This document shows, piece by piece, positions 1 through 64,000 of a stretch of 64,000 bases of DNA; position 1 is the first letter of the stretch; each line of letters opens with the position of its first letter. Source of the DNA: Cryobacterium suzukii (lineage in GTDB: Bacteria; Actinomycetota; Actinomycetes; Actinomycetales; Microbacteriaceae); the NCBI RefSeq assembly GCF_004403185.1, contig NZ_SOHJ01000004.1:124001-188000 (forward strand). The letters run 5' to 3'. A model generated the notes under the pieces. It was not told the origin of the DNA, searched no databases, and saw only the letters and a list, made by a program, of their open reading frames with translations. Both the position numbers and the translations under genes were made by a program.

Positions 1-8
1 GACCGTCA

Positions 9-935
9 TTACTCCACGCCGGAGTTGATCGGAGCGCCGGTGAGCGCCTGCTTCTCCAGTCCCCACTTAGCCAGGATCTGGTCGTACACGCCGGACTCAA
101 TCACGTTGAGCAAGGCGCCCTGCACGGCGTCACGCAGCTCGGGGTTGTCCTTGGGAACGACGATGCCAACGGGGAGCGTATTGAACGGGTCGCCAGCGAG
201 TTCGAAAGCGTCGTTTGAGGTCTGGACCGTGTAGGCGAGGGTCACGTCGAGCGCAACGGATGCGTCAGCCCGGCCGCTGGAAACAGCCTGCACGGCACTC
301 GCTTGGTCGGGAAAGGGAAGCTTTTCAATCGCGGCTTTGCCCGCGTCCGCGCAGGCGGCCTGTAACGAATCAATCGTCAGGTCGCCGGTCGCGCCCTTCT
401 CCACGGACGCGCTGTGGCCGCAGAGGTCTTCCGGACCGTTGATGTCGACGGCGTTGCCGCTCGCGACGAGAATCGACACTCCGGACTGCAGGTAGTCGAC
501 GAAGTCGACCTCTGCCTGACGCGAGGGCGTATCGAGGATTCCGGTGAGGGAAAGGTCGTAGCGACCGGCCGCGATGCCACCGACGATGCCGTCGAAGTTG
601 ACGTTTTCAAACTTGAAGTCCACATCGAGGACCTGTCCGAGGGCAGCGCCAAGGTCCGCGTCGAAACCGACCACCGTGGTGCCGTCAACATCGAAGAACT
701 CCATCGGCGGAAAGGAAACACCCGATGCGACGTGCACGACGCCAGCGTCCCGCAGATCGGCCGGCACAGCCGCGGCCAAGGTCGCATCCGCTTTCAGCGT
801 GTCGATGACGGATGCGGCATCTACGGCTACCGCGGAATCATCGCTCGGGGCTGCGCATCCGCTCAGCAGAAGGCCGGATGTGACTAGTCCGGCGAGCAAA
901 GCGATCATGCGCGTGGGGTGTGTCAGGGGCTGCAT
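9..935 (-). CDS. Extracellular solute-binding lipoprotein, family 3
   Basis: A substrate receptor of an ABC importer of the amino-acid (family 3, HisJ/FliY-like) type, expected to sit lipid-anchored on the outer face of the membrane. The start at 935 is chosen because GAAGGA lies just upstream and the following 27 residues form a signal peptide ending in the lipobox LLLSGC, with Cys27 the acylated residue; a longer reading is open but has no such signal. Residues about 60-300 look like a bilobed periplasmic-binding fold (MEFFDVDGTTVVGFDADLG is typical of the first lobe). No permease or ATPase gene lies beside it in the window; they may lie beyond position 1. The polar type of ligand is inferred only. 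Confidence 0.85.
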   Translation of the reverse strand: MQPLTHPTRMIALLAGLVTSGLLLSGCAAPSDDSAVAVDAASVIDTLKADATLAAAVPADLRDAGVVHVASGVSFPPMEFFDVDGTTVVGFDADLGAALGQVLDVDFKFENVNFDGIVGGIAAGRYDLSLTGILDTPSRQAEVDFVDYLQSGVSILVASGNAVDINGPEDLCGHSASVEKGATGDLTIDSLQAACADAGKAAIEKLPFPDQASAVQAVSSGRADASVALDVTLAYTVQTSNDAFELAGDPFNTLPVGIVVPKDNPELRDAVQGALLNVIESGVYDQILAKWGLEKQALTGAPINSGVE

Positions 936-963
936 TGAAAATCCTTCATCTCGACATTGAGTG

Positions 964-993
964 ACCAATAAGAAAGAAAACATGTCTATTGGT
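964..993. promoter_or_regulatory. Inverted repeat upstream of the solute-binding protein gene
   Basis: ACCAATA (964-970) and TATTGGT (987-993) are exact inverted 7-mers separated by 16 bases, 29 bp upstream of the start at 935. The AT-rich context contrasts with the surrounding DNA. It is a plausible operator for the XRE-cupin regulator encoded next door; this link is inferred from position only. Confidence 0.4.
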
Positions 994-1103
994 AATATTT
1001 CCTTGTGGCCATGGTGGGCGCTAGCACCGTGCAATGTCAAGTCCGGCACGACAACGCCACGTTTGCGTCTGTCGCGATTGCAGTGCGCCGGACAGCGTCG
1101 GTT

Positions 1104-1652
1104 CTATGGCGCGGGGGTCATCACCCAGAGCACCGCGCATTCCTCGGTGTTCGAGGTGTTCCGCCAGGTGTGCGGGTCGCGACCACGAAAGGTCATGGCG
1201 TCGCCGGGGTTGAGCAGAAAATTCTCCTCGCCAATCGTCAGCCTCAACGATCCACTCACCACGAAAACGAATTCGACGTCACAGTCCAGCACGTACAGGT
1301 CATTCCCGGCCGAACCGCCAGGCTCGATAACGGACTGAATGACCTGAAGCTGGCTTTGTGTGCCCGGGGTCACCAGGAATTCGGACGCCCCACGGCCACC
1401 GAAATTGATTGGTGACCCCTGGCCGGCACGAACGATCTGCGCCGGGGGAGATTCGAACAGCTCCCCCACTCGCAACCCGACGGCATCGCAAATCGCCACG
1501 AGCGTGGCGACGGATGGCGACACCTGGTCGCGCTCAAGCTTGCTCACGAATCCTTGGCTGATGCCGGCAATCATGGCCACGGCCTCCAAGGTCATGCCAT
1601 TGCGCAAACGGGCAGCGCGCAAGCGCAACCCGATCGGAACCTGTCGACCCAC
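1104..1652 (-). CDS. XRE-family regulator with C-terminal cupin domain
   Basis: A 182-residue DNA-binding regulator. Residues about 8-62 form an HTH_3 domain (LRAARLRNGMTLEAVAMIAG then ISQGFVSKLERDQVSPS), and residues about 105-180 form a small beta-barrel cupin (VFVVSGSLRLTIGEENFLL, then GDAMTFRGRDPHTWRN). This architecture is common in regulators of small-molecule catabolism or amine/nucleobase use, where the cupin senses a metabolite. It ends the leftward pair cyclase-regulator: only 8 bases separate its start from the stop of the cyclase gene, so the two are probably co-transcribed. The inducer is unknown. Confidence 0.88.
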   Translation of the reverse strand: MGRQVPIGLRLRAARLRNGMTLEAVAMIAGISQGFVSKLERDQVSPSVATLVAICDAVGLRVGELFESPPAQIVRAGQGSPINFGGRGASEFLVTPGTQSQLQVIQSVIEPGGSAGNDLYVLDCDVEFVFVVSGSLRLTIGEENFLLNPGDAMTFRGRDPHTWRNTSNTEECAVLWVMTPAP

Positions 1653-1660
1653 TTTTAGTC

Positions 1661-2329
1661 CTAGACCTCGAGCTGCAGCGCAACCGCACGAACCGGTGCC
1701 CCATCAGCTGCCTCAAAGGCTATCGGCAGAAGCGACACGAGAGCGTCATCGAAATCGATCGCGGCGAGGTTGGTGAGGTTTTCCGCAATCACACCGGCGA
1801 CATCGGCGATGAGGTGGTGCACCGGGAAACCCTCCCCCGCGTGATCTGAATCGGGCGTCTCGTCAATGTTGATTGCATCGATGCCGAAGGTGCGCACCCC
1901 GAGTGCGATCATGCGGCGGCAGGCATCCGCTTCGAGAAACGGGTTGTCAAAGTAGAGGTCCGTGCCGTAGTGCGCGCTCCAGCCGGTGTGCAACAGCACG
2001 ATGACACCCGGTTCGAGCTGGTCGGCCACCGGCGCAACATGCTCCCACGTGATCCGGCCGCGCGGTCCGAGGCCCTGCGCATTCACGATCGCCGCGCGAC
2101 CGACGAACCGATCGAGCGGCAGTTCGTCAATTTTCGGGGCGGACTCATCGAAGTGGTACGGGGCGTCGACGTGGGTGCCGGTCTGCGATCCCATGCTCAC
2201 ACTCAACAGGTTGAATCCGTCGCGTTCGATCGTGCTGTGCACCTCGAACCGCGGCTGGGGGTCTCCGGGGTACGTCTGGGTGGTGGAGTTCACGACAAGC
2301 GATAGATCAACAACCCTGTTTATCCTCAT
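1661..2329 (-). CDS. Cyclase-family hydrolase (kynurenine formamidase fold)
   Basis: A 222-residue member of the metal-dependent cyclase family (PF04199), which includes kynurenine formamidase and isatin hydrolase. The hallmark GTHVDAPYHF is near residue 52 and supplies metal ligands. Family members hydrolyse amide or cyclic amide bonds. The ATG at 2329 is chosen over an upstream TTG at 2335; neither has a clear Shine-Dalgarno sequence, so leaderless translation is possible. It lies divergent to the NCS1 permease gene, 101 bp apart, suggesting the permease imports the compound that this enzyme opens. The substrate cannot be told from sequence. Confidence 0.82.
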   Translation of the reverse strand: MRINRVVDLSLVVNSTTQTYPGDPQPRFEVHSTIERDGFNLLSVSMGSQTGTHVDAPYHFDESAPKIDELPLDRFVGRAAIVNAQGLGPRGRITWEHVAPVADQLEPGVIVLLHTGWSAHYGTDLYFDNPFLEADACRRMIALGVRTFGIDAINIDETPDSDHAGEGFPVHHLIADVAGVIAENLTNLAAIDFDDALVSLLPIAFEAADGAPVRAVALQLEV

Positions 2330-2342
2330 AGTCAAAAACTAT
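2328..2342. promoter_or_regulatory. Small inverted repeat between cyclase and permease genes
   Basis: ATAGT-CAAAA-ACTAT is a perfect 5-bp inverted repeat overlapping the cyclase start codon, and AGTCAA recurs at 2351-2356. It lies in the divergent promoter region and could be an operator of the XRE-cupin protein. Short and AT-rich, so chance is not excluded. Confidence 0.25.
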
Positions 2343-2430
2343 TGCACATTAGTCAAGTACGGCGCTAGTGTCGACTTCAGCTTGTTCTCGAGCCCACCCC
2401 AATACGCGCGTGAAACCGAAGGCAGTAACC

Positions 2431-3999
2431 ATGATCGACAACAACGACGTTGCCCCCGGCATCAAAGCGGTCACCCTGAACGCCCGACCCAAGGTCACCG
2501 AGGTCGAACAACACGGGATCGACACCATTCCCGACGCCGATCGCACCTCGACCTGGGTCGATCTGCTGCGCATCCAGTTTGGCGGGGCCAATACCTTCGC
2601 CACGGTTCTGCTGGGTACTTTTCCTATCGTTCTGGGTCTGTCATTCTGGCAAGGGGTGCTCGCTACCGTCGCGGGCGTGCTGGTCGGCTCTCTCTTCCTC
2701 ATGCCGATGGGACTGTTCGGGCCGAAAACCGGCACCAACAATGCCGTCTCGTCCGGAGCGTTCTTCGGCGTGCGCGGTCGCGTGGTCGGATCCTTTCTCT
2801 CGCTGCTGACCGCGATCGCGTTCTACTCGATCTCCGTCTGGATCAGCGGGGACGCCCTCGTCGGCGCGCTCACCCGGCTCGCCGGCGTCACCGACTCGAT
2901 CGGTCTGCGCACGATCGTGTACGGCGTGATCGGCATCATCGTGATCATCGTGGTCGTCTACGGGTTTCAGTTCATGCTCCTGGTCAACAAGACCGCCGTT
3001 ATCGCGAACACGGCGCTCATTCTGCTGGCCATCGTCGCCTTTTCGGGAACGTTCGACGCTGGGTACAACCCCGGCCCATCGGCTTTTGCGCTCGGCGGAT
3101 TCTGGCCGACATTCGTCGCCTCCGCGCTCATTGTTATGGCCAACCCCATTTCGTTCGGAGCATTCCTCGGGGACTGGTCGCGGTATATTCCCAGAAGCAC
3201 ACCGCCGCGCAAGCTGTTCCTCGCCACCTTCCTCGGGCAACTGTTGACCCTGATTCCGTTCCTGTTCGGAGTCGCAACGGCCACGATCGTCGCCGGTCAG
3301 GGCGACTACGTGTTTGCCTTGATTCAGGCCAGCCCGATCTGGTACGCGGTGCTGCTCATGCTTGTCGCTTTCATCGGGGGCCTGTCGACCGGCAGCACCT
3401 CGCTGTACGGTACCGGCCTGGACTTCTCGTCAGTGTTTCCACGATTCAGTCGGGTGCAGGCGACGATCGCCATCGGCGTTGTCGCGTTCATCTTTATTCT
3501 CACCGGGCGACTCTTCTTCGACCTGTTGGAAGCCGTCAACGCTTTCGTCGGTGCCATCATCGTGACGACGACGCCGTGGATCGTCATCATGACGATCGGC
3601 TATTTCGTGCGGCGCGGTCACTTCGATGCCCGAAACCTGCAGGTTTTCAATAGGGGCGAGGTTGGCGGCGTGTACTGGTTTCACGCCGGAGTCAACTGGC
3701 GCGGAATGGTCGCCTGGATCGGCGCTGCCACGATCGGTCTGCTCTTTGCCAACTATCCGCCGGTGATTGTCGGCCCCTTCATCACGGCTGGTGGCGGCAT
3801 CGACCTCAGCCTGCTCATCGCGGTAGTGGCGGCAGCGGTGCTCTATCTCGGAGCGTTGTGGCTCTTTCCTGAACCCCGCTTCGTGTTCGGTGCCAACGGC
3901 GCGCGCATCGCGCCCAGCCGGCCCGGCGATCCCGAGCCCATCGTGACCGACCACGCATCAACCGCCGCCAAGGTCGCGGTCTCTCGGGCACGCAGATGA
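2431..3999 (+). CDS. NCS1-family purine/cytosine-type permease
   Basis: A 522-residue membrane carrier of the nucleobase:cation symporter-1 family. About twelve hydrophobic segments can be picked out, and the N-terminal TWVDLLRIQFGGANTFATVL segment leads into the first membrane helix as in cytosine permeases. The ATG at 2431 is used because GAAGG precedes it by a good distance; a GTG at 2368 gives a longer N-terminus without such a signal. Its stop codon overlaps the next gene's start (ATGA), so the two are translationally coupled. With the divergent cyclase gene and XRE-cupin regulator it looks like an uptake step for a nucleobase- or hydantoin-like compound; the exact substrate is inferred, not shown. 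Confidence 0.87.
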   Translation: MIDNNDVAPGIKAVTLNARPKVTEVEQHGIDTIPDADRTSTWVDLLRIQFGGANTFATVLLGTFPIVLGLSFWQGVLATVAGVLVGSLFLMPMGLFGPKTGTNNAVSSGAFFGVRGRVVGSFLSLLTAIAFYSISVWISGDALVGALTRLAGVTDSIGLRTIVYGVIGIIVIIVVVYGFQFMLLVNKTAVIANTALILLAIVAFSGTFDAGYNPGPSAFALGGFWPTFVASALIVMANPISFGAFLGDWSRYIPRSTPPRKLFLATFLGQLLTLIPFLFGVATATIVAGQGDYVFALIQASPIWYAVLLMLVAFIGGLSTGSTSLYGTGLDFSSVFPRFSRVQATIAIGVVAFIFILTGRLFFDLLEAVNAFVGAIIVTTTPWIVIMTIGYFVRRGHFDARNLQVFNRGEVGGVYWFHAGVNWRGMVAWIGAATIGLLFANYPPVIVGPFITAGGGIDLSLLIAVVAAAVLYLGALWLFPEPRFVFGANGARIAPSRPGDPEPIVTDHASTAAKVAVSRARR

Positions 4000-4400
4000 A
4001 CGAGGCTGAGATCGACGCACTGATCGCCATTGACGCCATCATCGATAATTTCTCTCAGCACCAGCGTGAGGCGTATTTTTCCGGCTTTGCAGCGGATGCA
4101 ACGTTCCTCTTCTATACGGCGCCGCACCGCCTCGACAGCCGGGACGCTTACCAATCGCTGTGGGCTGATTGGGAACGGGACTTCGGCTTTCGGGTGGTGA
4201 GTTGCTCGTCCAGCAATCGACGGATCCAGATCTTCGGCAATACCGCGGTCTTCAGCCATGATGTCGACACGAAGATCCGTGAGAACGACACCGAGCGCAC
4301 GGTGTTCGAACGTGAATCGATCATTATGGAACGCCGGGAGGGTGCCTGGTTGTGTGTTCACGAACATTTGTCAGCGCGGCCCCTCGAAGGCGAGGCCTAG
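3996..4400 (+). CDS. SnoaL/NTF2-like protein
   Basis: A 134-residue protein with the length and pattern of the nuclear-transport-factor-2-like (SnoaL, DUF4440) fold: an N-terminal helical part (ALIAIDAIIDNFSQHQREAY), then strands ending with IIMERREGAWLCVHEHLSAR. Such proteins act as small isomerases, hydrolases or ligand carriers; the sequence does not say which. Its ATG overlaps the permease stop by 4 bases, so it belongs to the permease operon and probably acts on the imported compound. No signal peptide is visible. Confidence 0.75.
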   Translation: MNEAEIDALIAIDAIIDNFSQHQREAYFSGFAADATFLFYTAPHRLDSRDAYQSLWADWERDFGFRVVSCSSSNRRIQIFGNTAVFSHDVDTKIRENDTERTVFERESIIMERREGAWLCVHEHLSARPLEGEA

Positions 4401-4503
4401 GTGGGCGGGGTAGCCATCGTGACGGGCGCGGCCAGTGGACTGGAAGCATCCGTTTGTCAGGGCAGATTACAGGATCGGACAATTCGTGCAGAAGAGTTGC
4501 GCG

Positions 4504-4518
4504 GATTGTTGAACAATC
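4504..4518. promoter_or_regulatory. Palindromic operator upstream of NRAMP-DUF1445 operon
   Basis: GATTGTT-G-AACAATC is a perfect 7-bp palindrome, 65 bp before the NRAMP-type gene. Its 13-base core ATTGTTGAACAAT recurs exactly (as the complement) at 11433-11445 upstream of pxpA. The shape TTGTxxxACAA fits the half-sites of FadR-type GntR regulators, and such a regulator is encoded at 6617-7303. The rest of 4401-4583 shows no gene. Confidence 0.65.
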
Positions 4519-4583
4519 ATAGGCTTTCTCACAATCAGTGACCGCCGGTGCTGACTCGTATTCCAAAGAAGTGAGCAGCGCCA

Positions 4584-5804
4584 ATGGCCACGACCGTCAC
4601 ACGCAAACCAAAGAAGCTCAAGAACAAGCATCGGGGCGCACTGCTCGGTGCCATGTTCCTCATGGCCACCAGCGCGGTCGGCCCCGGCTTCATCGTGCAG
4701 ACCACCACCTTCACGGTGCAGCTCGGCGCCGCCTTCGCCTTCGCCATCCTGGTCTCGATCCTGGTGGACATCGCCGTGCAGCTGAACGTCTGGCGGGTGA
4801 TTGGGGTCAGCGGCAAGCGCGCCCAGGAACTCGCCAACACCGTGCTGCCCGGCGCCGGCTGGTTTCTCGCCGCGCTGATCTTCATTGGCGGGCTCGTCTT
4901 CAACGTGGGAAACATCGCCGGAACCGGCCTCGGCACGAACGTTCTGTTCGGCGTCGACCCGAAGATCGGCGGCCTCGTATCGGCCGCCATCGCCATTGCC
5001 ATCTTCCTGAGCAAGCGCGCCGGCGTGGCGCTCGACAAGATCGTGGTTGTGCTCGGCGCCGTCATGATTCTGCTGATCGGCTACGTGGCGATCGTGTCGC
5101 AACCGCCGCTCGGCGAGGCGCTCAAGAACGCCGTGATTCCCGACAATGTGGACTTTCTCATCATCACGACCCTCATCGGCGGCACCATCGGCGGGTACAT
5201 CACCTATGCCGGCGCGCACCGCATGATCGATGCCGGCGTTTCGGGCCGCGAGAACGTGGGCGAGATCACCAAGAGCTCCATCCTCGGCATCATTATCACC
5301 GGCGTCATCCGCGTGCTGTTGTTCCTCGCGATTCTCGGCGTTGTCGCCGGCGGCGTTGCCCTCACCAGTGACAACCTCGCGGCCGAAGCGTTCCAGTCCG
5401 CGGCGGGCGACATCGGCCTCAAGCTGTTCGGCGTCATCCTCTGGGCCGCATCGATCACCTCGGTGATCGGAGCCGCGTACACGTCGATCTCGTTCGTCAC
5501 CACCGCCAAGACCTCGCCGCGGGTGCGCAGCATCGCCACCTGCGTGTTCATCGCGGTGTCGGCAACGGTCTTCACTCTGCTCGGCCAGGCTCCGGCCACC
5601 CTGCTCATCATGGCCGGCGCCGTGAACGGGCTGATCCTGCCGGTCGGCTTTGCGGTCATACTCTGGGTGGCGTGGCGCCGCCGCGACCTGCTCGGCGGCT
5701 ACGTGTACCCGAAGTGGCTGCTCGTCATCGGTGTCGCCGCCTGGCTACTCACCCTCTATCTCGGCTACCGCTCGCTCGGCGGCCTCGTGCAGCTGTGGGC
5801 CTGA
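4584..5804 (+). CDS. NRAMP-family carrier linked to 5-oxoproline genes
   Basis: A 406-residue membrane protein of the NRAMP superfamily with about eleven hydrophobic segments. The first segment carries [20 protein letters not shown], which replaces the DPGN-type metal motif of true Mn/Fe NRAMP carriers, so this belongs to the divergent YcsG-like branch. In Bacillus subtilis ycsG sits with ycsF and kipIA (pxpABC) and ycsI, the same set as here. A role in import of 5-oxoproline or a related acid is therefore likelier than metal transport, but this rests on context. Its stop overlaps the start of the DUF1445 gene, and a palindromic operator lies upstream. Confidence 0.85.
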
Positions 5805-6592
5805 GCGCCATCGACCGGACCAATCTTGCGCCGGCCCAGGCCCGCGCACTCTTTCGCGACGGCCTCGCCACGCCGACCGCGGGCTGGTCGAGCGGTTTCA
5901 CCCAGGCGAACCTCATCATCGTGCCAAAGGAGCAGGCCTTCGACGTTCTGCTGTTCGCCAACCGCAATCCCAAGCCGTGCCCGATCCTCGGCGTGCTCGA
6001 GGCCGGGCAGACCACCGGCCCGCTGCTGGTCGGCGGCGACATTCGCACCGACGTCGGCCGCTACACGGTCTATGAGAACGGGGTGCTCGTCGATGAGCCC
6101 ACCGATCTCTCTGCCTGGTGGCGCGACGACCTGGTGACCTTCATCGTCGGCTGCAGCTTCACCTTTGAGGCGGCTCTGCAGGGCGCGGGCATTCCGATCG
6201 CCCACATCGAGCAGGGCCGGAACGTACCGATGTACCGCACCAACCGACGCTGTGCATCCGCTGGCAGCATGGCTGGGCCCCTTGTCGTGTCGATGCGCCC
6301 GATCGCCGCTGACCGGGTAGCGGATGCCGCGCGCATCACCGCGCGTTACCCCGCCGTCCACGGCGCCCCCGTACACATCGGGGATCCGAGCGATCTGGGA
6401 ATCCGTGACCTCGCCAAGCCTGATTTCGGAGACCCGGTGACGGTGGCCGACGGCTTCGTTCCCGTGTTCTGGGCCTGCGGAGTCACACCGCAGGCGGCCG
6501 TGATGGAGTCGCGCCCGCCGCTGGCGATCGGCCACGCCCCCGGCCACATGCTCATCACGGACGCCCGCGACTCCGACTATCTGGTGCCGTAG
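5795..6592 (+). CDS. DUF1445 (YcsI-like) protein, putative hydro-lyase/cyclase
   Basis: A 265-residue protein of the DUF1445 family (PF07286, YcsI), a domain also linked to D-glutamate cyclase, which forms 5-oxo-D-proline. Recognisable blocks are [18 protein letters not shown] near the N-terminus, [13 protein letters not shown] in the middle and [14 protein letters not shown] near the C-terminus. The GTG at 5795 is the best start: it overlaps the end of the NRAMP gene and fits the usual family N-terminus; longer readings run inside that gene. It converges on the pxp operon with 24 bp between stop codons. Enzymatic activity is inferred from family and context. Confidence 0.83.
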
Positions 6593-6616
6593 CTCGCCTC
6601 AACGCGGGTCGCCCCT

Positions 6617-7303
6617 TCATGCGCGGGCGTGCGCCTCGAGCAGCTGCTGTTCGGCGCGGCGCAGGTAGTCCACCATGAGCACGGCCGCCGTCGCGCGTTC
6701 CCCCGCCTCGAACTTCGCGAGAATGACGGCGTTGTCGTCGATGTAGGGCGCGTGAAACAGCGGATCGGCCACCATCGAGTGGAACACCAGCCGCATCTCG
6801 GCGAGCACCTGCGTCATCTGCGCGTTGAGGCGGTCACTTCGAGTCAGTGCGACGACGCCCGCATGAAAGTCCTGGTTGGCGCTCGCCATGCCCGGCACCG
6901 AACCGTCACTTCGAGCGGCCCGGGCGTGCGCGATCGCGGCGTGGAGGGCATCCGTTGGCGACGTGGTCGACCAGGTGAGCGCTGCCGGTTCCAGAAAGCG
7001 TCGCACCCGGTAAATCTCACGGATATCGTCGGCGGTCGGCCGGGCCACGAAGACACCACGATTGGGGATGCGGGTGACGACGTGCTCGCCGGCGAGGGTG
7101 GCGAACGCCTCGCGCAGTGTGTTGCGGGAAACGCCGAGCACCTCGCAGAGCGGCTCCTCCGACAGTTTCGCGCCCGGCGCGAGCTGACCGCCCGAGATGC
7201 GCTCGCGCAGCATCGACGCCGCCCACAAGCCGGTTTCGGCGTGGCGCACGTCGACGCTCTGGCGACGCAGGTCGGGCAGGATCTCGTCGAGGGTCATAGG
7301 CAC
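6617..7303 (-). CDS. GntR/FadR-type transcriptional regulator
   Basis: A 228-residue regulator with an N-terminal winged helix (residues about 25-90: GAKLSEEPLCEVLGVSRNTLREAFATLAGE is split across the helix-turn-helix) and a C-terminal all-helical FCD ligand-binding domain (about 95-220). It is the last gene of the pxpA / pxpBC / biotin carboxylase operon, 24 bp behind its neighbour. Two exact copies of a FadR-like palindrome lie upstream of this operon and of the NRAMP-DUF1445 operon, so it most likely controls both and its own expression in response to 5-oxoproline or a related acid. Confidence 0.9.
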   Translation of the reverse strand: MPMTLDEILPDLRRQSVDVRHAETGLWAASMLRERISGGQLAPGAKLSEEPLCEVLGVSRNTLREAFATLAGEHVVTRIPNRGVFVARPTADDIREIYRVRRFLEPAALTWSTTSPTDALHAAIAHARAARSDGSVPGMASANQDFHAGVVALTRSDRLNAQMTQVLAEMRLVFHSMVADPLFHAPYIDDNAVILAKFEAGERATAAVLMVDYLRRAEQQLLEAHARA

Positions 7304-7327
7304 AGCGTATCCATTGTCCGGTTCCGG

Positions 7328-9058
7328 TCAGACCTCGATCTCAGCGATGACGGCGTGCACGGTCACGGCGTCGCCGGCCGCCACGAGGAGTCCGACGAGC
7401 GTTCCCGAGCGGTGCGCGGCGACCGTGGATTCCATCTTCATGGCCTCGAGCACGAGCAGCGCCTCGCCCTCGGTCACCGTGGCGCCGGGCTCGACCAGCC
7501 ATTTCACGACGGTGCCGCTCATGGTGGAGCGCAGTTCTGCCGGGTCGGGTTCCGGGATCGATGGCGCCACGGCGGCAGCGCCGCCCCGCGCGAGCCCGCC
7601 GAACAGGTTCTCTGGCAGGCCCAGCGCCATCCGTCGCCCGTCGAGTTCGATCGTGATGGTGCGGCGGATCACGGGCGGGGCGGCCGGAGCGAGCGAGGGG
7701 TCGTGGGCGAGCTGCGCGGCGAACTCGGTTTCAATCCAGCTCGTGTACACGCCGAGCCGGTCGGTCCCGGCGAATACGGGCAGGTCGACGACCGCCCGGT
7801 GGAACGACAGCACGGTCGGCAGGCCCTCGATCTCGAACTCGGCGAGCGCCCGGCGGGCACGTCGCAGGGCCTGCGGCCGGTCAGCGCCGGTGACGATGAG
7901 TTTGGCGAGCAGCGAATCGAATTGCGGGGCGACGGCATCACCAGAACGGATTCCAGCATCCACCCGGATTCCCGGCCCGGTCGGCACGGTGAACGTCGTC
8001 ACGGTGCCGGGTGACGGTAGAAATCCGCGGCCAGGGTCTTCGGCATTGATGCGGAACTCAAACGAGTGGCCGCGAGGCACTGGGTCCTCCGACACCGGCA
8101 GCCCTTCTCCGGCGGCGATGGCGAACTGGGCGAGGACGAGGTCGATGCCTGACGTCTCCTCGGTGATCGGATGCTCCACCTGCAGCCGCGTGTTGACCTC
8201 AAGAAAGGAGACGCTGCCGTCGTCGGCGAGCAGGTATTCCACGGTGCCGGCACCGACATAGCCGGCCTCGCGGCAGATAGCTTTCGCCGAGGTGTAGATG
8301 AGATCGCGCTGGTCTGCGGTAAGAAAAGGGGCTGGCGCCTCTTCGACCAGTTTCTGGTTGCGGCGTTGCAGCGAGCAGTCGCGGGTACCGACGACGATCA
8401 CGTTGCCCGTCCCGTCGGCCAGAATCTGGGCTTCGACGTGCCGCGGTTTGTGCAGAAAGCGCTCCACGTAGCATTCACCGCGGCCGAAGGCGGCCACGCT
8501 CTCACGCACCGCCGAGTCGAACGATTCCTCGATGGCGTCGAGTTCCCAGACCACCTTCATGCCGCGGCCGCCTCCGCCGAAGGCCGCTTTGATGGCGACC
8601 GGCAGGCCGTGTTCCTCGGCGAAGGCGCGCACCTCGGCGGCGGTGTCGACGGTGCCGTTCGAACCGGCCACGAGTGGAGCCCCAACGCGCACGGCGATCT
8701 CGCGCGCCGAAACCTTATTGCCGAGCACCCGGATGCTTTCCGGGCTCGGGCCGATCCAGGTCAGGCCGGCGTCCTGCACGGCCTGGGCGAAGTCGGCGTT
8801 CTCGGAGAGAAAGCCGTATCCGGGGTGCACCGCATCGGCGCCGGCCCGGCGAGCGATGGCGAGCAGTTTCGGCACGTTGAGGTAGGTGTCGGCCGGGCTG
8901 TTGCCGCCCAAGGCATAGGCCTCGGTGGCCAGGCCAACGTGCAGCGCGTCGGCATCGACGTCGGCGTAGACGGCCACGGAGTCAAGCCCGGCGTCCGAGC
9001 AGCCACGAATGATGCGCACGGCGATTTCGCCGCGGTTGGCGATGAGTACTTTCTGCAC
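7328..9058 (-). CDS. Biotin carboxylase with C-terminal biotinyl domain
   Basis: A 576-residue acyl-CoA-carboxylase alpha-type subunit. Residues 1-110 form the biotin-carboxylase N-domain ([18 protein letters not shown]), about 115-320 the ATP-grasp with the glycine-rich loop FGGGGRGMK, about 335-445 the C-domain, and the last 75 residues a biotinyl domain with LEAMKMES, biotinylated on about Lys541. There is no carboxyltransferase domain or gene beside it. It sits between pxpBC (3 bp gap) and gntR in one operon, and such stand-alone carboxylases often accompany pxp/urea-amidolyase-like genes. It may carboxylate or activate 5-oxoproline-derived substrates; this is inference. Confidence 0.9.
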
Positions 9059-9061
9059 GGT

Positions 9062-10627
9062 TCAGCTCTCGTTCGGGATTTCAGGGGGGATAGCGGCAAA
9101 GCGGATGCGCGCGCCCGTGCCGAGTTGCGCCGCCCGGTCCAGGTCGGCATGCAGCACGACACCGAGCACCGGGTAACCGCCGGTGACCGGGTGGTCGGCG
9201 AGGAACAACACCGGAAGGCCAGAGGCTGGCAGCTGGATGGCGCCGGAGACGGTGCCCTCGCTTGGCAGTTCGCCGCCGCGCGCACGTTCGACGGCCGGCC
9301 CGTCGAGGCGCAGGCCGATGCGGTTCGACTGGGCGGTGACGGCCCAGTCGATGCGGTCGAAATCGGCGAGCGTGTCGGCGCTGAACCAGTCGGCACGGGG
9401 TCCGGGAACATAGCGCAGCACGGTCACCGCGTCGGGCGGGTCGACCGCGGGTTCAGCGGCACCGACCACGCTCGTTGGCGGGGCAGGCAACACCCGTAAT
9501 CCGGTGCCGGCAATGAGCGGCGCCGGGCCGATGCCCGACATCGAGTCGGTCGAGCGGCTGCCGAGCACGAGCGGCAGGTCGAAGCCGCCGCGCACTGCGA
9601 CATAGCTGCGCACGCCCCACGCGGGGGCGTCGAGGGTCAGACGTTCGCCGGCGTGCAGGGCGAACGGCGCGTCGGTGGGCATGACGCGGGGGGCGGCATC
9701 CGTTCTGCTGATGGTGATGAGAACGGATGCCCCCGCCACCGCGACAACCTGCTCGGTGCGCGCGTCGAGTACGAGGCCGCCGAGGGCGTTTTCGAGCACG
9801 GCGGCGGAGGCGGGGTTGCCGACCAGCCGATTGCTGCGGCGCAGAGCTCCGCGGTCGAGCGCGCCGGCGCCCGCAACGCCGAGGTGAGCGAGACCAGGGC
9901 GGCCGAGATCCTGCACGGTGGTCTGCGGCCCGGGTTGTACGACGAGGAGGTCGGCCGGGAGGTCGACGACGTCGGTCCCGCTGGCCGTCGGCGCGGCGCG
10001 CACGAACTCGCGCACAGCGCGAAACTGAACCCGATTGCCCGGTTGTATGAGCGCCGGTTGCTCGCGGCCCGGGCTCCACAGAACGGCGTCGGTGCGACCG
10101 ATCAGTTGCCAGCCGCCGGGAGTGACCCGCGGATAGACAGCCGAGTAGGCATCGGCAAGCGCCACTGCACCGGCCGGCACCGCCCGCCGCGGACTGTTGC
10201 GCCGGGCGACCCGCAGGCGGTCGTCGCCGACGAGGTACGCGAATCCGGGGGCGAAACCGCCGAAGGCGGCGGTCCACAGCTGCCCGGTGTGCGCCGCGAT
10301 CACGCCGTTTGCGCCGAGGCCAGTAAGTTCGCCGACCTCGTCGAGGTCGTCCCCGTCGTAGATGACGTCGACGGTCACGAGCCCGTCATTTGCGGCGGCG
10401 GCCGTACGCGGTTCGATCGCGCGCAGCCGGGCGGCGAACCCGCGTGCTGCTACCGCCGAGTCGGCCGTCACGAGCACGGTTTCGGCGGCGGCAACCAGGT
10501 CCACCTGGCCGGGCAGCGGATGCTCACGCAGCGCCTCGTAGAGCCCGAGCACCTCGCTGAGGCCATCGAGCTGCACGAGCACGGCCCGGTCGCCGACGGG
10601 ACGGATGGATCGAGGAGGGGTCGGCAT
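9062..10627 (-). CDS. Fused 5-oxoprolinase subunits B and C (PxpB-PxpC)
   Basis: A 521-residue fusion of the two allophanate-hydrolase-like subunits of ATP-dependent 5-oxoprolinase. Residues about 8-210 are PxpB/KipI (SIRPVGDRAVLVQLDGL; FGGFAPGFAYLVG), and about 222-515 are PxpC/KipA (VVQPGPQTTVQDLGRPG; ending in PVLFLADHPVTGGYPVLGVV). With PxpA the complex hydrolyses 5-oxoproline to glutamate using ATP in the cytoplasm. In many bacteria B and C are separate genes; here they are one reading frame with no break. The gap to pxpA upstream and to the carboxylase downstream is 3 bp on each side, consistent with one tightly coupled operon. Confidence 0.92.
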   Translation of the reverse strand: MPTPPRSIRPVGDRAVLVQLDGLSEVLGLYEALREHPLPGQVDLVAAAETVLVTADSAVAARGFAARLRAIEPRTAAAANDGLVTVDVIYDGDDLDEVGELTGLGANGVIAAHTGQLWTAAFGGFAPGFAYLVGDDRLRVARRNSPRRAVPAGAVALADAYSAVYPRVTPGGWQLIGRTDAVLWSPGREQPALIQPGNRVQFRAVREFVRAAPTASGTDVVDLPADLLVVQPGPQTTVQDLGRPGLAHLGVAGAGALDRGALRRSNRLVGNPASAAVLENALGGLVLDARTEQVVAVAGASVLITISRTDAAPRVMPTDAPFALHAGERLTLDAPAWGVRSYVAVRGGFDLPLVLGSRSTDSMSGIGPAPLIAGTGLRVLPAPPTSVVGAAEPAVDPPDAVTVLRYVPGPRADWFSADTLADFDRIDWAVTAQSNRIGLRLDGPAVERARGGELPSEGTVSGAIQLPASGLPVLFLADHPVTGGYPVLGVVLHADLDRAAQLGTGARIRFAAIPPEIPNES

Positions 10628-10630
10628 CCG

Positions 10631-11389
10631 CTACACGAAACTGGCGATGGAGACGCCGGCAGCCAGCAGCGCGGAACGCACCGCTGCGGCGAGGTGCACG
10701 GCGTCAGGGGTGTCGCCGTGCAGGCAGATGCTCGTCGCCGGCATGGCGATGACCGAGCCGTCGACGGCGACCACGGTGCCCTCAAGGGCGAGGCGAACGA
10801 CCTGCGCGGTCACCGCATCGACCGAGTGCAGCACGGCTCCGGGCAGCGTGCGAGACACGAGGCTGCCGTCGGGGTTGTAGGCGCGGTCGGCGAACGCTTC
10901 GGCCACGGTGCGGAGGCCCCCAGCCTGGGCGATTCGTTCGATCTCGCTGTTGGGCAGCACCATCAGCGGCAGGCCAGGGTCAACGGCGAGTACGGCGTCG
11001 ACCACGGCCTGCGCCTGTACCGGGTGGCGAGCGATGGTGTTGTAGAGCGCGCCGTGCGGCTTCACGTAACGCACGGCGGTGCCGGCGGCGCGCGCGAGGG
11101 CCTGCACGGCGCCGATCTGGTAGATCACATCGTTGCTGAGTTCGGCCGGATCCATCTCGATGAAGCGGCGGCCGAAGCCGGCCAGATCGCGGTATCCAGG
11201 GTGCGCGCCCACCGTGACGCCGGCAGCGGCGGCAGCGGCGCAGGTCGCGCGAATTGTCGTTGGATCACCGGCGTGGAAGCCGCCGGCCACATTGACGCTC
11301 GTGACCGAGGCGATGATGGCGGCGTCGTCGCCAAACGTCCAGTTGCCGAAGGACTCTCCGACGTCGCTGTTCAGATCGATGGTTGCCAT
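10631..11389 (-). CDS. pxpA: 5-oxoprolinase subunit A (LamB/YcsF family)
   Basis: A 252-residue LamB/YcsF-family protein (PF03746), the PxpA subunit of 5-oxoprolinase. It begins with the family signature [14 protein letters not shown], followed by [13 protein letters not shown] and [16 protein letters not shown], then [11 protein letters not shown], which carry the conserved acidic and His residues. It opens the leftward operon pxpA-pxpBC-carboxylase-gntR. A 13-bp palindrome identical to that before the NRAMP gene lies 44 bp upstream, so expression is probably controlled by the operon's own GntR regulator. Length is normal for the family. Confidence 0.94.
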
Positions 11390-11432
11390 GGTCCCCGTCT
11401 TTCGTTCCCCCTAGACTGCCGTATTTCTAGCT

Positions 11433-11445
11433 ATTGTTCAACAAT
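11433..11445. promoter_or_regulatory. Palindromic operator upstream of pxpA operon
   Basis: ATTGTT-C-AACAAT, a perfect palindrome, is the exact complement of the core at 4505-4517. It lies 44 bp upstream of the pxpA start. The shared sequence ties the two operons of the 5-oxoproline module to one regulator, most simply the GntR protein at 6617-7303. Confidence 0.65.
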
Positions 11446-11615
11446 CGAATCGAAATCGAGTGCTCTTTCGACCGGATCCCGGCAGAGATACCCGCGCCTG
11501 CGCCCCATAATGGGTGCCGCCCATAAGGGGTAGACAACGCGTGCACTGCCTCATATTGTATTAACACTTGCGGCAATACAGTCCGCTGGATGCGATCGAT
11601 AACTGGAGTGAAGCA

Positions 11616-12596
11616 ATGATGCGAAGCAAAGTTAAATCTGGCGCCTTTTCGGCGCTTCTGGTCGGCGCGTTAGTCGGGACCGGCGGTTTCTTGTCGGCCG
11701 GCGCAGCCTCCGCCGCCATCGCGCCGGAGTCAGTAGTTTCTTCCGCATCCTCGGATGTCGAACGCTGGGTCGTTCCGCAGACCCAACAGGGCGGCAACTA
11801 TTGGACGTCCGAGCGCATGCAGTCCGCCATCCCCGGCGCGGTCCTGGTACAAGACAATGTGGCAGCCGGAGTAGTCGGTGCCGTCGCGGCCGGAGCCACG
11901 TCTCGGGTGGCCCCACAGAAGGCTGGCCCGGACAAGTCGACAATGGCCGCCAGCGTCTCCCCCATTTCCCACATTGGTAAAATTTTCTTCACCCTCGGCG
12001 GCACAGACTATGTCTGTTCCGGCAATGCCATCTCCGCGGCCAACGAGAACACGGTCGTCACCGCCGGACACTGCGTCAACGAAGGCCCAGGCGCTTTCGC
12101 GTCCCGGCTCACCTTCGTACCGGCCTATGAAAACGGCTCTGCACCGTTCGGCCAGTGGAATGCCACCGAACTGTACGCTCCCACCCAGTGGAGCAACAGC
12201 GGCGACATCAGCTATGACACCGGCTTCGCCATCGTGTCCTCACCCACCGGCACGTCACTGAGCGACAGCGTCGGCGCGTCGGGCGTCACGTTCAACCAGA
12301 GCCGCGGCCTCACCTACACCGCCTACGGCTATCCGGCCGCCGCGCCATTCAACGGTCAGACCCTGAAGTCCTGCTACGGCACCGCCACCCCTGACCCCTA
12401 CGGCCAGAGCCAGTCGCAGGGCATCCCCTGCGACATGACCGGCGGATCGTCGGGCGGCCCGTGGATGATCGGCAGCGGTTCCACCGGCCTGCAGAACTCG
12501 GTCAACAGTTTCGGCTACAACAACATCGCGAACACCATGTTCGGACCCTACTGGGGGTCGGTCATCCAGAACACCTATGTCGCCGCATCCGCGTGA
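11616..12596 (+). CDS. Secreted trypsin-like serine protease
   Basis: A 326-residue S1-type (V8/trypsin-like) protease. The ATG at 11616 follows GGAG by a suitable distance. The first 34 residues form a Sec signal peptide (FSALLVGALVGTGGFLSAGA) ending near ASAA. Catalytic His is in VVTAGHCV, the Asp probably in DISYDTGFAIV, and Ser in MTGGSSGGPW. The region between the signal peptide and the catalytic domain (about 35-120) is probably a propeptide. It stands alone, rightward, divergent from the pxp operon. A small reading frame overlaps its last 20 bases. Substrate preference is not deducible. Confidence 0.9.
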   Translation: MMRSKVKSGAFSALLVGALVGTGGFLSAGAASAAIAPESVVSSASSDVERWVVPQTQQGGNYWTSERMQSAIPGAVLVQDNVAAGVVGAVAAGATSRVAPQKAGPDKSTMAASVSPISHIGKIFFTLGGTDYVCSGNAISAANENTVVTAGHCVNEGPGAFASRLTFVPAYENGSAPFGQWNATELYAPTQWSNSGDISYDTGFAIVSSPTGTSLSDSVGASGVTFNQSRGLTYTAYGYPAAAPFNGQTLKSCYGTATPDPYGQSQSQGIPCDMTGGSSGGPWMIGSGSTGLQNSVNSFGYNNIANTMFGPYWGSVIQNTYVAASA

Positions 12597-12795
12597 CCCG
12601 AGCGACAAACACCCGGTTGCCCGGCAGCGCCTCGATCCCGATGCCGCTGACTGGACTGACGAACGGATGCGCGCGGCCCGGCCGCGCATAATCCGCCTGA
12701 ACCCCGACGGGTCGCGCGAACTCGACGACGACGCAGCCGCTCCGCCGGAGGCCAAACCGGCGGCAGACGCAGATACCCCGCCGACGGAATCCTGA
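12577..12795 (+). CDS. Small hypothetical protein overlapping the protease gene end
   Basis: A 72-codon frame that starts inside the last 20 bases of the protease gene and ends at the foot of a strong terminator. It has a proline/aspartate-rich composition (RIIRLNPDGSRELDDDAAAP) and no recognisable domain or membrane segment. The tight fit between the protease stop and the terminator and the high third-position GC favour a real gene; the lack of a clear ribosome-binding site inside the protease gene argues against. Function unknown. Confidence 0.45.
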   Translation: MSPHPRDPSDKHPVARQRLDPDAADWTDERMRAARPRIIRLNPDGSRELDDDAAAPPEAKPAADADTPPTES

Positions 12796-12841
12796 ATCAG
12801 TGAAAGCCCCGTCCGATACTTGGACGGGGCTTTCACTGATT
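12795..12841. terminator. Perfect 20-bp stem terminator between convergent genes
   Basis: Arms 12795-12814 and 12822-12841 are exact inverted complements of 20 bp with a 7-base loop. AAAGCCCC/GGGGCTTT within the stem gives an A-run before and a T-run after in both directions, so it probably ends transcripts from both the protease side and the CoA-transferase side. Confidence 0.85.
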
Positions 12842-12851
12842 GGTCTGACGA

Positions 12852-13499
<648 letters not shown>

Positions 13500-13503
13500 G
13501 GTG

Positions 13504-14232
13504 CTAGTCCCCTGCCTCTACGCCGACCAGCACGGGCCGGCTGCGCACGGTGCGCTGTTCGATGTCTTTGACCCGCGCCGAGGCCTGAATCAGGCGCTGC
13601 ACATAGACGCCGGGGGTGATCACGTGGTTCGGATCGATGCCGCCGGGCTCAACGATCACCTCGGCCTCAGCGATCGTCACGAGACCGGCGGTGGCGACCA
13701 CCGGGTTGAAGTTACGGGCGGTGAACCGGTACTCGAGGTTGCCGAGGGTGTCGGCGCGCCAAGCCTTGACCAGGGCGACGTCGGCGACGATGCCACGTTC
13801 CTGCTGGTACGTTTCACCGTCGAAGTCGGCGAGCGGCTTGCCCTCTGCAATGAGCGTGCCGACGCCGGTCTTGGTAAAGAAAGCGGGAATGCCAGCGCCA
13901 CCGGCCCGCAGTCGTTCGGCGAGCGTGCCTTGGGGGCTGAATTCGACCTCGAGCACGCCGGCCAGAAACTGCTCGGCGAACAGCCTGTTCTCACCGACGT
14001 AGGAGGCGATCACCTTCCGCACCTGCCCGGCTTCGAGCAGCACGCCCAGGCCCTTGCCGTCGACGCCCATGTTGTTCGACACGACGGTGAGATCCTTTAC
14101 ACCGGACCCCCGCACCGCATCGATGAGATCGGCCGGAATTCCGCTCAGGCCGAATCCGCCGACCGCGAGCACCATCCCATCGCGCAGAACGTCGTGCAGC
14201 GCCTCGCTCGCGCTGGCCTGAACCTTGGACAT
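13504..14232 (-). CDS. 3-oxoacid CoA-transferase subunit A
   Basis: A 242-residue alpha subunit of the same CoA transferase. The CoA-binding segment [16 protein letters not shown] near residue 25 and the block [17 protein letters not shown] are typical, as is the C-terminal [14 protein letters not shown]. It is first in a leftward two-gene operon and lies divergent from the IclR regulator, whose two candidate operators sit in the 171 bp between the genes. This arrangement resembles pcaIJ/pcaR-type catabolic loci, so a role in 3-oxoadipate or acetoacetate use is inferred. Confidence 0.92.
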
Positions 14233-14268
14233 ACATTCTCCTCATTGAGTGATGGTCATCGCCGACGT

Positions 14269-14283
14269 GTCCATCTTGTGGAC
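14269..14283. promoter_or_regulatory. Candidate IclR operator, site 1
   Basis: GTCCA-TCTTG-TGGAC is a perfect 5-bp inverted repeat with a 5-base spacer, 37 bp upstream of the CoA-transferase operon start. A second copy of the TCCA-N5-TGGA pattern lies near the regulator start. Confidence 0.5.
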
Positions 14284-14377
14284 GTTATTTCTTAACGCCA
14301 TGATATTCAGCGCCGCCAAGCCCTGTCAATCATCACATCCTTGCGACTCCATCCCATGAACAGTAGGCTACAAATCA

Positions 14378-14390
14378 TCCACATTATGGA
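14378..14390. promoter_or_regulatory. Candidate IclR operator, site 2
   Basis: TCCA-CATTA-TGGA repeats the pattern of the site at 14269-14283 and lies 14 bases before the chosen start of the IclR gene, just ahead of its ribosome-binding site. Binding there would allow autorepression. Confidence 0.5.
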
Positions 14391-14403
14391 CAAAGGAGTC
14401 GAT

Positions 14404-15243
14404 ATGACCGGTCCGTCAGCCACACGTGCGGCGCAGAAGGCCCGCGGCGGCCAGCCAGCACCCCTGGCCCAGCCGGTGCAGGGCGCACAGGTTGTCGGCC
14501 GCGTTGCCCTGCTGCTGCGTCTCGTCGGGCAAAATTCTTTGGGCGCTTCCCTGGCCGAGATCGTGCGCGACTCCGGCCTGACCCGGCCCACCGTGCACCG
14601 GCTGCTCACCTCGCTTGCCGCCGAGGGCCTGCTCGACCACGATGCCGTGCGCCATACCTGGCACTACGGCCCCGAAATCTTCGTCATGGGAACCGTCGCC
14701 GCCGCCCGCTACCCGATCGAGGAGCTCGCCCGGCCGAGCCTCGTGCGCCTGGCGGAGGAGACCGGCGAGAGCGCGTTCCTGTCTATCCGGCGCGGCGCGG
14801 AAACCGTGTGTCTGCTCCGCGAAGAGGGCAGCTTCCCCATCCGTTCCTTCGTGCTGTACGAGGGGGTGCGTTTTCCATTGGGCGTCGCATCCGCTGGTCT
14901 GGCCATTCTGGCTTTCCTGCCCGAGGCAGAAGTGGATGCCCTCCTCGCCGACACCGAGGCCTTCGCGGCTCGCTGGGGTGGCCAGCACTCCCCCGCGAGC
15001 ATCCGCGCCAATCTCGAGCGCACCAGGGTCACCGGCTATGCGGTCAACCCCGGACTCATCCTGGAGGGCAGCTGGGGCATGGGCGCCGCGATCTTCGACC
15101 GCAGCGGCCGCCCCGGCTGGGCGCTCTCGCTCACCGGCATCGAGCCGCGATTCAAACCAGAGCGCCAGAAGATCCTGGGCCAGCTGCTGCTCGACGAGGC
15201 CAGCCGCATCACCCAGACCCTGCAGCGCCCGCCGATCGTCTAG
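14404..15243 (+). CDS. IclR-family transcriptional regulator
   Basis: A 279-residue regulator with an N-terminal winged helix (residues about 30-85; GASLAEIVRDSGLTRPTVHR) and a C-terminal IclR effector domain (about 100-270; ETGESAFLSIRRGAETVCLL). The ATG at 14404 is chosen because AAAGGAG ends 5 bases upstream; earlier in-frame ATGs lack such a site. It is divergent from the CoA-transferase operon, and paired TCCA-N5-TGGA motifs lie in the shared intergenic region, so it probably controls that operon in response to an aromatic or ketoacid intermediate. Confidence 0.9.
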   Translation: MTGPSATRAAQKARGGQPAPLAQPVQGAQVVGRVALLLRLVGQNSLGASLAEIVRDSGLTRPTVHRLLTSLAAEGLLDHDAVRHTWHYGPEIFVMGTVAAARYPIEELARPSLVRLAEETGESAFLSIRRGAETVCLLREEGSFPIRSFVLYEGVRFPLGVASAGLAILAFLPEAEVDALLADTEAFAARWGGQHSPASIRANLERTRVTGYAVNPGLILEGSWGMGAAIFDRSGRPGWALSLTGIEPRFKPERQKILGQLLLDEASRITQTLQRPPIV

Positions 15244-15263
15244 CGCTCTGGGCGGGGAATGAG

Positions 15264-15289
15264 AAAGTCCCGGCCTCGGCCGGGACTTT
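15264..15289. terminator. Terminator between iclR gene and tRNA-Ala
   Basis: AAAGTCCCGGCC (15264-15275) pairs exactly with GGCCGGGACTTT (15278-15289), followed by TTC. It lies 20 bp after the IclR stop and just beyond the 3' end of the leftward tRNA-Ala, so it can serve both. Confidence 0.8.
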
Positions 15290-15302
15290 TCTAACAGTGT
15301 GG

Positions 15303-15375
15303 TGGAGCTAAGGAGATTCGAACTCCTGACCTTCTCATTGCGAACGAGACGCGCTACCAACTGCGCCATAGCCCC
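15303..15375 (-). tRNA. tRNA-Ala (anticodon CGC)
   Basis: A 73-nt cloverleaf on the minus strand. The acceptor GGGGCTA pairs with TAGCTCC and contains the G3-U70 pair that identifies alanine tRNAs. The anticodon loop TTCGCAA gives CGC, which reads GCG. The T-arm is AGGAG-TTCGAAT-CTCCT. The CCA end is encoded (15300-15302 read on the minus strand). Confidence 0.95.
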
Positions 15376-15440
15376 AAACTGCCTTTGAAGAATATCACGG
15401 GCTGGCCGACAGTTTCGCCGCTTCGAGCGCGAGGTGTCAA

Positions 15441-16415
15441 TTAGACCGCGCGACGGCGACGCAGCACGGCGTCGAGGTCGGTCATGCCCGGAATTGTCTC
15501 GCCGACAATACCCATCGACGCGAATCGGCTGGGCACAGCAGTAGCGGTCGCCGCCACGACGGGCCGCGCGATCGGCGTGACGGCCCGGTTGGCCTCCTCC
15601 GCGAGCGCGGCGGCACGACGGGCAACCTCCGCTTCGGCGGCTGCCCTGCGCAGCTGGTTGGCCGCTTCAACGGATGCCATCGCCGTCTGCGCGATTGAGC
15701 CGCGCGAGAGGTGCAGCGCTCGCGGCACCGGTTGAGGCGTCCAGGTAGCCGCGGCGACCGGAGTCTGCTCCAGTTGCACGGGCTCGAAGGTTTGCCCGAT
15801 CAGCACGGGCAGCTCCACCGGGGCTGCCAAGCGAATGATGCGCGCCGAGCGCGCGACCGTGGCCAGCCTTCCGAGAACGCCGAACGCGGCGACCATTACG
15901 ACTCCGCCGCCGACCAGCGCCGTGAACGAACCGGCCAGAGCGGGAGTGATCCCCGACACCGCCAGCACGAAACCGGTCAGCAGAATCAGCGAGGTCAGGC
16001 CGCGAAAGCGCCGAAGACGCCGAAGTTTCTTCACCGGCGACTCCGGCAGGCGCGGCGCGGCCGCGGCGGCCACAGCGGCGGCGGCGCGGCGAACGTCGCT
16101 GGCGGCATCCGCTAGCGCCTGCGCTTCAGCCCGCTCTGATTGCTCGGCCCTCGCCAGAATGCGTTGCTGTTCGGCAACGGTACGGGCGTTCGCTTCAAGC
16201 CGCACTTGCTGCGGAACCTCGGCGGTTTCAGCCAGAATTCGCAGTGTCTGTTGCAATCGCACCGCATTCCGTTCGGTGGCCTGAAACTGCTTGCGACGCG
16301 ACCACGTGGGCATCAAGTAGGCAACCCAGAGCACAGCAGCCACCGCCACCATGACCCCGCCACCCAATGCCTCACTATTCATGTTGACAACGGTAAGAGG
16401 CGCGGGCACATCCAC
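15441..16415 (-). CDS. Membrane protein with coiled-coil segment (large-exoprotein-like)
   Basis: A protein of up to 324 residues with a first membrane segment (GGGVMVAVAAVLWVAYLMPTW), an Ala/Glu/Arg-rich helical stretch likely to form a coiled coil (about 45-120), and a hydrophobic hairpin (LTSLILLTGFVLAVSGITPA and FTALVGGGVVMVAAFGVLG). The C-terminal 110 residues are again helical and Ala-rich. Similar proteins occur next to an acetyltransferase and galU in Microbacteriaceae. The GTG at 16415 is used; an ATG at 16382 would give 313 residues and may be the true start. Function unknown; a cell-envelope role is a guess from neighbours. Confidence 0.72.
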   Translation of the reverse strand: MDVPAPLTVVNMNSEALGGGVMVAVAAVLWVAYLMPTWSRRKQFQATERNAVRLQQTLRILAETAEVPQQVRLEANARTVAEQQRILARAEQSERAEAQALADAASDVRRAAAAVAAAAAPRLPESPVKKLRRLRRFRGLTSLILLTGFVLAVSGITPALAGSFTALVGGGVVMVAAFGVLGRLATVARSARIIRLAAPVELPVLIGQTFEPVQLEQTPVAAATWTPQPVPRALHLSRGSIAQTAMASVEAANQLRRAAAEAEVARRAAALAEEANRAVTPIARPVVAATATAVPSRFASMGIVGETIPGMTDLDAVLRRRRAV

Positions 16416-16487
16416 CGAGGATTACTCTCGGTGTGTCACCCAAGTTAATACACTGATTCCGCCCCCGAACAGGGAAATTCTTAACCG

Positions 16488-17147
16488 TCATCGGGTGATG
16501 ACACGCACCGGATGCGCGGCCGACTCCAAATCTGCCGCGCTGACGCTCGCGGCATCCGCTGGTACCAGGTCATCTTGCCAGCGGCGCATGACGCCCTGGC
16601 TGAGTTCCTCGGCGACCAGACCGAAGCAGAAATGGTCGCGCCAGTCGCCGTTGATGTGGATATACCGTCGGCGCAGGCCCTCATACCGAAAGCCGAGCTT
16701 TTCGACGACGCGCAGGCTGGCCTTATTCTCGGGGCGGATGCAGATCTCCATGCGGTGCAGGCCGAGCTGGTAAAAGCAGAAGTCGGTCGCGAGCGCCACG
16801 GCCGTGGGCGTGACCGACTGGCCGGCAAACTTTTCACTCACCCAGTATCCGATGGTGGCCGACGACAGCGATCCCCAGGTGATCGACGACACGTTCAGTT
16901 GACCGGCCAGTTCGCCGTTGTGTTCCACAATGAACGGCAGGCCGTTGCCCGATCGCGAATGCGTCAACAGGCTGCGGATGCTCGCGCGCGTGTCGAAAGA
17001 CATCGGCGCGTAGGGGTTGGTCGCCTCCCACTTGCGCAACCACGAGCGGTTCGCCAGCAGTTCGCCCTCGAGAGCGCGCGAATCGCGCAATCGAATGGGA
17101 CGCAGTGTGACGGCCCCCTCGCGGAGGGTCGGAATGGCGATCGGCAC
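16488..17147 (-). CDS. GNAT-family N-acetyltransferase (RimJ-like)
   Basis: A 219-residue acetyltransferase. TLREGAVTLRPIRLRDSRAL begins the fold, and GYWVSEKFAGQSVTPTAVAL holds the acetyl-CoA-binding region near residue 115; the block LHRMEICIRPENKASLRVVE followed by KLGFRYEGLRR is typical of RimJ/RimL-type enzymes that acetylate protein N-termini or small amines. It lies between galU and the membrane protein, all leftward, with 50 bp to galU. The acceptor substrate is not deducible. Confidence 0.87.
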   Translation of the reverse strand: MPIAIPTLREGAVTLRPIRLRDSRALEGELLANRSWLRKWEATNPYAPMSFDTRASIRSLLTHSRSGNGLPFIVEHNGELAGQLNVSSITWGSLSSATIGYWVSEKFAGQSVTPTAVALATDFCFYQLGLHRMEICIRPENKASLRVVEKLGFRYEGLRRRYIHINGDWRDHFCFGLVAEELSQGVMRRWQDDLVPADAASVSAADLESAAHPVRVITR

Positions 17148-17197
17148 GGTTTGCCTGTCTGTCGTGGGTTAGAAGCCGGATGGGGCGGGGAAGATCG

Positions 17198-18091
17198 TTA
17201 GTCCAGTGTGGCGACGAATTCGCGCAGCCACGGCTTGAGGTCGACACCGAGATCTTCACGATCGACGGCGAGCTGCACGATCGCCTTGATGTAGTCGAGC
17301 CGGTCGCCGGTGTCATAACGACGCCCACGAAAGATCAGGCCGTACACGCCGCCGGTGGACTCCGGGTTTACGGCCATCTCCTGCAGGGCATCGGTGAGCT
17401 GGATCTCGTTGCCCTTGCCGGGCGCCGTGTGTTCCAGAATATCGAAAACTTCGGGGCGCAACACGTAACGGCCGATGATGGCGAGGTTGGATGGGGCGTC
17501 TTCGGCGCTGGGCTTCTCGACCAGACCGGTGATGCGCACGACGTCGGGATCATCGGTCACTTCGACCGCGGCCGCCCCATACATATGAATCTGCGCGGGG
17601 TCGACCTCGAGCAGGGCAACGATGCTGGCACCACGCTTGACCTGTTCGGCAAGCATGCGGGTCAGCAGCGGGTCACGGGAGTCGATGATGTCGTCACCGA
17701 GCAGCACCGCGAACGGCTCGTTCCCCACGTGCATGCGGGCGCGCAGCACGGCGTGGCCGAGTCCGCGCGGGTCGCCCTGCCGCACATAGTGGATGTCGGC
17801 GAGCTCGTTGGATTCACGCACCTTGGCCAGCCGGGTCTGGTCCCCCTTGCGTTCCAGCATGGCCTCGAGCTCGGTCATGCGGTCGAAATGGTTCTCCAGA
17901 GCGTTCTTGTTGCGCCCGGTGACCATCAGCACGTCACTAAGCCCGGCCGCGACAGCTTCTTCAACAACGTATTGAATAGCCGGCTTGTCGACGACGGGCA
18001 GCATCTCCTTCGGCATGGCCTTGGTCGCTGGGAGGAAGCGTGTTCCGAGTCCAGCTGCGGGAATGACGGCTTTAGTTATCGGGGTACCCAT
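17198..18091 (-). CDS. galU: UTP-glucose-1-phosphate uridylyltransferase
   Basis: A 297-residue nucleotidyltransferase that makes UDP-glucose from UTP and glucose-1-phosphate in the cytoplasm. The nucleotide-binding loop AAGLGTRFLPATKAMPKEML and the downstream DKPAIQYVVEEAV are at the N-terminus, LLGDDIID binds metal and sugar phosphate in the middle, and VEKPSAEDAPSNLAIIGRY is near residue 190. The ATG at 18091 (MGTPITKAV) is preferred over the one 6 bases upstream by comparison with the family. It is divergent from the 5-formyl-THF cyclo-ligase gene with only 34 bp between starts. Confidence 0.95.
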   Translation of the reverse strand: MGTPITKAVIPAAGLGTRFLPATKAMPKEMLPVVDKPAIQYVVEEAVAAGLSDVLMVTGRNKNALENHFDRMTELEAMLERKGDQTRLAKVRESNELADIHYVRQGDPRGLGHAVLRARMHVGNEPFAVLLGDDIIDSRDPLLTRMLAEQVKRGASIVALLEVDPAQIHMYGAAAVEVTDDPDVVRITGLVEKPSAEDAPSNLAIIGRYVLRPEVFDILEHTAPGKGNEIQLTDALQEMAVNPESTGGVYGLIFRGRRYDTGDRLDYIKAIVQLAVDREDLGVDLKPWLREFVATLD

Positions 18092-18125
18092 GGGCACTAG
18101 GTTAGTGGCAAGTAGGATGCCTTAT

Positions 18126-18704
18126 ATGGACTCCGACATAGCTCATCGAAAGCGTGCGCTACGAGCGGAATTACGCGAACGCCGTCAGAACCTGACGTCC
18201 TCGGAGCGCGACTCGGCCACGGCCGGTTTTACGGAGAATCTGCAAAGCCTTGTTCTCGACCTGTCAGCGCGGTCGATCTCCTGCTACCTGTCAGCCCGCA
18301 ACGAACCCGATACCCGACCTTTTCTCAACTGGGCCACGGCAGAAGGCATCCGCATTCTGTTTCCGATTTCTCGCGAAGACGGCCTGCTCGATTGGACCGT
18401 CGGCGACGGTGACGAGGAATTCACCGGAATTTCCGGCGTACCAGAAGCCGTGGGAACCCTGCTCGGGCCAATCGCCATCAATGACGTCGACCTCATCATC
18501 GTTCCGGCGGCCGCCGTGGACGAGTCGGGACTGCGCATGGGCTGGGGTCGTGGCTACTTCGACAAGACCCTCGGCTCGATGGAGAAATGCCCGCCGGTGT
18601 ACGCCGTGGTCTTCGACAGCGAATTTGTCGACGAGGTGCCCCGCGAGGTGCACGATCAGCCCGTCAACGGTCTCGTGACGCCGACCCGAATCATCGCTTT
18701 TTGA
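18126..18704 (+). CDS. 5-formyltetrahydrofolate cyclo-ligase
   Basis: A 192-residue ATP-dependent enzyme that converts 5-formyl-THF to 5,10-methenyl-THF. The ATP loop region begins with RKRALRAELRERRQNL and the C-terminal signature is GLRMGWGRGYFDKTLG with VPAAAVDESG before it. The ATG at 18126 follows AGTAGGA by a suitable distance. It starts a rightward series with the FmdB-like and MscL genes. Confidence 0.92.
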   Translation: MDSDIAHRKRALRAELRERRQNLTSSERDSATAGFTENLQSLVLDLSARSISCYLSARNEPDTRPFLNWATAEGIRILFPISREDGLLDWTVGDGDEEFTGISGVPEAVGTLLGPIAINDVDLIIVPAAAVDESGLRMGWGRGYFDKTLGSMEKCPPVYAVVFDSEFVDEVPREVHDQPVNGLVTPTRIIAF

Positions 18705-18812
18705 CCGATTTTCACCGCTCGCAGCGCCCGTTCTGAACCTGCGGGGGTGCAAGCGCGCATAACCTTAGTACTGGCAGGCGTTTGCCTGTCGGCTCAACCA
18801 GCTGGAGATGCA

Positions 18813-19184
18813 GTGCCTACCTACTCTTACCGTTGCACCTCGTGCGACACCGCTTTCGATATCCAGCAGGCCTTCACCGACCACTCGCTCACGGTGTGCC
18901 CGACCTGCCAGGGAAAGCTGCGCAAGGTGTTCTCCTCGATCGGCGTCACCTTCAGCGGCTCGGGTTTCTACAGCAACGACTCCAAAGCGGATGCGAAGCG
19001 GTCCAACCCGAATCTCGACCGCAAGCCGGCCGAGAAATCAGCCGACAAGTCCGACTCTTCGGCGAGCAAACCCGCTGAAACCAAGGCCGAGAAGAAGACC
19101 GACAGTACGCCGGCGAAGAAAGACAGCTCGGCGTCCTCTTCTTCTTCTTCCTCCTCTTCCGTTCCGGCCGCGAAGGCGTCTTAG
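18813..19184 (+). CDS. FmdB-family zinc-ribbon protein with Ser/Lys-rich tail
   Basis: A 123-residue protein whose first 45 residues are a FmdB/CxxC zinc ribbon: PTYSYRCTSCDTAFDIQQ followed by VCPTCQGKLRKVFSS gives the four cysteine ligands. The rest is low-complexity, rich in Lys, Ser, Ala and Glu, ending in a run of serines. The GTG at 18813 is used because GGAG lies 7 bases upstream and the family starts at this PTY. FmdB proteins are thought to be small regulators; the role of the tail is unknown. The next gene, mscL, starts within 55 bp. Confidence 0.88.
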   Translation: MPTYSYRCTSCDTAFDIQQAFTDHSLTVCPTCQGKLRKVFSSIGVTFSGSGFYSNDSKADAKRSNPNLDRKPAEKSADKSDSSASKPAETKAEKKTDSTPAKKDSSASSSSSSSSSVPAAKAS

Positions 19185-19236
19185 GTAGATGGCGCTGACA
19201 AAGACGGTCTCCCAAGTCATCCGTTTGGAGCACCCC

Positions 19237-19674
19237 GTGATCAACGGTTTCAAAGAATTCATCATGCGCGGCAACGTCATCGACCTCGCGGTCGCCGTCG
19301 TCATCGGCACGGCGTTCACCGCGCTCGTCACCGCTATTGTCACGAGTATCTTCAACCCACTCATCGCCGGCATTTTCAAGGCCGAGTCCCTCGCCATGAC
19401 CCTCCGCATGCCGCTTCCCGGCGGCGATTTTCTGCTGTTTGGCGCCGTCATCGGCGCGCTTATTAACTTTCTGCTGATCGCCGCGGTCGTCTATTTCGTG
19501 ATCGTGTTGCCGCTGAACAAGCTCAAGGAAGCCCAGGACCGTCGCCGCTCCGCCGGAGTGTCGTCCGAGGTCGTGGCCGACCCCACGACCGAGCTCGACC
19601 TCCTCACCGAGATCCGCGACCTGCTGGCCAAGAACGCCGCCCCAGCCGCGCCTGACCAGGGCCCCAAGCACTAG
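19237..19674 (+). CDS. mscL: Large-conductance mechanosensitive channel
   Basis: A 145-residue MscL channel that opens under membrane tension during osmotic downshock. It contains the typical start INGFKEFIMRGNVIDLAVAV in the first helix, the second helix FGAVIGALINFLLIAAVVYF, and a C-terminal cytoplasmic helix (LLTEIRDLLAKN). The GTG at 19237 is preferred: GGAG ends 6 bases upstream and the protein then starts as in the family; an ATG at 19189 would add 16 atypical residues. It is the last gene of the rightward folate/FmdB/mscL series. Confidence 0.9.
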   Translation: MINGFKEFIMRGNVIDLAVAVVIGTAFTALVTAIVTSIFNPLIAGIFKAESLAMTLRMPLPGGDFLLFGAVIGALINFLLIAAVVYFVIVLPLNKLKEAQDRRRSAGVSSEVVADPTTELDLLTEIRDLLAKNAAPAAPDQGPKH

Positions 19675-19677
19675 CAA

Positions 19678-19896
19678 CTACCAGTGCGGCGGTCGGTCCT
19701 GTCGCAACTGTGCCTCGTTCGCGCTGGGGGCGCTCCCGGTGTGGGCGACGCCCCCCTCTTCGCGCAGCACCGGCGGGTGCGGGTCGGGGTCGGTGTTCGG
19801 CGCCGGCATCAGCTTGGCGCGCCGGGCCTTGCCGCCAGACTTCACGATCGGCTGCCGGGCCGATCCCAGGGGCGGCACACCCTCCGAACCGGTCAT
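19678..19896 (-). CDS. Small hypothetical protein coupled to the helicase-like gene
   Basis: A 72-codon frame whose ATG overlaps the stop of the 1258-residue helicase-like gene (ATGA), the classical layout of translational coupling. It has a basic N-terminal half (KSGGKARRAKLMPAPN) and a proline-rich C-terminal half with no known domain. It converges on mscL with 3 bp between stop codons. It may be a partner of the upstream protein; function unknown. Confidence 0.55.
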   Translation of the reverse strand: MTGSEGVPPLGSARQPIVKSGGKARRAKLMPAPNTDPDPHPPVLREEGGVAHTGSAPSANEAQLRQDRPPHW

Positions 19897-22800
19897 GCGC
19901 CCGGACGTTTCGGGGTGATTGTGGGGGCGTCGCCGGTCGAAAAGGGCCGGGCATCCGCTGGCGGAACACCGGCGATGGCGGCCACGCGTGCCGCGACGGC
20001 ATCGGGGTTGCTGAACAGTTCGAAGCTGTGCACGCGCAGGTAGTGCCAGCCGAGGCGACGCAACACTTCGGGGCGCAGCCGCAACGACTCGCGCAGGCTC
20101 GCACGATTGACGACGGCATCCGTTTCGACCACGATCGCGCGGGTTCCGTAAGAAGCAGCGAGGGCGAGCTTGCCGCGGTGGCCGAGGCGCACACTGAGAC
20201 CGAGCTTTTCGAGACGGTTGCCGAGATCAACCAGCATGGCTTCGCTCGCGTCGGGAACCTGCACCTCGTCACGACGGGCCTCGGTCTCGCTGAGTACCTG
20301 GGACAGGGCGAGGATGCCGTGACGCTGGCGGTCCTCGTCGATGTCCGCGGGGCGAAAGCAGGAGACGATGTCGAGCGCGCGACGTGCACGGGTCATGCCG
20401 ATCGCGAGCAGGCGTTCGCCACCGGGTTCGCCGAGTGAACCAAAGTTCGACAGCAGTCGACCGTGCGGAGTGCGGCCGTAGCCGATCGAGAAAATGACCC
20501 GGTCGCGGCTCTGTGCCACGGCCTGCTCGAGGGTGAGCACGGTGAACGGTTCGCTGCGGTCTTTGAGAATGAAATCGGAGAGGTCGGTGCGCTTGGCAAA
20601 GGCCGCGAGCACGGCCTGCTGCACGCGCACGGCGTGCCGGGTACTCGCGGTGATCACCATGAGGGATTCGCGCGGACGCTTCGAGGCGTGGTCGAGCACG
20701 AGATCGACGACCTTCACGACCTCCGCGTCGACGCTCTCGATGGCGCCGCTGTCGGCGTCGGGCATGCCGCGGCCGCCGGCCACATAGTTGATGGTGAGGC
20801 TTCCGTGGCCGAGAAAACTTCCGGCCCAGGGCAGGGAATCGATGCGTCCGCCGTAGAAGCGGTGGTTGACGAGCTCGGCAAGGTCCTCACCGCCAGCCCG
20901 GTAGCTGCGCGTGAGGGTGAGAGTCGGCAGCAGCTCGCCGAGGCGGGCTAGGGCAGAGTCGGCGTGCAGGGCGTCCACCGATGCGTCGGGCGCCGCGGCC
21001 TCTCCCGAGCCGGCGATGCCCGTCTCGAAGGCTGACGGCGTCTGGGTGACCGGATCTCCGAACGCCACGATCTGTCGGCCCCGGCGAATCGCGCCGACGT
21101 TCTCGGCGAGGGTCGTGGCTCCGGCGTCGACCAGCAGCACGGTATCGAAGGTGATCTGGTCGCTGATTCCGGCGATCTCGTACGGTGAGGCCAGCCAGAC
21201 CGGTGCGAGCACGCGACCGAGGTGCGGTGCGACCTCATTGAGCCGGGTGGGGGTGGCACGGTCGGCGCGCAGCAGGCGGCGCAGCTGATCGGCTTCCTCG
21301 GGAAAGTCGACGACGCCGATCTTCCAGGTTTCGGCGAGCAGCCAGGCCAGCAGCTTGCCGGTAGCGGATGCGTGCGCTTCGTCGACGAGTTTGAAATCGG
21401 CCTCGAGGCGGTCCAAGACCTGGGTGTTGGCACCCAGCAGTGCCCGGTCGCTCGCGAGCATGATCTCGAGCACGGACTGCCACCAGGCCAGCTCGAGCTC
21501 GACGGCGACGTTCTCTTCCGACACGTGGCGCTGGGACAGGTCTGTCATCAGCGGGTCGAGGTTATGCTCGCGAAGCGTAGCCAGCAGCGCTGTGCGCTCG
21601 TGCAGGTTCGCAAGCACCTCGCTCTCAGCGGCGAGGCCCGAGATCATCGATACAAGCTCATTCATCTGACGCCCGGCCAGGACTCGAGGCGTGCCGCTGG
21701 TACCGAGCGGAATATCGAGTAGACCGAGGTCTTCCCAAACTCGCTGAAAGGCAACGTGCACGTCGTTGATGCCAACCGGCACCTCCGGGCTGACGCCGGC
21801 AGCCGCGTAGCGCTGCCAGAGCGTGCGCTGGCTCTGGATGCGCCGCAGGCTCTCGTTCATGTCGTTGACCCGCACCCCGGGGCGCTGGTATTCCTCGGCA
21901 AGCTTCCGCAGCCTACGGCGGCTGGCCGAACTCATCTCGGACGATTCACGCCGCGACGACGTGGCGGCGATCAACTCGGTGAGCGACCGGTCGTAGACGC
22001 CAGGCTGAAATTTGTCGAGGGTTTCGCGAATATCCAGCAGCAGACGCAGGTAAATACCGAGCTCGTTGATCGTCTCGAACGGGCGCAACCGGGTCTGACC
22101 GATCAGGCCGTTGGCGCGTTCAAGCAGCCGCGGAAGTTCGATCTGGTTGATGCGTTTGGCGAGCTGGTGCGAGTTGGAGGCATCCGCTGTGGAGGTGAAC
22201 GAGGCACCGTACCAGGGCGAGTCCCCTGGCCCGTACCGAAATTCTCCGAGAACGGCGGCCTTGATCAGGGTGTTGGCCGCGGCCGACCGGGAATGTGCGA
22301 GAAGTTCGAGGGCGTGCCGGTCGAGTCGGGCCGTGGTCGACGGCGGCTCGGGCAGCTGGGCGAGCCGGGCGAGTTCGCCCAGCGCCTCGAGCACAGAGAC
22401 GCCGAGAGTGGAGTCGCGACGGGTGAGCGCCGAACGGTAATCGAGCAGCACCTTGCGCAGGCGCACGAGGGCGTCATCGACGTCGCCGACCCGCGGCTGG
22501 GCCGCTTTCTCGTTTCGGGTGATCGACTGGATCAGGTCGCGGCGCAGGGTGCGCGGGGTCACGGCGATGCCGGGCAGGCCCACCTGCACGAGGCGGCCGT
22601 GGATGCCATCGAGGCTGGAGCGGCGGGCGCTCACCACGAGTACCCGCTTGTGCTGGGCCACGAGCGAGCCGATCGCGTTGACGATGGTTTGGGTGCCGCC
22701 GGTGCCTGGCAGCGTTTTCACGACGAGGGAGTTGCCAGCCGCGATCTGCGCGACGACGTTCTCCTGCTCGGAGTCGGCGTCACCGAGCAGCGTGTCGGTG

Positions 22801-23669
22801 GCGGGCGGGCGGGCGTCCTGGCCGATTGGAACGACCGGGTTATACGCGGTCTCGATGTTGCGTCTGGCGGTCATGTTGCCGGCAACGGCGTCGAGCAGAG
22901 GATGGTCGAGCGATGACGCATCAGCGGCGAGCGCCCGGCCGACGTCGGCGAACGACGAGACGACGAGGCGGGGTACGACGTTGAACCAGGGCAGGTGCGA
23001 GGTCAGCCCGCGCAGGCGGTCGATGACAGGTTGGGGTTTGAACGCGCCGTTGGTCACGGCGAGCGCTACGAAAGCGTCGGCGTCGAGCACGATCTGAAAC
23101 TGGTCTTTCAAGGCTCGGGCGAGTTCGGGGTTGAGAAAGGGCTGGCCCTTGAGCTTGAGTTCGTAGTCGCGTCCGTACCGGCGAATGGCGAGGGGACGAA
23201 GAAGTATCGGGGCGCTGTAATCGATGTCCTGGTAGCGCCACTCGGCGAGGCCGATGGCGAGGTTGACGGATTCGAGGCCGCGCATGGAGCGCAGTTCGAT
23301 GCCCTTCTGGGTGATCTCGTTCGCGGCCAGGCGGGCGTTGCGCAGCGCGAGTTCGTCGCGAATGAGGTTGGACAGCAGCGTGGTTTTGCCGATGATGAAC
23401 TGCGGCAGGCCGCCGGGGTGTGTGGCGCTGAGTTCGATGCGGGTGCGGGCTTCGTCGGTGAAGTGCAGCAGCGGGGAGCGTCCGCCGAGGGCTGCGAGTT
23501 CGTCGCGCCAGCGCTGCCAGACCGGTTCGGCGATGTTTCCCGCGGTGAAGGCCGGGTCGCCCAGACTGAGGTTGTGTGGACTGGTCACGTTTTGCGGGTC
23601 GACAGGGACGGCGCCCAGGTACTTGGAAAGCACGTCGTCGTCATCTTGTTTTTTATCGAGGTGCCACAC
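19893..23669 (-). CDS. SF1 helicase / Vsr-type nuclease-like protein with degenerate motifs
   Basis: A 1258-residue protein with the layout of large DUF4011 / UPF1-like helicase / Vsr-like nuclease proteins: an N-terminal domain to about residue 270, two helicase lobes (about 300-1110) split by a long helical insert, and a C-terminal PD-(D/E)xK-like domain (about 1145-1235). Motif IV (LTRSYRAGGEDLAELVNHRF) and motif VI (GMTRARRAL, about 1091-1099) are intact. But the Walker A reads PGTGGTQT (321-328), with Gly where the essential Lys should be; the Walker B reads LLVDAGAT (about 845-852), lacking the catalytic Glu; and the nuclease strand reads KLALAAS where an Asp is expected. It is therefore probably not an active ATPase or nuclease, or uses unusual residues. 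No indel breaks the frame, so it looks maintained. Confidence 0.8.
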   Translation of the reverse strand: MWHLDKKQDDDDVLSKYLGAVPVDPQNVTSPHNLSLGDPAFTAGNIAEPVWQRWRDELAALGGRSPLLHFTDEARTRIELSATHPGGLPQFIIGKTTLLSNLIRDELALRNARLAANEITQKGIELRSMRGLESVNLAIGLAEWRYQDIDYSAPILLRPLAIRRYGRDYELKLKGQPFLNPELARALKDQFQIVLDADAFVALAVTNGAFKPQPVIDRLRGLTSHLPWFNVVPRLVVSSFADVGRALAADASSLDHPLLDAVAGNMTARRNIETAYNPVVPIGQDARPPATDTLLGDADSEQENVVAQIAAGNSLVVKTLPGTGGTQTIVNAIGSLVAQHKRVLVVSARRSSLDGIHGRLVQVGLPGIAVTPRTLRRDLIQSITRNEKAAQPRVGDVDDALVRLRKVLLDYRSALTRRDSTLGVSVLEALGELARLAQLPEPPSTTARLDRHALELLAHSRSAAANTLIKAAVLGEFRYGPGDSPWYGASFTSTADASNSHQLAKRINQIELPRLLERANGLIGQTRLRPFETINELGIYLRLLLDIRETLDKFQPGVYDRSLTELIAATSSRRESSEMSSASRRRLRKLAEEYQRPGVRVNDMNESLRRIQSQRTLWQRYAAAGVSPEVPVGINDVHVAFQRVWEDLGLLDIPLGTSGTPRVLAGRQMNELVSMISGLAAESEVLANLHERTALLATLREHNLDPLMTDLSQRHVSEENVAVELELAWWQSVLEIMLASDRALLGANTQVLDRLEADFKLVDEAHASATGKLLAWLLAETWKIGVVDFPEEADQLRRLLRADRATPTRLNEVAPHLGRVLAPVWLASPYEIAGISDQITFDTVLLVDAGATTLAENVGAIRRGRQIVAFGDPVTQTPSAFETGIAGSGEAAAPDASVDALHADSALARLGELLPTLTLTRSYRAGGEDLAELVNHRFYGGRIDSLPWAGSFLGHGSLTINYVAGGRGMPDADSGAIESVDAEVVKVVDLVLDHASKRPRESLMVITASTRHAVRVQQAVLAAFAKRTDLSDFILKDRSEPFTVLTLEQAVAQSRDRVIFSIGYGRTPHGRLLSNFGSLGEPGGERLLAIGMTRARRALDIVSCFRPADIDEDRQRHGILALSQVLSETEARRDEVQVPDASEAMLVDLGNRLEKLGLSVRLGHRGKLALAASYGTRAIVVETDAVVNRASLRESLRLRPEVLRRLGWHYLRVHSFELFSNPDAVAARVAAIAGVPPADARPFSTGDAPTITPKRPGA

Positions 23670-23748
23670 AGGGATACCCTAATTGGCAAATCACCGGTTT
23701 GCCCTGAGGCGGCCGGGGTTTCGCGGGTTTCTGCTGCAATCTGCAGGC

Positions 23749-24765
23749 TCACAGCCAGTCGCGCCGCTTGAACACGGCGTAGAGGCTGATTCCCATGCCG
23801 AGCATCAGGGCGATCGCGAACGGGTACCCCAGCGGCCAGTGCAACTCGGGCATGTGGTCGAAGTTCATGCCGTAGATGGTCCCGACCAGGGTCGGCGCGA
23901 ACAGAATGGCGGCCCAGCTGGAGATCTTCTTCACCTCCTCGCTCTGCGCGAGGCTTGTCTCCGACAGGTGCCGCATCTCGTCGTTCTGGCGCTGCCCGAC
24001 GAGAGTGCTGTGCACGGTGAGGGCGTTCTGAAGCAGTTGCCGGAACGCGTCGCCACGCTCAACGACACGCAGGGTGTGGTCGAGGACGTCCCGCAGGTGC
24101 CGGTGCAGTTCGAGGTCCACGTTGTACTTGTCGAAGCCACGCTGCATCGCCTCGAACATGCTCACGAGCGGCTGGGTGGCCCGCTGAAATTCGATCACCT
24201 CACGGGACAGGGCGTAGATGCGCCGACTGACCTCTGGATCGCCGTCGAACAGCTGGTCTTCGATCTCGTCGATGTCGTTTTCGAGTCCGGCAACGACCGG
24301 CCCGTATTCGTCGACGACCTGGTCGAGAATGGCGTAGAGCACGGCCTCGGGACCGAGCGCGAGCAGGTGCGGGGTACTTTCCATTCGCTCGCGTACCTGG
24401 GCGAGGTCAGGAGATTCAGCGTGGCGAATAGTGACGACGAAGTCGGGGCCGACGAACACGTGCAGTTCGCCGAACTCGACACGTTCCTCGTCGTCTACAT
24501 AGCGCGCCGGGCGCAGCACGATAAATAGAGTGTCGGCGTACCGTTCAATCTTCGAGCGCTGGTGCCCCTTGAGTGCATCCTCCACGGCGAGATGGTGCAG
24601 GCTGAATTCGCTCGCGACGGCCCGTACCTCGGCCTCGCTCGGCCGGTACAGTCCGATCCAGGCAAAGCCCTTGCTGTCCCTCATAACCTCAAAGGTGTCA
24701 TCGAGAGTGTGTGGGGTGGACACCCGGTGCCCGTCCACGTAGACCGCGTTGTCGACCAGCGCCAT
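23749..24765 (-). CDS. corA: CorA-type magnesium/cobalt channel
   Basis: A 338-residue divalent-cation channel of the CorA family. The long N-terminal cytoplasmic part (about 1-270) includes the helical willow region (DQVVDEYGPVVAGLENDIDE), and the C-terminal end carries two membrane helices with the ion-selective YGMNF motif at the end of the first and a positively charged tail KRRDW. The full length and signature make uptake of Mg2+ (or Co2+) the likely role. It is a single leftward gene; its start is divergent from the phosphopantetheinyl transferase with 50 bp between starts. Confidence 0.93.
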   Translation of the reverse strand: MALVDNAVYVDGHRVSTPHTLDDTFEVMRDSKGFAWIGLYRPSEAEVRAVASEFSLHHLAVEDALKGHQRSKIERYADTLFIVLRPARYVDDEERVEFGELHVFVGPDFVVTIRHAESPDLAQVRERMESTPHLLALGPEAVLYAILDQVVDEYGPVVAGLENDIDEIEDQLFDGDPEVSRRIYALSREVIEFQRATQPLVSMFEAMQRGFDKYNVDLELHRHLRDVLDHTLRVVERGDAFRQLLQNALTVHSTLVGQRQNDEMRHLSETSLAQSEEVKKISSWAAILFAPTLVGTIYGMNFDHMPELHWPLGYPFAIALMLGMGISLYAVFKRRDWL

Positions 24766-24815
24766 TGGTTCTCCTTGTTCGATCTACCAGTGTGCCATTC
24801 GGCTACGGTTGCACA

Positions 24816-25424
24816 GTGACGCGAACGGATGTTTCCCTCTTTTTAACTCCGCGCGCGCCGCTCCCCCAGACCGACCGCGCACTGCTCGCCGCCGCCGTGG
24901 CTCGAATCTGCCCTGGCCAGGGGCCGGTCACCATCGAGCAGCGCTGCGAGCGCTGCGGCGGAGCGCATGGGCGCCCGCGGGTGCTGGCGCCGTCTGGCGT
25001 TTTTGTGAGCCTGAGTCGGGCCGGCCATACCGTCGCCGTCTCCGTCTCCCTGGTCGGACCGATCGGGGTCGACATTGAAAGCGTCACGGCGGTCGGTCGA
25101 GCCGGGTTCGACGACGTCGCGTTCAACGCCGACGAACGCGCAGCGTTGCAGCGGATGCCGGCCGCCGAACGCGACCGGGCCCGCGCCGGCATCTGGACCA
25201 CGAAGGAAGCACTGCTGAAGCTCTCGGGCCAGGGCCTGACGGTGGACCCGCGGGAGCTGACTGTGGAGTGGGCTGGGGCATCCGTTTCATTGAGATGGCC
25301 GACCTCCACCCTCGATCTGAACCGGGTGCACGTCGAGGGCTTCGACGCGGGCCCCGGCCTGATCGGCACCCTCACCGTACTCAGCGCGAAGTCCCCCCGG
25401 GTCGAGCTGCACCGCGATTCGTAA
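24816..25424 (+). CDS. 4'-phosphopantetheinyl transferase (Sfp-like)
   Basis: A 202-residue enzyme of the Sfp/AcpT superfamily that moves phosphopantetheine from CoA to a conserved Ser of carrier proteins. The metal-binding GVDIE (about residue 85) and WTTKEALLKLSG (about residue 128) are intact, and VSLSRAGHTVAVSVS matches the first conserved block. A Cys pair in CERCGGAHGRP is usual in actinobacterial members. The GTG at 24816 is chosen as the first start after the divergent corA start; the ribosome-binding site is weak. The nearest carrier-protein client is the Pls-type synthetase at 28270-32229, whose T domain needs such activation. Confidence 0.88.
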   Translation: MTRTDVSLFLTPRAPLPQTDRALLAAAVARICPGQGPVTIEQRCERCGGAHGRPRVLAPSGVFVSLSRAGHTVAVSVSLVGPIGVDIESVTAVGRAGFDDVAFNADERAALQRMPAAERDRARAGIWTTKEALLKLSGQGLTVDPRELTVEWAGASVSLRWPTSTLDLNRVHVEGFDAGPGLIGTLTVLSAKSPRVELHRDS

Positions 25425-25435
25425 TTTCACGCTGA

Positions 25436-25507
25436 GCGGGAGTTGCGCCGCTGCGCGGGAGGCGCAACTCCCGCGCACTGGCGCAAGTCCAGCGCGACGC
25501 GCGGCGC
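25436..25507 (+). repeat. 72-bp palindromic repeat, copy 1
   Basis: This 72-bp unit matches 26747-26818 with 5 differences. Its first 39 bases form a perfect 14-bp stem (GCGGGAGTTGCGCC) with an 11-base loop. It lies 11 bp after the phosphopantetheinyl transferase stop and flanks the AbiEi/DUF559-like gene. Confidence 0.8.
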
Positions 25508-25523
25508 GCAGCTGGCGCAGCCG

Positions 25524-26588
25524 TTATGGCTGGGTGCGTTCCAGGCCGCGGAGGGCACGCTGCGGGCCGGGCTGCAATCCGAACTCGAGGAGCCGCCGCC
25601 GCAGGGGGTACTGGCTCATCCCGACCGAGGCCGGCCAGCGGGTGAATCCATGTACCTGACGGCGAATTCCGTCCTCGCGCAGCTTTTCGTCATACTGGAC
25701 CTGCTCAGGAGAGCGACCGGCCAGATATTTCGGGTTGAAATATTTGTCCCGACCATCGCACTCCCCCACGCCGTCGATATCCCGCCAATAGAAGTCGGTC
25801 TCGCACTCCTTGCCATCGACGATGAACGGATGCTGCAGCTCCGGCTCGGGAAATCCGCTCAGGGCGATGTTCACCCGACTGGCCGACTCCGCTGGCGAAC
25901 CCGAGAGATGCGTTCCGAACTGGATGATCGCGCGGGCGCGGCGGGAACCGCGAAAGGGCAGCATCCGCTCAAGCGTGGCCAGAAGCGCGACCTTGGTGGT
26001 CAGGGTTGGGGTACGTCCAAACCGGTCCCGATAGAGCGCGCGGTCGACCAATGCCACGGCGGATTTCAGATCGAGCGTCGCTGCCAGATCGACGACTGTG
26101 CGTTCGATGGTCGTCACGAGTAGTCCGTCGATGGTCGTGACGTCGCGGGCATCCACGCCGAGGGCATGCCTGCGGATACCCGGATCCGAGCGGCCGCCCG
26201 AGGCTCGTTCGGTGAGCAGATGCACCTCCCCCGGCCAGCCGACGAGCATCGGCAGCCCCCAGAGCACGGCGGCCGAGTGGTGGCAGAGCACCGCCTGACC
26301 GCGCCGAATGAGGGCCGCCCCACGCACCCGGATCAGATAGCGCTGGTCCTCCCGTAGTTGGTTCCAACGCGCGCTGGGGTAGTACAGACCGCGGCTCACC
26401 CGCTGCAGTCGGCCCCTTGTTGATTCCCGTCGCAAGCGAAAATCGACGCCAAGGGCGCTTGCCAGATCAGATGCGAGGATGAGGCCGTCGCAGGGATCGG
26501 GGTCGGTGCTCGTTTGGGAGATCAGGCCAGCGCTGCTTCGGGGAACGATGCTGAAGCCGTCGCTGGGTTCTGGGTCTGGCTGAGACAT
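25524..26588 (-). CDS. AbiEi-like winged-helix / DUF559-like protein
   Basis: A 354-residue protein. Residues about 35-80 resemble the winged helix of AbiEi-type antitoxins (RLQRVSRGLYYPSARWNQ), residues 95-190 the AbiEi C-terminal part (AVLCHHSAAVLWGLPML; VTTIERTVVDLAATLDLKSA), and residues 265-310 a DUF559-like nuclease core (ETDFYWRDIDGVGECDGRDK). No AbiEii-type nucleotidyltransferase toxin lies beside it, so it is an orphan member. A paralogue with the same order lies at 60461-61447. It is flanked by two copies of a 72-bp repeat, which suggests a mobile or recombined block. A role in defence or regulation is inference. Confidence 0.7.
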   Translation of the reverse strand: MSQPDPEPSDGFSIVPRSSAGLISQTSTDPDPCDGLILASDLASALGVDFRLRRESTRGRLQRVSRGLYYPSARWNQLREDQRYLIRVRGAALIRRGQAVLCHHSAAVLWGLPMLVGWPGEVHLLTERASGGRSDPGIRRHALGVDARDVTTIDGLLVTTIERTVVDLAATLDLKSAVALVDRALYRDRFGRTPTLTTKVALLATLERMLPFRGSRRARAIIQFGTHLSGSPAESASRVNIALSGFPEPELQHPFIVDGKECETDFYWRDIDGVGECDGRDKYFNPKYLAGRSPEQVQYDEKLREDGIRRQVHGFTRWPASVGMSQYPLRRRLLEFGLQPGPQRALRGLERTQP

Positions 26589-26746
26589 CGAACCAGAGTG
26601 CCCGGAAGGCGCCTGCTGCGGGAGGCGGCTCGCCCCCTTCGTGCAGAACCCAGGCCCACACCTACCTGTGGAGGAGGAACACGCGGTTCGTCACGGCGTG
26701 CCATCCACTGAGCGAAGGATGCCCGCGAGCATGCGTTGCACGCCAC

Positions 26747-26818
26747 GCGGGAGTTGCGCCGCTGCGCGGGAGGCGGAACTACCGCGTACTGGCGCAGGTC
26801 CAGCGCGACGCGTGGCGC
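26747..26818 (+). repeat. 72-bp palindromic repeat, copy 2
   Basis: Second copy of the unit at 25436-25507 (67 of 72 identical), same orientation, with two changes inside the stem. A further partial match (GGAACTCCCGCG then TGGCGCAACTCCCGCG) follows at about 26833-26868. The rest of the 334-bp gap 26589-26922 holds no gene I can support. Confidence 0.8.
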
Positions 26819-26922
26819 TGGAGTACTGGCCAGGCCGGAACTCCCGCGTTCTGGCGCAACTCCCGCGCACCGCAACCGCACCCATGCCCGAGCCCAGCCC
26901 AGCCACGCCCGGCGCCCTGTTC

Positions 26923-28251
26923 TTAGAGGCTCGGCAGCGCGCTGTCCTGCACCCAGCGGGCCACGAACCCGCCGATCGCCCGGCTCCCGGTGTGCTCGGA
27001 GAAGAAAACGACGAAGTCGTCGGTCGAGACCTGCCCGTACCGGCGGGCCGCCGTGTAGGCGCGCAGGGTCGCGAAGAAGGCCTCGTCGCCGAGAGATTTG
27101 CGAATGGCGTGCAGGGCGAGGGCGCCGCGTTTGTAGACGCGGTCATCGAACATGGCGTGCGGGCCGGGGTCGCCGACGACGATGTCGCGCGGCAGCGCCG
27201 CCACCCGGCTGCGGTGCAGCACGGCGAGGGTGTCGGCCGTTCGACCACCGCGTTGCTCCTCCCAGAGCCATTCCGCGTAGCACGCGAAGCCCTCCTGCAA
27301 CCAGATGTCCTGCCAGCGGGCCACGGTCAGGCTGTTGCCGTACCACTGGTGCGCCAGCTCGTGGGCGATCAGCCGGTCGCTGCCGTGCTCGCCGTTGACG
27401 TGGTTGCTGCCAAATACGGCGAGGCCGTGTGCCTCGAGCGGAATCTCAAGTTCGTCGTCGGTCACGACGACCGAGTAGGACGCGAACGGATACGGCCCGA
27501 ACCGGTCGGCGAAGAACGCGATCATCTCGGTGAGGCGGGCGAAGTCGGTATCGACACGGGTCGCAAGTTGGGCCGGAAAGTACAGGCTGTGCTCGACCGG
27601 AGCGTTGGCCAGGTCGCGGCGGCGGAAGCGGCCGATCAGCACTGTGGCGAGGTAGGTCGCCATCGGCTCGCGCACGTCGAAGGTCCAGCTGGTGCGGCCG
27701 GAGCGGCTCGACCGGCTCGACAACACCCCGTTCGACACCACGGTGTAAGCCGATTCGCAGGCGATCTCGATGCGATAGGTGGCCTTGTCGCTCGGATGGT
27801 CGTTGCACGGAAACCAGGACACGGCACCGCACGGCTGTCCAGAGACGAGCACGCCATCGTCGAGTTCTTCCCAGCCGACGTCGCCCCAGGCGCTGCGCAC
27901 CGGATGCGGCGCCCCGCGATAGCGCACCACCACCTCGAACACGGCCCCGGCCTCGATCGTCGTGGCGAGGCTGATGACGAGTTTGCGTGAAGAGTGCGTG
28001 ACTTTGGTCGGCCGCGCACCGTTTACCAACACTTTTTCGATGCTCAGCCCGGCGAAATCGAGGCTGAATCGGTCGAGGGGCACGAGGGCGCGTGCGGTGA
28101 TGATCGCGGTCGCGTTCAAGCGGTTGGTGGCTACCCGATAGGAGAGGGTCAGGTCGTAGTGTTCCGCGGTGTAGCCACCATTGCCGCTGGTGGGAATGTA
28201 CGGGTCGCCAGCGCTGGCCGAGCCGTAGGTCGTCTGCACAGTCTGAGCCAT
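26923..28251 (-). CDS. M1-family zinc metallopeptidase
   Basis: A 442-residue aminopeptidase-N-like enzyme of the short actinobacterial type. The zinc site is HELAHQW (about residue 298) with the third ligand in LQEGFACYAEWLW. The exopeptidase motif GAMEN of classical members is replaced by LEAHG, with the glutamate kept. No signal peptide is seen, so it is probably cytoplasmic and trims peptides. It starts 18 bp after the stop of the Pls-type synthetase gene in the same direction, so the two may share a transcript. Length is about half that of full aminopeptidase N because the C-terminal helical domain is missing. Confidence 0.9.
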   Translation of the reverse strand: MAQTVQTTYGSASAGDPYIPTSGNGGYTAEHYDLTLSYRVATNRLNATAIITARALVPLDRFSLDFAGLSIEKVLVNGARPTKVTHSSRKLVISLATTIEAGAVFEVVVRYRGAPHPVRSAWGDVGWEELDDGVLVSGQPCGAVSWFPCNDHPSDKATYRIEIACESAYTVVSNGVLSSRSSRSGRTSWTFDVREPMATYLATVLIGRFRRRDLANAPVEHSLYFPAQLATRVDTDFARLTEMIAFFADRFGPYPFASYSVVVTDDELEIPLEAHGLAVFGSNHVNGEHGSDRLIAHELAHQWYGNSLTVARWQDIWLQEGFACYAEWLWEEQRGGRTADTLAVLHRSRVAALPRDIVVGDPGPHAMFDDRVYKRGALALHAIRKSLGDEAFFATLRAYTAARRYGQVSTDDFVVFFSEHTGSRAIGGFVARWVQDSALPSL

Positions 28252-28269
28252 CTCTTTACTATTCCTTGG

Positions 28270-31200
28270 TCAACGAGCCCACGGCGCCTGGTGCCAGGGC
28301 GTGATCGGGTTGCCAGACCAGAGCGAACCGGTCGGCACCCGTTCGCCGCGCATCACGAGCGAGCCGGGCCCGACCGTCGCCCCAGCCTCGATGGACGCCG
28401 CCGGCAGAATGACTCCGTTTGGCCCGAGCGTGGCGCCCTCGGCGAGCACGACCGCGTCGAGCTGCATGATGCGATCGTGAAACAGGTGGGTCTGCACGAC
28501 GCAGCCGCGGTTCACGGTGCTGCCGGCGCCGAGGCGCACCAGGTCGGCTTCGGGCAGCCAGTACGTTTCGCACCAGACGCCCTTTCCCACGGTGGCGCCG
28601 AGGGTGCGCAGCCATACGGCGAGCGCCGGCGTGCCTGAGGCTTTCCCGGCGAACCAGGGTCGGGCAACCATCTCGACAAAACTGTCCGAGACCTCGTTCC
28701 GCCAGATGAAGGACGACCAGAGCGGATGCTCCGACGCGTCGATGCGCCCGACCAGCGTCCACTTGACCACCGTCGTGACCCCGGCAGCCACCGCACCGGC
28801 CGCGAGCATGACCACACCCGAGAGGCCGATCGCCGCGCCGAGGCCGAGCTGCAGCCACAGCAGGTCCAGCAGCGCGAGCACCAGAAGGGCGATCCAGGCG
28901 GTGGTGAAGCCGGCCACGATGCGCAGCAGTTCCCACAGCGACCGGGCAACTTTCAGGCGAACGGGAGGGTGGAAGGTGCGCGAGTCGTCGGCATCCGTTT
29001 GCCGGCGGCGCAGGCGGGCCGGCGGGTTACCGAGCCAGCTCGAGCCGCGTTTGGCCTTGCGGGGCGTCGACGAGAGCACCGCGACGAGCCCGTTGCGAGG
29101 CACGGTACGGCCGGGGCCTGCCATGCCGCTGTTGCCGAGGAAGGCTCGGCGGCCTACCTTGGCTGGCCCGATATGCATCCAGCCGCCGCCAAGTTCGTAG
29201 CAGGCGACCATGGTGTCGTCGGCGAGAAACGCGCCAGGCGCGATGGTCGTGAGCGAGGGCAGCAGCAACACGGTAGACGCCTCGACATCGGCACCGACTT
29301 TGGCCCCGAGTAGTCGCAGCCAGGTGGGCGTGAGCAGGCTCGCATAGACCGGAAACAACACCGTGCGGGCGCCGTCGAGGATGCGTTCGGTCATCCACAC
29401 CTGCCAGCCGATGCGGCTGCGCACCGGATAGTAGCCTTCCCGAAGGCCCAGTCCGAGCGCGCGCACGAAGGCAATCACTAAAAGCGCGTAGGCGAGGCCG
29501 CCGGCAATGACGGCGACCGGCATGATCAGGGCCGCGCGCAGCACGGCAAGGCCGAGGCTGTCGGCGTTGCCGACGGCGGCGCCGACGATGAGCACGCCGA
29601 GCACGATTGCGATCGTAGGAATGGCGGTCATCGCCACCGACCCTGCCGCGAAGGCGCCGAGCCAGCGACTGGCACGCGGCGGACGTTCGGCCGGCCACGG
29701 GCGGCGGCCCGACCCGACGCGTCGAGCGGGGGAACCGGCCCATCGCTCCTCGGCTGGCACCCGCGACGAGACCGCGGAACCGGGTTCAATCTCGGCGCCG
29801 TTGCCAACGTGGGCGCCCCCGAGCAGGGTGCTGCGGGAACCGATCCGAGCATCGGCACCGATATGAACATGACCAATGCGCAACACGTCGCCGTCGATCC
29901 AGTGGCCGGCCAGGTCGACCTCGGGTTCGATCGAGGCCTGAGCGCCGATGGTGAGCAGCCCGGTAACCGGCGGCAACGAGTGCAGGTCCACGTCGGAGCC
30001 GATCTCGGCGCCGAGGGCTCGCGCGTAGTAGCTGATCCAGGGCGACCCGGCGAGGCTCGCCGCGTCGACGAGCAGGGCGATCTGCTCGGCTAGCCATAGC
30101 CGCAGGTGCACGGACCCGCCCCGCGGATAGTTGCCGGGCATCACGTCGTGCAGCAAGAGTCGGGCCGCCACCACGGCGATGAGCATCTTGCCGGGCGGGG
30201 TCACGAACAGTGCAAACCCAAGCGCTACCCACCACCACGACAGCGTCGGGGCGAAGGTCGCGCCGGCCAGGCCGAGCAGGTTGTTGGCGATGGCGAGGTA
30301 AACCAGCCAGCGGGCGCCGCTCAGCACGTGCAGCGGAATGCCGAGAACCGTCTGGGCGAGTTGACTGCGAGCCGGCGTCGGCAGTACCTGCCGCACGACA
30401 GCCGGCGTCACGGGGGTGCGGGCGTCAAGTTCCTCGGCGAGCGACCCGATGCGCGGGTGGTCGTACAGATCGGCGACGGTGGTTTCGGGGTGGCGGACGC
30501 GCACGGCCGACACGAACTGAGCGGCCGAGAGCGAGCCGCCGCCTTGAGCGAAGAAATCATCGTCAGGCCCGGTCACCGGCACCCCCAAAATGGATGCCCA
30601 GGCCTCGGCCAGCCACGCCGCCGTCGGTGACAGCGCGCCCGCGTCGTCGTCCGACCCGGGCTGCGAGGCGGGCAACGGCCACGGTAATGCCGCCCGGTCG
30701 ACCTTGCCAGAGGTGCGGGTGGGCAGCGCGTCGACGATGGCGAGCAGCGGTACGAGCGCTGCGGGCAGTTCTTCCCGCAGCCTGGCGATCGCGGCCTGCC
30801 GGTCGAACGGCGCGCTGGTGGTCGTCAGAGCGATGTAGCCGACCAGAATGTGGTTACCGGCAGGGGTGGTCTGCACCACGGCGGCACCGCCGGCCACTCC
30901 GTCGAGAGCGCCCAGGGCGGCATCCACTTCGCCGAGTTCGATGCGTCGGCCGCCGAGTTTCACCTGGTCGTCGGCACGGCCGGCGAAAACCAGACCGACC
31001 GGGTCGAAACGCACGAGGTCGCCGCTGCGGTAGGCCCGGTGCCAGCCGAGCTGCGGGTGCGGAGCGTACTTCTCGGCGTCCTTGGCGGCGTCGAGGTAAC
31101 GGGCCAGACCCACGCCGCCGATAATGAGTTCACCGGTCTCTCCGGCGGCGACCCGGTCGCCGTGAGCGTCGACGACGGCGAGGTCCCAGCCGTCGAGCGG

Positions 31201-32229
31201 CAGGCCAATGCGCATCTCACCGACGCCGTCGACGCGTGCTCCGCAGGCCACGACGGTCGCTTCGGTGGGGCCGTAGGTGTTCCAAACTTCTCGGCCGCGG
31301 GAACTGATGCGGGCGACCAGTTCTGGCGGGCAGGCTTCGCCGCCGAAGATCAGCAGCCGCACAGCCTCAAGCGATTCCTCCGGCCAGAGTGCGGCGAGGG
31401 TTGGCACGGTCGAGACGACGGTGATGCCGTGGGCGATCAGCCAGGGACCGAGGTCGGCGCCGCTGCGCACCAGGGAGCGCGGGGCCGGCACCAGGCAGGC
31501 GCCGTTGCGCCAGGCCAGCCACATCTCTTCACAGCTCGCGTCGAATGCCACTGACAGGCCGGCCAGAACCCGGTCGTTGGTGCCAATCGGCTCGTTGCGC
31601 AGAAATAGTCCGGCCTCGGCGTCGACGAAGGCGGCCGCTGAACGATGCGTGACCGCGACGCCCTTGGGCACGCCCGTCGAGCCGGAGGTGAAGATGACCC
31701 ACGCGTCGTCGCCGGGCGTGGGAATGTTGCCACTCGGAAAGACCAACGCCGGGTCGTCGTGCGGCGGCACGGGTCGCGCCCGGAGCGACTGCAGGTCGAG
31801 GCCCGCACGCGGCGTAAAATAACTCCTCTCCCCGATGACGCCAACCACGTGTGCCTCGGCAAAGACCAGCCGGGCGCGTTCTTCCGGGTCATCGGCGTCG
31901 ACGGGAACATAGGCGGCCCCCACGAACAACGTGGCCAAAATCGACACGTACAGGTCGCGGGTGCCAGAAGGGATGCGAATGCCCACGCTGTCGCCGCGGC
32001 GCACTCCGGCCAGGCTCAGCGCGTTCGCCTGGGCCTGCACCCGCCGCAACAGGCCGCGATAGCTGATCGTGCCGACCGCGTCTTCCAAGGCCAGGGCGTC
32101 AGGATGCTGCGCCGCGGTTTGCGACAGGATGTCGGCAAGGGTACGGGCTGGCGGTGCCCGATGGCCCGCCGCGAGCACAGCCTGGTCGTGCCCGCTGTTG
32201 CCCGTTGGGCTGTACTGGTACTCGCTCAC
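28270..32229 (-). CDS. Pls/PosA-family synthetase (A-T-membrane domain)
   Basis: A 1319-residue single-module synthetase of the poly-lysine-synthetase type. Residues 1-515 are an adenylation domain (TSGSTGVPKG at 181, YRSGDL at 400, RTSGKVDR near 507), about 535-605 a thiolation domain with the phosphopantetheine Ser in GGGSLS (about 566), and 620-1319 carry six membrane helices flanking three hexapeptide-repeat-like domains, as in Pls. Reading the pocket by alignment with GrsA gives the code DAESIGTVVK, close to lysine-type codes. Such enzymes join amino acids through side-chain amides (for example epsilon-poly-lysine). Activity and product are inferred. A phosphopantetheinyl transferase lies 3 kb away. 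Confidence 0.88.
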   Translation of the reverse strand: MSEYQYSPTGNSGHDQAVLAAGHRAPPARTLADILSQTAAQHPDALALEDAVGTISYRGLLRRVQAQANALSLAGVRRGDSVGIRIPSGTRDLYVSILATLFVGAAYVPVDADDPEERARLVFAEAHVVGVIGERSYFTPRAGLDLQSLRARPVPPHDDPALVFPSGNIPTPGDDAWVIFTSGSTGVPKGVAVTHRSAAAFVDAEAGLFLRNEPIGTNDRVLAGLSVAFDASCEEMWLAWRNGACLVPAPRSLVRSGADLGPWLIAHGITVVSTVPTLAALWPEESLEAVRLLIFGGEACPPELVARISSRGREVWNTYGPTEATVVACGARVDGVGEMRIGLPLDGWDLAVVDAHGDRVAAGETGELIIGGVGLARYLDAAKDAEKYAPHPQLGWHRAYRSGDLVRFDPVGLVFAGRADDQVKLGGRRIELGEVDAALGALDGVAGGAAVVQTTPAGNHILVGYIALTTTSAPFDRQAAIARLREELPAALVPLLAIVDALPTRTSGKVDRAALPWPLPASQPGSDDDAGALSPTAAWLAEAWASILGVPVTGPDDDFFAQGGGSLSAAQFVSAVRVRHPETTVADLYDHPRIGSLAEELDARTPVTPAVVRQVLPTPARSQLAQTVLGIPLHVLSGARWLVYLAIANNLLGLAGATFAPTLSWWWVALGFALFVTPPGKMLIAVVAARLLLHDVMPGNYPRGGSVHLRLWLAEQIALLVDAASLAGSPWISYYARALGAEIGSDVDLHSLPPVTGLLTIGAQASIEPEVDLAGHWIDGDVLRIGHVHIGADARIGSRSTLLGGAHVGNGAEIEPGSAVSSRVPAEERWAGSPARRVGSGRRPWPAERPPRASRWLGAFAAGSVAMTAIPTIAIVLGVLIVGAAVGNADSLGLAVLRAALIMPVAVIAGGLAYALLVIAFVRALGLGLREGYYPVRSRIGWQVWMTERILDGARTVLFPVYASLLTPTWLRLLGAKVGADVEASTVLLLPSLTTIAPGAFLADDTMVACYELGGGWMHIGPAKVGRRAFLGNSGMAGPGRTVPRNGLVAVLSSTPRKAKRGSSWLGNPPARLRRRQTDADDSRTFHPPVRLKVARSLWELLRIVAGFTTAWIALLVLALLDLLWLQLGLGAAIGLSGVVMLAAGAVAAGVTTVVKWTLVGRIDASEHPLWSSFIWRNEVSDSFVEMVARPWFAGKASGTPALAVWLRTLGATVGKGVWCETYWLPEADLVRLGAGSTVNRGCVVQTHLFHDRIMQLDAVVLAEGATLGPNGVILPAASIEAGATVGPGSLVMRGERVPTGSLWSGNPITPWHQAPWAR

Positions 32230-33017
32230 ACGACTCCTCGTTCAGGTCGTGGCAGTAGTACCGCCCGCCGCGAAAGTATCAGTCTAGAACTTGCGGGTAA
32301 CGCGCGGGTGAACTGTGCCGGCGCCCCCATCACGAAAATCTGGAATTAGACTCGGGTCGGTTACGGCGACGCTCCGTCGCGCAAGACTCGTTGCCGTCGC
32401 CCAGTTTCTTCCCAACCCACTGATCGCGCTCTCCATGTTCGGTTCCCGTTGGTCGGCGAGGATAATGTGCATTGGTCCCGCCGGGGGACGAATGGAGCAC
32501 CAGACCTTGAAACACGTATCGAACTCCACCTGGGACCGCCTAAAAGAAGAGGCGGCGGTTCACCTCTATGGCGAGTTGCACCACAGTGCGCGGGACGCCA
32601 ACCCTGCGGTTTCCGATCCGGAGACCTCTCCAATCGCCGTGCAACGCCCAGTGGATTCCTGAGCCCCACTCCTGCCCCGCGAGATCGAAAACGGTTACCC
32701 GAAGTGATCCTGAGCCCGCTCTCGCGATCAGCTTAAGCGGACGGTGAAACCGGCCGGCGGCGGGACTCGACTCTTTCACCAGCCCTTCTGGGCGTTGCTG
32801 CACGATCTCGAACCGATCGCAATCTTCGACATCGCTGGAGCCGTTCACACCCGACTGGCTTCCCACGAGATGATGCCGCTGTTCGAGGCCCCCGAACAGC
32901 GTATTTCGTCGACCACACTTCAGGTGCTCAGCGCTACCAGCCCCGATCGGCCGCCAAATTGGGCGTATTCTGCAACGCACAGCGCGATCTCCAGCGACGC
33001 GCCAGAAAGGACGGACC
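32230..33017. other. 788-bp region without a supported gene
   Basis: Several overlapping open frames exist on both strands, but none has both a ribosome-binding site and a recognisable protein family. Third-position GC is moderately raised on the plus strand around 32744-32960, which might mark an eroded gene. The left end should hold the promoter of the synthetase gene and the right end that of RidA. Confidence 0.4.
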
Positions 33018-33410
33018 ATGTCCACGTATCCCCTACCCATCGACCCGCCCGGGCTTTTTCACAGCCCGGCCTTCGCGCAGGGCATGATCGCTCCGGCTGG
33101 GCGATTGCTCTACGTCGGCGGCCAGAACGGAACGGACAGCACGGGCGCGCTCCGGGACGGACTCGGAGCGCAAACTGAGCAGGCCCTACGCAACGTGCTC
33201 GCTGTGCTGGCCGAGGCCGGAAGCAGTCCCGAGTATGTGGTCAAACTGACGATCTATCTTGCGACCGGCATCGACCCCGGGGAAGCCTACGCCGCTACCG
33301 CTGGAGTCTGGGGAGACCGTCGCACCGCCGTCACCGTGCTCGCGATCACCCCGGCACGGGCGGGCGCTCTCGTGGAGATCGAAGCCGTTGCCGCAGTTCC
33401 CGCTGGTTGA
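33018..33410 (+). CDS. RidA-family (YjgF) protein
   Basis: A 130-residue member of the RidA/YjgF/UK114 family, small trimeric proteins that deaminate reactive enamine/imine intermediates or act in related steps. Recognisable parts are LLYVGGQNGTDSTG, EQALRNVLAVLAEAGSSPEY and VTVLAITPARAGALVEIEAV. The conserved arginine near the end of canonical RidA proteins is replaced in a PARAG context, so it may be a RidA-subfamily member with different chemistry. It is a single rightward gene preceded by the 788-bp gene-poor stretch. Confidence 0.87.
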   Translation: MSTYPLPIDPPGLFHSPAFAQGMIAPAGRLLYVGGQNGTDSTGALRDGLGAQTEQALRNVLAVLAEAGSSPEYVVKLTIYLATGIDPGEAYAATAGVWGDRRTAVTVLAITPARAGALVEIEAVAAVPAG

Positions 33411-33536
33411 TCGGTCCAGGATGCATGGCCAGTGGTCTGCGGGACTACACCGCGCGACGCGCATGACTGCGGCACCGCTCGGCGTCACGGGCACGGCGGG
33501 CGTCACGGCACACAATTGGTTTTCTCTAAAGCGTGG

Positions 33537-33608
33537 TGCCCCTGGAGGGATTCGAACCCCCGGCCATTTCCTTAGGACGGAATTGCTCTTCCACTGAGCT
33601 ACAGAGGC
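33537..33608 (-). tRNA. tRNA-Arg (anticodon CCT)
   Basis: A 72-nt cloverleaf on the minus strand. The acceptor GCCTCTG pairs with CAGGGGC, the D-arm is GCTC/GAGC, the anticodon loop GTCCTAA gives CCT (reads AGG), and the T-arm is GGGGG-TTCGAAT-CCCTC. The CCA end is encoded (33534-33536). Oddities are a G at position 32 and an A-A mismatch at the top of the anticodon stem. Confidence 0.88.
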
Positions 33609-33741
33609 TGGTCCGGCAAGTTTAGCCGATCAGTCGGGCCGCTCGAGCGCGCCACCGTGTTGTCGCGCGACAAGCGCCGACCCCGTCAATTGGTGATTTT
33701 GATGTCGGCCCTCCTGCTGCCCGTGCCGCAAAAGCTCCGTA

Positions 33742-34239
33742 CTAGGCGGCCGGGGCCAGATAGGCGTCCCATTCCTGCTCGGGGCGCTCGACTCCGCGCA
33801 CAATCCAGGTCGTACCCTGCGGCATGCGTGGGGTGAAGCGCAGCTCCCAGCCCATTTCGGCCGGAGTGTGGTCGCTCTTGAGGTTATTGCACCGCAGGCA
33901 GCACGCGGCGAGGTTGTCCCAGGTATCACGTCCACCGCGCGAACGCGGTAAAACGTGGTCGATCGTGGCAGCCGACTTGCCGCAGTAGCAGCAACGGTGC
34001 TCGTCACGGCGCAAGACTCCGCGGCGACTCACCGGAACCAGGCGCGACATGGGGATGCGCACGTACCGCGTAAGCAGAATGACGCTCGGGCGATCCCACG
34101 AGCCAGAGGCGGCAAAAACGGGGTGGTCCTGATCGGACTGCACGATCGTCGCTTTCTGGTTCATCACCAAAATGAGCGCTCGTTTGAACGAGACGACGGC
34201 GAGGGGCTCATACCCCGCATTGAGTACCAGTGTGCGCAT
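33742..34239 (-). CDS. HNH endonuclease domain protein
   Basis: A 165-residue protein widely found in actinobacteria. The HNH motif is CCYCGKSAATIDHVLPRSRG followed by DTWDNLAACCLRCNNLK: two CxxC zinc knuckles and the His-Asn-His active site (DHVLPRSRGG, then N). The first 70 residues (MRTLVLNAGYEPLAVVSFKR) form the conserved N-terminal part. The ATG at 34239 follows AAAGGGAG by 5 bases; a longer frame lacks support. The natural role (DNA repair or defence) is unknown. A terminator at 34334-34364 separates it from the 37-codon ORF upstream. Confidence 0.86.
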   Translation of the reverse strand: MRTLVLNAGYEPLAVVSFKRALILVMNQKATIVQSDQDHPVFAASGSWDRPSVILLTRYVRIPMSRLVPVSRRGVLRRDEHRCCYCGKSAATIDHVLPRSRGGRDTWDNLAACCLRCNNLKSDHTPAEMGWELRFTPRMPQGTTWIVRGVERPEQEWDAYLAPAA

Positions 34240-34333
34240 GCGCTCCCTTTCGAAGGAGGCTGGACGGCTTCCAGCCATTCGAACTACATCCGATGCGTAC
34301 AGAACAGGAGCGCGACGGGGCGAAAAAGAGTAC

Positions 34334-34364
34334 AAAAAAAGGCGCCGTCACAATGACAACGCCT
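34334..34364 (-). terminator. Intrinsic terminator on the minus strand
   Basis: On the minus strand AGGCG-TT-GTCA-TTG-TGAC-GG-CGCCT is followed by seven T residues. The stem begins inside the last codons of the 37-codon ORF, so it ends that transcript before the HNH gene. Confidence 0.8.
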
Positions 34365-34461
34365 CCTGGCTGCTCACGCAGCTCTTCTCGCTCTGACAAC
34401 TATGCCGAAAGCACTCGCGACCGCGCACATCCATGGTGTGGATAGTGCGTCGCTCATGCAT
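34348..34461 (-). CDS. 37-aa small ORF with strong ribosome-binding site
   Basis: A short frame that begins ATG at 34461, 6 bases after AAAGGAG, and ends with TGA at 34348 inside the stem of an intrinsic terminator. The peptide starts MHERRTIHTMDVRGRECF and contains three cysteines and seven charged residues in the first half. No signal peptide or membrane segment is present. It lies alone between the terminator of the nlpC gene (34510-34550) and its own terminator, so it appears to be an independent small transcript. It could be a leader peptide or a real small protein; I recognise no family. Confidence 0.5.
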   Translation of the reverse strand: MHERRTIHTMDVRGRECFRHSCQSEKSCVSSQEALSL

Positions 34462-34509
34462 TGGCTCTCCTTTCGGACCTACAAACTACATCAGGGCACT
34501 AGGTTAACC

Positions 34510-34550
34510 CACAAATGGCGCAACAGGTAAACCTGTATGCGCCATTTGTG
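34510..34550. terminator. Long hairpin behind the NlpC/P60 gene
   Basis: Arms 34510-34528 and 34531-34550 pair over 19 of 20 positions (one bulged base) with a 2-base loop; CACAAATGGCGC is the outer part. It lies 36 bp downstream of the NlpC/P60 stop and is a probable terminator of that leftward transcript. Confidence 0.7.
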
Positions 34551-34585
34551 CTAGCTGTTACTCAGTGTTCACCGGACGGAGCGAA

Positions 34586-35338
34586 TTAGATGCCTATCCG
34601 CACGATGTAGTAGTCGCTGGTCCAGATGGGCTGGATCCGCACGGACTGGCCGGTGTATGGCGCGTGCAGGATGTTTCCATTGCCTGCGTAGAAACCATCG
34701 TGCCCGTCCATGATCACGAGGTCGCCTGGCACGGCGTCCTCGATCGAGATCTTCGTTCCGGCCGCTGCCTGACCCACCGAGGAGTGCGGCAGGCTGATTC
34801 CGAACTGCGCGTAGACGTACATGATGAAGCCGGAGCAGTCGAACCCGGCCGGTGTAGCGCCGCCGTAGACGTACGGTGTGCCTTGGTACTGCGAGGCCAC
34901 ATTGAAGACGGATGCGAGATCGAAATTCGGGTAGGTCGGGTTTGCCAGGAAGTCGGCAACACTTGGACCGGAATAGCTTGCGGCATAGGAGGTCATCTGC
35001 GCGGCAACTTCAACTCGACGGGTTTCCGCGGCGGCGGCGGCAACGGAGGCCGCAAGCTCTTCGGGCGTGGTAGCAGTGAAACCTTCGCGAGCAACGCTCA
35101 CGGTTGCCGCCTGGGCATCGACTTCAACGGCCTGCGCTTGCGCCTTGGACATCTCCGTGGATTCGGTGGCCTTGAAGGACGCGTCTTTCGAGCCGGGAGC
35201 AAAGGCATATGCCGGGAGAGCCATCGTGGCAACAAGGCCGGTAGCGAGGGTCATAACGACGATGTTGGCGATACCGCCTCGTCGCTTCTTCGGTGCCGCC
35301 CGAGGCGCGGCACGGTGGGAGTGTGCCGACGATTCCAT
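34586..35338 (-). CDS. NlpC/P60 peptidoglycan hydrolase
   Basis: A 250-residue exported cell-wall hydrolase. A basic N-terminus is followed by a membrane/signal segment (NIVVMTLATGLVATMALPAYA, ending about residue 47), an Ala-rich helical linker (about 50-130) and a C-terminal NlpC/P60 domain. The catalytic Cys is in AGFDCSGFIMYVY and the His in DGHDGFYAGNG. Such enzymes cut within the peptide stems of peptidoglycan. The ATG at 35338 follows TTGGAAA; a TTG at 35404 gives a longer, atypical N-terminus. A hairpin at 34510-34550 follows the gene. Confidence 0.88.
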   Translation of the reverse strand: MESSAHSHRAAPRAAPKKRRGGIANIVVMTLATGLVATMALPAYAFAPGSKDASFKATESTEMSKAQAQAVEVDAQAATVSVAREGFTATTPEELAASVAAAAAETRRVEVAAQMTSYAASYSGPSVADFLANPTYPNFDLASVFNVASQYQGTPYVYGGATPAGFDCSGFIMYVYAQFGISLPHSSVGQAAAGTKISIEDAVPGDLVIMDGHDGFYAGNGNILHAPYTGQSVRIQPIWTSDYYIVRIGI

Positions 35339-35560
35339 TTTTTCCAAAGAATCCGATGCTCGGTTCGGCCCGCGGCGGGACCTTCTCGTTCCTAATGCAG
35401 CCAAAGTTTTAACCTCCGGCGCCTCGACAACACTAGGTTGTTGTCCCGTCCACTTCGCTAATCGCGGGTGTGTTCGTAAATCAAGAGACGGGGCAAGCAG
35501 GCGCCTTGATCAGAGTCCTTCGACCTTTCATGGTCTGTGGGACATCCCGAGGCTACAAGA
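35339..35560 (-). promoter_or_regulatory. Possible structured leader of the NlpC/P60 gene
   Basis: Read leftward, this stretch contains several nested inverted pairs: GGGACAACAAC with GTTGTCG, CCCGTC with GACGGG, ATCAAG with CTTGAT and two GGCGCC boxes. Together they could fold into a long 5' leader. Genes of this type are often controlled by c-di-AMP riboswitches in actinobacteria, but I cannot match the conserved core of that class. Confidence 0.3.
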
Positions 35561-35672
35561 GTGATGCCCATTTGTCACCCTGAAACTGCACATTTCTAAC
35601 GGATTGGTAACGAACCAGCGAGCAGGTCGAGACGACTGGCTCGATTCAACGCGCTGCGAACCCGGCGCAAAG

Positions 35673-36392
35673 TCAGTGAGCGACCGGGATGTAGCCGGTC
35701 GGTGTGGTGACGAAAATGTGCCCGGCGACCTCATTGGGCAGCTCTAACCCGGCACCGAAACCTTCGACCTGAACCAGAACGTACGATCCGGCGGCTGAAA
35801 ACACCCCGGTCGCGCCGGGCATGACGCCGCTCTGCTTGAGCTGCAGGAGCAGCTCAGGGTCGAACTGCACCGGTTCGCCGAGACGACGAATGACCGCCGT
35901 TACCGGCACGGTCGAACCCGCCACCACCGAAAGAACGTTGGTCACGCCCGCCATGAACGCGACAGCAGGGGAATCGCCGAGTTCGTCCAGGCCCGGAATC
36001 GGATTGCCGTAGGGAGATTCGGTCGGGTGACCGAGCATCTCCAAAATCTTGCGTTCAACCTGCTCGCTCATGACGTGTTCCCACCGGCACGCTTCATCGT
36101 GCACGAACTCCCACTCGAGCCCGATCACGTCGCTGAGTAGGCGTTCGGCCAGGCGATGCTTGCGCATCACGTGCACAGCCTTGCTGCGGCCGGTCGGGGT
36201 TAGTTCGAGGTGCCGATCGCCGGACACGATGACGAGGCCGTCACGTTCCATGCGCGCGACGGTCTGTGACACGGTCGGGCCGGAGTGTCCGAGTCGTTCG
36301 GAGATGCGGGCCCGCAGGGGCACGATCTGTTCTTCCTCCAGGTCGAGGATGGTGCGGAGATACATTTCGGTGGTGTCGATCAGATCGCTCAT
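35673..36392 (-). CDS. DtxR-family metal-dependent repressor
   Basis: A 239-residue regulator. The N-terminal winged helix (residues 5-65: DTTEMYLRTILDLEEEQIVP; GHSGPTVSQTVARMERDGLV) is followed by the dimerisation/metal-binding domain (about 70-140; ERLLSDVIGLEWEFVHDEAC, then RWEHVMSEQVERK) and a C-terminal SH3-like FeoA domain (about 160-235). It would bind Fe2+ or Mn2+ as corepressor and repress uptake genes. Metal ligands in the Cys/His/Glu cluster (EACRWEH) are present. No obvious metal-uptake gene lies next to it. Confidence 0.93.
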   Translation of the reverse strand: MSDLIDTTEMYLRTILDLEEEQIVPLRARISERLGHSGPTVSQTVARMERDGLVIVSGDRHLELTPTGRSKAVHVMRKHRLAERLLSDVIGLEWEFVHDEACRWEHVMSEQVERKILEMLGHPTESPYGNPIPGLDELGDSPAVAFMAGVTNVLSVVAGSTVPVTAVIRRLGEPVQFDPELLLQLKQSGVMPGATGVFSAAGSYVLVQVEGFGAGLELPNEVAGHIFVTTPTGYIPVAH

Positions 36393-36525
36393 CCGCAGCC
36401 CTTCATTCGGCTCGTGCGCGCACCGCTCATCGAGTGATAGAACGGCGCTCCGTTGGCGGCCTCGGCAGTGGCCCGCACAGCGTCACAAGCCTACCCGCCC
36501 GGGGCGAGGCAACTAGAATCGCCGT

Positions 36526-37644
36526 ATGGCCGACCTATTGATACCCACCGATCTGCTCCCCCTTGACGGACGATTCGGCTGCGGCCCATCGAAAATCCGG
36601 CGCGAACAGCTCGACCACCTGCTCGGATTCGGCACCGGAGTACTCGGCACCTCGCACCGCCAGGCACCCGTGAAAGACCTCGTCGGCCGCGTGCGCGCCG
36701 GCTTGGGCGAACTATTTCGCATTCCCGACGGCTACGAAGTTGTGCTCGGCAACGGCGGCTCGACCGCATTCTGGGACGCCGCAGCCTTCTCCCTCATTGA
36801 AAACCGCGCTCAGAACCTGGTCTTCGGGGAGTTCGGCGGCAAGTTCGCCAAGGCAGCCGCTGCCCCCTGGCTTGCAGCCCCCGACGTGATCACGGCCAAC
36901 ACTGGTTCACGCAGCGATTTCGTGGTGCGCGACGGCATCGACGTCTACGCCTGGCCCCAGAATGAAACCTCAACCGGCGTCATGGCCCCGGTTACCCGGG
37001 TCAAGGGTGACGCGGGGGCGCTCACCGTCATCGACGCCACCAGCGCCGCCGCCGGCATTGACTTCGACGCGAGCCAGGCGGATGTCTATTACTTCGCTCC
37101 ACAGAAAAACCTCGCTTCCGACGGCGGCCTGTGGATCGCGTTGTTCTCCCCCGCGGCCCTCGAACGCGTCGAACGCATTGCCGCGAGCGGTCGGTACATT
37201 CCCGAATTTCTTAGCCTCAAGAACGCCGTCGACAATTCCCGCCTGAACCAGACCCTGAACACGCCGGCCCTCAGCACACTCCTGCTGATGGAGAACCAGA
37301 TCGACTGGATCAACCAGAGCGGCGGACTGGCGTGGGCGTCTGCGCGAACGCAGGCGTCGTCATCCGTTCTGTATGACTGGGCGTCGGGCGTCGACTACGC
37401 GACCCCATTCGTGGCCGACCCGACGCACCGCTCCCAGGTCGTCGTGACGATCGATTTCGACGACGCCATCGACGCCTCATCGATCAGCAAGACCCTCCGC
37501 GCCAATGGCATCGTCGACACCGAGCCATACCGCAAGCTCGGCCGCAACCAACTGCGCATCGCGACCTTCACCGCCATTGACCCCGAAGACGTCAAGAAGC
37601 TCGTGGCATCCATCGAGCACGTCGTCGCGCACCTCGGAAACTAG
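36526..37644 (+). CDS. serC: Phosphoserine transaminase
   Basis: A 372-residue PLP enzyme that makes 3-phosphoserine from 3-phosphohydroxypyruvate and glutamate in serine synthesis. The N-terminus has the phosphate-binding GCGPSKIRREQLDHLL and HRQAPVKDLVGR, and the PLP lysine is in YYFAPQKNLASDGG near residue 197. It belongs to the actinobacterial SerC type. It is followed 22 bp later by the DUF2530 gene in the same direction. Divergent from the DtxR gene with 133 bp between starts. Confidence 0.95.
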   Translation: MADLLIPTDLLPLDGRFGCGPSKIRREQLDHLLGFGTGVLGTSHRQAPVKDLVGRVRAGLGELFRIPDGYEVVLGNGGSTAFWDAAAFSLIENRAQNLVFGEFGGKFAKAAAAPWLAAPDVITANTGSRSDFVVRDGIDVYAWPQNETSTGVMAPVTRVKGDAGALTVIDATSAAAGIDFDASQADVYYFAPQKNLASDGGLWIALFSPAALERVERIAASGRYIPEFLSLKNAVDNSRLNQTLNTPALSTLLLMENQIDWINQSGGLAWASARTQASSSVLYDWASGVDYATPFVADPTHRSQVVVTIDFDDAIDASSISKTLRANGIVDTEPYRKLGRNQLRIATFTAIDPEDVKKLVASIEHVVAHLGN

Positions 37645-37666
37645 CAGAATAAAAAAGGATCGCGTC

Positions 37667-37927
37667 ATGCGTCTCTGGTTGAAAGACAGCGAACGCCGGC
37701 CCGATCCGCTGCCCGCAAGAACGGATGCCCGCACGGCACTGTTCATCGGCACCCTGCTCTGGCTGATCGCGCTCGGCGCCGCCCTCTTCATTGAGGTAAC
37801 GGCGCCGGGTGTCTCAAAGTCAGGGGCGGCGGGCGCGCCGGGATCGGGTTGGTGGCTGTGGTGCACTGTGATCGGCGTCGGCGTCGGCGTCGTCGGGCTC
37901 GCCTGGGTTCAGTTCCGCCGCCGCTAG
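37667..37927 (+). CDS. DUF2530 membrane protein
   Basis: An 86-residue protein with the DUF2530 start RLWLKDSERRPDPLPARTDA and two membrane helices (ALFIGTLLWLIALGAALFI and WWLWCTVIGVGVGVVGLAWV). The ATG at 37667 follows AAAAAAGGA by 7 bases. Function unknown. Its last 108 bases overlap in antisense the end of the DUF3027 gene on the other strand. Confidence 0.85.
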   Translation: MRLWLKDSERRPDPLPARTDARTALFIGTLLWLIALGAALFIEVTAPGVSKSGAAGAPGSGWWLWCTVIGVGVGVVGLAWVQFRRR

Positions 37928-38443
37928 CGCTTCGTCGAAGTCGATGCCGTCCAGAGCATCGAGGGAGTCATCCGCGTCGTCGTCGACCGACTCTGCGGCG
38001 TCGTCCGAGTCTTCGTCTGACCCCTCATCGTCTTCGTCTTCGTCTTCGTCGTCGTCGTCTTCGTCAGACTCGTCATCATCCGCTGGCATATCGTCGTCGA
38101 CGAGACGATCCGACCACGGCACCCACTCGGGCGCGAGCAAGGAGTCATCGCCGGGCGTCAGCTCGGTTTCGAGAACCTTCGGCTCGGAATTCTCGTCGAC
38201 GCGCGCAAGACTTACCGTCCAGCGCCAGCCCGGATAGCCGGTCAGCAGGCAGTCAAACAGCAGCGACACCACGAGGTCGCCTTCGTCGATGTGGCCGATG
38301 ACCTCACCGATAGTGTCGTCGGTCGTGATCTCCAGGAGCGCCGCCCGCGCCAGCTCAACGGCCGCGAGCAGGGTGGCGTCGGTCGGTCTGGCCGATTCCG
38401 TCGGCTGTGCGTCGGTCGGCTGTGCGTCGGTGGTCTCAGGCAT
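37820..38443 (-). CDS. DUF3027 protein with acidic tract
   Basis: A 207-residue protein of the actinobacterial DUF3027 family. Its N-terminal half (TLLAAVELARAALLEITTDD; HIDEGDLVVSLLFDCLLTGY; GWRWTVSLARV) holds the conserved block. Residues about 115-180 form an extreme Asp/Glu run, unlikely to fold. The start overlaps the cold-shock gene's stop by 8 bases, indicating co-translation, and its 3' end overlaps antisense with the DUF2530 gene for 108 bases. Role unknown; the link to the cold-shock gene hints at nucleic-acid or stress biology. Confidence 0.84.
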   Translation of the reverse strand: MPETTDAQPTDAQPTESARPTDATLLAAVELARAALLEITTDDTIGEVIGHIDEGDLVVSLLFDCLLTGYPGWRWTVSLARVDENSEPKVLETELTPGDDSLLAPEWVPWSDRLVDDDMPADDDESDEDDDDEDEDEDDEGSDEDSDDAAESVDDDADDSLDALDGIDFDEALAAAELNPGEPDDADADADHSAPQPPTRSRRARRP

Positions 38444-38816
38444 CCAGTTCCTCGGCGACCTTGCGCAGCATCGCCGCGATCTTCTTGCTGTGGCTCGATT
38501 CGGGGTACCGGCCGCGCTTGAGATTTGTGCCGATACCGTCGAGCAGCTTCACCAGATCTTCGACGATGATCGACATGTCGTCGGCCGGCTTGCGATTGAA
38601 TTTCGACAGGCTCGGAGGAGCCTCAATCACGCGCACCGACAGCGCCTGGGCGCCGCGTTTTCCGTCGGCGATACCAAATTCGAGCTTCGCGCCGGCCTTG
38701 ATGGTGACTCCGGACGGCAGGGCGGAAGCGTGGAGAAAGACCTCCTGACCGTCATCGGATGTGATGAAGCCAAAGCCTTTCTCTTCGTCGTAAAATTTGA
38801 CCTTGCCGGTGGGCAT
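38436..38816 (-). CDS. Cold-shock protein with C-terminal extension
   Basis: A 126-residue protein. Residues 1-66 are a cold-shock domain with RNP1 KGFGFITSD and RNP2 EVFLHASAL. The remaining 60 residues (PADDMSIIVEDLVKLLDGIG; SHSKKIAAMLRKVAEELDA) form a helical extension typical of an actinobacterial subfamily. It binds single-stranded nucleic acid. The ATG at 38816 starts MPTGKVKFYDEEKG. The stop overlaps the DUF3027 start by 8 bases, so it is the first gene of that pair. Confidence 0.92.
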   Translation of the reverse strand: MPTGKVKFYDEEKGFGFITSDDGQEVFLHASALPSGVTIKAGAKLEFGIADGKRGAQALSVRVIEAPPSLSKFNRKPADDMSIIVEDLVKLLDGIGTNLKRGRYPESSHSKKIAAMLRKVAEELDA

Positions 38817-38909
38817 CTGAACCTCACTGAATTTTGGGCGCACAGAATGGCGCGGGGTGTGAACCCAGCATATTCGGTTGCGGCACCCGCGTGCCCGTAT
38901 CCTTAGCCT

Positions 38910-39185
38910 GTGACCAATCAAACTCCACAAACCGTCAGCCGGCTTGAACGTGTGCTCGCTTACATGGTCGCGAGCGTGGTGGGGCTGTCGATTCTCGCGT
39001 TTATCGCGGTGATCATCGCGACCGCGATGGGCGTCGGCCAAAATGACGGGTTCAGCCGCGGCATCTGGCCGCCGATCTTCATCCTGCCGCTCTACGGCCT
39101 GCCCATCGGTTTCGTGCTCATTATTGTGCTCATCATCTCTGTGGGAGTTCGCCGCAGTCGCGAAGCTCGACGAAACCGCGAGTAA
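38910..39185 (+). CDS. Small two-helix membrane protein
   Basis: A 91-residue protein with two clear membrane segments (MVASVVGLSILAFIAVIIAT and WPPIFILPLYGLPIGFVLII) and a basic C-terminus (RRSREARRNRE). The start is GTG. It overlaps the next gene by one base (TAATG), so both are likely co-translated. No domain recognised; it resembles small hypothetical membrane proteins found next to XPB-partner genes in actinobacteria. Confidence 0.75.
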   Translation: MTNQTPQTVSRLERVLAYMVASVVGLSILAFIAVIIATAMGVGQNDGFSRGIWPPIFILPLYGLPIGFVLIIVLIISVGVRRSREARRNRE

Positions 39186-41077
39186 TGCTCGGCCTCGCAT
39201 CGAGACTTCGGGTCCTGCCCGATGCCGAGCTGCGGCACGTTATCGGGGTGCGCGGCGTTTCTGCAAACGGCATCCACGACTTCTTCGATCTGGCCGAAGC
39301 CCTGCTTGAGTCGGGCAATGTGCAACTGGCCCTCAGCCACCTGGACCGCCCGACCCTCGCCGTTCTGGCCGTAGCCGGGCAACTCACCAGCAGCAATTCC
39401 AAACCGACGCTGGACGCGGTGACGAACCGGCTGTCCGAATTGGGTTCGACCGAGGTCTCGCTCGCCGCTGTGGCCCGCCGGGTCGACACCCTGCACGCCT
39501 TGCTCTTGGCCGAGCTGAGCGACGGATGCTGCATTCCGTACGACGCAGTCTCGGCTCATCTCGCGCGTTGGCCGGCCCAGGGCCTACCGGGTGCCGCCGA
39601 CCTCGCCGTCGCTCTGCCCCCGGCCGCCCTCGCCGCCGTGCCCGACACCGAGATTGCGTTCATCGACCAGCTGGCCGCTGAGCGCGCCTTCGGGATGGTG
39701 TCGTCGATCGCTGAGCTGGTCAACGAGCTGTGCCGCGAGCCCGCCCGGCAGCTTAGTCGGGGTGGGCTCGGCCTGCCCGATACCAAGCGCCTCGCCGCCG
39801 TGATGACGATCGACGTCGATCTGGTTGCCCCGATCCTGGCTTTGGCTTCCCGGGCCGACTTGCTCGCCCACTCCGACGGGTATTGGATGGAAACCGAGGC
39901 CGGAGAGGCATGGCTGCTCGAGCACACGACCGCCCGTTGGGCGGCCCTGGCCGTGGCGTGGTTGGCAGCGCTCCCGCCGATCGTGGCCGATATTCTGCCG
40001 CGGCAGGCCGGACTGTACTGGGGTGACGAACTCAGCGCGTTTATTGGCTGGCTCTATCCGGCCGGCGGCGAGTGGATGCTCTCCCAGCTAACCGAGTTCG
40101 CCCGCGACGCCGAGTTGCTCGGCATCACCGCCCACGACACCACCAGCACGGCTGGAGCCAGCGTGCTGCGCGGTGACCTCGAGGTAGCCGTCGACATCAT
40201 GGCGACCGCGCTGCCGGCTGAAGTCGGCGCGGTGTATCTGCAGCACGACCTCTCGATCGTCGCGCCCGGCCCGCTCGCACCGTCGATCGACTCCCGGCTG
40301 CGCGGGATGGCCGACGTGGAAAGTCGAGAACTCGCGTCGAGTTATCGCATCACCGCGGCATCCGTCAATCGCGCCCTGGCCGCGGGGGAGAATGCAGACT
40401 CGTTGCTCGCTTTCCTGGCCTCGATCTCACTCACCGGCATTCCACAGCCGGTCGATTACCTCATCAACGAATCGGCGTCGCGGTACGGTCGAGTGCGAGT
40501 GGGAAGTCTCACCGATGGGCCGAACGCCCCGATCGCTCCACCCGGTAATGACACCGTTTTTCTCAGTTATATCCGCTCGGCTGATGCCGCGCTGCTCGGC
40601 ACCATCGCCGTCGACCAGACGCTCGCGCCGCTCGCGCTCGTGCGCGCCGGTGACAGCGAACACCTGCTCAGCCGTTTCGCCGGTGACGCCGTGTTTTGGG
40701 CGCTGAGTGACGCACGTTATCCCGTCGCCGCCGAAGACGACCTCGGTGAGATCGTGCACTTGCGCCGGCACCAGATCGCCCGCGTCACGCTGACACCAAC
40801 GGTTGACACCGCCCGCAATCTGGTCGAGAAGCTGCGGCTGCGCGCTGAAAGTGGCGTTTCAGTCGCGGATGCCTGGCTCGCCCGCCAGCTCGACACCGCC
40901 ATCAAGGCCAAGCAGACCATCCTGGTCAGCATCGCGATGCCCGGCGGCGCAGTCGTGGACTACCTGCTCGAACCGGCCAGCGTCAGCAACGGACGCTTCC
41001 GCGCCCGCGATCGGCGGGCCGACATCGAGCGCACCCTGCCAATCAAGAGCATCCTCAGCATCACCCCTGCCCCCTGA
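39185..41077 (+). CDS. Helicase-associated protein, partner of XPB
   Basis: A 630-residue protein like the conserved actinobacterial neighbour of the XPB/ERCC3 gene (Rv0862c in M. tuberculosis). The N-terminal part (about 1-130) is helical (ALSHLDRPTLAVLAVAGQLT), and the C-terminal part (about 440-625) resembles the helicase C-terminal domain 3 (IVHLRRHQIARVTLTPTVDT; IAMPGGAVVDYLLEPASVSN). No Walker motifs are visible, so it is unlikely to be an active helicase by itself. It probably partners the XPB helicase in repair. It begins one base inside the end of the small membrane-protein gene. Confidence 0.8.
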   Translation: MLGLASRLRVLPDAELRHVIGVRGVSANGIHDFFDLAEALLESGNVQLALSHLDRPTLAVLAVAGQLTSSNSKPTLDAVTNRLSELGSTEVSLAAVARRVDTLHALLLAELSDGCCIPYDAVSAHLARWPAQGLPGAADLAVALPPAALAAVPDTEIAFIDQLAAERAFGMVSSIAELVNELCREPARQLSRGGLGLPDTKRLAAVMTIDVDLVAPILALASRADLLAHSDGYWMETEAGEAWLLEHTTARWAALAVAWLAALPPIVADILPRQAGLYWGDELSAFIGWLYPAGGEWMLSQLTEFARDAELLGITAHDTTSTAGASVLRGDLEVAVDIMATALPAEVGAVYLQHDLSIVAPGPLAPSIDSRLRGMADVESRELASSYRITAASVNRALAAGENADSLLAFLASISLTGIPQPVDYLINESASRYGRVRVGSLTDGPNAPIAPPGNDTVFLSYIRSADAALLGTIAVDQTLAPLALVRAGDSEHLLSRFAGDAVFWALSDARYPVAAEDDLGEIVHLRRHQIARVTLTPTVDTARNLVEKLRLRAESGVSVADAWLARQLDTAIKAKQTILVSIAMPGGAVVDYLLEPASVSNGRFRARDRRADIERTLPIKSILSITPAP

Positions 41078-41100
41078 CCGGTGGGCTGACTACCGGTCCT

Positions 41101-41342
41101 ACCGGGAACTCCGCCAGGCGGGCGTACCAACTGAGTGCGCGGCGACCAGCCCGTACCGGGAACTGCGCCAGACGGGCGTACCAACTGAGTGCGCGGCGAC
41201 CAGCCCGTACCGGGAACTCCGCCAGACGGGCGTACCAACTGAGTGCGCGGCGACCAGCCCGTACCGGGAACTCCGCCAGACGGGCGTACCAACTGAGTGC
41301 GCGGCGACCAGCCCGTACCGGGAACTGCGCAAGACGGGCGTA
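41101..41342. repeat. 54-bp tandem repeat, four copies and a partial
   Basis: The unit ACCGGGAACTCCGCCAGACG... starts at 41101, 41155, 41209 and 41263, with a partial at 41317-41342. Copies are almost identical. The period of 54 is 18 codons and the array is open in several frames on both strands, including one joined in frame to the XPB gene. It lies between the stop of the helicase-associated gene and the XPB start, which has no usable start codon in the array. A run of this kind is unusual for an operon's intergenic space. Confidence 0.9.
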
Positions 41343-41354
41343 GAGTTGGGGGCT

Positions 41355-43010
41355 ATGTCTGATGGCCCCCTGATTGTGCAAAGTGACCGCACGGTGTTGC
41401 TCGAAGTTGCCCATCCTCTTGCCGAGGATGCTCGTCACGACCTCGCCGTTTTCGCAGAGCTCGAACGCGCCCCCGAACACATCCACACGTACCGCATCAC
41501 GCGGCTCGGCCTGTGGAATGCCCGGGCGGCGGGGCACGATGCGTCCGACATGCTCGCGACGCTCGAGAAGTATTCCAAATTCGCCATACCGCAGACGGTC
41601 AGCGTGGATATCACCGAGACGGTCGGTCGCTACGGGCGACTCGTCATCGAACGTGACCCCGAGGGCGCCCTCGTCCTGCATAGCAGTGACCAAGCCGTTC
41701 TCACCGAGATCGCAGGGGCGAAGCGCATTGCGCCACTGTTGATCGGGCATCCGTCGCCGGAAACGTATCTCGTAGGGGCGTGGGCTCGCGGGCAGCTCAA
41801 GCAGGAACTGGTGAAGCTCGGGTGGCCGGCCGAGGATCTGGCCGGGTACACACCAGGGACCGCGCACGATATTGCGCTGAAGGAAGACGGCTGGGCGCTG
41901 CGCGACTACCAGAACAAGGCCGTCGCAAGCTTTTTTGACGGCGGCAGCGGCGTCGTCGTGTTGCCCTGTGGCGCTGGCAAGACCCTCGTTGGCGCCGGGG
42001 CCATGGCCACCGCGAAAACCAACACGCTCATTTTGGTGACCAACACCGTCTCGGCCCGCCAGTGGCGCGACGAACTGCTCAAGCGCACGACGCTGACACC
42101 GGAGGAGATCGGCGAATACTCCGGACAGGTGAAGGAAGTCAAGCCGGTGACCATCGCGACCTACCAAATTCTCACGGCTAAGCGCAAGGGCGAGTACGCC
42201 CACCTTGAGCTACTCGACGCCATGGACTGGGGCCTGGTGATCTACGACGAGGTGCACCTGCTGCCCGCTCCCGTGTTCAAGCTCACCGCCGAATTGCAGG
42301 CGCGCCGCCGCCTCGGCCTCACCGCCACCCTGGTGCGCGAGGACGGCCGCGAGGGCGATGTGTTTAGTCTGATCGGCCCGAAGCGGTTCGACGCCCCGTG
42401 GAAGGAGATCGAGGCCCAGGGCTTCATCTCCCCAGCCAACTGCTACGAGGTGCGCATCGACCTACCGCAGTCGGAGCGGCTGAGCTACGCAGCCGCAGCG
42501 GACGATGAGCGCTACCGTATGGCCGCTACCGCACCGGCCAAGCTTGGCGTGGTGCAGGCGCTGATCAAGAAGCACGAGGGCGAACGCATCCTCGTGATCG
42601 GCCAATACCTCGACCAGATCGACGAGCTGGCCGAGGTCTTGAACGCCCCGCAGCTCACCGGCGCCACATCGATCGACGAACGCGAACGGCTGTACCAGGC
42701 GTTCCGCGTGGGCGAGGTGAAGGTGCTCGTGGTGTCGAAGGTCGCGAACTTCTCGGTCGACCTGCCCGAGGCAACCGTGGCCATCCAGGTGTCCGGCTCG
42801 TTCGGCTCCCGCCAGGAAGAGGCCCAGCGTCTCGGCCGACTACTGCGCCCGAAGGAATCTGGCCTGTCGGCGAACTTCTACACGCTCGTCGCCCGCGACA
42901 CCGTTGATCAGGACTTCGCGCAGAACCGCCAGCGTTTTCTCGCCGAGCAGGGCTACAGCTACACAATCCTCGACGCACAGAGCCTCACCGCCCCCACCCT
43001 GGCATCCTGA
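41355..43010 (+). CDS. XPB/ERCC3-type DNA repair helicase
   Basis: A 551-residue SF2 helicase of the XPB family. The N-terminal damage-recognition-like domain (about 1-170) is followed by Walker A CGAGKTLVGAG (about residue 208), Walker B VIYDEVHLL (about 290), GLTATLVREDGREGD with the RED motif, and the C-terminal lobe with QRLGRLLRPK. Bacterial XPB unwinds DNA 3' to 5' and acts in repair or recombination. The ATG at 41355 follows GGGGGC; the frame runs further upstream through the tandem repeat but with no start codon. Its neighbour is the helicase-associated gene, as in mycobacteria. Confidence 0.93.
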   Translation: MSDGPLIVQSDRTVLLEVAHPLAEDARHDLAVFAELERAPEHIHTYRITRLGLWNARAAGHDASDMLATLEKYSKFAIPQTVSVDITETVGRYGRLVIERDPEGALVLHSSDQAVLTEIAGAKRIAPLLIGHPSPETYLVGAWARGQLKQELVKLGWPAEDLAGYTPGTAHDIALKEDGWALRDYQNKAVASFFDGGSGVVVLPCGAGKTLVGAGAMATAKTNTLILVTNTVSARQWRDELLKRTTLTPEEIGEYSGQVKEVKPVTIATYQILTAKRKGEYAHLELLDAMDWGLVIYDEVHLLPAPVFKLTAELQARRRLGLTATLVREDGREGDVFSLIGPKRFDAPWKEIEAQGFISPANCYEVRIDLPQSERLSYAAAADDERYRMAATAPAKLGVVQALIKKHEGERILVIGQYLDQIDELAEVLNAPQLTGATSIDERERLYQAFRVGEVKVLVVSKVANFSVDLPEATVAIQVSGSFGSRQEEAQRLGRLLRPKESGLSANFYTLVARDTVDQDFAQNRQRFLAEQGYSYTILDAQSLTAPTLAS

Positions 43011-43026
43011 CCGCCCGCACTACTAC

Positions 43027-43095
43027 GGACGGGGCCCGGGCCCCGTCCCCCGGCCCAGCTTATAAACTGGGCCCAGGGACGTAAGGTGGGCCCAG
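43027..43095 (+). repeat. 69-bp double-palindrome element, copy A
   Basis: This unit consists of GGACGGGGCCCGGGCCCCGT(CC), then a palindrome around TTATAAACTGGGCCC, then a tail AAGGTGGGCCCAG. It starts 17 bp after the XPB stop and points the same way as that gene. Four further copies occur at 54618, 60330, 61572 and 61724. Confidence 0.88.
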
Positions 43096-43100
43096 CGCAT

Positions 43101-43128
43101 CCCGCCCGCCCGCCCGCCCGCCCGCCCG
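43101..43128. repeat. CCCG tetranucleotide tract, seven units
   Basis: (CCCG)7 lies directly between repeat copy A and the stop codon of the pyrimidine reductase gene. Such tracts can change length by slippage. Confidence 0.85.
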
Positions 43129-43130
43129 CG

Positions 43131-43871
43131 TCAGGTTTGTCGGCGGGCGTACCGCAGGAACAGCATGTCGCCAGCGCGCAGCACGTGCAACAACTCCATG
43201 GCGCGGGTCGCATCGCTGGCGCCGACGCTGATGCGCCCGGCGGAGTTGCCCTCGAGCACCGGGCTCAGGCTGAGGCAAAGCTCGTCAACACTGCCGGCTT
43301 CGATCAGCGAACCGAACAGGTGCGGCCCGCCCTCGCAGAGAATCTGGGGCAGGCCGCGTGCGGCAAACGCCGCGACCATCATCCGCGGATCGATGGCGTC
43401 GTCGCCGCAGACCAGCACGTCGGCGACCTTCGCGAGCGCCGCCCGCCGATCGGACGGCGACCCAGCATGCGTTACGACGAGGGGACGTGTCGCAGCGTCG
43501 GTGAAAACCGGATGCCCCGGGTCGAGATCGAGTCGGCCAGACACGATCGCCAGTGGAGGCTGGTCGGCGAGGCCCTCCTCCATTCGCCAGGCCGCGTCAT
43601 CCGCTGACACCCGTATGCCGCCGTAACCCTCCGCGCGCACCGTTCCCGCGCCGACCACGATCACATCGGTCAGCAGCCGCAGCGTGTCGAAGACGATCTT
43701 GTCGTCGGCATTTCCCAGCCCGCCACTGAGGCCGTCGTGGGTCGCGGCACCGTCGAGGCTCGAGATGAAGTTGACGCGCACCCGCGGCACCGAGCGGTCG
43801 GCCACCCGGTAGCACTCGATCAGCTCGGCGCGCGATGGCAGGCTGGCCCTCGGGGGCAGCTGAGCGCGCAT
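43131..43871 (-). CDS. Pyrimidine reductase-like (RibD C-domain) protein
   Basis: A 246-residue protein with the RibD C-terminal/dihydrofolate-reductase-like fold. NFISSLDGAAT near residue 35, VIVVGAGTVRAEGYG near residue 70 and ILCEGGPHLFGSLIEAGSVD near residue 180 are conserved blocks; an NADPH-binding role is known for the family. It starts one base inside the end of the folP-like gene (TGATG), forming a leftward pair. No deaminase domain is present, so it is a stand-alone reductase. Substrate uncertain: riboflavin intermediate or a related pterin/pyrimidine. Confidence 0.88.
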   Translation of the reverse strand: MRAQLPPRASLPSRAELIECYRVADRSVPRVRVNFISSLDGAATHDGLSGGLGNADDKIVFDTLRLLTDVIVVGAGTVRAEGYGGIRVSADDAAWRMEEGLADQPPLAIVSGRLDLDPGHPVFTDAATRPLVVTHAGSPSDRRAALAKVADVLVCGDDAIDPRMMVAAFAARGLPQILCEGGPHLFGSLIEAGSVDELCLSLSPVLEGNSAGRISVGASDATRAMELLHVLRAGDMLFLRYARRQT

Positions 43872-44779
43872 CAGGCGAGGTTGTGACGCTCGTAGGCGGG
43901 CTCACGAAACCCGAGGATGGCCTCGGTCATGCGCACGGCGTCGACGGCGGCCCGCACGTTGTGCATGCGCACGATGCGGGCGCCCTGCAGAATGCACACC
44001 GTCATGGCAGCCAGGGAACCCTCCACGCGTTCGCCGCGTGGCCGGTCCAGGCTCTCCCCCACAAAATCTTTGTTGGAGACGGCGACCAGTGTCGGCAGGC
44101 CGAGCCCGGTAATCTCGCCGAGCCGCCTGGTCAGTTCGAGCGAGTGTCGAGTGGTCTTGTTGAGATCGTGGCCCGGGTCGATGATGATCCGCTCCCGCGG
44201 AACGCCGCGCCCCACAGCCCGATCGACCCGGGCCAGCAGAAACTCGCTGACATCGGCGACGACGTCGTCATAGTGCGGCGCCGGGTATGGCCTCCGCGGC
44301 ACCGCCAGACTATGGGTTATAACGAGGGTGGCGTCACTGTCCGCGACGATGTCGGCCATGGCCGGATCGTGCACTCCGGTGGTGTCGTTGATCACGTGCG
44401 CGCCGGCGGCGATGCTCGCGGCGGCCACCGCGGGGTGAAAGGTATCAACCGAGATGACCACGCTCGAGCCGCGCAGCGCCTCGATCACGGGCACCACCCG
44501 ATCGATTTCCTGCTCGATGGGCACTGCCGGTCCTGGCGCGAATTTAGCCCCGCCGATGTCGATCCAGTCGGCCCCATCGGCAATCGCACGATGCGCCGCC
44601 ACAACGGATGCGTCGAGCGCGAACGTTGCGCCCTGGTCATAGAACGAGTCCGGCGTGCGGTTGACGATGGCCATCACGGCCACCTCTCGATCGAAGTTGA
44701 AGGTGCGGCCACCGATCAGCCGGCGCGGGGCATCCATGCGAGGCAACGTCAGTGCAGTGTCGGTGGTCGTGCGGTTCAT
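43871..44779 (-). CDS. folP: Dihydropteroate-synthase-like protein (FolP2 type)
   Basis: A 302-residue TIM-barrel protein of the dihydropteroate synthase family. It starts MNRTTTDTAL, with GTGAGGA 6 bases upstream of the ATG at 44779. It shows VMAIVNRTPDSFYDQGATFA, INDTTGVHDPAMADIVADSD and a GHDLNKTTRHS block, but the pterin-binding DIGGESTRPG is DIGGAKFAPG and the SRK motif near the C-terminus is VSNKDFVGE. These changes resemble FolP2 paralogues of mycobacteria, which do not make dihydropteroate in the classic way. Its partner gene is a pyrimidine reductase. A true folP may exist elsewhere. Confidence 0.82.
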   Translation of the reverse strand: MNRTTTDTALTLPRMDAPRRLIGGRTFNFDREVAVMAIVNRTPDSFYDQGATFALDASVVAAHRAIADGADWIDIGGAKFAPGPAVPIEQEIDRVVPVIEALRGSSVVISVDTFHPAVAAASIAAGAHVINDTTGVHDPAMADIVADSDATLVITHSLAVPRRPYPAPHYDDVVADVSEFLLARVDRAVGRGVPRERIIIDPGHDLNKTTRHSLELTRRLGEITGLGLPTLVAVSNKDFVGESLDRPRGERVEGSLAAMTVCILQGARIVRMHNVRAAVDAVRMTEAILGFREPAYERHNLA

Positions 44780-44923
44780 AGCGGTCCTCACCTGTGAAAC
44801 GAGTCGATCGTTCTCTTCCATCATGTCGGTAATCCGAGTCGCCCGACGGTTATCTGCCACCGATTGCCGCACGCACCGTTCACTATCAGCAAAGCTCCAG
44901 CTAACGCGCAGATACTTGGGGGC

Positions 44924-45616
44924 ATGACTGACGGCCCCCGCATCCTTATCGTCGATGACGAACCCAATATCCGCGACCTCCTCACCACCAGCCTCCGTTT
45001 CGCCGGCTTCGCCGTGCGCGCCGTGGGCAACGGCGCGCAGGCCATCTCCGCCGTACTCGAGGAGGAACCGGACCTCATCATTCTCGATGTCATGCTGCCC
45101 GACATGAACGGGTTCGGGGTGACCAAACGCCTGCGCTCGGCCGGCTACACCGCACCGATCCTGTTCCTGACCGCCAAGGACGACACCGAAGACAAGATCA
45201 CCGGCCTCACCGTCGGCGGTGACGACTACGTGACCAAGCCGTTCAGCCTCGACGAGATCGTCGCCCGCATCAAGGCCATCCTGCGTCGCACCATGCACGC
45301 CGATGAAGACGCCGTGATCCGCGCCGGCGAACTCACCATGGACCAGGACACCCACGAGGTTCTCGTAGGCACGGAAGCCATCGAACTGAGCCCCACAGAG
45401 TTTAAGCTGCTGCGCTACCTCATGCTCAACCCCAACCGGGTGCTGTCGAAGGCGCAGATTCTGGACCATGTCTGGGAGTACGACTTCAACGGTGACGCCG
45501 GAATTGTGGAGAGCTACATCTCCTACCTGCGCCGCAAGGTCGATGTGCACTCGAGCGAACCGCTCATTCAAACCAAGCGGGGCTTCGGCTACATGCTCAA
45601 GGCTGCCAAGGCTTAG
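44924..45616 (+). CDS. OmpR-family response regulator
   Basis: A 230-residue response regulator. The receiver domain (1-120) has the acidic pair DDE, phosphorylated Asp in LIILDVMLPD (about residue 52) and the conserved Lys in VTKPFSL. The C-terminal winged helix (about 130-228) shows LSPTEFKLLRYLMLNPNRVL and SYISYLRRKVD. The ATG at 44924 follows GGGGGC. It is followed 46 bp later by its histidine kinase and divergent from the folP-like gene. The signal is unknown. Confidence 0.94.
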   Translation: MTDGPRILIVDDEPNIRDLLTTSLRFAGFAVRAVGNGAQAISAVLEEEPDLIILDVMLPDMNGFGVTKRLRSAGYTAPILFLTAKDDTEDKITGLTVGGDDYVTKPFSLDEIVARIKAILRRTMHADEDAVIRAGELTMDQDTHEVLVGTEAIELSPTEFKLLRYLMLNPNRVLSKAQILDHVWEYDFNGDAGIVESYISYLRRKVDVHSSEPLIQTKRGFGYMLKAAKA

Positions 45617-45662
45617 TTACGGCGCACGTTATACACAGCGAGCTTTCGTAGACTAAATCCAA

Positions 45663-47381
45663 ATGCACGAAACCCTGTCGAGACGGTGGAGCAGCATCTC
45701 CCTCCGTTCCAAGATCACCGGCGTCACGGTGCTGATGCTCACGCTCGGCCTGCTTGTTTCGGGCATCGGCACCATGGCAATGCTGAAGCAGTACGTGGTG
45801 ACCCAGGTCGACACGCAACTGCAGGTCGACACGCAAACCGCGCTCAGCGGCTACTCGTCGAGCGTGTTCTCGCAGGGAGACACCGAAGGCGTCGCCTCGG
45901 ACTACTTCGTGGCACTTTACGATCAGGACGGGGCCCTGATCACTCGTACCTGGCAGGAACGCGACCACGCTGAACTGCCCGTCGTGGGCATGCCGCTCGA
46001 CCTGAAACGGGTCTCTCAGCTGGACGGGCAGATCCAAACCTTGTTCAATGCCGCCCACGACACCGAGTTTCACGCGATCATGGTTCCCGTGGTGATCAGC
46101 CCCACCGGCACCTACGGAACCCTCGTCATGGCGGTGTCGCTCCGGCCGACCGAAAACACCATGGCCACCTACCTCACGATCTTCCTGGGCTTCGGCGCTG
46201 GGGTGGTCTTGATCGGGGCCATGCTCACCCGAGTGCTCGTCACGACCACCTTCGTGCCGCTGCGTGAGGCCGAGCAGACCGCCGCGGCCATCGCCGACGG
46301 TGACTTCAGCCAGCGCCTCGGCGGTGCCACCCCGAACACCGAGGTCGGTCGCCTCAACCGTTCGCTCAACATCATGCTCAGCCGCATCGACCGTGCTTTC
46401 AAGGACCGCGCCCGTACCATCGACCAGATGCGCCGCTTCGTCGGCGATGCGAGCCACGAATTGCGCACCCCGCTCGTTTCAGTCCGTGGCTACGCCGAGC
46501 TGTACCGCATGGGTGCGCTGCAGACGCCCGAAGATGTTGCCCAGGCCATGGAACGCATCGAAAAAGAGGCCATTCGCATGGGCGGCCTAGTCGAGGATCT
46601 GCTCGAACTGGCCCGCCTCGACGAGACCAAGCCGCTGGCTCTGACCCCGGTGGATCTCGTTCCGCTGGCCCGCGACGCCGCCCTCGACACCATGGCCAGC
46701 TCCCCCGGCCGCCAGGTCACCGTACTCACTCCGCCGCCGGTCGATCCGGGCGGCGACGACCTCGATATGAATCTTGACGGGGACTCCGGAGACGGAAACG
46801 ACTCGTCGGAGAGCGTCACCACCGGCGCCATTACCCGCCCGACGGGAACCGGCACACCGACCGGCGCCATCGCCTTTGCCGGCGCCACCCTCGCCCGGCT
46901 GCGCACCCGCAAGCCCCGTCGGGGAAGCTCCGTTACGCCCGACGCCGACCTCACCACATTGCCGGTGGATGCGCAACTACCGCCGATCGTCATGGCTGAA
47001 GAGAACAAGATTCGCCAGGTCATCACCAATCTCATGGGCAACGCGATGCGTTTCACCGCCGCTGACAGCCCGATAGAACTCGAAGTCATGGTAGATTCGC
47101 GCAACCAGCGGGCATCGATCGCCGTGATCGACCACGGCGAAGGTATTCCGCCGCAGATTCGAGAGAAGATCTTTCAGCGCTTCTGGCGTGCCGACTCCTC
47201 TCGCGCCCGCGAAACCGGCGGCAGCGGCCTTGGACTGGCCATCGTCGCCGCGATCGTCGCGAGCCACAACGGCACGGTCGACGTCGTCGAAACCCCCGGC
47301 GGCGGCGCGACCTTCCGCGTTTCACTCCCGCTCGCCGGCACGCCGAGCGCACCACAGCACGCGCAGCCCGTCATTCCGTAA
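45663..47381 (+). CDS. Sensor histidine kinase with linker insert
   Basis: A 572-residue membrane kinase, partner of the upstream response regulator. A first membrane helix (about 18-40) and a second (about 168-192) bracket an extracellular sensor of some 125 residues; HAMP follows (about 193-250). The phosphoacceptor is His265 in GDASHELRTPL. The ATPase domain (about 440-560) has N-box ITNLMGNAMRF, G1 DHGEGIPP and G2 GGSGLGLAIV. Between the two lies an unusual insert (about 358-438), rich in Asp, Gly, Thr and Pro and then Arg. Most family members lack it, so the kinase may have an extra regulated linker. Confidence 0.93.
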   Translation: MHETLSRRWSSISLRSKITGVTVLMLTLGLLVSGIGTMAMLKQYVVTQVDTQLQVDTQTALSGYSSSVFSQGDTEGVASDYFVALYDQDGALITRTWQERDHAELPVVGMPLDLKRVSQLDGQIQTLFNAAHDTEFHAIMVPVVISPTGTYGTLVMAVSLRPTENTMATYLTIFLGFGAGVVLIGAMLTRVLVTTTFVPLREAEQTAAAIADGDFSQRLGGATPNTEVGRLNRSLNIMLSRIDRAFKDRARTIDQMRRFVGDASHELRTPLVSVRGYAELYRMGALQTPEDVAQAMERIEKEAIRMGGLVEDLLELARLDETKPLALTPVDLVPLARDAALDTMASSPGRQVTVLTPPPVDPGGDDLDMNLDGDSGDGNDSSESVTTGAITRPTGTGTPTGAIAFAGATLARLRTRKPRRGSSVTPDADLTTLPVDAQLPPIVMAEENKIRQVITNLMGNAMRFTAADSPIELEVMVDSRNQRASIAVIDHGEGIPPQIREKIFQRFWRADSSRARETGGSGLGLAIVAAIVASHNGTVDVVETPGGGATFRVSLPLAGTPSAPQHAQPVIP

Positions 47382-47515
47382 GGCACTTCGCCGCGTCCTC
47401 TACAGGCGGCCAGCGGCGGTATCCACGCACAGATCCGTTTCAGAGAGCGGATGCCGCGCTCTCACCTTCTACGCTGACAGTCACCAACCACTGTTATGTA
47501 GGAGAAGGGCACAAC

Positions 47516-47806
47516 ATGACGAGCTTTCAGGTCGACAGCGATGCGGTTCAGAGCACAGCGAGTACCGCCCGTGGCACCATTGCGCGCGTGCAAGCAGATG
47601 TCGGCGACCTCAACGCCCAGCTGACCAGCCTCGAAGGCTTCTGGACCGGCCAGGCCTCCACGGCCTTCCAGGGGGCATTCGCCGAGTGGCGAGGCATGCA
47701 CCAGCAGCTGGAAGAGAGCCTGACCCTGCTGAACCAGGCCTTGAGCGTGGCCGGGCAGCAGTACGCCGAGACCGAGCAGGCTAACACCCGCCTGTTTGTT
47801 CGATAG
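47516..47806 (+). CDS. WXG100-family (ESAT-6-like) protein
   Basis: A 96-residue helical hairpin protein of the WXG100 family, substrates of type VII secretion. The WxG motif is in EGFWTGQASTAFQGAF near residue 43, with the N-terminal helix DSDAVQSTASTARGTIARVQ and the C-terminal helix EESLTLLNQALSVAGQQYAE. The ATG at 47516 follows GGAGAAGG. No EccC, EccD or other type VII component lies in the window, and no partner WXG100 gene lies next to it, so it would be secreted by machinery elsewhere or act as a homodimer. Confidence 0.9.
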   Translation: MTSFQVDSDAVQSTASTARGTIARVQADVGDLNAQLTSLEGFWTGQASTAFQGAFAEWRGMHQQLEESLTLLNQALSVAGQQYAETEQANTRLFVR

Positions 47807-47900
47807 GCATCCGCTGTAATTGTGGGGCTGCCGGTCATTCCCGGGGGAAGAAGTTTCGCGCCCGTGTGGCCACAAACTCAAGAGTCGGACGTGCGAGACG

Positions 47901-47939
47901 CACAAAGTGGGCGCCCCCGAAGGAGACGCCCACTTTGTG
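47901..47939. terminator. Terminator behind groEL
   Basis: CACAAAGTGGGCG (47901-47913) pairs exactly with CGCCCACTTTGTG (47927-47939) with a 13-base loop. It lies 25 bp past the groEL stop and can also end the rightward WXG100 transcript. Confidence 0.8.
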
Positions 47940-47963
47940 GTGTTCGTTGGTGCTGGCTCGGAC

Positions 47964-49662
<1,699 letters not shown>

Positions 49663-49733
49663 ATAGATTCTGGCACTCTGGGGTCGAGAGTGCAAGCGAG
49701 CATCCGGGGTTATGCCGGGCCAGCTCCCGACGG

Positions 49734-50786
49734 TCAGGGAACGAGATCGGTCGAGCCGGTGCCGTTGGGCACCAACTGAAACCAGGTATTGCCCGGGGCG
49801 AGCCGAATCGTCACTCCATGACCATCGACGAGGCGGATCGGTGCGGTCTGAGAGTCCTTGCTCCAGGTGGCCGCGAGGGTTTTTCCACCGGTCGAGATCG
49901 ACGCTTCGCCCGAGGCGATGAGCTCGGTCTTGGGGATGCTTTGGTCGACGGTGATGTCCACCCGCAGCACGACAACGTTGGTGGCGGCGAGCTGCACACC
50001 GTCGCCGGTGAGGTCGGGCGCGCCGTCCTGCGCGCGCAGGTAAGCGGTGGCTTCAGCATTCCAGGTCCAGCTACGGGCGCTCGCGTCGGAGAACCGGGCG
50101 TTGATCACTGAAATCGGGGCGCCGTCCACGGCAGCGGACGCCCCGGCGAGCGTGGCCGCATAGGCGTATTGCTGGGCGGGCGGGGCGACTGTGATGTTGC
50201 GGTTGACGAATTCCGAGGCGGCAAGAATGACGTTGTGCGGGGCCGCGGTAGCGTTCGAACGGGAGAACAGGCCAGTCGTGTCATAGTCGAAGATGGCACT
50301 GATCTGACCGGTCGCGGTCATGGCGTCGACGAATCGCTGCTGGCCGCCCGAAAACGCCACGAGGCCGCTGAACGGGGCGATGATGTCGGGGTCCATCGGG
50401 CGGATCGACCGTACCGGTCCGACCTGGTCGGGAATGCTCGACTGCCACACGGCGACGTACCGGGTGATGCCGCCCTCAACCAGTTCTTCGAACACGAGGT
50501 CGGTGCGGTCGATCGCGACCTGCGGGCGGGCCGCCACATGGTTGTCGATCTTGGCCGCGAGGGAGGGGTTCGTCGACGATCCGACTGCCATAGCAATTCC
50601 GGTGAGCGGGGCGATCTCCGCGGCGGCGGGGGCAACATAGCCCGAAGTCCAGGCGGGAGCTGGCGTCTTGGTCGGTGTCGCAGTACTGCCAGAGCATCCG
50701 CTCAGCAACAGTGCCGGAACGATCAAAGCGAGCAGAACCGAGGGCTTGAACGGTCGCGCGGAGCGAGTTGTCTTTTTCTTGGTCAC
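49734..50786 (-). CDS. DUF3048 lipoprotein
   Basis: A 350-residue lipoprotein of the DUF3048 family (YerB-like). The signal peptide (VLLALIVPALLLSGCSG) ends in lipobox LLSGC with Cys31. The rest has the DUF3048 N-terminal block (LTGIAMA; VFEELVEGGITRYVAVWQSS; VGPVRSIRPMDPDI) and the C-terminal DUF3048_C (LVPNGTGSTDLVP). Function unknown; the family is linked to the cell envelope. Single leftward gene upstream of groEL, with the terminator at 50796-50827 between it and the cold-shock gene. Confidence 0.9.
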   Translation of the reverse strand: MTKKKTTRSARPFKPSVLLALIVPALLLSGCSGSTATPTKTPAPAWTSGYVAPAAAEIAPLTGIAMAVGSSTNPSLAAKIDNHVAARPQVAIDRTDLVFEELVEGGITRYVAVWQSSIPDQVGPVRSIRPMDPDIIAPFSGLVAFSGGQQRFVDAMTATGQISAIFDYDTTGLFSRSNATAAPHNVILAASEFVNRNITVAPPAQQYAYAATLAGASAAVDGAPISVINARFSDASARSWTWNAEATAYLRAQDGAPDLTGDGVQLAATNVVVLRVDITVDQSIPKTELIASGEASISTGGKTLAATWSKDSQTAPIRLVDGHGVTIRLAPGNTWFQLVPNGTGSTDLVP

Positions 50787-50795
50787 CGGTAAACA

Positions 50796-50827
50796 CTAAC
50801 GCCGCCCGTTGCAGCGGGCGGCGTTAG
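50796..50827. terminator. Terminator of the cold-shock gene
   Basis: CTAACGCCGCCCG (50796-50808) pairs exactly with CGGGCGGCGTTAG (50815-50827) with a 6-base loop, 30 bp downstream of the leftward cold-shock gene. Confidence 0.8.
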
Positions 50828-50857
50828 GTGGGGGACAGACCCCGATTACGGGGTGAG

Positions 50858-51061
50858 TCAGGCCGGTCGAACCGATTCAGCCTGGGGGCCTTTCGCTCCG
50901 GCACCGACCTCGAAGACGACCTGCTGGCCTTCTTCGAGAACCTTGTACCCGCTCATGTCAATGGCGGAGTAGTGGACGAAAACGTCTTGTCCTCCCCCAT
51001 CGACAGTGATGAAGCCGAAACCCTTTTCAGCGTTGAACCATTTAACGGTTCCGTTCGCCAT
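50858..51061 (-). CDS. Cold-shock protein
   Basis: A 67-residue single cold-shock domain: [20 protein letters not shown] with RNP1 KGFGFITVD and RNP2 DVFVHYSAI. It binds single-stranded RNA/DNA and acts as an RNA chaperone. The AAGGAG upstream of the ATG at 51061 is optimal. Unlike the protein at 38436-38816 it has no extension. The 282-bp region upstream (51062-51343) holds no gene but two direct repeats. Confidence 0.95.
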
Positions 51062-51174
51062 GTGTTACTCCTTGCTCAATTTCGACGGCACCGCCCATTG
51101 GCTGTTCCGGGCCGTGTCGCAGAAGCTGCGTTCATTCTGTGCGAGCAGCAAATCCCCGAGAGCAAGTCTTCTGT

Positions 51175-51203
51175 TGCAAGTTACCTACTGGTGCAAGTTA
51201 CCT
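51175..51203. repeat. Pair of 12-bp direct repeats upstream of cold-shock gene
   Basis: TGCAAGTTACCT occurs at 51175-51186 and 51192-51203, 17 bp apart. They lie 113 bp upstream of the cold-shock start and could be sites for a regulator. The other DNA of this gap shows nothing else. Confidence 0.45.
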
Positions 51204-51343
51204 TGGGCGAGTGTTCTTGATCCGGGCGGGTATTGCCCGAACAAAATGTGTGACCAAAACCAGATAATACTGAAGCCACGGCGAAAGAAAAGGGGCTTGA
51301 CGAATCGGGCAACGCCCACTAGGTCCGAAGTTTCGAGTGCCTG

Positions 51344-51907
51344 TCAGCCAGCTGGCAGCACGTAGTCGTTGCCGACGACGACTGTGAGGTCCGCTCCCGA
51401 ATCGACGAAGCCGGTCGAGACGACGATCTTCGATCCCGGCAGTGAAGCAGCGATGCCGCGGGCGGCGCCTTCGTGGCTGGCATCGGCATAGTAAACGACG
51501 GTGGTCGGTTCGGTGTCGGTGCTGGCGTTGCCGGTGGCGGTGACCACCCAGCCAGCGGCGGTAAGCGTGTCAGTGACGGACGCCGCAACACCGTTCGTCG
51601 CGGAGCCGTTCAACACATTCACGGTCAGCGTCGGATCGACGGTCGGTTCGACGGTCGGAATGGCGGTCTCGGTGGGGACCGGAGTCGAGCTGGGCGACGA
51701 CAGGCCAGGGATGTCGGAAAAGTTGAGGCGGTTGTTGATCGCGAAGATTCCGACCACGCCGACCGCAATCAATAGCACGGTGGCGCCGAGCGCCCACCAG
51801 AACCCGATCCAGCCGCGGCCTTGTCTACGCGGAGCACGATGGGCACCAACTCGGTCGAGGGCCTGCATGTGGGTGTCGAAACGGTCTTTCGCAAATTTTC
51901 GCGCCAT
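51344..51907 (-). CDS. LytR C-terminal domain protein, membrane anchored
   Basis: A 187-residue protein. Residues about 32-56 are a membrane segment (WWALGATVLLIAVGVVGIFA), followed by a Thr/Pro-rich linker (SSPSSTPVPTETAIPTVEPT) and a C-terminal LytR_C domain (about 105-185; VNVLNGSATNGVAASVTDTL; VVVGNDYVLPAG). Such domains accompany cell-wall polymer ligases, but the catalytic LCP domain is missing. The ATG at 51907 begins MARKFAKDRFDTH. It follows the DUF3263 gene by 56 bp in the same direction. Confidence 0.88.
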   Translation of the reverse strand: MARKFAKDRFDTHMQALDRVGAHRAPRRQGRGWIGFWWALGATVLLIAVGVVGIFAINNRLNFSDIPGLSSPSSTPVPTETAIPTVEPTVDPTLTVNVLNGSATNGVAASVTDTLTAAGWVVTATGNASTDTEPTTVVYYADASHEGAARGIAASLPGSKIVVSTGFVDSGADLTVVVGNDYVLPAG

Positions 51908-51963
51908 AGTGATTGGATCCTTGATTGGCCGGCCGTCGCATGCCGGCGAAATGCGGTCAGGTA

Positions 51964-52281
51964 CTAGTCGTGAGCGGGCAGCGAACGACTGGCGCGCGCC
52001 TCGGATCGTGCGGAACGCATCCGCTGCAGTCGGTTCACGAGCATCGGGTCGAAGGCCAGCGCCAACGGTGAATCGACCAGTGCCGCCAATAGCTGATAGT
52101 AGCGGGCGGCCGACAGACCGAAGGTGGCGCGGATAGCCTCCTCCTTGGCGCCGACATGCCGCCACCATTGCCGTTCAAAGGCAAGCACGGCTGCGTCGCG
52201 TTCGCTGAGTTGGGTCAATCCCGGAACGCTTCTGGCGGGCGGAGCGGGAGGTTGTACGTGGGGCGGTGTTCTCTCACTCAT
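51964..52281 (-). CDS. DUF3263 protein
   Basis: A 105-residue actinobacterial protein of the DUF3263 family. The block LSERDAAVLAFERQWWRHVG and the helix-turn-helix-like AIRATFGLSAARYYQLLAAL mark the family, which is thought to bind DNA. The ATG at 52281 starts MSERTPPHVQ, with GGGAGAG upstream. First gene of the pair with the LytR_C protein. Divergent from msrB by 230 bp. Confidence 0.87.
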   Translation of the reverse strand: MSERTPPHVQPPAPPARSVPGLTQLSERDAAVLAFERQWWRHVGAKEEAIRATFGLSAARYYQLLAALVDSPLALAFDPMLVNRLQRMRSARSEARASRSLPAHD

Positions 52282-52511
52282 TGATACATCTCTCCCCCAA
52301 GGCAGTTTCGACGGGTTATCCGACGGACTTATCCTATTTGTGGGCGGCTGGATGTTCCCTCCGGCACGCCCGGAACGTGCGGAGTCGAGCGGTCTATCGC
52401 CGTGCAAACGCTGCGAAACGGCCCGGCCCGGAATGCGGTTATCACCGCACGAGTTTAGGCTGAGTAGACGTTGTCCGTTTGTGGGCGGCCGGATCGAAGG
52501 GACATCCCACC

Positions 52512-52913
52512 ATGGACTACGCAATCAAGAAGTCAAACAGCGAGTGGCGCTCCGAACTGGGCGACGAAAAATATGCTGTGCTGCGCGAGGCAGGTACCGA
52601 GCGCCCCGGAACCGGCGAGCTGCTCGACGAGAGTCGGGCCGGCACGTACACCTGCGGCGCCTGCAACGCCGAGTTGTTCAAGAGCGGCACCAAGTTCGAT
52701 TCCGACTGCGGCTGGCCGAGTTTCTACGAGTCGGTGCGACCCGAAGCGGTCGAACTACTCGAAGACCGCACCCTCGGTAGCGTGCGCACGGAGGTACGTT
52801 GCGCAAACTGCGGTTCACACCTGGGGCACGTTTTTCCCGACGGATTCGGCACTCCGACCGGCGATCGTTACTGCATGAACTCAATCTCGCTCAACTTCAC
52901 GCCCGCCGAGTAG
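52512..52913 (+). CDS. msrB: Peptide-methionine (R)-S-oxide reductase
   Basis: A 133-residue MsrB that repairs methionine R-sulfoxide in proteins. Two CxxC zinc pairs (YTCGACNAEL and RCANCGSHLG), the substrate-binding GWPSFYES and the catalytic Cys in GDRYCMNSISL are all present. The ATG at 52512 precedes DYAIKKSNSEWR; AAGGGAC lies 7 bases upstream. The nitroreductase gene follows 4 bp later, so they share a transcript and probably an oxidative-stress role. Confidence 0.95.
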   Translation: MDYAIKKSNSEWRSELGDEKYAVLREAGTERPGTGELLDESRAGTYTCGACNAELFKSGTKFDSDCGWPSFYESVRPEAVELLEDRTLGSVRTEVRCANCGSHLGHVFPDGFGTPTGDRYCMNSISLNFTPAE

Positions 52914-52917
52914 AGCG

Positions 52918-53499
52918 GTGAGTCTGCCTCTCTCGACAACAAATGTTGCCACGTCTGCGGTCTTTCAGGCCGTCAATTGCCGGCGCAGCTATTCCAAGGT
53001 GACAGCTCCCGCGCCAACTCGGGCCGAGTTGTTGCCCCTGGTGGCGGCAGCGGCACGGGTGGCCGATCACGGCGCGCTTCGGCCGTGGCGCCTGCTCGAA
53101 CTCCGCGGCGAAGCACGGGAGCGACTGGGATCGGCGTTTGTGGCGGCATCGGGTTGCGAAGGCGGTGAAGCCATCAAACTGGCCGGCAAGCCGCTGCGGG
53201 CGCCGCTGCTGATTGCAGTGGTCGCCGTACGGCGCGTCAGCGACAAGGTGGCCGATTGGGAACAGGATGCGTCGGCGGCGGGCGTCGCGCACCTGCTCAC
53301 GCTACTGCTCGACGACGCTGGCTGGGGTGCGATGTGGCGCACCGGGCCGCTCGCGCGCACGGCAGCGGTGCGTGCGGTGCACGACCTCGCCGACAACGAG
53401 GAGCTGCTCGGATGGCTGTATGTCGGCGGCATTCCAGTGGACTGCAAGCCTGGTGTGCGGCTGTCAATCGACCCCGCGGAGTTTCTCGAGGTTCTGTAA
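52918..53499 (+). CDS. Nitroreductase-family protein
   Basis: A 193-residue flavin-binding nitroreductase-like protein. The Arg/Ser-rich FMN-phosphate contact CRRSYSKV appears near residue 22, and GWGAMWRTGPLARTAAVRAV near residue 140 with LGWLYVGGIPVDC after it fit the family. It starts GTG 4 bp after msrB, so it is translated with it. The reducing substrate (nitro-aromatic, quinone or other) is not deducible. Confidence 0.88.
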   Translation: MSLPLSTTNVATSAVFQAVNCRRSYSKVTAPAPTRAELLPLVAAAARVADHGALRPWRLLELRGEARERLGSAFVAASGCEGGEAIKLAGKPLRAPLLIAVVAVRRVSDKVADWEQDASAAGVAHLLTLLLDDAGWGAMWRTGPLARTAAVRAVHDLADNEELLGWLYVGGIPVDCKPGVRLSIDPAEFLEVL

Positions 53500-53544
53500 T
53501 CGAACTCGGGTCCTCGGCGCTGTTTCTAGGCGCCGGCGCTGGTC

Positions 53545-54543
53545 TTAGGCGCGGACGTGGCCGGGGCGACGCCAGCGCACCGCGGCGATGACCACGGCCA
53601 CGAGCGCCAGCGCGGTCCCGACGATGGTCGTCACTCCGAGCGGATGCCCCGCCGTTGGCGCGAGCAGATCCAGCGCGAGGGCGCAGACCAGCTGGCCGGC
53701 CACGATGCATAGACCGAGCATCAGTACCCCGGTAGTGCGCACGACGACCGCGGCCCCGGCGATGAAGACACAGCCGATGAGTCCGCCGGTGTAGAGCCAC
53801 GGGTTTTCCGGCAAGTCGAGCGCGAAACCCACCAAAAGGCTGTGCACGAGGGCGGCGAATACAAGGGCGATGGTGCCGGTGAGAAAGTTCAGGAAGGTCG
53901 CCGTGAGCGCGCTCTGGGCCGTGACCCGCACCTGACCGTTGACGGCCTGCTGCCAGCCTTGACCGATACCGGCGACGAGCGGCAGAGCGAGCAGCCAGAG
54001 CGCGCCGCTGCCGCGCAGTTCGCCGCTCACCGTGAAGGCGACGGCGATCAGGGCGAGCGCGGCACCAACGATTTTGGACGCGTGCAGGGGACGTCGCCCG
54101 CCCGGGCCGATGCCAAAACGATCCATGAGCACACCGCTCACGGTCTGGCCGGCCACCACGGCGACCGTGAACAACGCGATGCCGAGCGGCGCGGCGACGA
54201 GGCCCTGCGACAGCACGAACAAGGCGCCGGCCAGGCCGCCGAACAAGTGCCACCAGGAAAGGTGTTTTGCCGAAACAGCACGCGCGACCAGTTGAAGGCC
54301 GCGGCGTCCGCGGCGAAACACGGTCAGGCCGAGGCTAAGAATGACCAGGCCGGAACCGAAGGAGATGACGGCGGCGATGAAACCGTCGCCGATTTGATGC
54401 CCCAGTTCGCCGTTCACCCGTGATTGCACGGCGTACATGGCGCCGATCAGCACCGAGAAGACGAGGGCCAGCCAGACCGGTACAGCGGATGCCCCGAGCG
54501 CGGCTGACGCATCCGTTCGTTTTCGTGCGCGGTCATGGGTCAC
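53545..54543 (-). CDS. DMT-family transporter (YdcZ/DUF606 pair)
   Basis: A 332-residue membrane protein with ten hydrophobic segments in two similar halves, each of the DUF606/YdcZ type (SRVNGELGHQIGDGFIAAVI in the first half and VNGQVRVTAQSALTATFLNF in the second). Such proteins belong to the drug/metabolite transporter superfamily. The two halves are fused in one chain, where many relatives are separate. Substrate unknown. It converges on the nitroreductase gene. Confidence 0.85.
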   Translation of the reverse strand: MTHDRARKRTDASAALGASAVPVWLALVFSVLIGAMYAVQSRVNGELGHQIGDGFIAAVISFGSGLVILSLGLTVFRRGRRGLQLVARAVSAKHLSWWHLFGGLAGALFVLSQGLVAAPLGIALFTVAVVAGQTVSGVLMDRFGIGPGGRRPLHASKIVGAALALIAVAFTVSGELRGSGALWLLALPLVAGIGQGWQQAVNGQVRVTAQSALTATFLNFLTGTIALVFAALVHSLLVGFALDLPENPWLYTGGLIGCVFIAGAAVVVRTTGVLMLGLCIVAGQLVCALALDLLAPTAGHPLGVTTIVGTALALVAVVIAAVRWRRPGHVRA

Positions 54544-54617
54544 CCGGTAATACTACGAGATCGGGTGCGCTGCCGCGCCGCCCGGCCCATCTGGCCCGCC
54601 CTTGGGCCGCTGGGCCG

Positions 54618-54686
54618 CTGGGCCCACCTTGTGACCGTGGGCCCAGTTTATAACCTGGGCCCACGGTCCGGGCCCAGGCCCCGTCC
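54618..54686 (-). repeat. 69-bp double-palindrome element, copy B
   Basis: Same 69-bp unit as copy A, reversed. It begins 20 bp after the stop of the leftward ABC-F gene and points the same way as that gene. The first palindrome is partly eroded on its right arm. Confidence 0.85.
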
Positions 54687-54706
54687 ATAGAAGAGGGCGG
54701 GGCGGG

Positions 54707-56302
<1,596 letters not shown>

Positions 56303-56473
56303 GCGTGTTTCCTTTCAGGGCGCGCGGGCATCCGCTCCTAAAACCCCAGCCATCAGTGTACGTGGCGGCCCGGTGCGGCCCGGCGGCCCTTGGCGGTGGC
56401 GCTTGCGAGCGCGCAGCGACTTGCCTACGGTCCGGTCTGTTCGGGGCCTGAGCCGCCTGCACAGTAGAGAAAA

Positions 56474-56502
56474 CCCCCTACTTCCCAGTCGGGAGTAGGG
56501 GG
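56474..56502 (-). terminator. Terminator of the tRNA-Thr transcript
   Basis: On the minus strand CCCCCTACTCCC pairs with GGGAAGTAGGGGG (one bulge) with a 4-base loop, then TTTTC. It lies 7 bp past the tRNA-Thr 3' end. Confidence 0.8.
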
Positions 56503-56508
56503 CGGGAG

Positions 56509-56581
56509 GGCCGGCCACGGGACTTGAACCCGTAACCCCCACTTTACAAGAGTGGTGCGCTACCAATTGCGCCAGGCCGGC
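56509..56581 (-). tRNA. tRNA-Thr (anticodon TGT)
   Basis: A 73-nt cloverleaf on the minus strand. The acceptor GCCGGCC pairs with GGCCGGC, the D-arm is GCGC/GCGC, the anticodon arm CCACT-CTTGTAA-AGTGG gives TGT (reads ACA), and the T-arm is ACGGG-TTCAAGT-CCCGT. No CCA is encoded and the discriminator position is C, which is unusual for a Thr tRNA. Confidence 0.9.
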
Positions 56582-56695
56582 ATGAGGCGCGAGGCCTCAG
56601 TCCACCATCCTAAATGATTTCAGCGCTGCCTCGGGCAACAGCCAAGCGGATGCGCGTGGCGCGAGTTGACGCACTCGCTTCTACGACGTGGGGCA

Positions 56696-57610
56696 CTACC
56701 CGCCGGGGGTCGGCTCTGGCGTTGGCGTGGAGGTGGAGTACGTCTCGCCAAGGGCCACCTGAACGAAGGACGCGAACTCTTTCGGGTCTTCGAGTGATCC
56801 GGTATATGGCTTGCCGTTGACCAGAATGGTCGGCGTTCCAATGATGGACTCCATCGAGGAATTGGGGATAGGACCGTCGAGCGCACGGTTGGTCGCCGCC
56901 GTAACCCACGACTCGTACGTGCCGTCTTCGATGCAGGAATTGACGTTGGAGAGGGCCGTGCTCACGCCCGATTCCCGGACGACGGCCTTGATCTCGTCGT
57001 TGCTGCGGCCGGGCGATGTCTCTTCCGGCTGGTCGACGAACAGGGCGGAGCTGAAGGCGAAGAAATCATCCGGCGAATAATTGGCGACGCACGCTGCCGC
57101 GTTCGCCGCGCGCAGGGAGTACTTGGTGCCGGCGGATTTGCTCGTGAGAATGGCGACCGGGTGAATTTCGACTGTTGCAGCGCCGGAGTCTACCCATTGG
57201 GCGATTTGTTCATTGTTGGCGTCTTCGAATTCGCCGCAGAGCGGGCATAGGTAGTCGACGTAGACGCGGATGTTGGCTATCGCGCCAGTGGTATCCGGCT
57301 CGGACGGCCTCGGGTTCGCGTCGGGTTGCAATGCGGGCGTCAGAGCGGTAACCATGCCCTCGCCGATGAGCGCGCCGTCACTGGCCATATTTTTAGGGCC
57401 CGGACCAGCCGGTTTGATCGAATTCACGATGATGACGGAAACCAAAACGACGATCGCGACGGCTGCGATGGCGATGCCGCCCTGCAAAAATATCTTGTTG
57501 CGGCGGTCCTTCTTCTTTTGACTGACTCGAAGCTGCTTGGCTTTCACCCGGGCGGCGTCACGCCGCCGGTTTTTTGAGGGACTGCCGTCGCCTGGCCCGC
57601 CAATAGTCAT
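56696..57610 (-). CDS. Membrane-anchored DsbA-like thioredoxin-fold protein
   Basis: A 304-residue protein with a basic cytoplasmic N-terminus, a single membrane segment (FLQGGIAIAAVAIVVLVSVI, about 43-66) and an extracytoplasmic DsbA/thioredoxin_4 domain. The redox motif is CPLC in VDYLCPLCGEFED; the cis-proline loop is IIGTPTILVNGKP. A further Cys pair (AACVANY; NSCIEDG) may be structural. It likely forms or repairs disulfides in exported proteins. The ATG at 57610 is used; the ribosome-binding site is weak. Confidence 0.88.
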   Translation of the reverse strand: MTIGGPGDGSPSKNRRRDAARVKAKQLRVSQKKKDRRNKIFLQGGIAIAAVAIVVLVSVIIVNSIKPAGPGPKNMASDGALIGEGMVTALTPALQPDANPRPSEPDTTGAIANIRVYVDYLCPLCGEFEDANNEQIAQWVDSGAATVEIHPVAILTSKSAGTKYSLRAANAAACVANYSPDDFFAFSSALFVDQPEETSPGRSNDEIKAVVRESGVSTALSNVNSCIEDGTYESWVTAATNRALDGPIPNSSMESIIGTPTILVNGKPYTGSLEDPKEFASFVQVALGETYSTSTPTPEPTPGG

Positions 57611-57820
57611 AAAAGATCGCTTTCGAGAAGTGGAGGCGCGCGTGAAGGCACCTCTGAAATAGTAGGTCCCCTGACTGGGAATCGACCAAACGGGGCGCGA
57701 ACCCGCGCCGGAGCATCCGTCGTGTAATACTGATACAGACGCGTGCTTCGGCACGCGATGCATAAATCCTATTCACAACGGATCGTCCGGCACGTTCCTG
57801 CCGGTGAAGGAGTAATAATT

Positions 57821-58918
57821 ATGGCTTCAGTGACCTTTGACAAGGCAACTCGGCTCTACCCTGGTTCCACGAGGCCGGCCGTTGACCAGCTCGACCTCCA
57901 GGTCGCCGATGGCGAATTCCTGGTTTTGGTCGGCCCGTCCGGCTGCGGCAAGTCCACCTCACTGCGTATGCTCGCCGGCCTCGAAGAGGTCAACGACGGC
58001 AATATCTTTATCGGTGAGCGCAACGTGACGGATGTTCCGCCGAAAGACCGTGACATCGCTATGGTCTTTCAGAACTACGCGCTGTACCCGCACATGACCG
58101 TCGCCGAGAACATGGGTTTCGCGCTCAAGATCGCTGGCATCAACAAAGACGAGCGCGCCGCCCGCGTGCTCGAAGCGGCCAAACTGCTCGATCTGGAGCC
58201 CTACCTCAGCCGCAAGCCGAAGGCCCTCTCCGGTGGCCAGCGTCAGCGCGTTGCCATGGGCCGCGCGATCGTGCGTCAGCCGCAGGTGTTTTTGATGGAT
58301 GAGCCGCTCTCCAACCTCGACGCCAAGCTGCGCGTGCAGACGCGCACCCAGATTGCTTCGTTGCAGCGCCGGCTCGGCGTCACCACCGTCTACGTGACCC
58401 ACGACCAGACCGAGGCTCTCACAATGGGCGACCGGATTGCGGTCCTGAAGGACGGCGTCCTGCAGCAGGTCGGTTCGCCCCGCGACCTGTACGCGAAGCC
58501 GCAGAACGTGTTTGTGGCCGGCTTTATCGGCAGCCCCGCGATGAACCTGTTCCTCGCGGACACCGTCGATGGCGGCATCAAGTTCGGCACGGCGACCGTT
58601 CCCGTGCAGCGCGAGACGCTCTCCAGCTCGACCGGCAAGAAGGTCACCGTTGGCATTCGCCCGGAAGACATCCAAATGTCGTCCACCGCCGGCGACGGCC
58701 TGCAGATCGAGGTCGACCTGGTCGAGGAACTCGGCGCCGACGGCTACCTCTACGGTCACTCCACGATCGAGGGCAAGCGCACCGACATCGTCGCGCGCGT
58801 CGACGGCCGTTCGCACCCGAACGCCGGCGAGACGGTGTACCTCACGGCCACACCGAACCACCTGCACGTCTTCGACGCTGAAAGCGGCCTGCGCCTCGGC
58901 GGCGCCGTCACCGACTAA
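57821..58918 (+). CDS. Sugar ABC transporter ATPase (MsmK/UgpC type)
   Basis: A 365-residue ATPase of carbohydrate uptake. Walker A GPSGCGKSTSLRM, Q-loop MVFQNYALYPHMTV, signature LSGGQRQRVAMGRA and Walker B VFLMDEPLSNLDAKLR are all intact, and the C-terminal 120 residues form the OB/TOBE regulatory domain of MsmK-type proteins. The ATG at 57821 follows GAAGGAG by 8 bases. It has no receptor or permease genes beside it, so it probably energises several importers encoded elsewhere. A strong terminator follows. Confidence 0.95.
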   Translation: MASVTFDKATRLYPGSTRPAVDQLDLQVADGEFLVLVGPSGCGKSTSLRMLAGLEEVNDGNIFIGERNVTDVPPKDRDIAMVFQNYALYPHMTVAENMGFALKIAGINKDERAARVLEAAKLLDLEPYLSRKPKALSGGQRQRVAMGRAIVRQPQVFLMDEPLSNLDAKLRVQTRTQIASLQRRLGVTTVYVTHDQTEALTMGDRIAVLKDGVLQQVGSPRDLYAKPQNVFVAGFIGSPAMNLFLADTVDGGIKFGTATVPVQRETLSSSTGKKVTVGIRPEDIQMSSTAGDGLQIEVDLVEELGADGYLYGHSTIEGKRTDIVARVDGRSHPNAGETVYLTATPNHLHVFDAESGLRLGGAVTD

Positions 58919-58929
58919 TCAGTATCGTA

Positions 58930-58965
58930 AAACGGCTGGCGGGAGTTCGCTCCCTCCAGCCGTTT
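58930..58965 (+). terminator. Terminator of the sugar ATPase gene
   Basis: AAACGGCTGG (58930-58939) pairs with CCAGCCGTTT (58956-58965), with an inner GGAG/CTCC pair, and a T-rich tail TTTGTTGTTTG follows. Located 11 bp after the stop. Confidence 0.85.
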
Positions 58966-58986
58966 GTTGTTTGTTAGGGTCAAATA

Positions 58987-60297
58987 ATGAGCGGTTCACT
59001 CAACATCACCTCGGCCACGGTCGATCCTGCCCTGCTCGACCTGCCGTGGCAGCTGCCCCTCGACGCATGGCCGAATGAGAACATCGCCTCGCTGCCGAAG
59101 GGCATCTCCCGCCACCTTGTGCGGTTCGCCCACCTGAGCGGGCGGGTGGTCGCCATCAAGGAGACCACGAGCGAGATGGCCAAGCGCGAATACGAAATGT
59201 TGCGCACCCTGGCCAACCTCGAGATTCCCTGCGTCGAGCCGGTAGCGGTCATCACCAACAGAACGGATGCCGCGCTCGACCCGCTTAATTCGGTTTTAGT
59301 CACGCGTCACCTCAAGTTTTCGCTCCCCTACCGCGCGCTGTACTCGCACGAGCTGCGCCCGGATACCGCCACCAGGCTGGTCGACGCCCTCGCGGTCCTG
59401 CTGGTGCGCCTGCACATGATCGGTTTTTTCTGGGGCGACGTTTCGCTTTCCAATACCCTGTTTCGCCGCGACGCCGGCGCCTTCGCCGCCTACCTCGTCG
59501 ACGCTGAAACCGGACAGCTGTACGCGGGCGGTTTGTCGAATGGTCAACGCGAAAACGATCTCGAAATCGCCCGAGTGAACATCGCCGGCGAGCTAATGGA
59601 TCTGGAGGCCGGCGGTCGCGTCGCCGACGAGCTCGACCCGGTACGCGTCAGCAACGGCATCGTCGCGGCCTACCGGCTGCTCTGGCAGGAACTCACCGGC
59701 TCCGAGTCCTTCTCCAACTCCGAACGCTGGCGAATTGCGCAACGGGTGGAACGCCTCAACGACCTCGGCTTCGATATCGAGGAACTCGCCATCAAAACCG
59801 ACAAGACGGGTTCAAGCGTACGCATCCAGCCGAAAGTCGTCGACGCTGGCCACCACCAGCGCCGGCTCCTGCGCTTGACCGGCCTCGATGCAGAAGAGAA
59901 CCAGGCCCGCCGGCTGCTGAACGACCTCGACTCTTATCGTGCTGCCTACGGCGATCCTGGAGCCGACGAAGAGATGGTCGCGCACGAGTGGCTGGTGCGG
60001 GTGTTCGAACCGGTAGTACGGGCCATTCCGGAGGACCTGCGAGGCAAGCTCGAGCGGGCCCAGGTGTTTCACCAGTTGCTCGATCACCGCTGGTTCATGG
60101 CGCAAAACCAGTCGCGGGACATTCCGCTCGCCGAGGCCGTAACTTCGTACGTGCAGGACGTACTGCGCCACCGCCGCGACGAGGCGACCGTGATCGACCC
60201 GCTCACCGGGGCCATCACCCTGCCGATTCGCACGCAGCTCGGCGACGACGCGTCCGCTGACCCCGACGATGCCGACGACTGGATGCTCAAGGTCTAG
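58987..60297 (+). CDS. DUF4032 protein with kinase-like fold
   Basis: A 436-residue protein of the DUF4032 family, related to lipopolysaccharide-kinase/RIO-like folds. Residues about 35-180 hold the kinase-like part: VVAIKETTSEMAKREYEMLR supplies the Lys, HMIGFFWGDVSLSNTLFR the catalytic loop, and YLVDAETGQ the metal-binding Asp. The C-terminal half (about 200-430) is helical and family-specific (DYRAAYGD-like block; FHQLLDHRWFMAQNQSRDIP). Substrate unknown. It is a single rightward gene. Confidence 0.84.
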   Translation: MSGSLNITSATVDPALLDLPWQLPLDAWPNENIASLPKGISRHLVRFAHLSGRVVAIKETTSEMAKREYEMLRTLANLEIPCVEPVAVITNRTDAALDPLNSVLVTRHLKFSLPYRALYSHELRPDTATRLVDALAVLLVRLHMIGFFWGDVSLSNTLFRRDAGAFAAYLVDAETGQLYAGGLSNGQRENDLEIARVNIAGELMDLEAGGRVADELDPVRVSNGIVAAYRLLWQELTGSESFSNSERWRIAQRVERLNDLGFDIEELAIKTDKTGSSVRIQPKVVDAGHHQRRLLRLTGLDAEENQARRLLNDLDSYRAAYGDPGADEEMVAHEWLVRVFEPVVRAIPEDLRGKLERAQVFHQLLDHRWFMAQNQSRDIPLAEAVTSYVQDVLRHRRDEATVIDPLTGAITLPIRTQLGDDASADPDDADDWMLKV

Positions 60298-60329
60298 CCC
60301 TGCGCCAGGTGAGTTCTGGCTTCTCTTGT

Positions 60330-60398
60330 GGACGGGGCCCAGGCCCCGTCCACGGGCCCAGTTTATAGGCTGGGCCCGCGGTCACAAGGTGGGCCCAG
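60330..60398 (+). repeat. 69-bp double-palindrome element, copy C
   Basis: Same unit and orientation as copy A, 32 bp after the stop of the DUF4032 gene and pointing with it. Confidence 0.88.
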
Positions 60399-60460
60399 GC
60401 GCCGTGACGACGGAAACTCGCGCCCCCTCAGGGTACGCGCGGGGCGCATCCGCTGCCGGT

Positions 60461-61447
60461 TTAGGCGCGCGGAACGTCGTGCTGAATCATGAATTCGTAG
60501 AATAAGCGGGGAGAGTAAGCCGTGTCCCAGTCCCAGCGATCGAAGCTGGCGACTTCCGGGCGCAGGAGATTTTCGCGATTCTTCTCGACGACAACCACAT
60601 CGCCCGGGTGCCGGTCGCCCAATATTGCGCCCCGGGTGTACTTGATTTTGCCGTCGAATTCGCCGATCTTGCGCACTCCACGCCAGAAGAAGTCGACCCA
60701 GTATTCACGGCCCTGCACGACGAAGCACACCTGAAGTTCGGGTATCTCGAAACCCAACTCGGCCATGCGCACCCGGCTCAACGACTCGCCAGGATTGGCA
60801 GCCAGCGGATTCGCGAAGTCTATGACCCGACGCACCTTCGGGCCTCCGCGTCTCGGATGCACCATCGCCAGTTCCGCATAGAGGTCGTCCTTGGAGAGTA
60901 CCGGCGCGCTGAGGCTGCCCTGCCGACGTTCCCGCTGCCCGCGCTCCTGCTCCACGCGCAGGGCGTGGTCCATCATCGTGACGCCGACGAGAAAGCTTGA
61001 GGTTGCCGCCACGTCGATGAGGGTGCGCGTAAGGGTGGTGGCAGCGCAACCGTTTATCGTGACCGGCTCCGGCTCGACCACGCTCCGATGGCTCGTGGTG
61101 AATCGGGCGCTGCTGCCGCCGGCCGTGTCGTTGTTGATCGCGTGCACGACCTTGGGCCACGGTCCGATGATGGGCAAATTGTGCAGCGCTGCCGCCGAAT
61201 GATGGGAGAGGAGGAGCGGTTCCTCGGCCGTGACCACAGTGGCACGAACGAATAGTCGATAATGGTCGTCGCTCTCGGCACTGCGCCAGGTGTCCCCCAA
61301 GGCATAGACTCCCCGGCGGATGCGTACAAGCTCACCATTCGCAAGCAGTGCGCGCACCGCGCGGGTGTTCAGGCCCGCTGCCCACAGGGACTCGGCGAGA
61401 ATCAGGCCGCCGTTGTGGGCACTTGGAACATCCAGAATCTCGAGCAT
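60461..61447 (-). CDS. AbiEi-like winged-helix / DUF559-like protein, second copy
   Basis: A 328-residue paralogue of 25524-26588. The winged helix (LLANGELVRIRRGVYALGDT), AbiEi-like part (LLLSHHSAAALHNLPIIGPW; CAATTLTRTLIDVAATSSFL) and DUF559-like part (WVDFFWRGVRKIGEFDGKIK) are in the same order. The ATG at 61447 is preferred over a TTG two codons upstream. No toxin gene is adjacent. Copies of the 69-bp repeat lie on both sides. Role unknown. Confidence 0.7.
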   Translation of the reverse strand: MLEILDVPSAHNGGLILAESLWAAGLNTRAVRALLANGELVRIRRGVYALGDTWRSAESDDHYRLFVRATVVTAEEPLLLSHHSAAALHNLPIIGPWPKVVHAINNDTAGGSSARFTTSHRSVVEPEPVTINGCAATTLTRTLIDVAATSSFLVGVTMMDHALRVEQERGQRERRQGSLSAPVLSKDDLYAELAMVHPRRGGPKVRRVIDFANPLAANPGESLSRVRMAELGFEIPELQVCFVVQGREYWVDFFWRGVRKIGEFDGKIKYTRGAILGDRHPGDVVVVEKNRENLLRPEVASFDRWDWDTAYSPRLFYEFMIQHDVPRA

Positions 61448-61571
61448 GACCAATGGTCACCATGTTCAGTAGGTGGATGGTGTGACATCGACTGATCTGC
61501 GGAAATCGGGCGGAAGCATCCGCTGTGGAGGACAGGCAACGGTCGGAACGTCCAGGCAATCGCGATGGTCG

Positions 61572-61640
61572 CCAGGCCCACCTTATGAACAGGGGCCCAG
61601 TCTATAAACTGGGCCCGTGGACGGGGCCCGGGCCCCGTCC
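61572..61640 (-). repeat. 69-bp double-palindrome element, copy D
   Basis: Same unit, reversed, in the gap 61448-61807 that has no gene. Its start is 152 bp from that of copy E in direct orientation, so the two form a tandem pair behind rlmB. Confidence 0.88.
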
Positions 61641-61723
61641 GAGAAACCGCACCGACACGATACTCGAACCGCGCGGGCCGAACGCGAGACGTGTCGCCAC
61701 CCGATTTCGGCACACTCTACGCG

Positions 61724-61792
61724 ACGGGCCCACCCTATGGCCATGGGCCCAGTCTATAAACTGGGCCCGTGGACGGGGCCCAGGCCCCGTCC
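61724..61792 (-). repeat. 69-bp double-palindrome element, copy E
   Basis: Same unit, reversed, 15 bp after the rlmB stop and pointing with that gene. It is nearest to copy D in sequence: both have TTTATAGACTGGGCCC in the second palindrome. Confidence 0.88.
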
Positions 61793-61807
61793 CAGCGGGG
61801 GCGGGGG

Positions 61808-62941
61808 CTAGAGCTTCGCGGCGGCCTTTGCCTGCTTGATCTCGGCGCGGAGGCGGGCTACCTCGTAGAGGGTGACTCCGGCAGCGATTCCGGCGTTGAG
61901 CGACTCGGTCGCCGCGCTGATCGGAATCGACACGATCGCGTCGCAGGTCTCGGTGACGAGGCGGGACAGGCCCTTGCCCTCGCTGCCGACGACGATCACG
62001 ATCGGGCGCTCGGCGAAGCCGGTGCCGAGGTCGGGCAGTGACACGTCACCGTCGCCGTCGAGTCCGAGCACGAACACTCCCTGCGCCTTGAGCGCCTTGA
62101 GCGTCTGGGTGAGGTTGCTCGCCATTGCGACGGGCGTGCGGGCGGCCGCGCCGGCGCTGGTCTTCCAGGCTGAGGCGGTCACGCCGACCGATCGGCGCTG
62201 CGGCACGATGATTCCGTGGCCACCGAATGCAGCGGTCGAGCGGATGATCGCGCCCAGGTTGCGCGGGTCTGTGATGCCGTCGAGGGCCACGAACAACGGC
62301 TTGTGGCCGCGGCTGATGGTGAGTTCGAGCAGTTCCATCGGGTGCGCGTACTCGTAGGCGGGGACTTTGAGTGCGAGCCCCTGGTGCACGGCGTCGCGAC
62401 CGGCGAGACGGTCGAGTTCGGGGCGCATGACCTCGAGAATGGGGATGTTGCGGCTCGTCGCCATAAGCAGCACCTCTTTGACCCGCTCATCCATCTCGAT
62501 GCGCGCGGCAATATAGAGCGTCAGTGCGGGGATCTTGGCCCGCAGCGCCTCGAGCACCGAGTTGCGGCCGGTGACAATCTCGTGCTCGTCGATCTGCTTC
62601 GCGCGACGCGTCGAGGATCCGCCGCCGCCGGTGTTGCCGGTGCCACGCTGGGGCGCACCCTGCGAGGCGCCGCGGGCGCCTCCCCGAGGGGCTCCGCCAC
62701 GGGCGCCGCCGCGGTTGGCGGAAGCATCCGCTGCGGGCCGCGAGTTGAAGCCGCCAGCGGCGGTGAACCGTTCGGCGGCCGCCTTGCGCTTGCCGGCGGG
62801 GTGGTACGGACGGTCTTCAGCCTTGGGGGTGGGCTTTTTACCCTCGAGCGCCTGGCGGCCCTGGCCGCCGGAGCCGACCTGGGCTCCACGGCTGCCCTTG
62901 CGCACCGCTCCGGTGCGCGATTTGCGGTCTAAGTTCTTCAT
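61808..62941 (-). CDS. rlmB: 23S rRNA G2251 2'-O-methyltransferase RlmB
   Basis: A 377-residue SPOUT methyltransferase. The N-terminal 115 residues are a Gly/Arg-rich, likely unfolded tail; about 118-195 is the substrate-binding domain ([20 protein letters not shown]), and 210-365 the SpoU/TrmH core with [32 protein letters not shown] and [20 protein letters not shown]. Its start overlaps the cysS stop by one base (TGATG), the usual actinobacterial cysS-rlmB pair. Two repeat copies lie downstream. Confidence 0.93.
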
Positions 62942-64000
62942 CAGTCAAAGCTCCAATGGGCACCCGACGGGGTGTCTTCGATGGTGATTCCGGCGGCGAC
63001 GAGTTCGTCCCGGATTCGGTCTGCGGCCGCGTAGTCGCGGTTTTCCCTGGCGAGGTTGCGGTCGCCGAGCAGTCGCTCGACCAACGCGCTCAGGGCCACC
63101 ATGGCCGGTTCGTCCGTCGCCACGGCCCAGCCGGGCGACAAAGGGTTGATTCCCAGTACTTCGCTCATCGCGAGTACTTCACTGCGAGCGGATGCCGCAG
63201 CGTGCAGGTCTTCGGCATCCAGCGCGGCGTTGCCGGCGCGCACGGTGTCATGGAGCACGCCGAGCGCCTGTGGAATGGCGAGATCGTCGTCCATAGCAGT
63301 GGCGAAATCGTCGGGCACGACCTCGACGCCGCTCCCAGCGAACCGGGTGCCGGCAAGGCGGCGGTCGGCACGGTCGAGAAAACTTTCCACGCGCTCGAGG
63401 GCAGCTTCAGCCTCGACCAGCGAGCCGTCGTTGTAGTCGATGGTGGAGCGATAGTGGGCAGCACCGAGGAAATAGCGCACGACGATGGCGCGGGCCTGGC
63501 TGAGCAGTTCGGCCGCGAACACCGAGTTACCGAGCGACTTCGACATCTTCTGACCGTTCACGTTCACCAGGCCGTTGTGCACCCAGTAGTTCGCAAAGTC
63601 GCTGCCGGCCGCGTTGGACTGCGCGAGCTCGTTCTCGTGGTGCGGAAACCGCAGATCGAGGCCACCGCCGTGAATGTCAAAGTGGTCGCCAAGGTAGCGG
63701 GCGGCCATGGCGGAGCACTCGATGTGCCAGCCCGGACGGCCCTGCCCCCACGGTGAGACCCAGGCGGCGGAGGCGGGCTCGCCGGCTTTGGAGCCTTTCC
63801 ATAGGGCGAAATCGCGCGGGTCGCGTTTGGCGCGGGGTGAGGCGTCCGTTGCCGCTTCCATATTGCCGGGCGACTGGTGGGTGAGTGCGCCATAGGCCGC
63901 CCAGCTCGCACTGTCGAAGTAGACGTCGCCGGATTCGTCGGGGGCCGCATAGGCGTGGCCGCGCTCGATCAGGGTGGCGATGATGGCCTGCATCTCGGTG
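62941..64000 (-). CDS. cysS: Cysteinyl-tRNA synthetase, 5' end outside window
   Basis: The C-terminal 353 or so residues of a class I synthetase; the frame stays open to the window edge, so the N-terminus with the HIGH motif is missing. Visible are the zinc site in [14 protein letters not shown] with [15 protein letters not shown], the KMSKS motif ([11 protein letters not shown]) and the C-terminal helical domain. It charges tRNA-Cys. It is upstream of and overlaps rlmB by one base. Confidence 0.95.

What the first reader, a model, noticed from the sequence alone, without database searches (positions are those of the whole stretch)
43027..61792. Five copies of a 69-bp double-palindrome element, always pointing with the gene before it
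Copies at 43027, 54618, 60330, 61572 and 61724 are each exactly 69 bp and align without gaps: a 22-bp palindrome of the type GGACGGGGCC/GGCCCCGTCC, a 24-bp palindrome around TTATA flanked by GGGCCCAG and CTGGGCCC, and a tail with AAGGTGGGCCC. All are intergenic. Four lie 15-32 bp behind a stop codon (XPB, ABC-F, DUF4032, rlmB) and every copy points the same way as that upstream gene. Random transposon-like spread would not give such strand consistency. They look like a family of 3'-end elements: terminators without a T-run, mRNA 3' stabilisers, or REP-like repeats selected for this position.
Basis: partly seen in the sequence, partly recalled or inferred. Interest (0 to 1): 0.72.

Follow-up and report, generated by a model that had tools for sequence, protein, structure and literature searches.

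The report
Paired-hairpin tags behind gene stops
In Cryobacterium bacteria a 69-base pair of hairpin-forming palindromes sits just behind the stop codons of dozens of genes and keeps its paired design while its spelling changes between species; it likely ends or caps the RNA of the gene in front of it.

Summary
Confirmed and extended. The five copies are real, and their genome (3.46 Mb, genus Cryobacterium) holds 48 copies: 32 directional (H1-H2-tail), 12 mirror-symmetric (H1-H2-H1), 4 other. The 44 copies with two called neighbours lie in convergent (21) or tandem (23) gaps, never divergent ones, although 53 of 144 element-free gaps nearby are divergent. In tandem gaps the directional form follows the gene in front (12 of 14; 26 of 31 in other species). 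At three orthologous gene ends in 18 genomes, 49 of 49 clearly orientable copies point with that gene (2 unclear). The element is 91% identical between species inside flanks at 61-63%. It has 'dialects': A and B align over 69 columns without gaps, with changes on both sides in 10 of 22 pairs; a symmetric dialect C occurs in 14 genomes. It has no U-run and no target duplication, no Y1 (RAYT) transposase is found in 57 genomes, and dialect A is absent from the phage and plasmid sets. Best reading: a genus-specific hairpin-cluster terminator or mRNA 3'-end protector, not a RAYT-driven REP. Termination itself is untested. At one locus the dialect tracks the alleles of an AbiEi-like gene, as if block-exchanged between stop codons.

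The parts
43027..43095 (+). Copy 1, dialect A, H1-H2-tail, 16 bp behind the XPB stop; convergent with a RibD_C gene
54618..54686 (-). Copy 2, dialect A, 20 bp behind the ABC-F stop; tandem with a YdcZ-type exporter gene
60330..60398 (+). Copy 3, dialect A, 32 bp behind the DUF4032 stop; convergent with the AbiEi-like gene
61572..61640 (-). Copy 4, dialect A, second tandem copy 167 bp behind the rlmB stop
61724..61792 (-). Copy 5, dialect A, 15 bp behind the rlmB stop
43027..43048 (+). H1 palindrome of copy 1 (arm that faces the stop codon)
43051..43074 (+). H2 core palindrome of copy 1
43075..43095 (+). Tail arm (T) of copy 1; in the family its first bases can extend H2 by pairing with the linker and the 3' end of H1
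60461..61453 (-). AbiEi-like gene (PF13338) lying between inverted copies; its alleles track the dialect of the flanking elements

Best explanation
The 69-bp element is a Cryobacterium family of two-hairpin elements placed at gene 3' ends, and it likely works in the transcript as a terminator without a U-run or as a barrier that protects the mRNA 3' end. Shown: its place behind stop codons, its near-absence from divergent (promoter) gaps, its direction relative to the gene in front in tandem gaps, its conservation inside drifting DNA, and compensatory change in H1, H2 and the linkers. Inferred: once the ribosome has reached the stop codon, H1 (9-10 bp, nearly all G-C) folds a short distance downstream, H2 (8-10 bp, extended by the linkers and the start of the tail) folds next, and the pair stalls and releases RNA polymerase or marks the end left by Rho and 3' exonucleases. 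Bases at the 3' end of H1 can pair either within H1 or with the tail (column 22 with column 1 or with column 51), so the two helices compete at their edge. The mirror-symmetric forms would serve both strands.
For: Place: of element-bearing gaps of 60 bp or more in the fetched stretches 21 are convergent, 22 tandem, 0 divergent; without the element 18, 73, 53 (Fisher for divergent P=1.1e-7); the convergent share of 49% is near what one element per gene 3' end would give (45%). Direction. Spacing: 29 same-direction own copies, median 16 nt behind the stop, 15 of 29 at 7-20 nt; PMC4824070 (abstract and one section read) argues that at least 10-15 nt between ribosome and hairpin are needed for folding, and reports that an E. 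coli terminator 5 bp behind a stop is repressed. Conservation: 25 orthologous sites (47 pairs), element 91.2% identical (88.4% outside the H2 core, which the search itself had selected), 40-bp flanks 61-63%, unrelated DNA 48%; the element beats both flanks at 24 of 25 sites. Pairing: 54 A+B sequences, 92.1% of cells paired, covariation 0.298 against 0.105 shuffled (0 of 500), falling to 57% and 51% paired when slid by one column. The H2-extended alternative has 93.1% paired. Linkers covary within dialect A: 24 and 21 of 32 own copies (7 and 1 of 2000 shuffles reach this), 42 and 45 of 71 others (0 of 2000). Folding z-scores of the five copies are -2.2 to -5.4. Precedent: U-lacking structured 3' ends outnumber U-rich structured ones in Streptomyces clavuligerus, 353 to 182 (PMC8269248, passages); hairpin clusters near stops without a U trail (PMC8355165, abstract and two sections).
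Against: No RNA data of any kind. The pairing data do not separate an RNA hairpin from a DNA palindrome: sense-strand G-T cells (64) do not clearly exceed antisense ones (57) over H1, H2, linkers and extension in directional copies. In convergent gaps H1 is not consistently nearer its stop than the tail is (25 of 47). The spacing peak is weaker in other species (median 23 nt, 22 of 61 at 7-20 nt), where 2 of 105 copies are divergent. Linkers do not covary in the own symmetric copies (3 and 3 of 12). In Streptomyces the U-lacking ends show more read-through than the U-rich ones (PMC8269248, passages). 25 of 48 copies lie on one contig with 15% of the genome (P=4e-9), which termination does not explain. 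Sequence identity among copies is higher than shape alone needs, so something homogenises them. The A/B compensatory changes are mostly one lineage split counted many times. The simple terminator scan calls no copy, as expected without T, but it does call a weak hairpin with a T-rich tail at 60304-60320, between the DUF4032 stop and copy 3 (19 sites in the region against 13.1 shuffled).
Confidence: 0.66

Rival explanations
1. A REP/REPIN- or MITE-like non-autonomous mobile element that lands behind stop codons and is tolerated there; any termination effect is secondary.
For: Many near-identical copies per genome (24-66 of dialect A in nine carrier genomes), tandem duplications (61572/61724; L034:743 and 857; L039:3981 and 4128), genome-wide dialects.
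Against: No Y1_Tnp (RAYT family) in 57 of 57 genus genomes, while the same search rings in E. coli and four other controls; other transposase families were not searched. No target-site duplication of 4-10 bp in 103 directional or 38 symmetric copies. Copies stay at the same orthologous gene ends across species. Dialect A has no match in 50,697 phage records, 72,556 plasmid records or the viral contigs (dialects B and C were not searched there).
Confidence: 0.14
2. A DNA-level signal: a protein-binding or recombination site (uptake-sequence-like watermark, cruciform, chromosome-organising site) that is parked at gene ends because these are permissive.
For: Both arms are DNA palindromes and many dialect C copies are nearly perfect palindromes of about 68 bp. 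Sense/antisense wobble counts are balanced. Copies cluster on contig C10. The dialect tracks the AbiEi-like allele in what look like stop-to-stop exchanges. Neisseria uptake sequences also have dialects and often form terminators (PMC3630211 abstract; PMC2397512 passages).
Against: About 50 copies per genome, not thousands; strong preference for 3' ends and a direction tied to the gene in front, which a parked DNA site does not need; parS-like sites lie on another contig (C13), so C10 is not shown to be a special domain; no binding protein is known.
Confidence: 0.16
3. The palindromes are only GC-rich low-complexity remnants without function.
For: The host DNA is GC-rich; H1 is almost pure G and C.
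Against: Near-zero chance matches by shuffling and 0 matches to the backward control pattern genome-wide; compensatory change and conservation inside drifting flanks.
Confidence: 0.02

Closest known systems
U-lacking structured 3' ends / I-shaped terminators of GC-rich actinobacteria (PMC8269248, passages)
   Same: Strong G-C hairpin, no U-run or A-run.
   Different: Those are defined by mapped RNA ends, not by a common sequence; this is one sequence family with two ordered hairpins and a conserved tail, and no RNA end has been mapped.
Hairpin-cluster intrinsic terminators (PMC8355165, abstract and two sections)
   Same: Two hairpins close together, mostly within 80 nt of the stop, no poly-U needed.
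   Different: Not described there as repeated families (in the parts read); here both hairpins and the tail are near-identical at some 50 places and come in dialects.
REP / REPIN with RAYT transposase (PMC8049555, abstract and passages)
   Same: Short palindromic extragenic repeats, tens of copies, tandem pairs.
   Different: No Y1 transposase found in the genus, tied to the 3' end and its direction, stable at orthologous sites.
Neisseria DNA uptake sequence dialects and DUS terminators (PMC3630211 abstract; PMC2397512 passages)
   Same: Species dialects of one repeated signal, often used as terminators, linked to recombination.
   Different: Tens of copies of a 69-bp structured unit instead of thousands of 10-12-mers; no evidence of uptake.
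Stem-loop sequence families of bacterial genomes (PMC2267715, abstract and two sections)
   Same: Intergenic repeat families sharing a predicted hairpin, some probably terminators.
   Different: No Cryobacterium family is described in what was read; this one is modular (H1 or T arms around a shared core) and shows dialect replacement at fixed sites.

Membership tests
REP/REPIN with RAYT | RAYT (Y1_Tnp, PF01797) gene in the genome or its relatives | tested here: not met
   0 of 57 genus genomes; the search rings in 5 of 14 control genomes
REP/REPIN with RAYT | Short extragenic palindromic repeat in many copies | tested here: met
   48 copies, palindromic H1 and H2
MITE | Target-site duplication at the ends | tested here: not met
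   No matching flanks of 4-10 bp in 103 directional and 38 symmetric copies
MITE | Parent insertion sequence with the same ends | not tested
   No genome-wide search for insertion sequences with these ends was made
Canonical intrinsic terminator | U-run right behind the hairpin | tested here: not met
   At most 2 T in 8 nt behind H1 in 103 distinct directional copies; at most 4 behind H2, and 4 in only 12 of 103; no copy called by the scan
Hairpin-cluster or I-shaped terminator | One or more stable hairpins within about 80 nt behind a stop codon | tested here: met
   a minority of copies lie farther (e.g. 61572)
Hairpin-cluster or I-shaped terminator | RNA 3' end or loss of reads at the site | not testable with these tools
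   No RNA data held
DNA uptake sequence | Hundreds to thousands of copies per genome | tested here: not met
   At most 66 dialect-A cores and 72 dialect-B cores in any of the genomes searched
DNA uptake sequence | Stimulates DNA uptake | not testable with these tools
   none
Rfam families | Match at or above a family's gathering score | tested here: not met
   Only three tRNAs and msiK RNA in the window; no match at any copy

The most novel reading that the evidence does not exclude
A terminator family with dialects and no known transposase: structured gene-end tags whose spelling is homogenised within a genome and replaced between sister species by recombination, so that the tags double as the boundaries at which single genes (here the AbiEi-like gene) are swapped between species from stop codon to stop codon, a structural counterpart of Neisseria uptake-sequence dialects.
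Probability: 0.22. Interest if true: 0.82.

Novelty: new variant of a known kind. Interest (0 to 1): 0.58.

Why it matters
How GC-rich actinobacteria end transcripts without U-runs is still open. A family of some fifty near-identical, directional, two-hairpin gene ends, with mirror-image natural variants and three dialects, gives a ready-made set for testing which hairpin, which edge pairing and which tail base matters. It also poses a second question that can be tested directly: what keeps the copies alike within genomes in which no RAYT was found, and why does the dialect follow a neighbouring gene.

Tried and rejected
REP/RAYT: rejected as to a Y1 transposase; other transposase families were not searched. 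MITE with target duplication: no excess. Phage or plasmid origin: no match for dialect A. Origin-linked site: the parS-like sites lie on contig C13, not on the copy-rich contig C10. Sense-RNA proof from G-U asymmetry: tried, inconclusive, 64 against 57 cells. Dialect following flanking-gene trees: the ABC-F, DUF4032, rlmB, msiK and Eam trees need 3-5 changes, not significantly fewer than shuffled labels (lowest P 0.11); only the AbiEi tree fits the DUF4032 and rlmB sites (1 change, P 0.002 and 0.004; these two sites carry the same labels where both are scored, so this is one observation). G037 was left out; its AbiEi-like allele groups on the B side (support 100 for B plus G037) while its element has an A-like core, which does not fit a simple A/B rule. 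Relatives outside Cryobacterium: 0 of 63 genomes with the dialect A core at up to 2 mismatches; a joint covariance model over 398 family genomes (strict filters, 12 candidates scored per genome) gave only weak 36-38-bit hits in three genomes of two other genera, not followed up. No printed description seen in the listings of five searches (two searches listed 15 of 2,696 and 12 of 419 papers); most subscription papers are not held. No protein-database search, structure prediction or fold search was used.

Several of those species are the same genomes as the G handles, so the two data sets overlap. The own-genome count needs an H2 core with at most 3 mismatches, so one H1-only copy (L019:3813) and a weak hit (C12:81738) are left out. 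Two own copies fall inside ORF calls of the home-made gene finder and two have one neighbour only. Gene calls are home-made. In one search, 31 of the 32 own directional copies (L039:4128 left out), the one own dialect B copy and 22 of the 29 other-species dialect B copies found were aligned.
Full report
THE OBSERVATION. The five copies exist as described and are far beyond chance. The anatomy is H1 (22 bp), a 2-bp linker, H2 (24 bp) and a 21-bp tail (T).

THE FAMILY IN THIS GENOME. The window is part of contig C10 of a 3.46-Mb, 15-contig genome. H1 has 55 sites and H2 47-48 sites at up to 2 mismatches, with no match to the reversed control patterns. Reading the stretches around them gave 48 H2-anchored copies: 32 H1-H2-T (directional), 12 H1-H2-H1 (mirror-symmetric) and 4 others, of which two are T-H2-T. 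The unit is modular: a shared core with either an H1 arm or a T arm on each side.

PLACE AND DIRECTION. With home-made gene calls, 21 of 48 copies are convergent, 23 tandem, 0 divergent, 2 have one neighbour only and 2 fall inside ORF calls. In the same stretches the element-free gaps of 60 bp or more are 18 convergent, 73 tandem, 53 divergent. The observed convergent share (49%) is near what one element per 3' end predicts (45%). In tandem gaps 12 of 14 directional copies follow the gene in front; symmetric ones 4 of 7. In 80 of 102 stretches from other Cryobacterium species 105 copies gave 44 convergent, 51 tandem, 2 divergent, 8 with one neighbour; directional tandem 26 of 31, symmetric tandem 7 of 15. 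Around ABC-F, DUF4032 and rlmB in 18 genomes a strict rule on the tail orients 14, 16 and 19 copies behind these three genes, all 49 pointing with that gene; two more behind ABC-F are unclear (a symmetric copy in G045 and a degraded one in G043), three further copies behind the Eam gene also point with it, and one extra weak match in G031 that overlaps a true copy was not counted. Related genomes share these sites by descent, so the 49 are not 49 independent events.

CONSERVATION. Elements occupy the same orthologous gaps in other species, and in most pairs shown the symmetric or directional type is the same (output cut; one site, L037:4048, is directional in this genome and symmetric in L147 and L150). 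Over 25 own sites (47 pairs) the element is 91.2% identical against 61-63% in the 40 bp on either side; 24 of 25 sites have the element above both flanks. Because the other-species stretches were found by an exact H2 core, the part outside the core was recomputed: 88.4%.

DIALECTS. Beside dialect A there is dialect B, in which H1 is about TTTCCGGGCCCGGGCCCGGAAA and the core GGGCCCATGATNNATCATGGGCCC. A/B core counts per genome run from 47/1 (own) and 66/3 (G012) to 13/50 (G041) and 13/72 (G047); sister species can differ sharply (G017 63/7, G035 10/42; tree of ABC-F and rlmB). A and B align over 69 columns without a gap (54 sequences). A model of both run over 398 family genomes found strong hits in the three carrier genomes sampled (G000, G012, G035) and weak ones that exposed dialect C: TCGCGGCGCAGGTTGTGGAAGC, GGGCGCACGGTAGAACGTGCGCCC and the mirror arm, about 68 bp, T-H2-T, in 14 of 57 genus genomes at up to 1 mismatch, four of them with a single place; 13 of the 14 have no A or B core at the thresholds used. 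Of 29 copies of C read, 16 are convergent, 12 tandem, 1 without context, 0 divergent (cruder gene calls). T-H2-T may therefore be the older form, with H1 replacing one or both T arms in the clade of this genome (inference).

PAIRING. On the A+B alignment H1 plus H2 plus linkers has 92.1% of cells paired, 10 of 22 pairs with changes on both sides, and a covariation score above all 500 shuffles (the number of pairs with two-sided change is reached by 58 of 500); sliding by one column drops pairing to 57% and 51%. An alternative in which H2 extends into the end of H1 scores 93.1%: column 22 pairs with column 1 in 45 and with column 51 in 52 of 54 sequences, so that strand is shared by two helices. 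Linkers covary within dialect A in directional copies but not in the 12 own symmetric ones. Many cells reflect one A/B split. Wobble counts do not favour the sense strand (64 against 57), so DNA palindromes are not excluded. Single-sequence folds of the 103 distinct directional copies form H1 in 71 and H2 in 88; in the 38 symmetric copies H2 forms and H1 gives way to longer pairing between the arms.

NO MOBILE PARTNER FOUND. No Y1_Tnp in 57 of 57 genus genomes, no target duplication, no match of dialect A in phages, plasmids or viral contigs.

A LINKED SURPRISE. The AbiEi-like gene between the copies at 60330 and 61572 exists in two allele classes. All eight genomes with the A-class allele have A-dialect elements at the DUF4032 and rlmB ends; the five B-class genomes have B where a core could be called (G034 has no H2 core at rlmB). 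G037, an outgroup with an A-like core in its own spelling, groups with the B alleles and was left out of the test. G019, sister of this genome by ABC-F and rlmB, has the B block; G014, grouped with G034 and G049, has the A block. Identity of G019 to this genome is 89-98% along DUF4032 (98% in the last full 100-bp window), 59-92% in the block and 91-98% in rlmB beyond its end; G035-G017 behaves alike (91-99%, 56-85%, 92-99%) and G014-G034 less sharply (84-93%, 51-83%, 87-97%). Dialect labels at these two sites fit the AbiEi tree with one change but not the trees of the flanking genes. Four clade genomes lack the gene at this locus (G028, G036, G043, G049); G043 and G049 keep a short H1-like palindrome there.

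MECHANISM. The most economical reading is a 3'-end RNA device: terminator without U-run, or end protector, at a median of 16 nt behind the stop in this genome. Literature precedents were read in part only (PMC8269248 passages; PMC8355165 abstract and two sections; PMC4824070 abstract and one section). Each step in the transcript is inferred. Homogenisation, dialect replacement and the C10 cluster remain unexplained.

Noticed in passing
window 60461-61453 with 60330-60398 and 61572-61792: AbiEi-like gene (PF13338) whose alleles track the dialect of the flanking elements, as if swapped between species from stop codon to stop codon; absent at this locus in four clade genomes.
   Followed up: partly
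G000 contig C10: 25 of 48 copies lie on one contig that is 15% of the genome (P=4e-9); the parS-like sites lie on C13. Unexplained.
   Followed up: partly
L234:12222-12608 (G013): A transposase-like gene end inserted inside the H2 core of the ABC-F copy (dialect B); the protein end looks IS30-like (recalled, no family search made).
   Followed up: partly
L019:3813-3834: H1 alone, without H2, about 21 nt behind a stop codon, and H1-like palindromes alone where the AbiEi-like gene is missing (L197, L200): H1 may act on its own.
   Followed up: no
L202 and L247 (G037): A further spelling of the element outside the main clade, with a different H1 (GCACGGGGCGCGGGCCC...) and an A-like core, again in tandem behind rlmB.
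   Followed up: no
window 60304-60320: A weak hairpin with a T-rich tail between the DUF4032 stop and copy 3; not part of the element.
   Followed up: no
window 25425-25507 and 26736-26818: Another repeated hairpin pair (GCGGGAGTTGCGCC...GGCGCAACTCCCGC), 83 bp, 89% identical; possibly another gene-end family.
   Followed up: no
window 41100-41369: Tandem 54-bp repeats just upstream of the XPB gene.
   Followed up: no
window 57760-57818: msiK RNA (Rfam RF01747, 62 bits) overlapping the start of the called ABC transporter ATPase gene.
   Followed up: no
behind several tails, e.g. L031, L043, L047: The tail is followed by GGCGAGCGGATGCC in several copies; AGCGGATGC seems frequent in this genome, not counted.
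   Followed up: no
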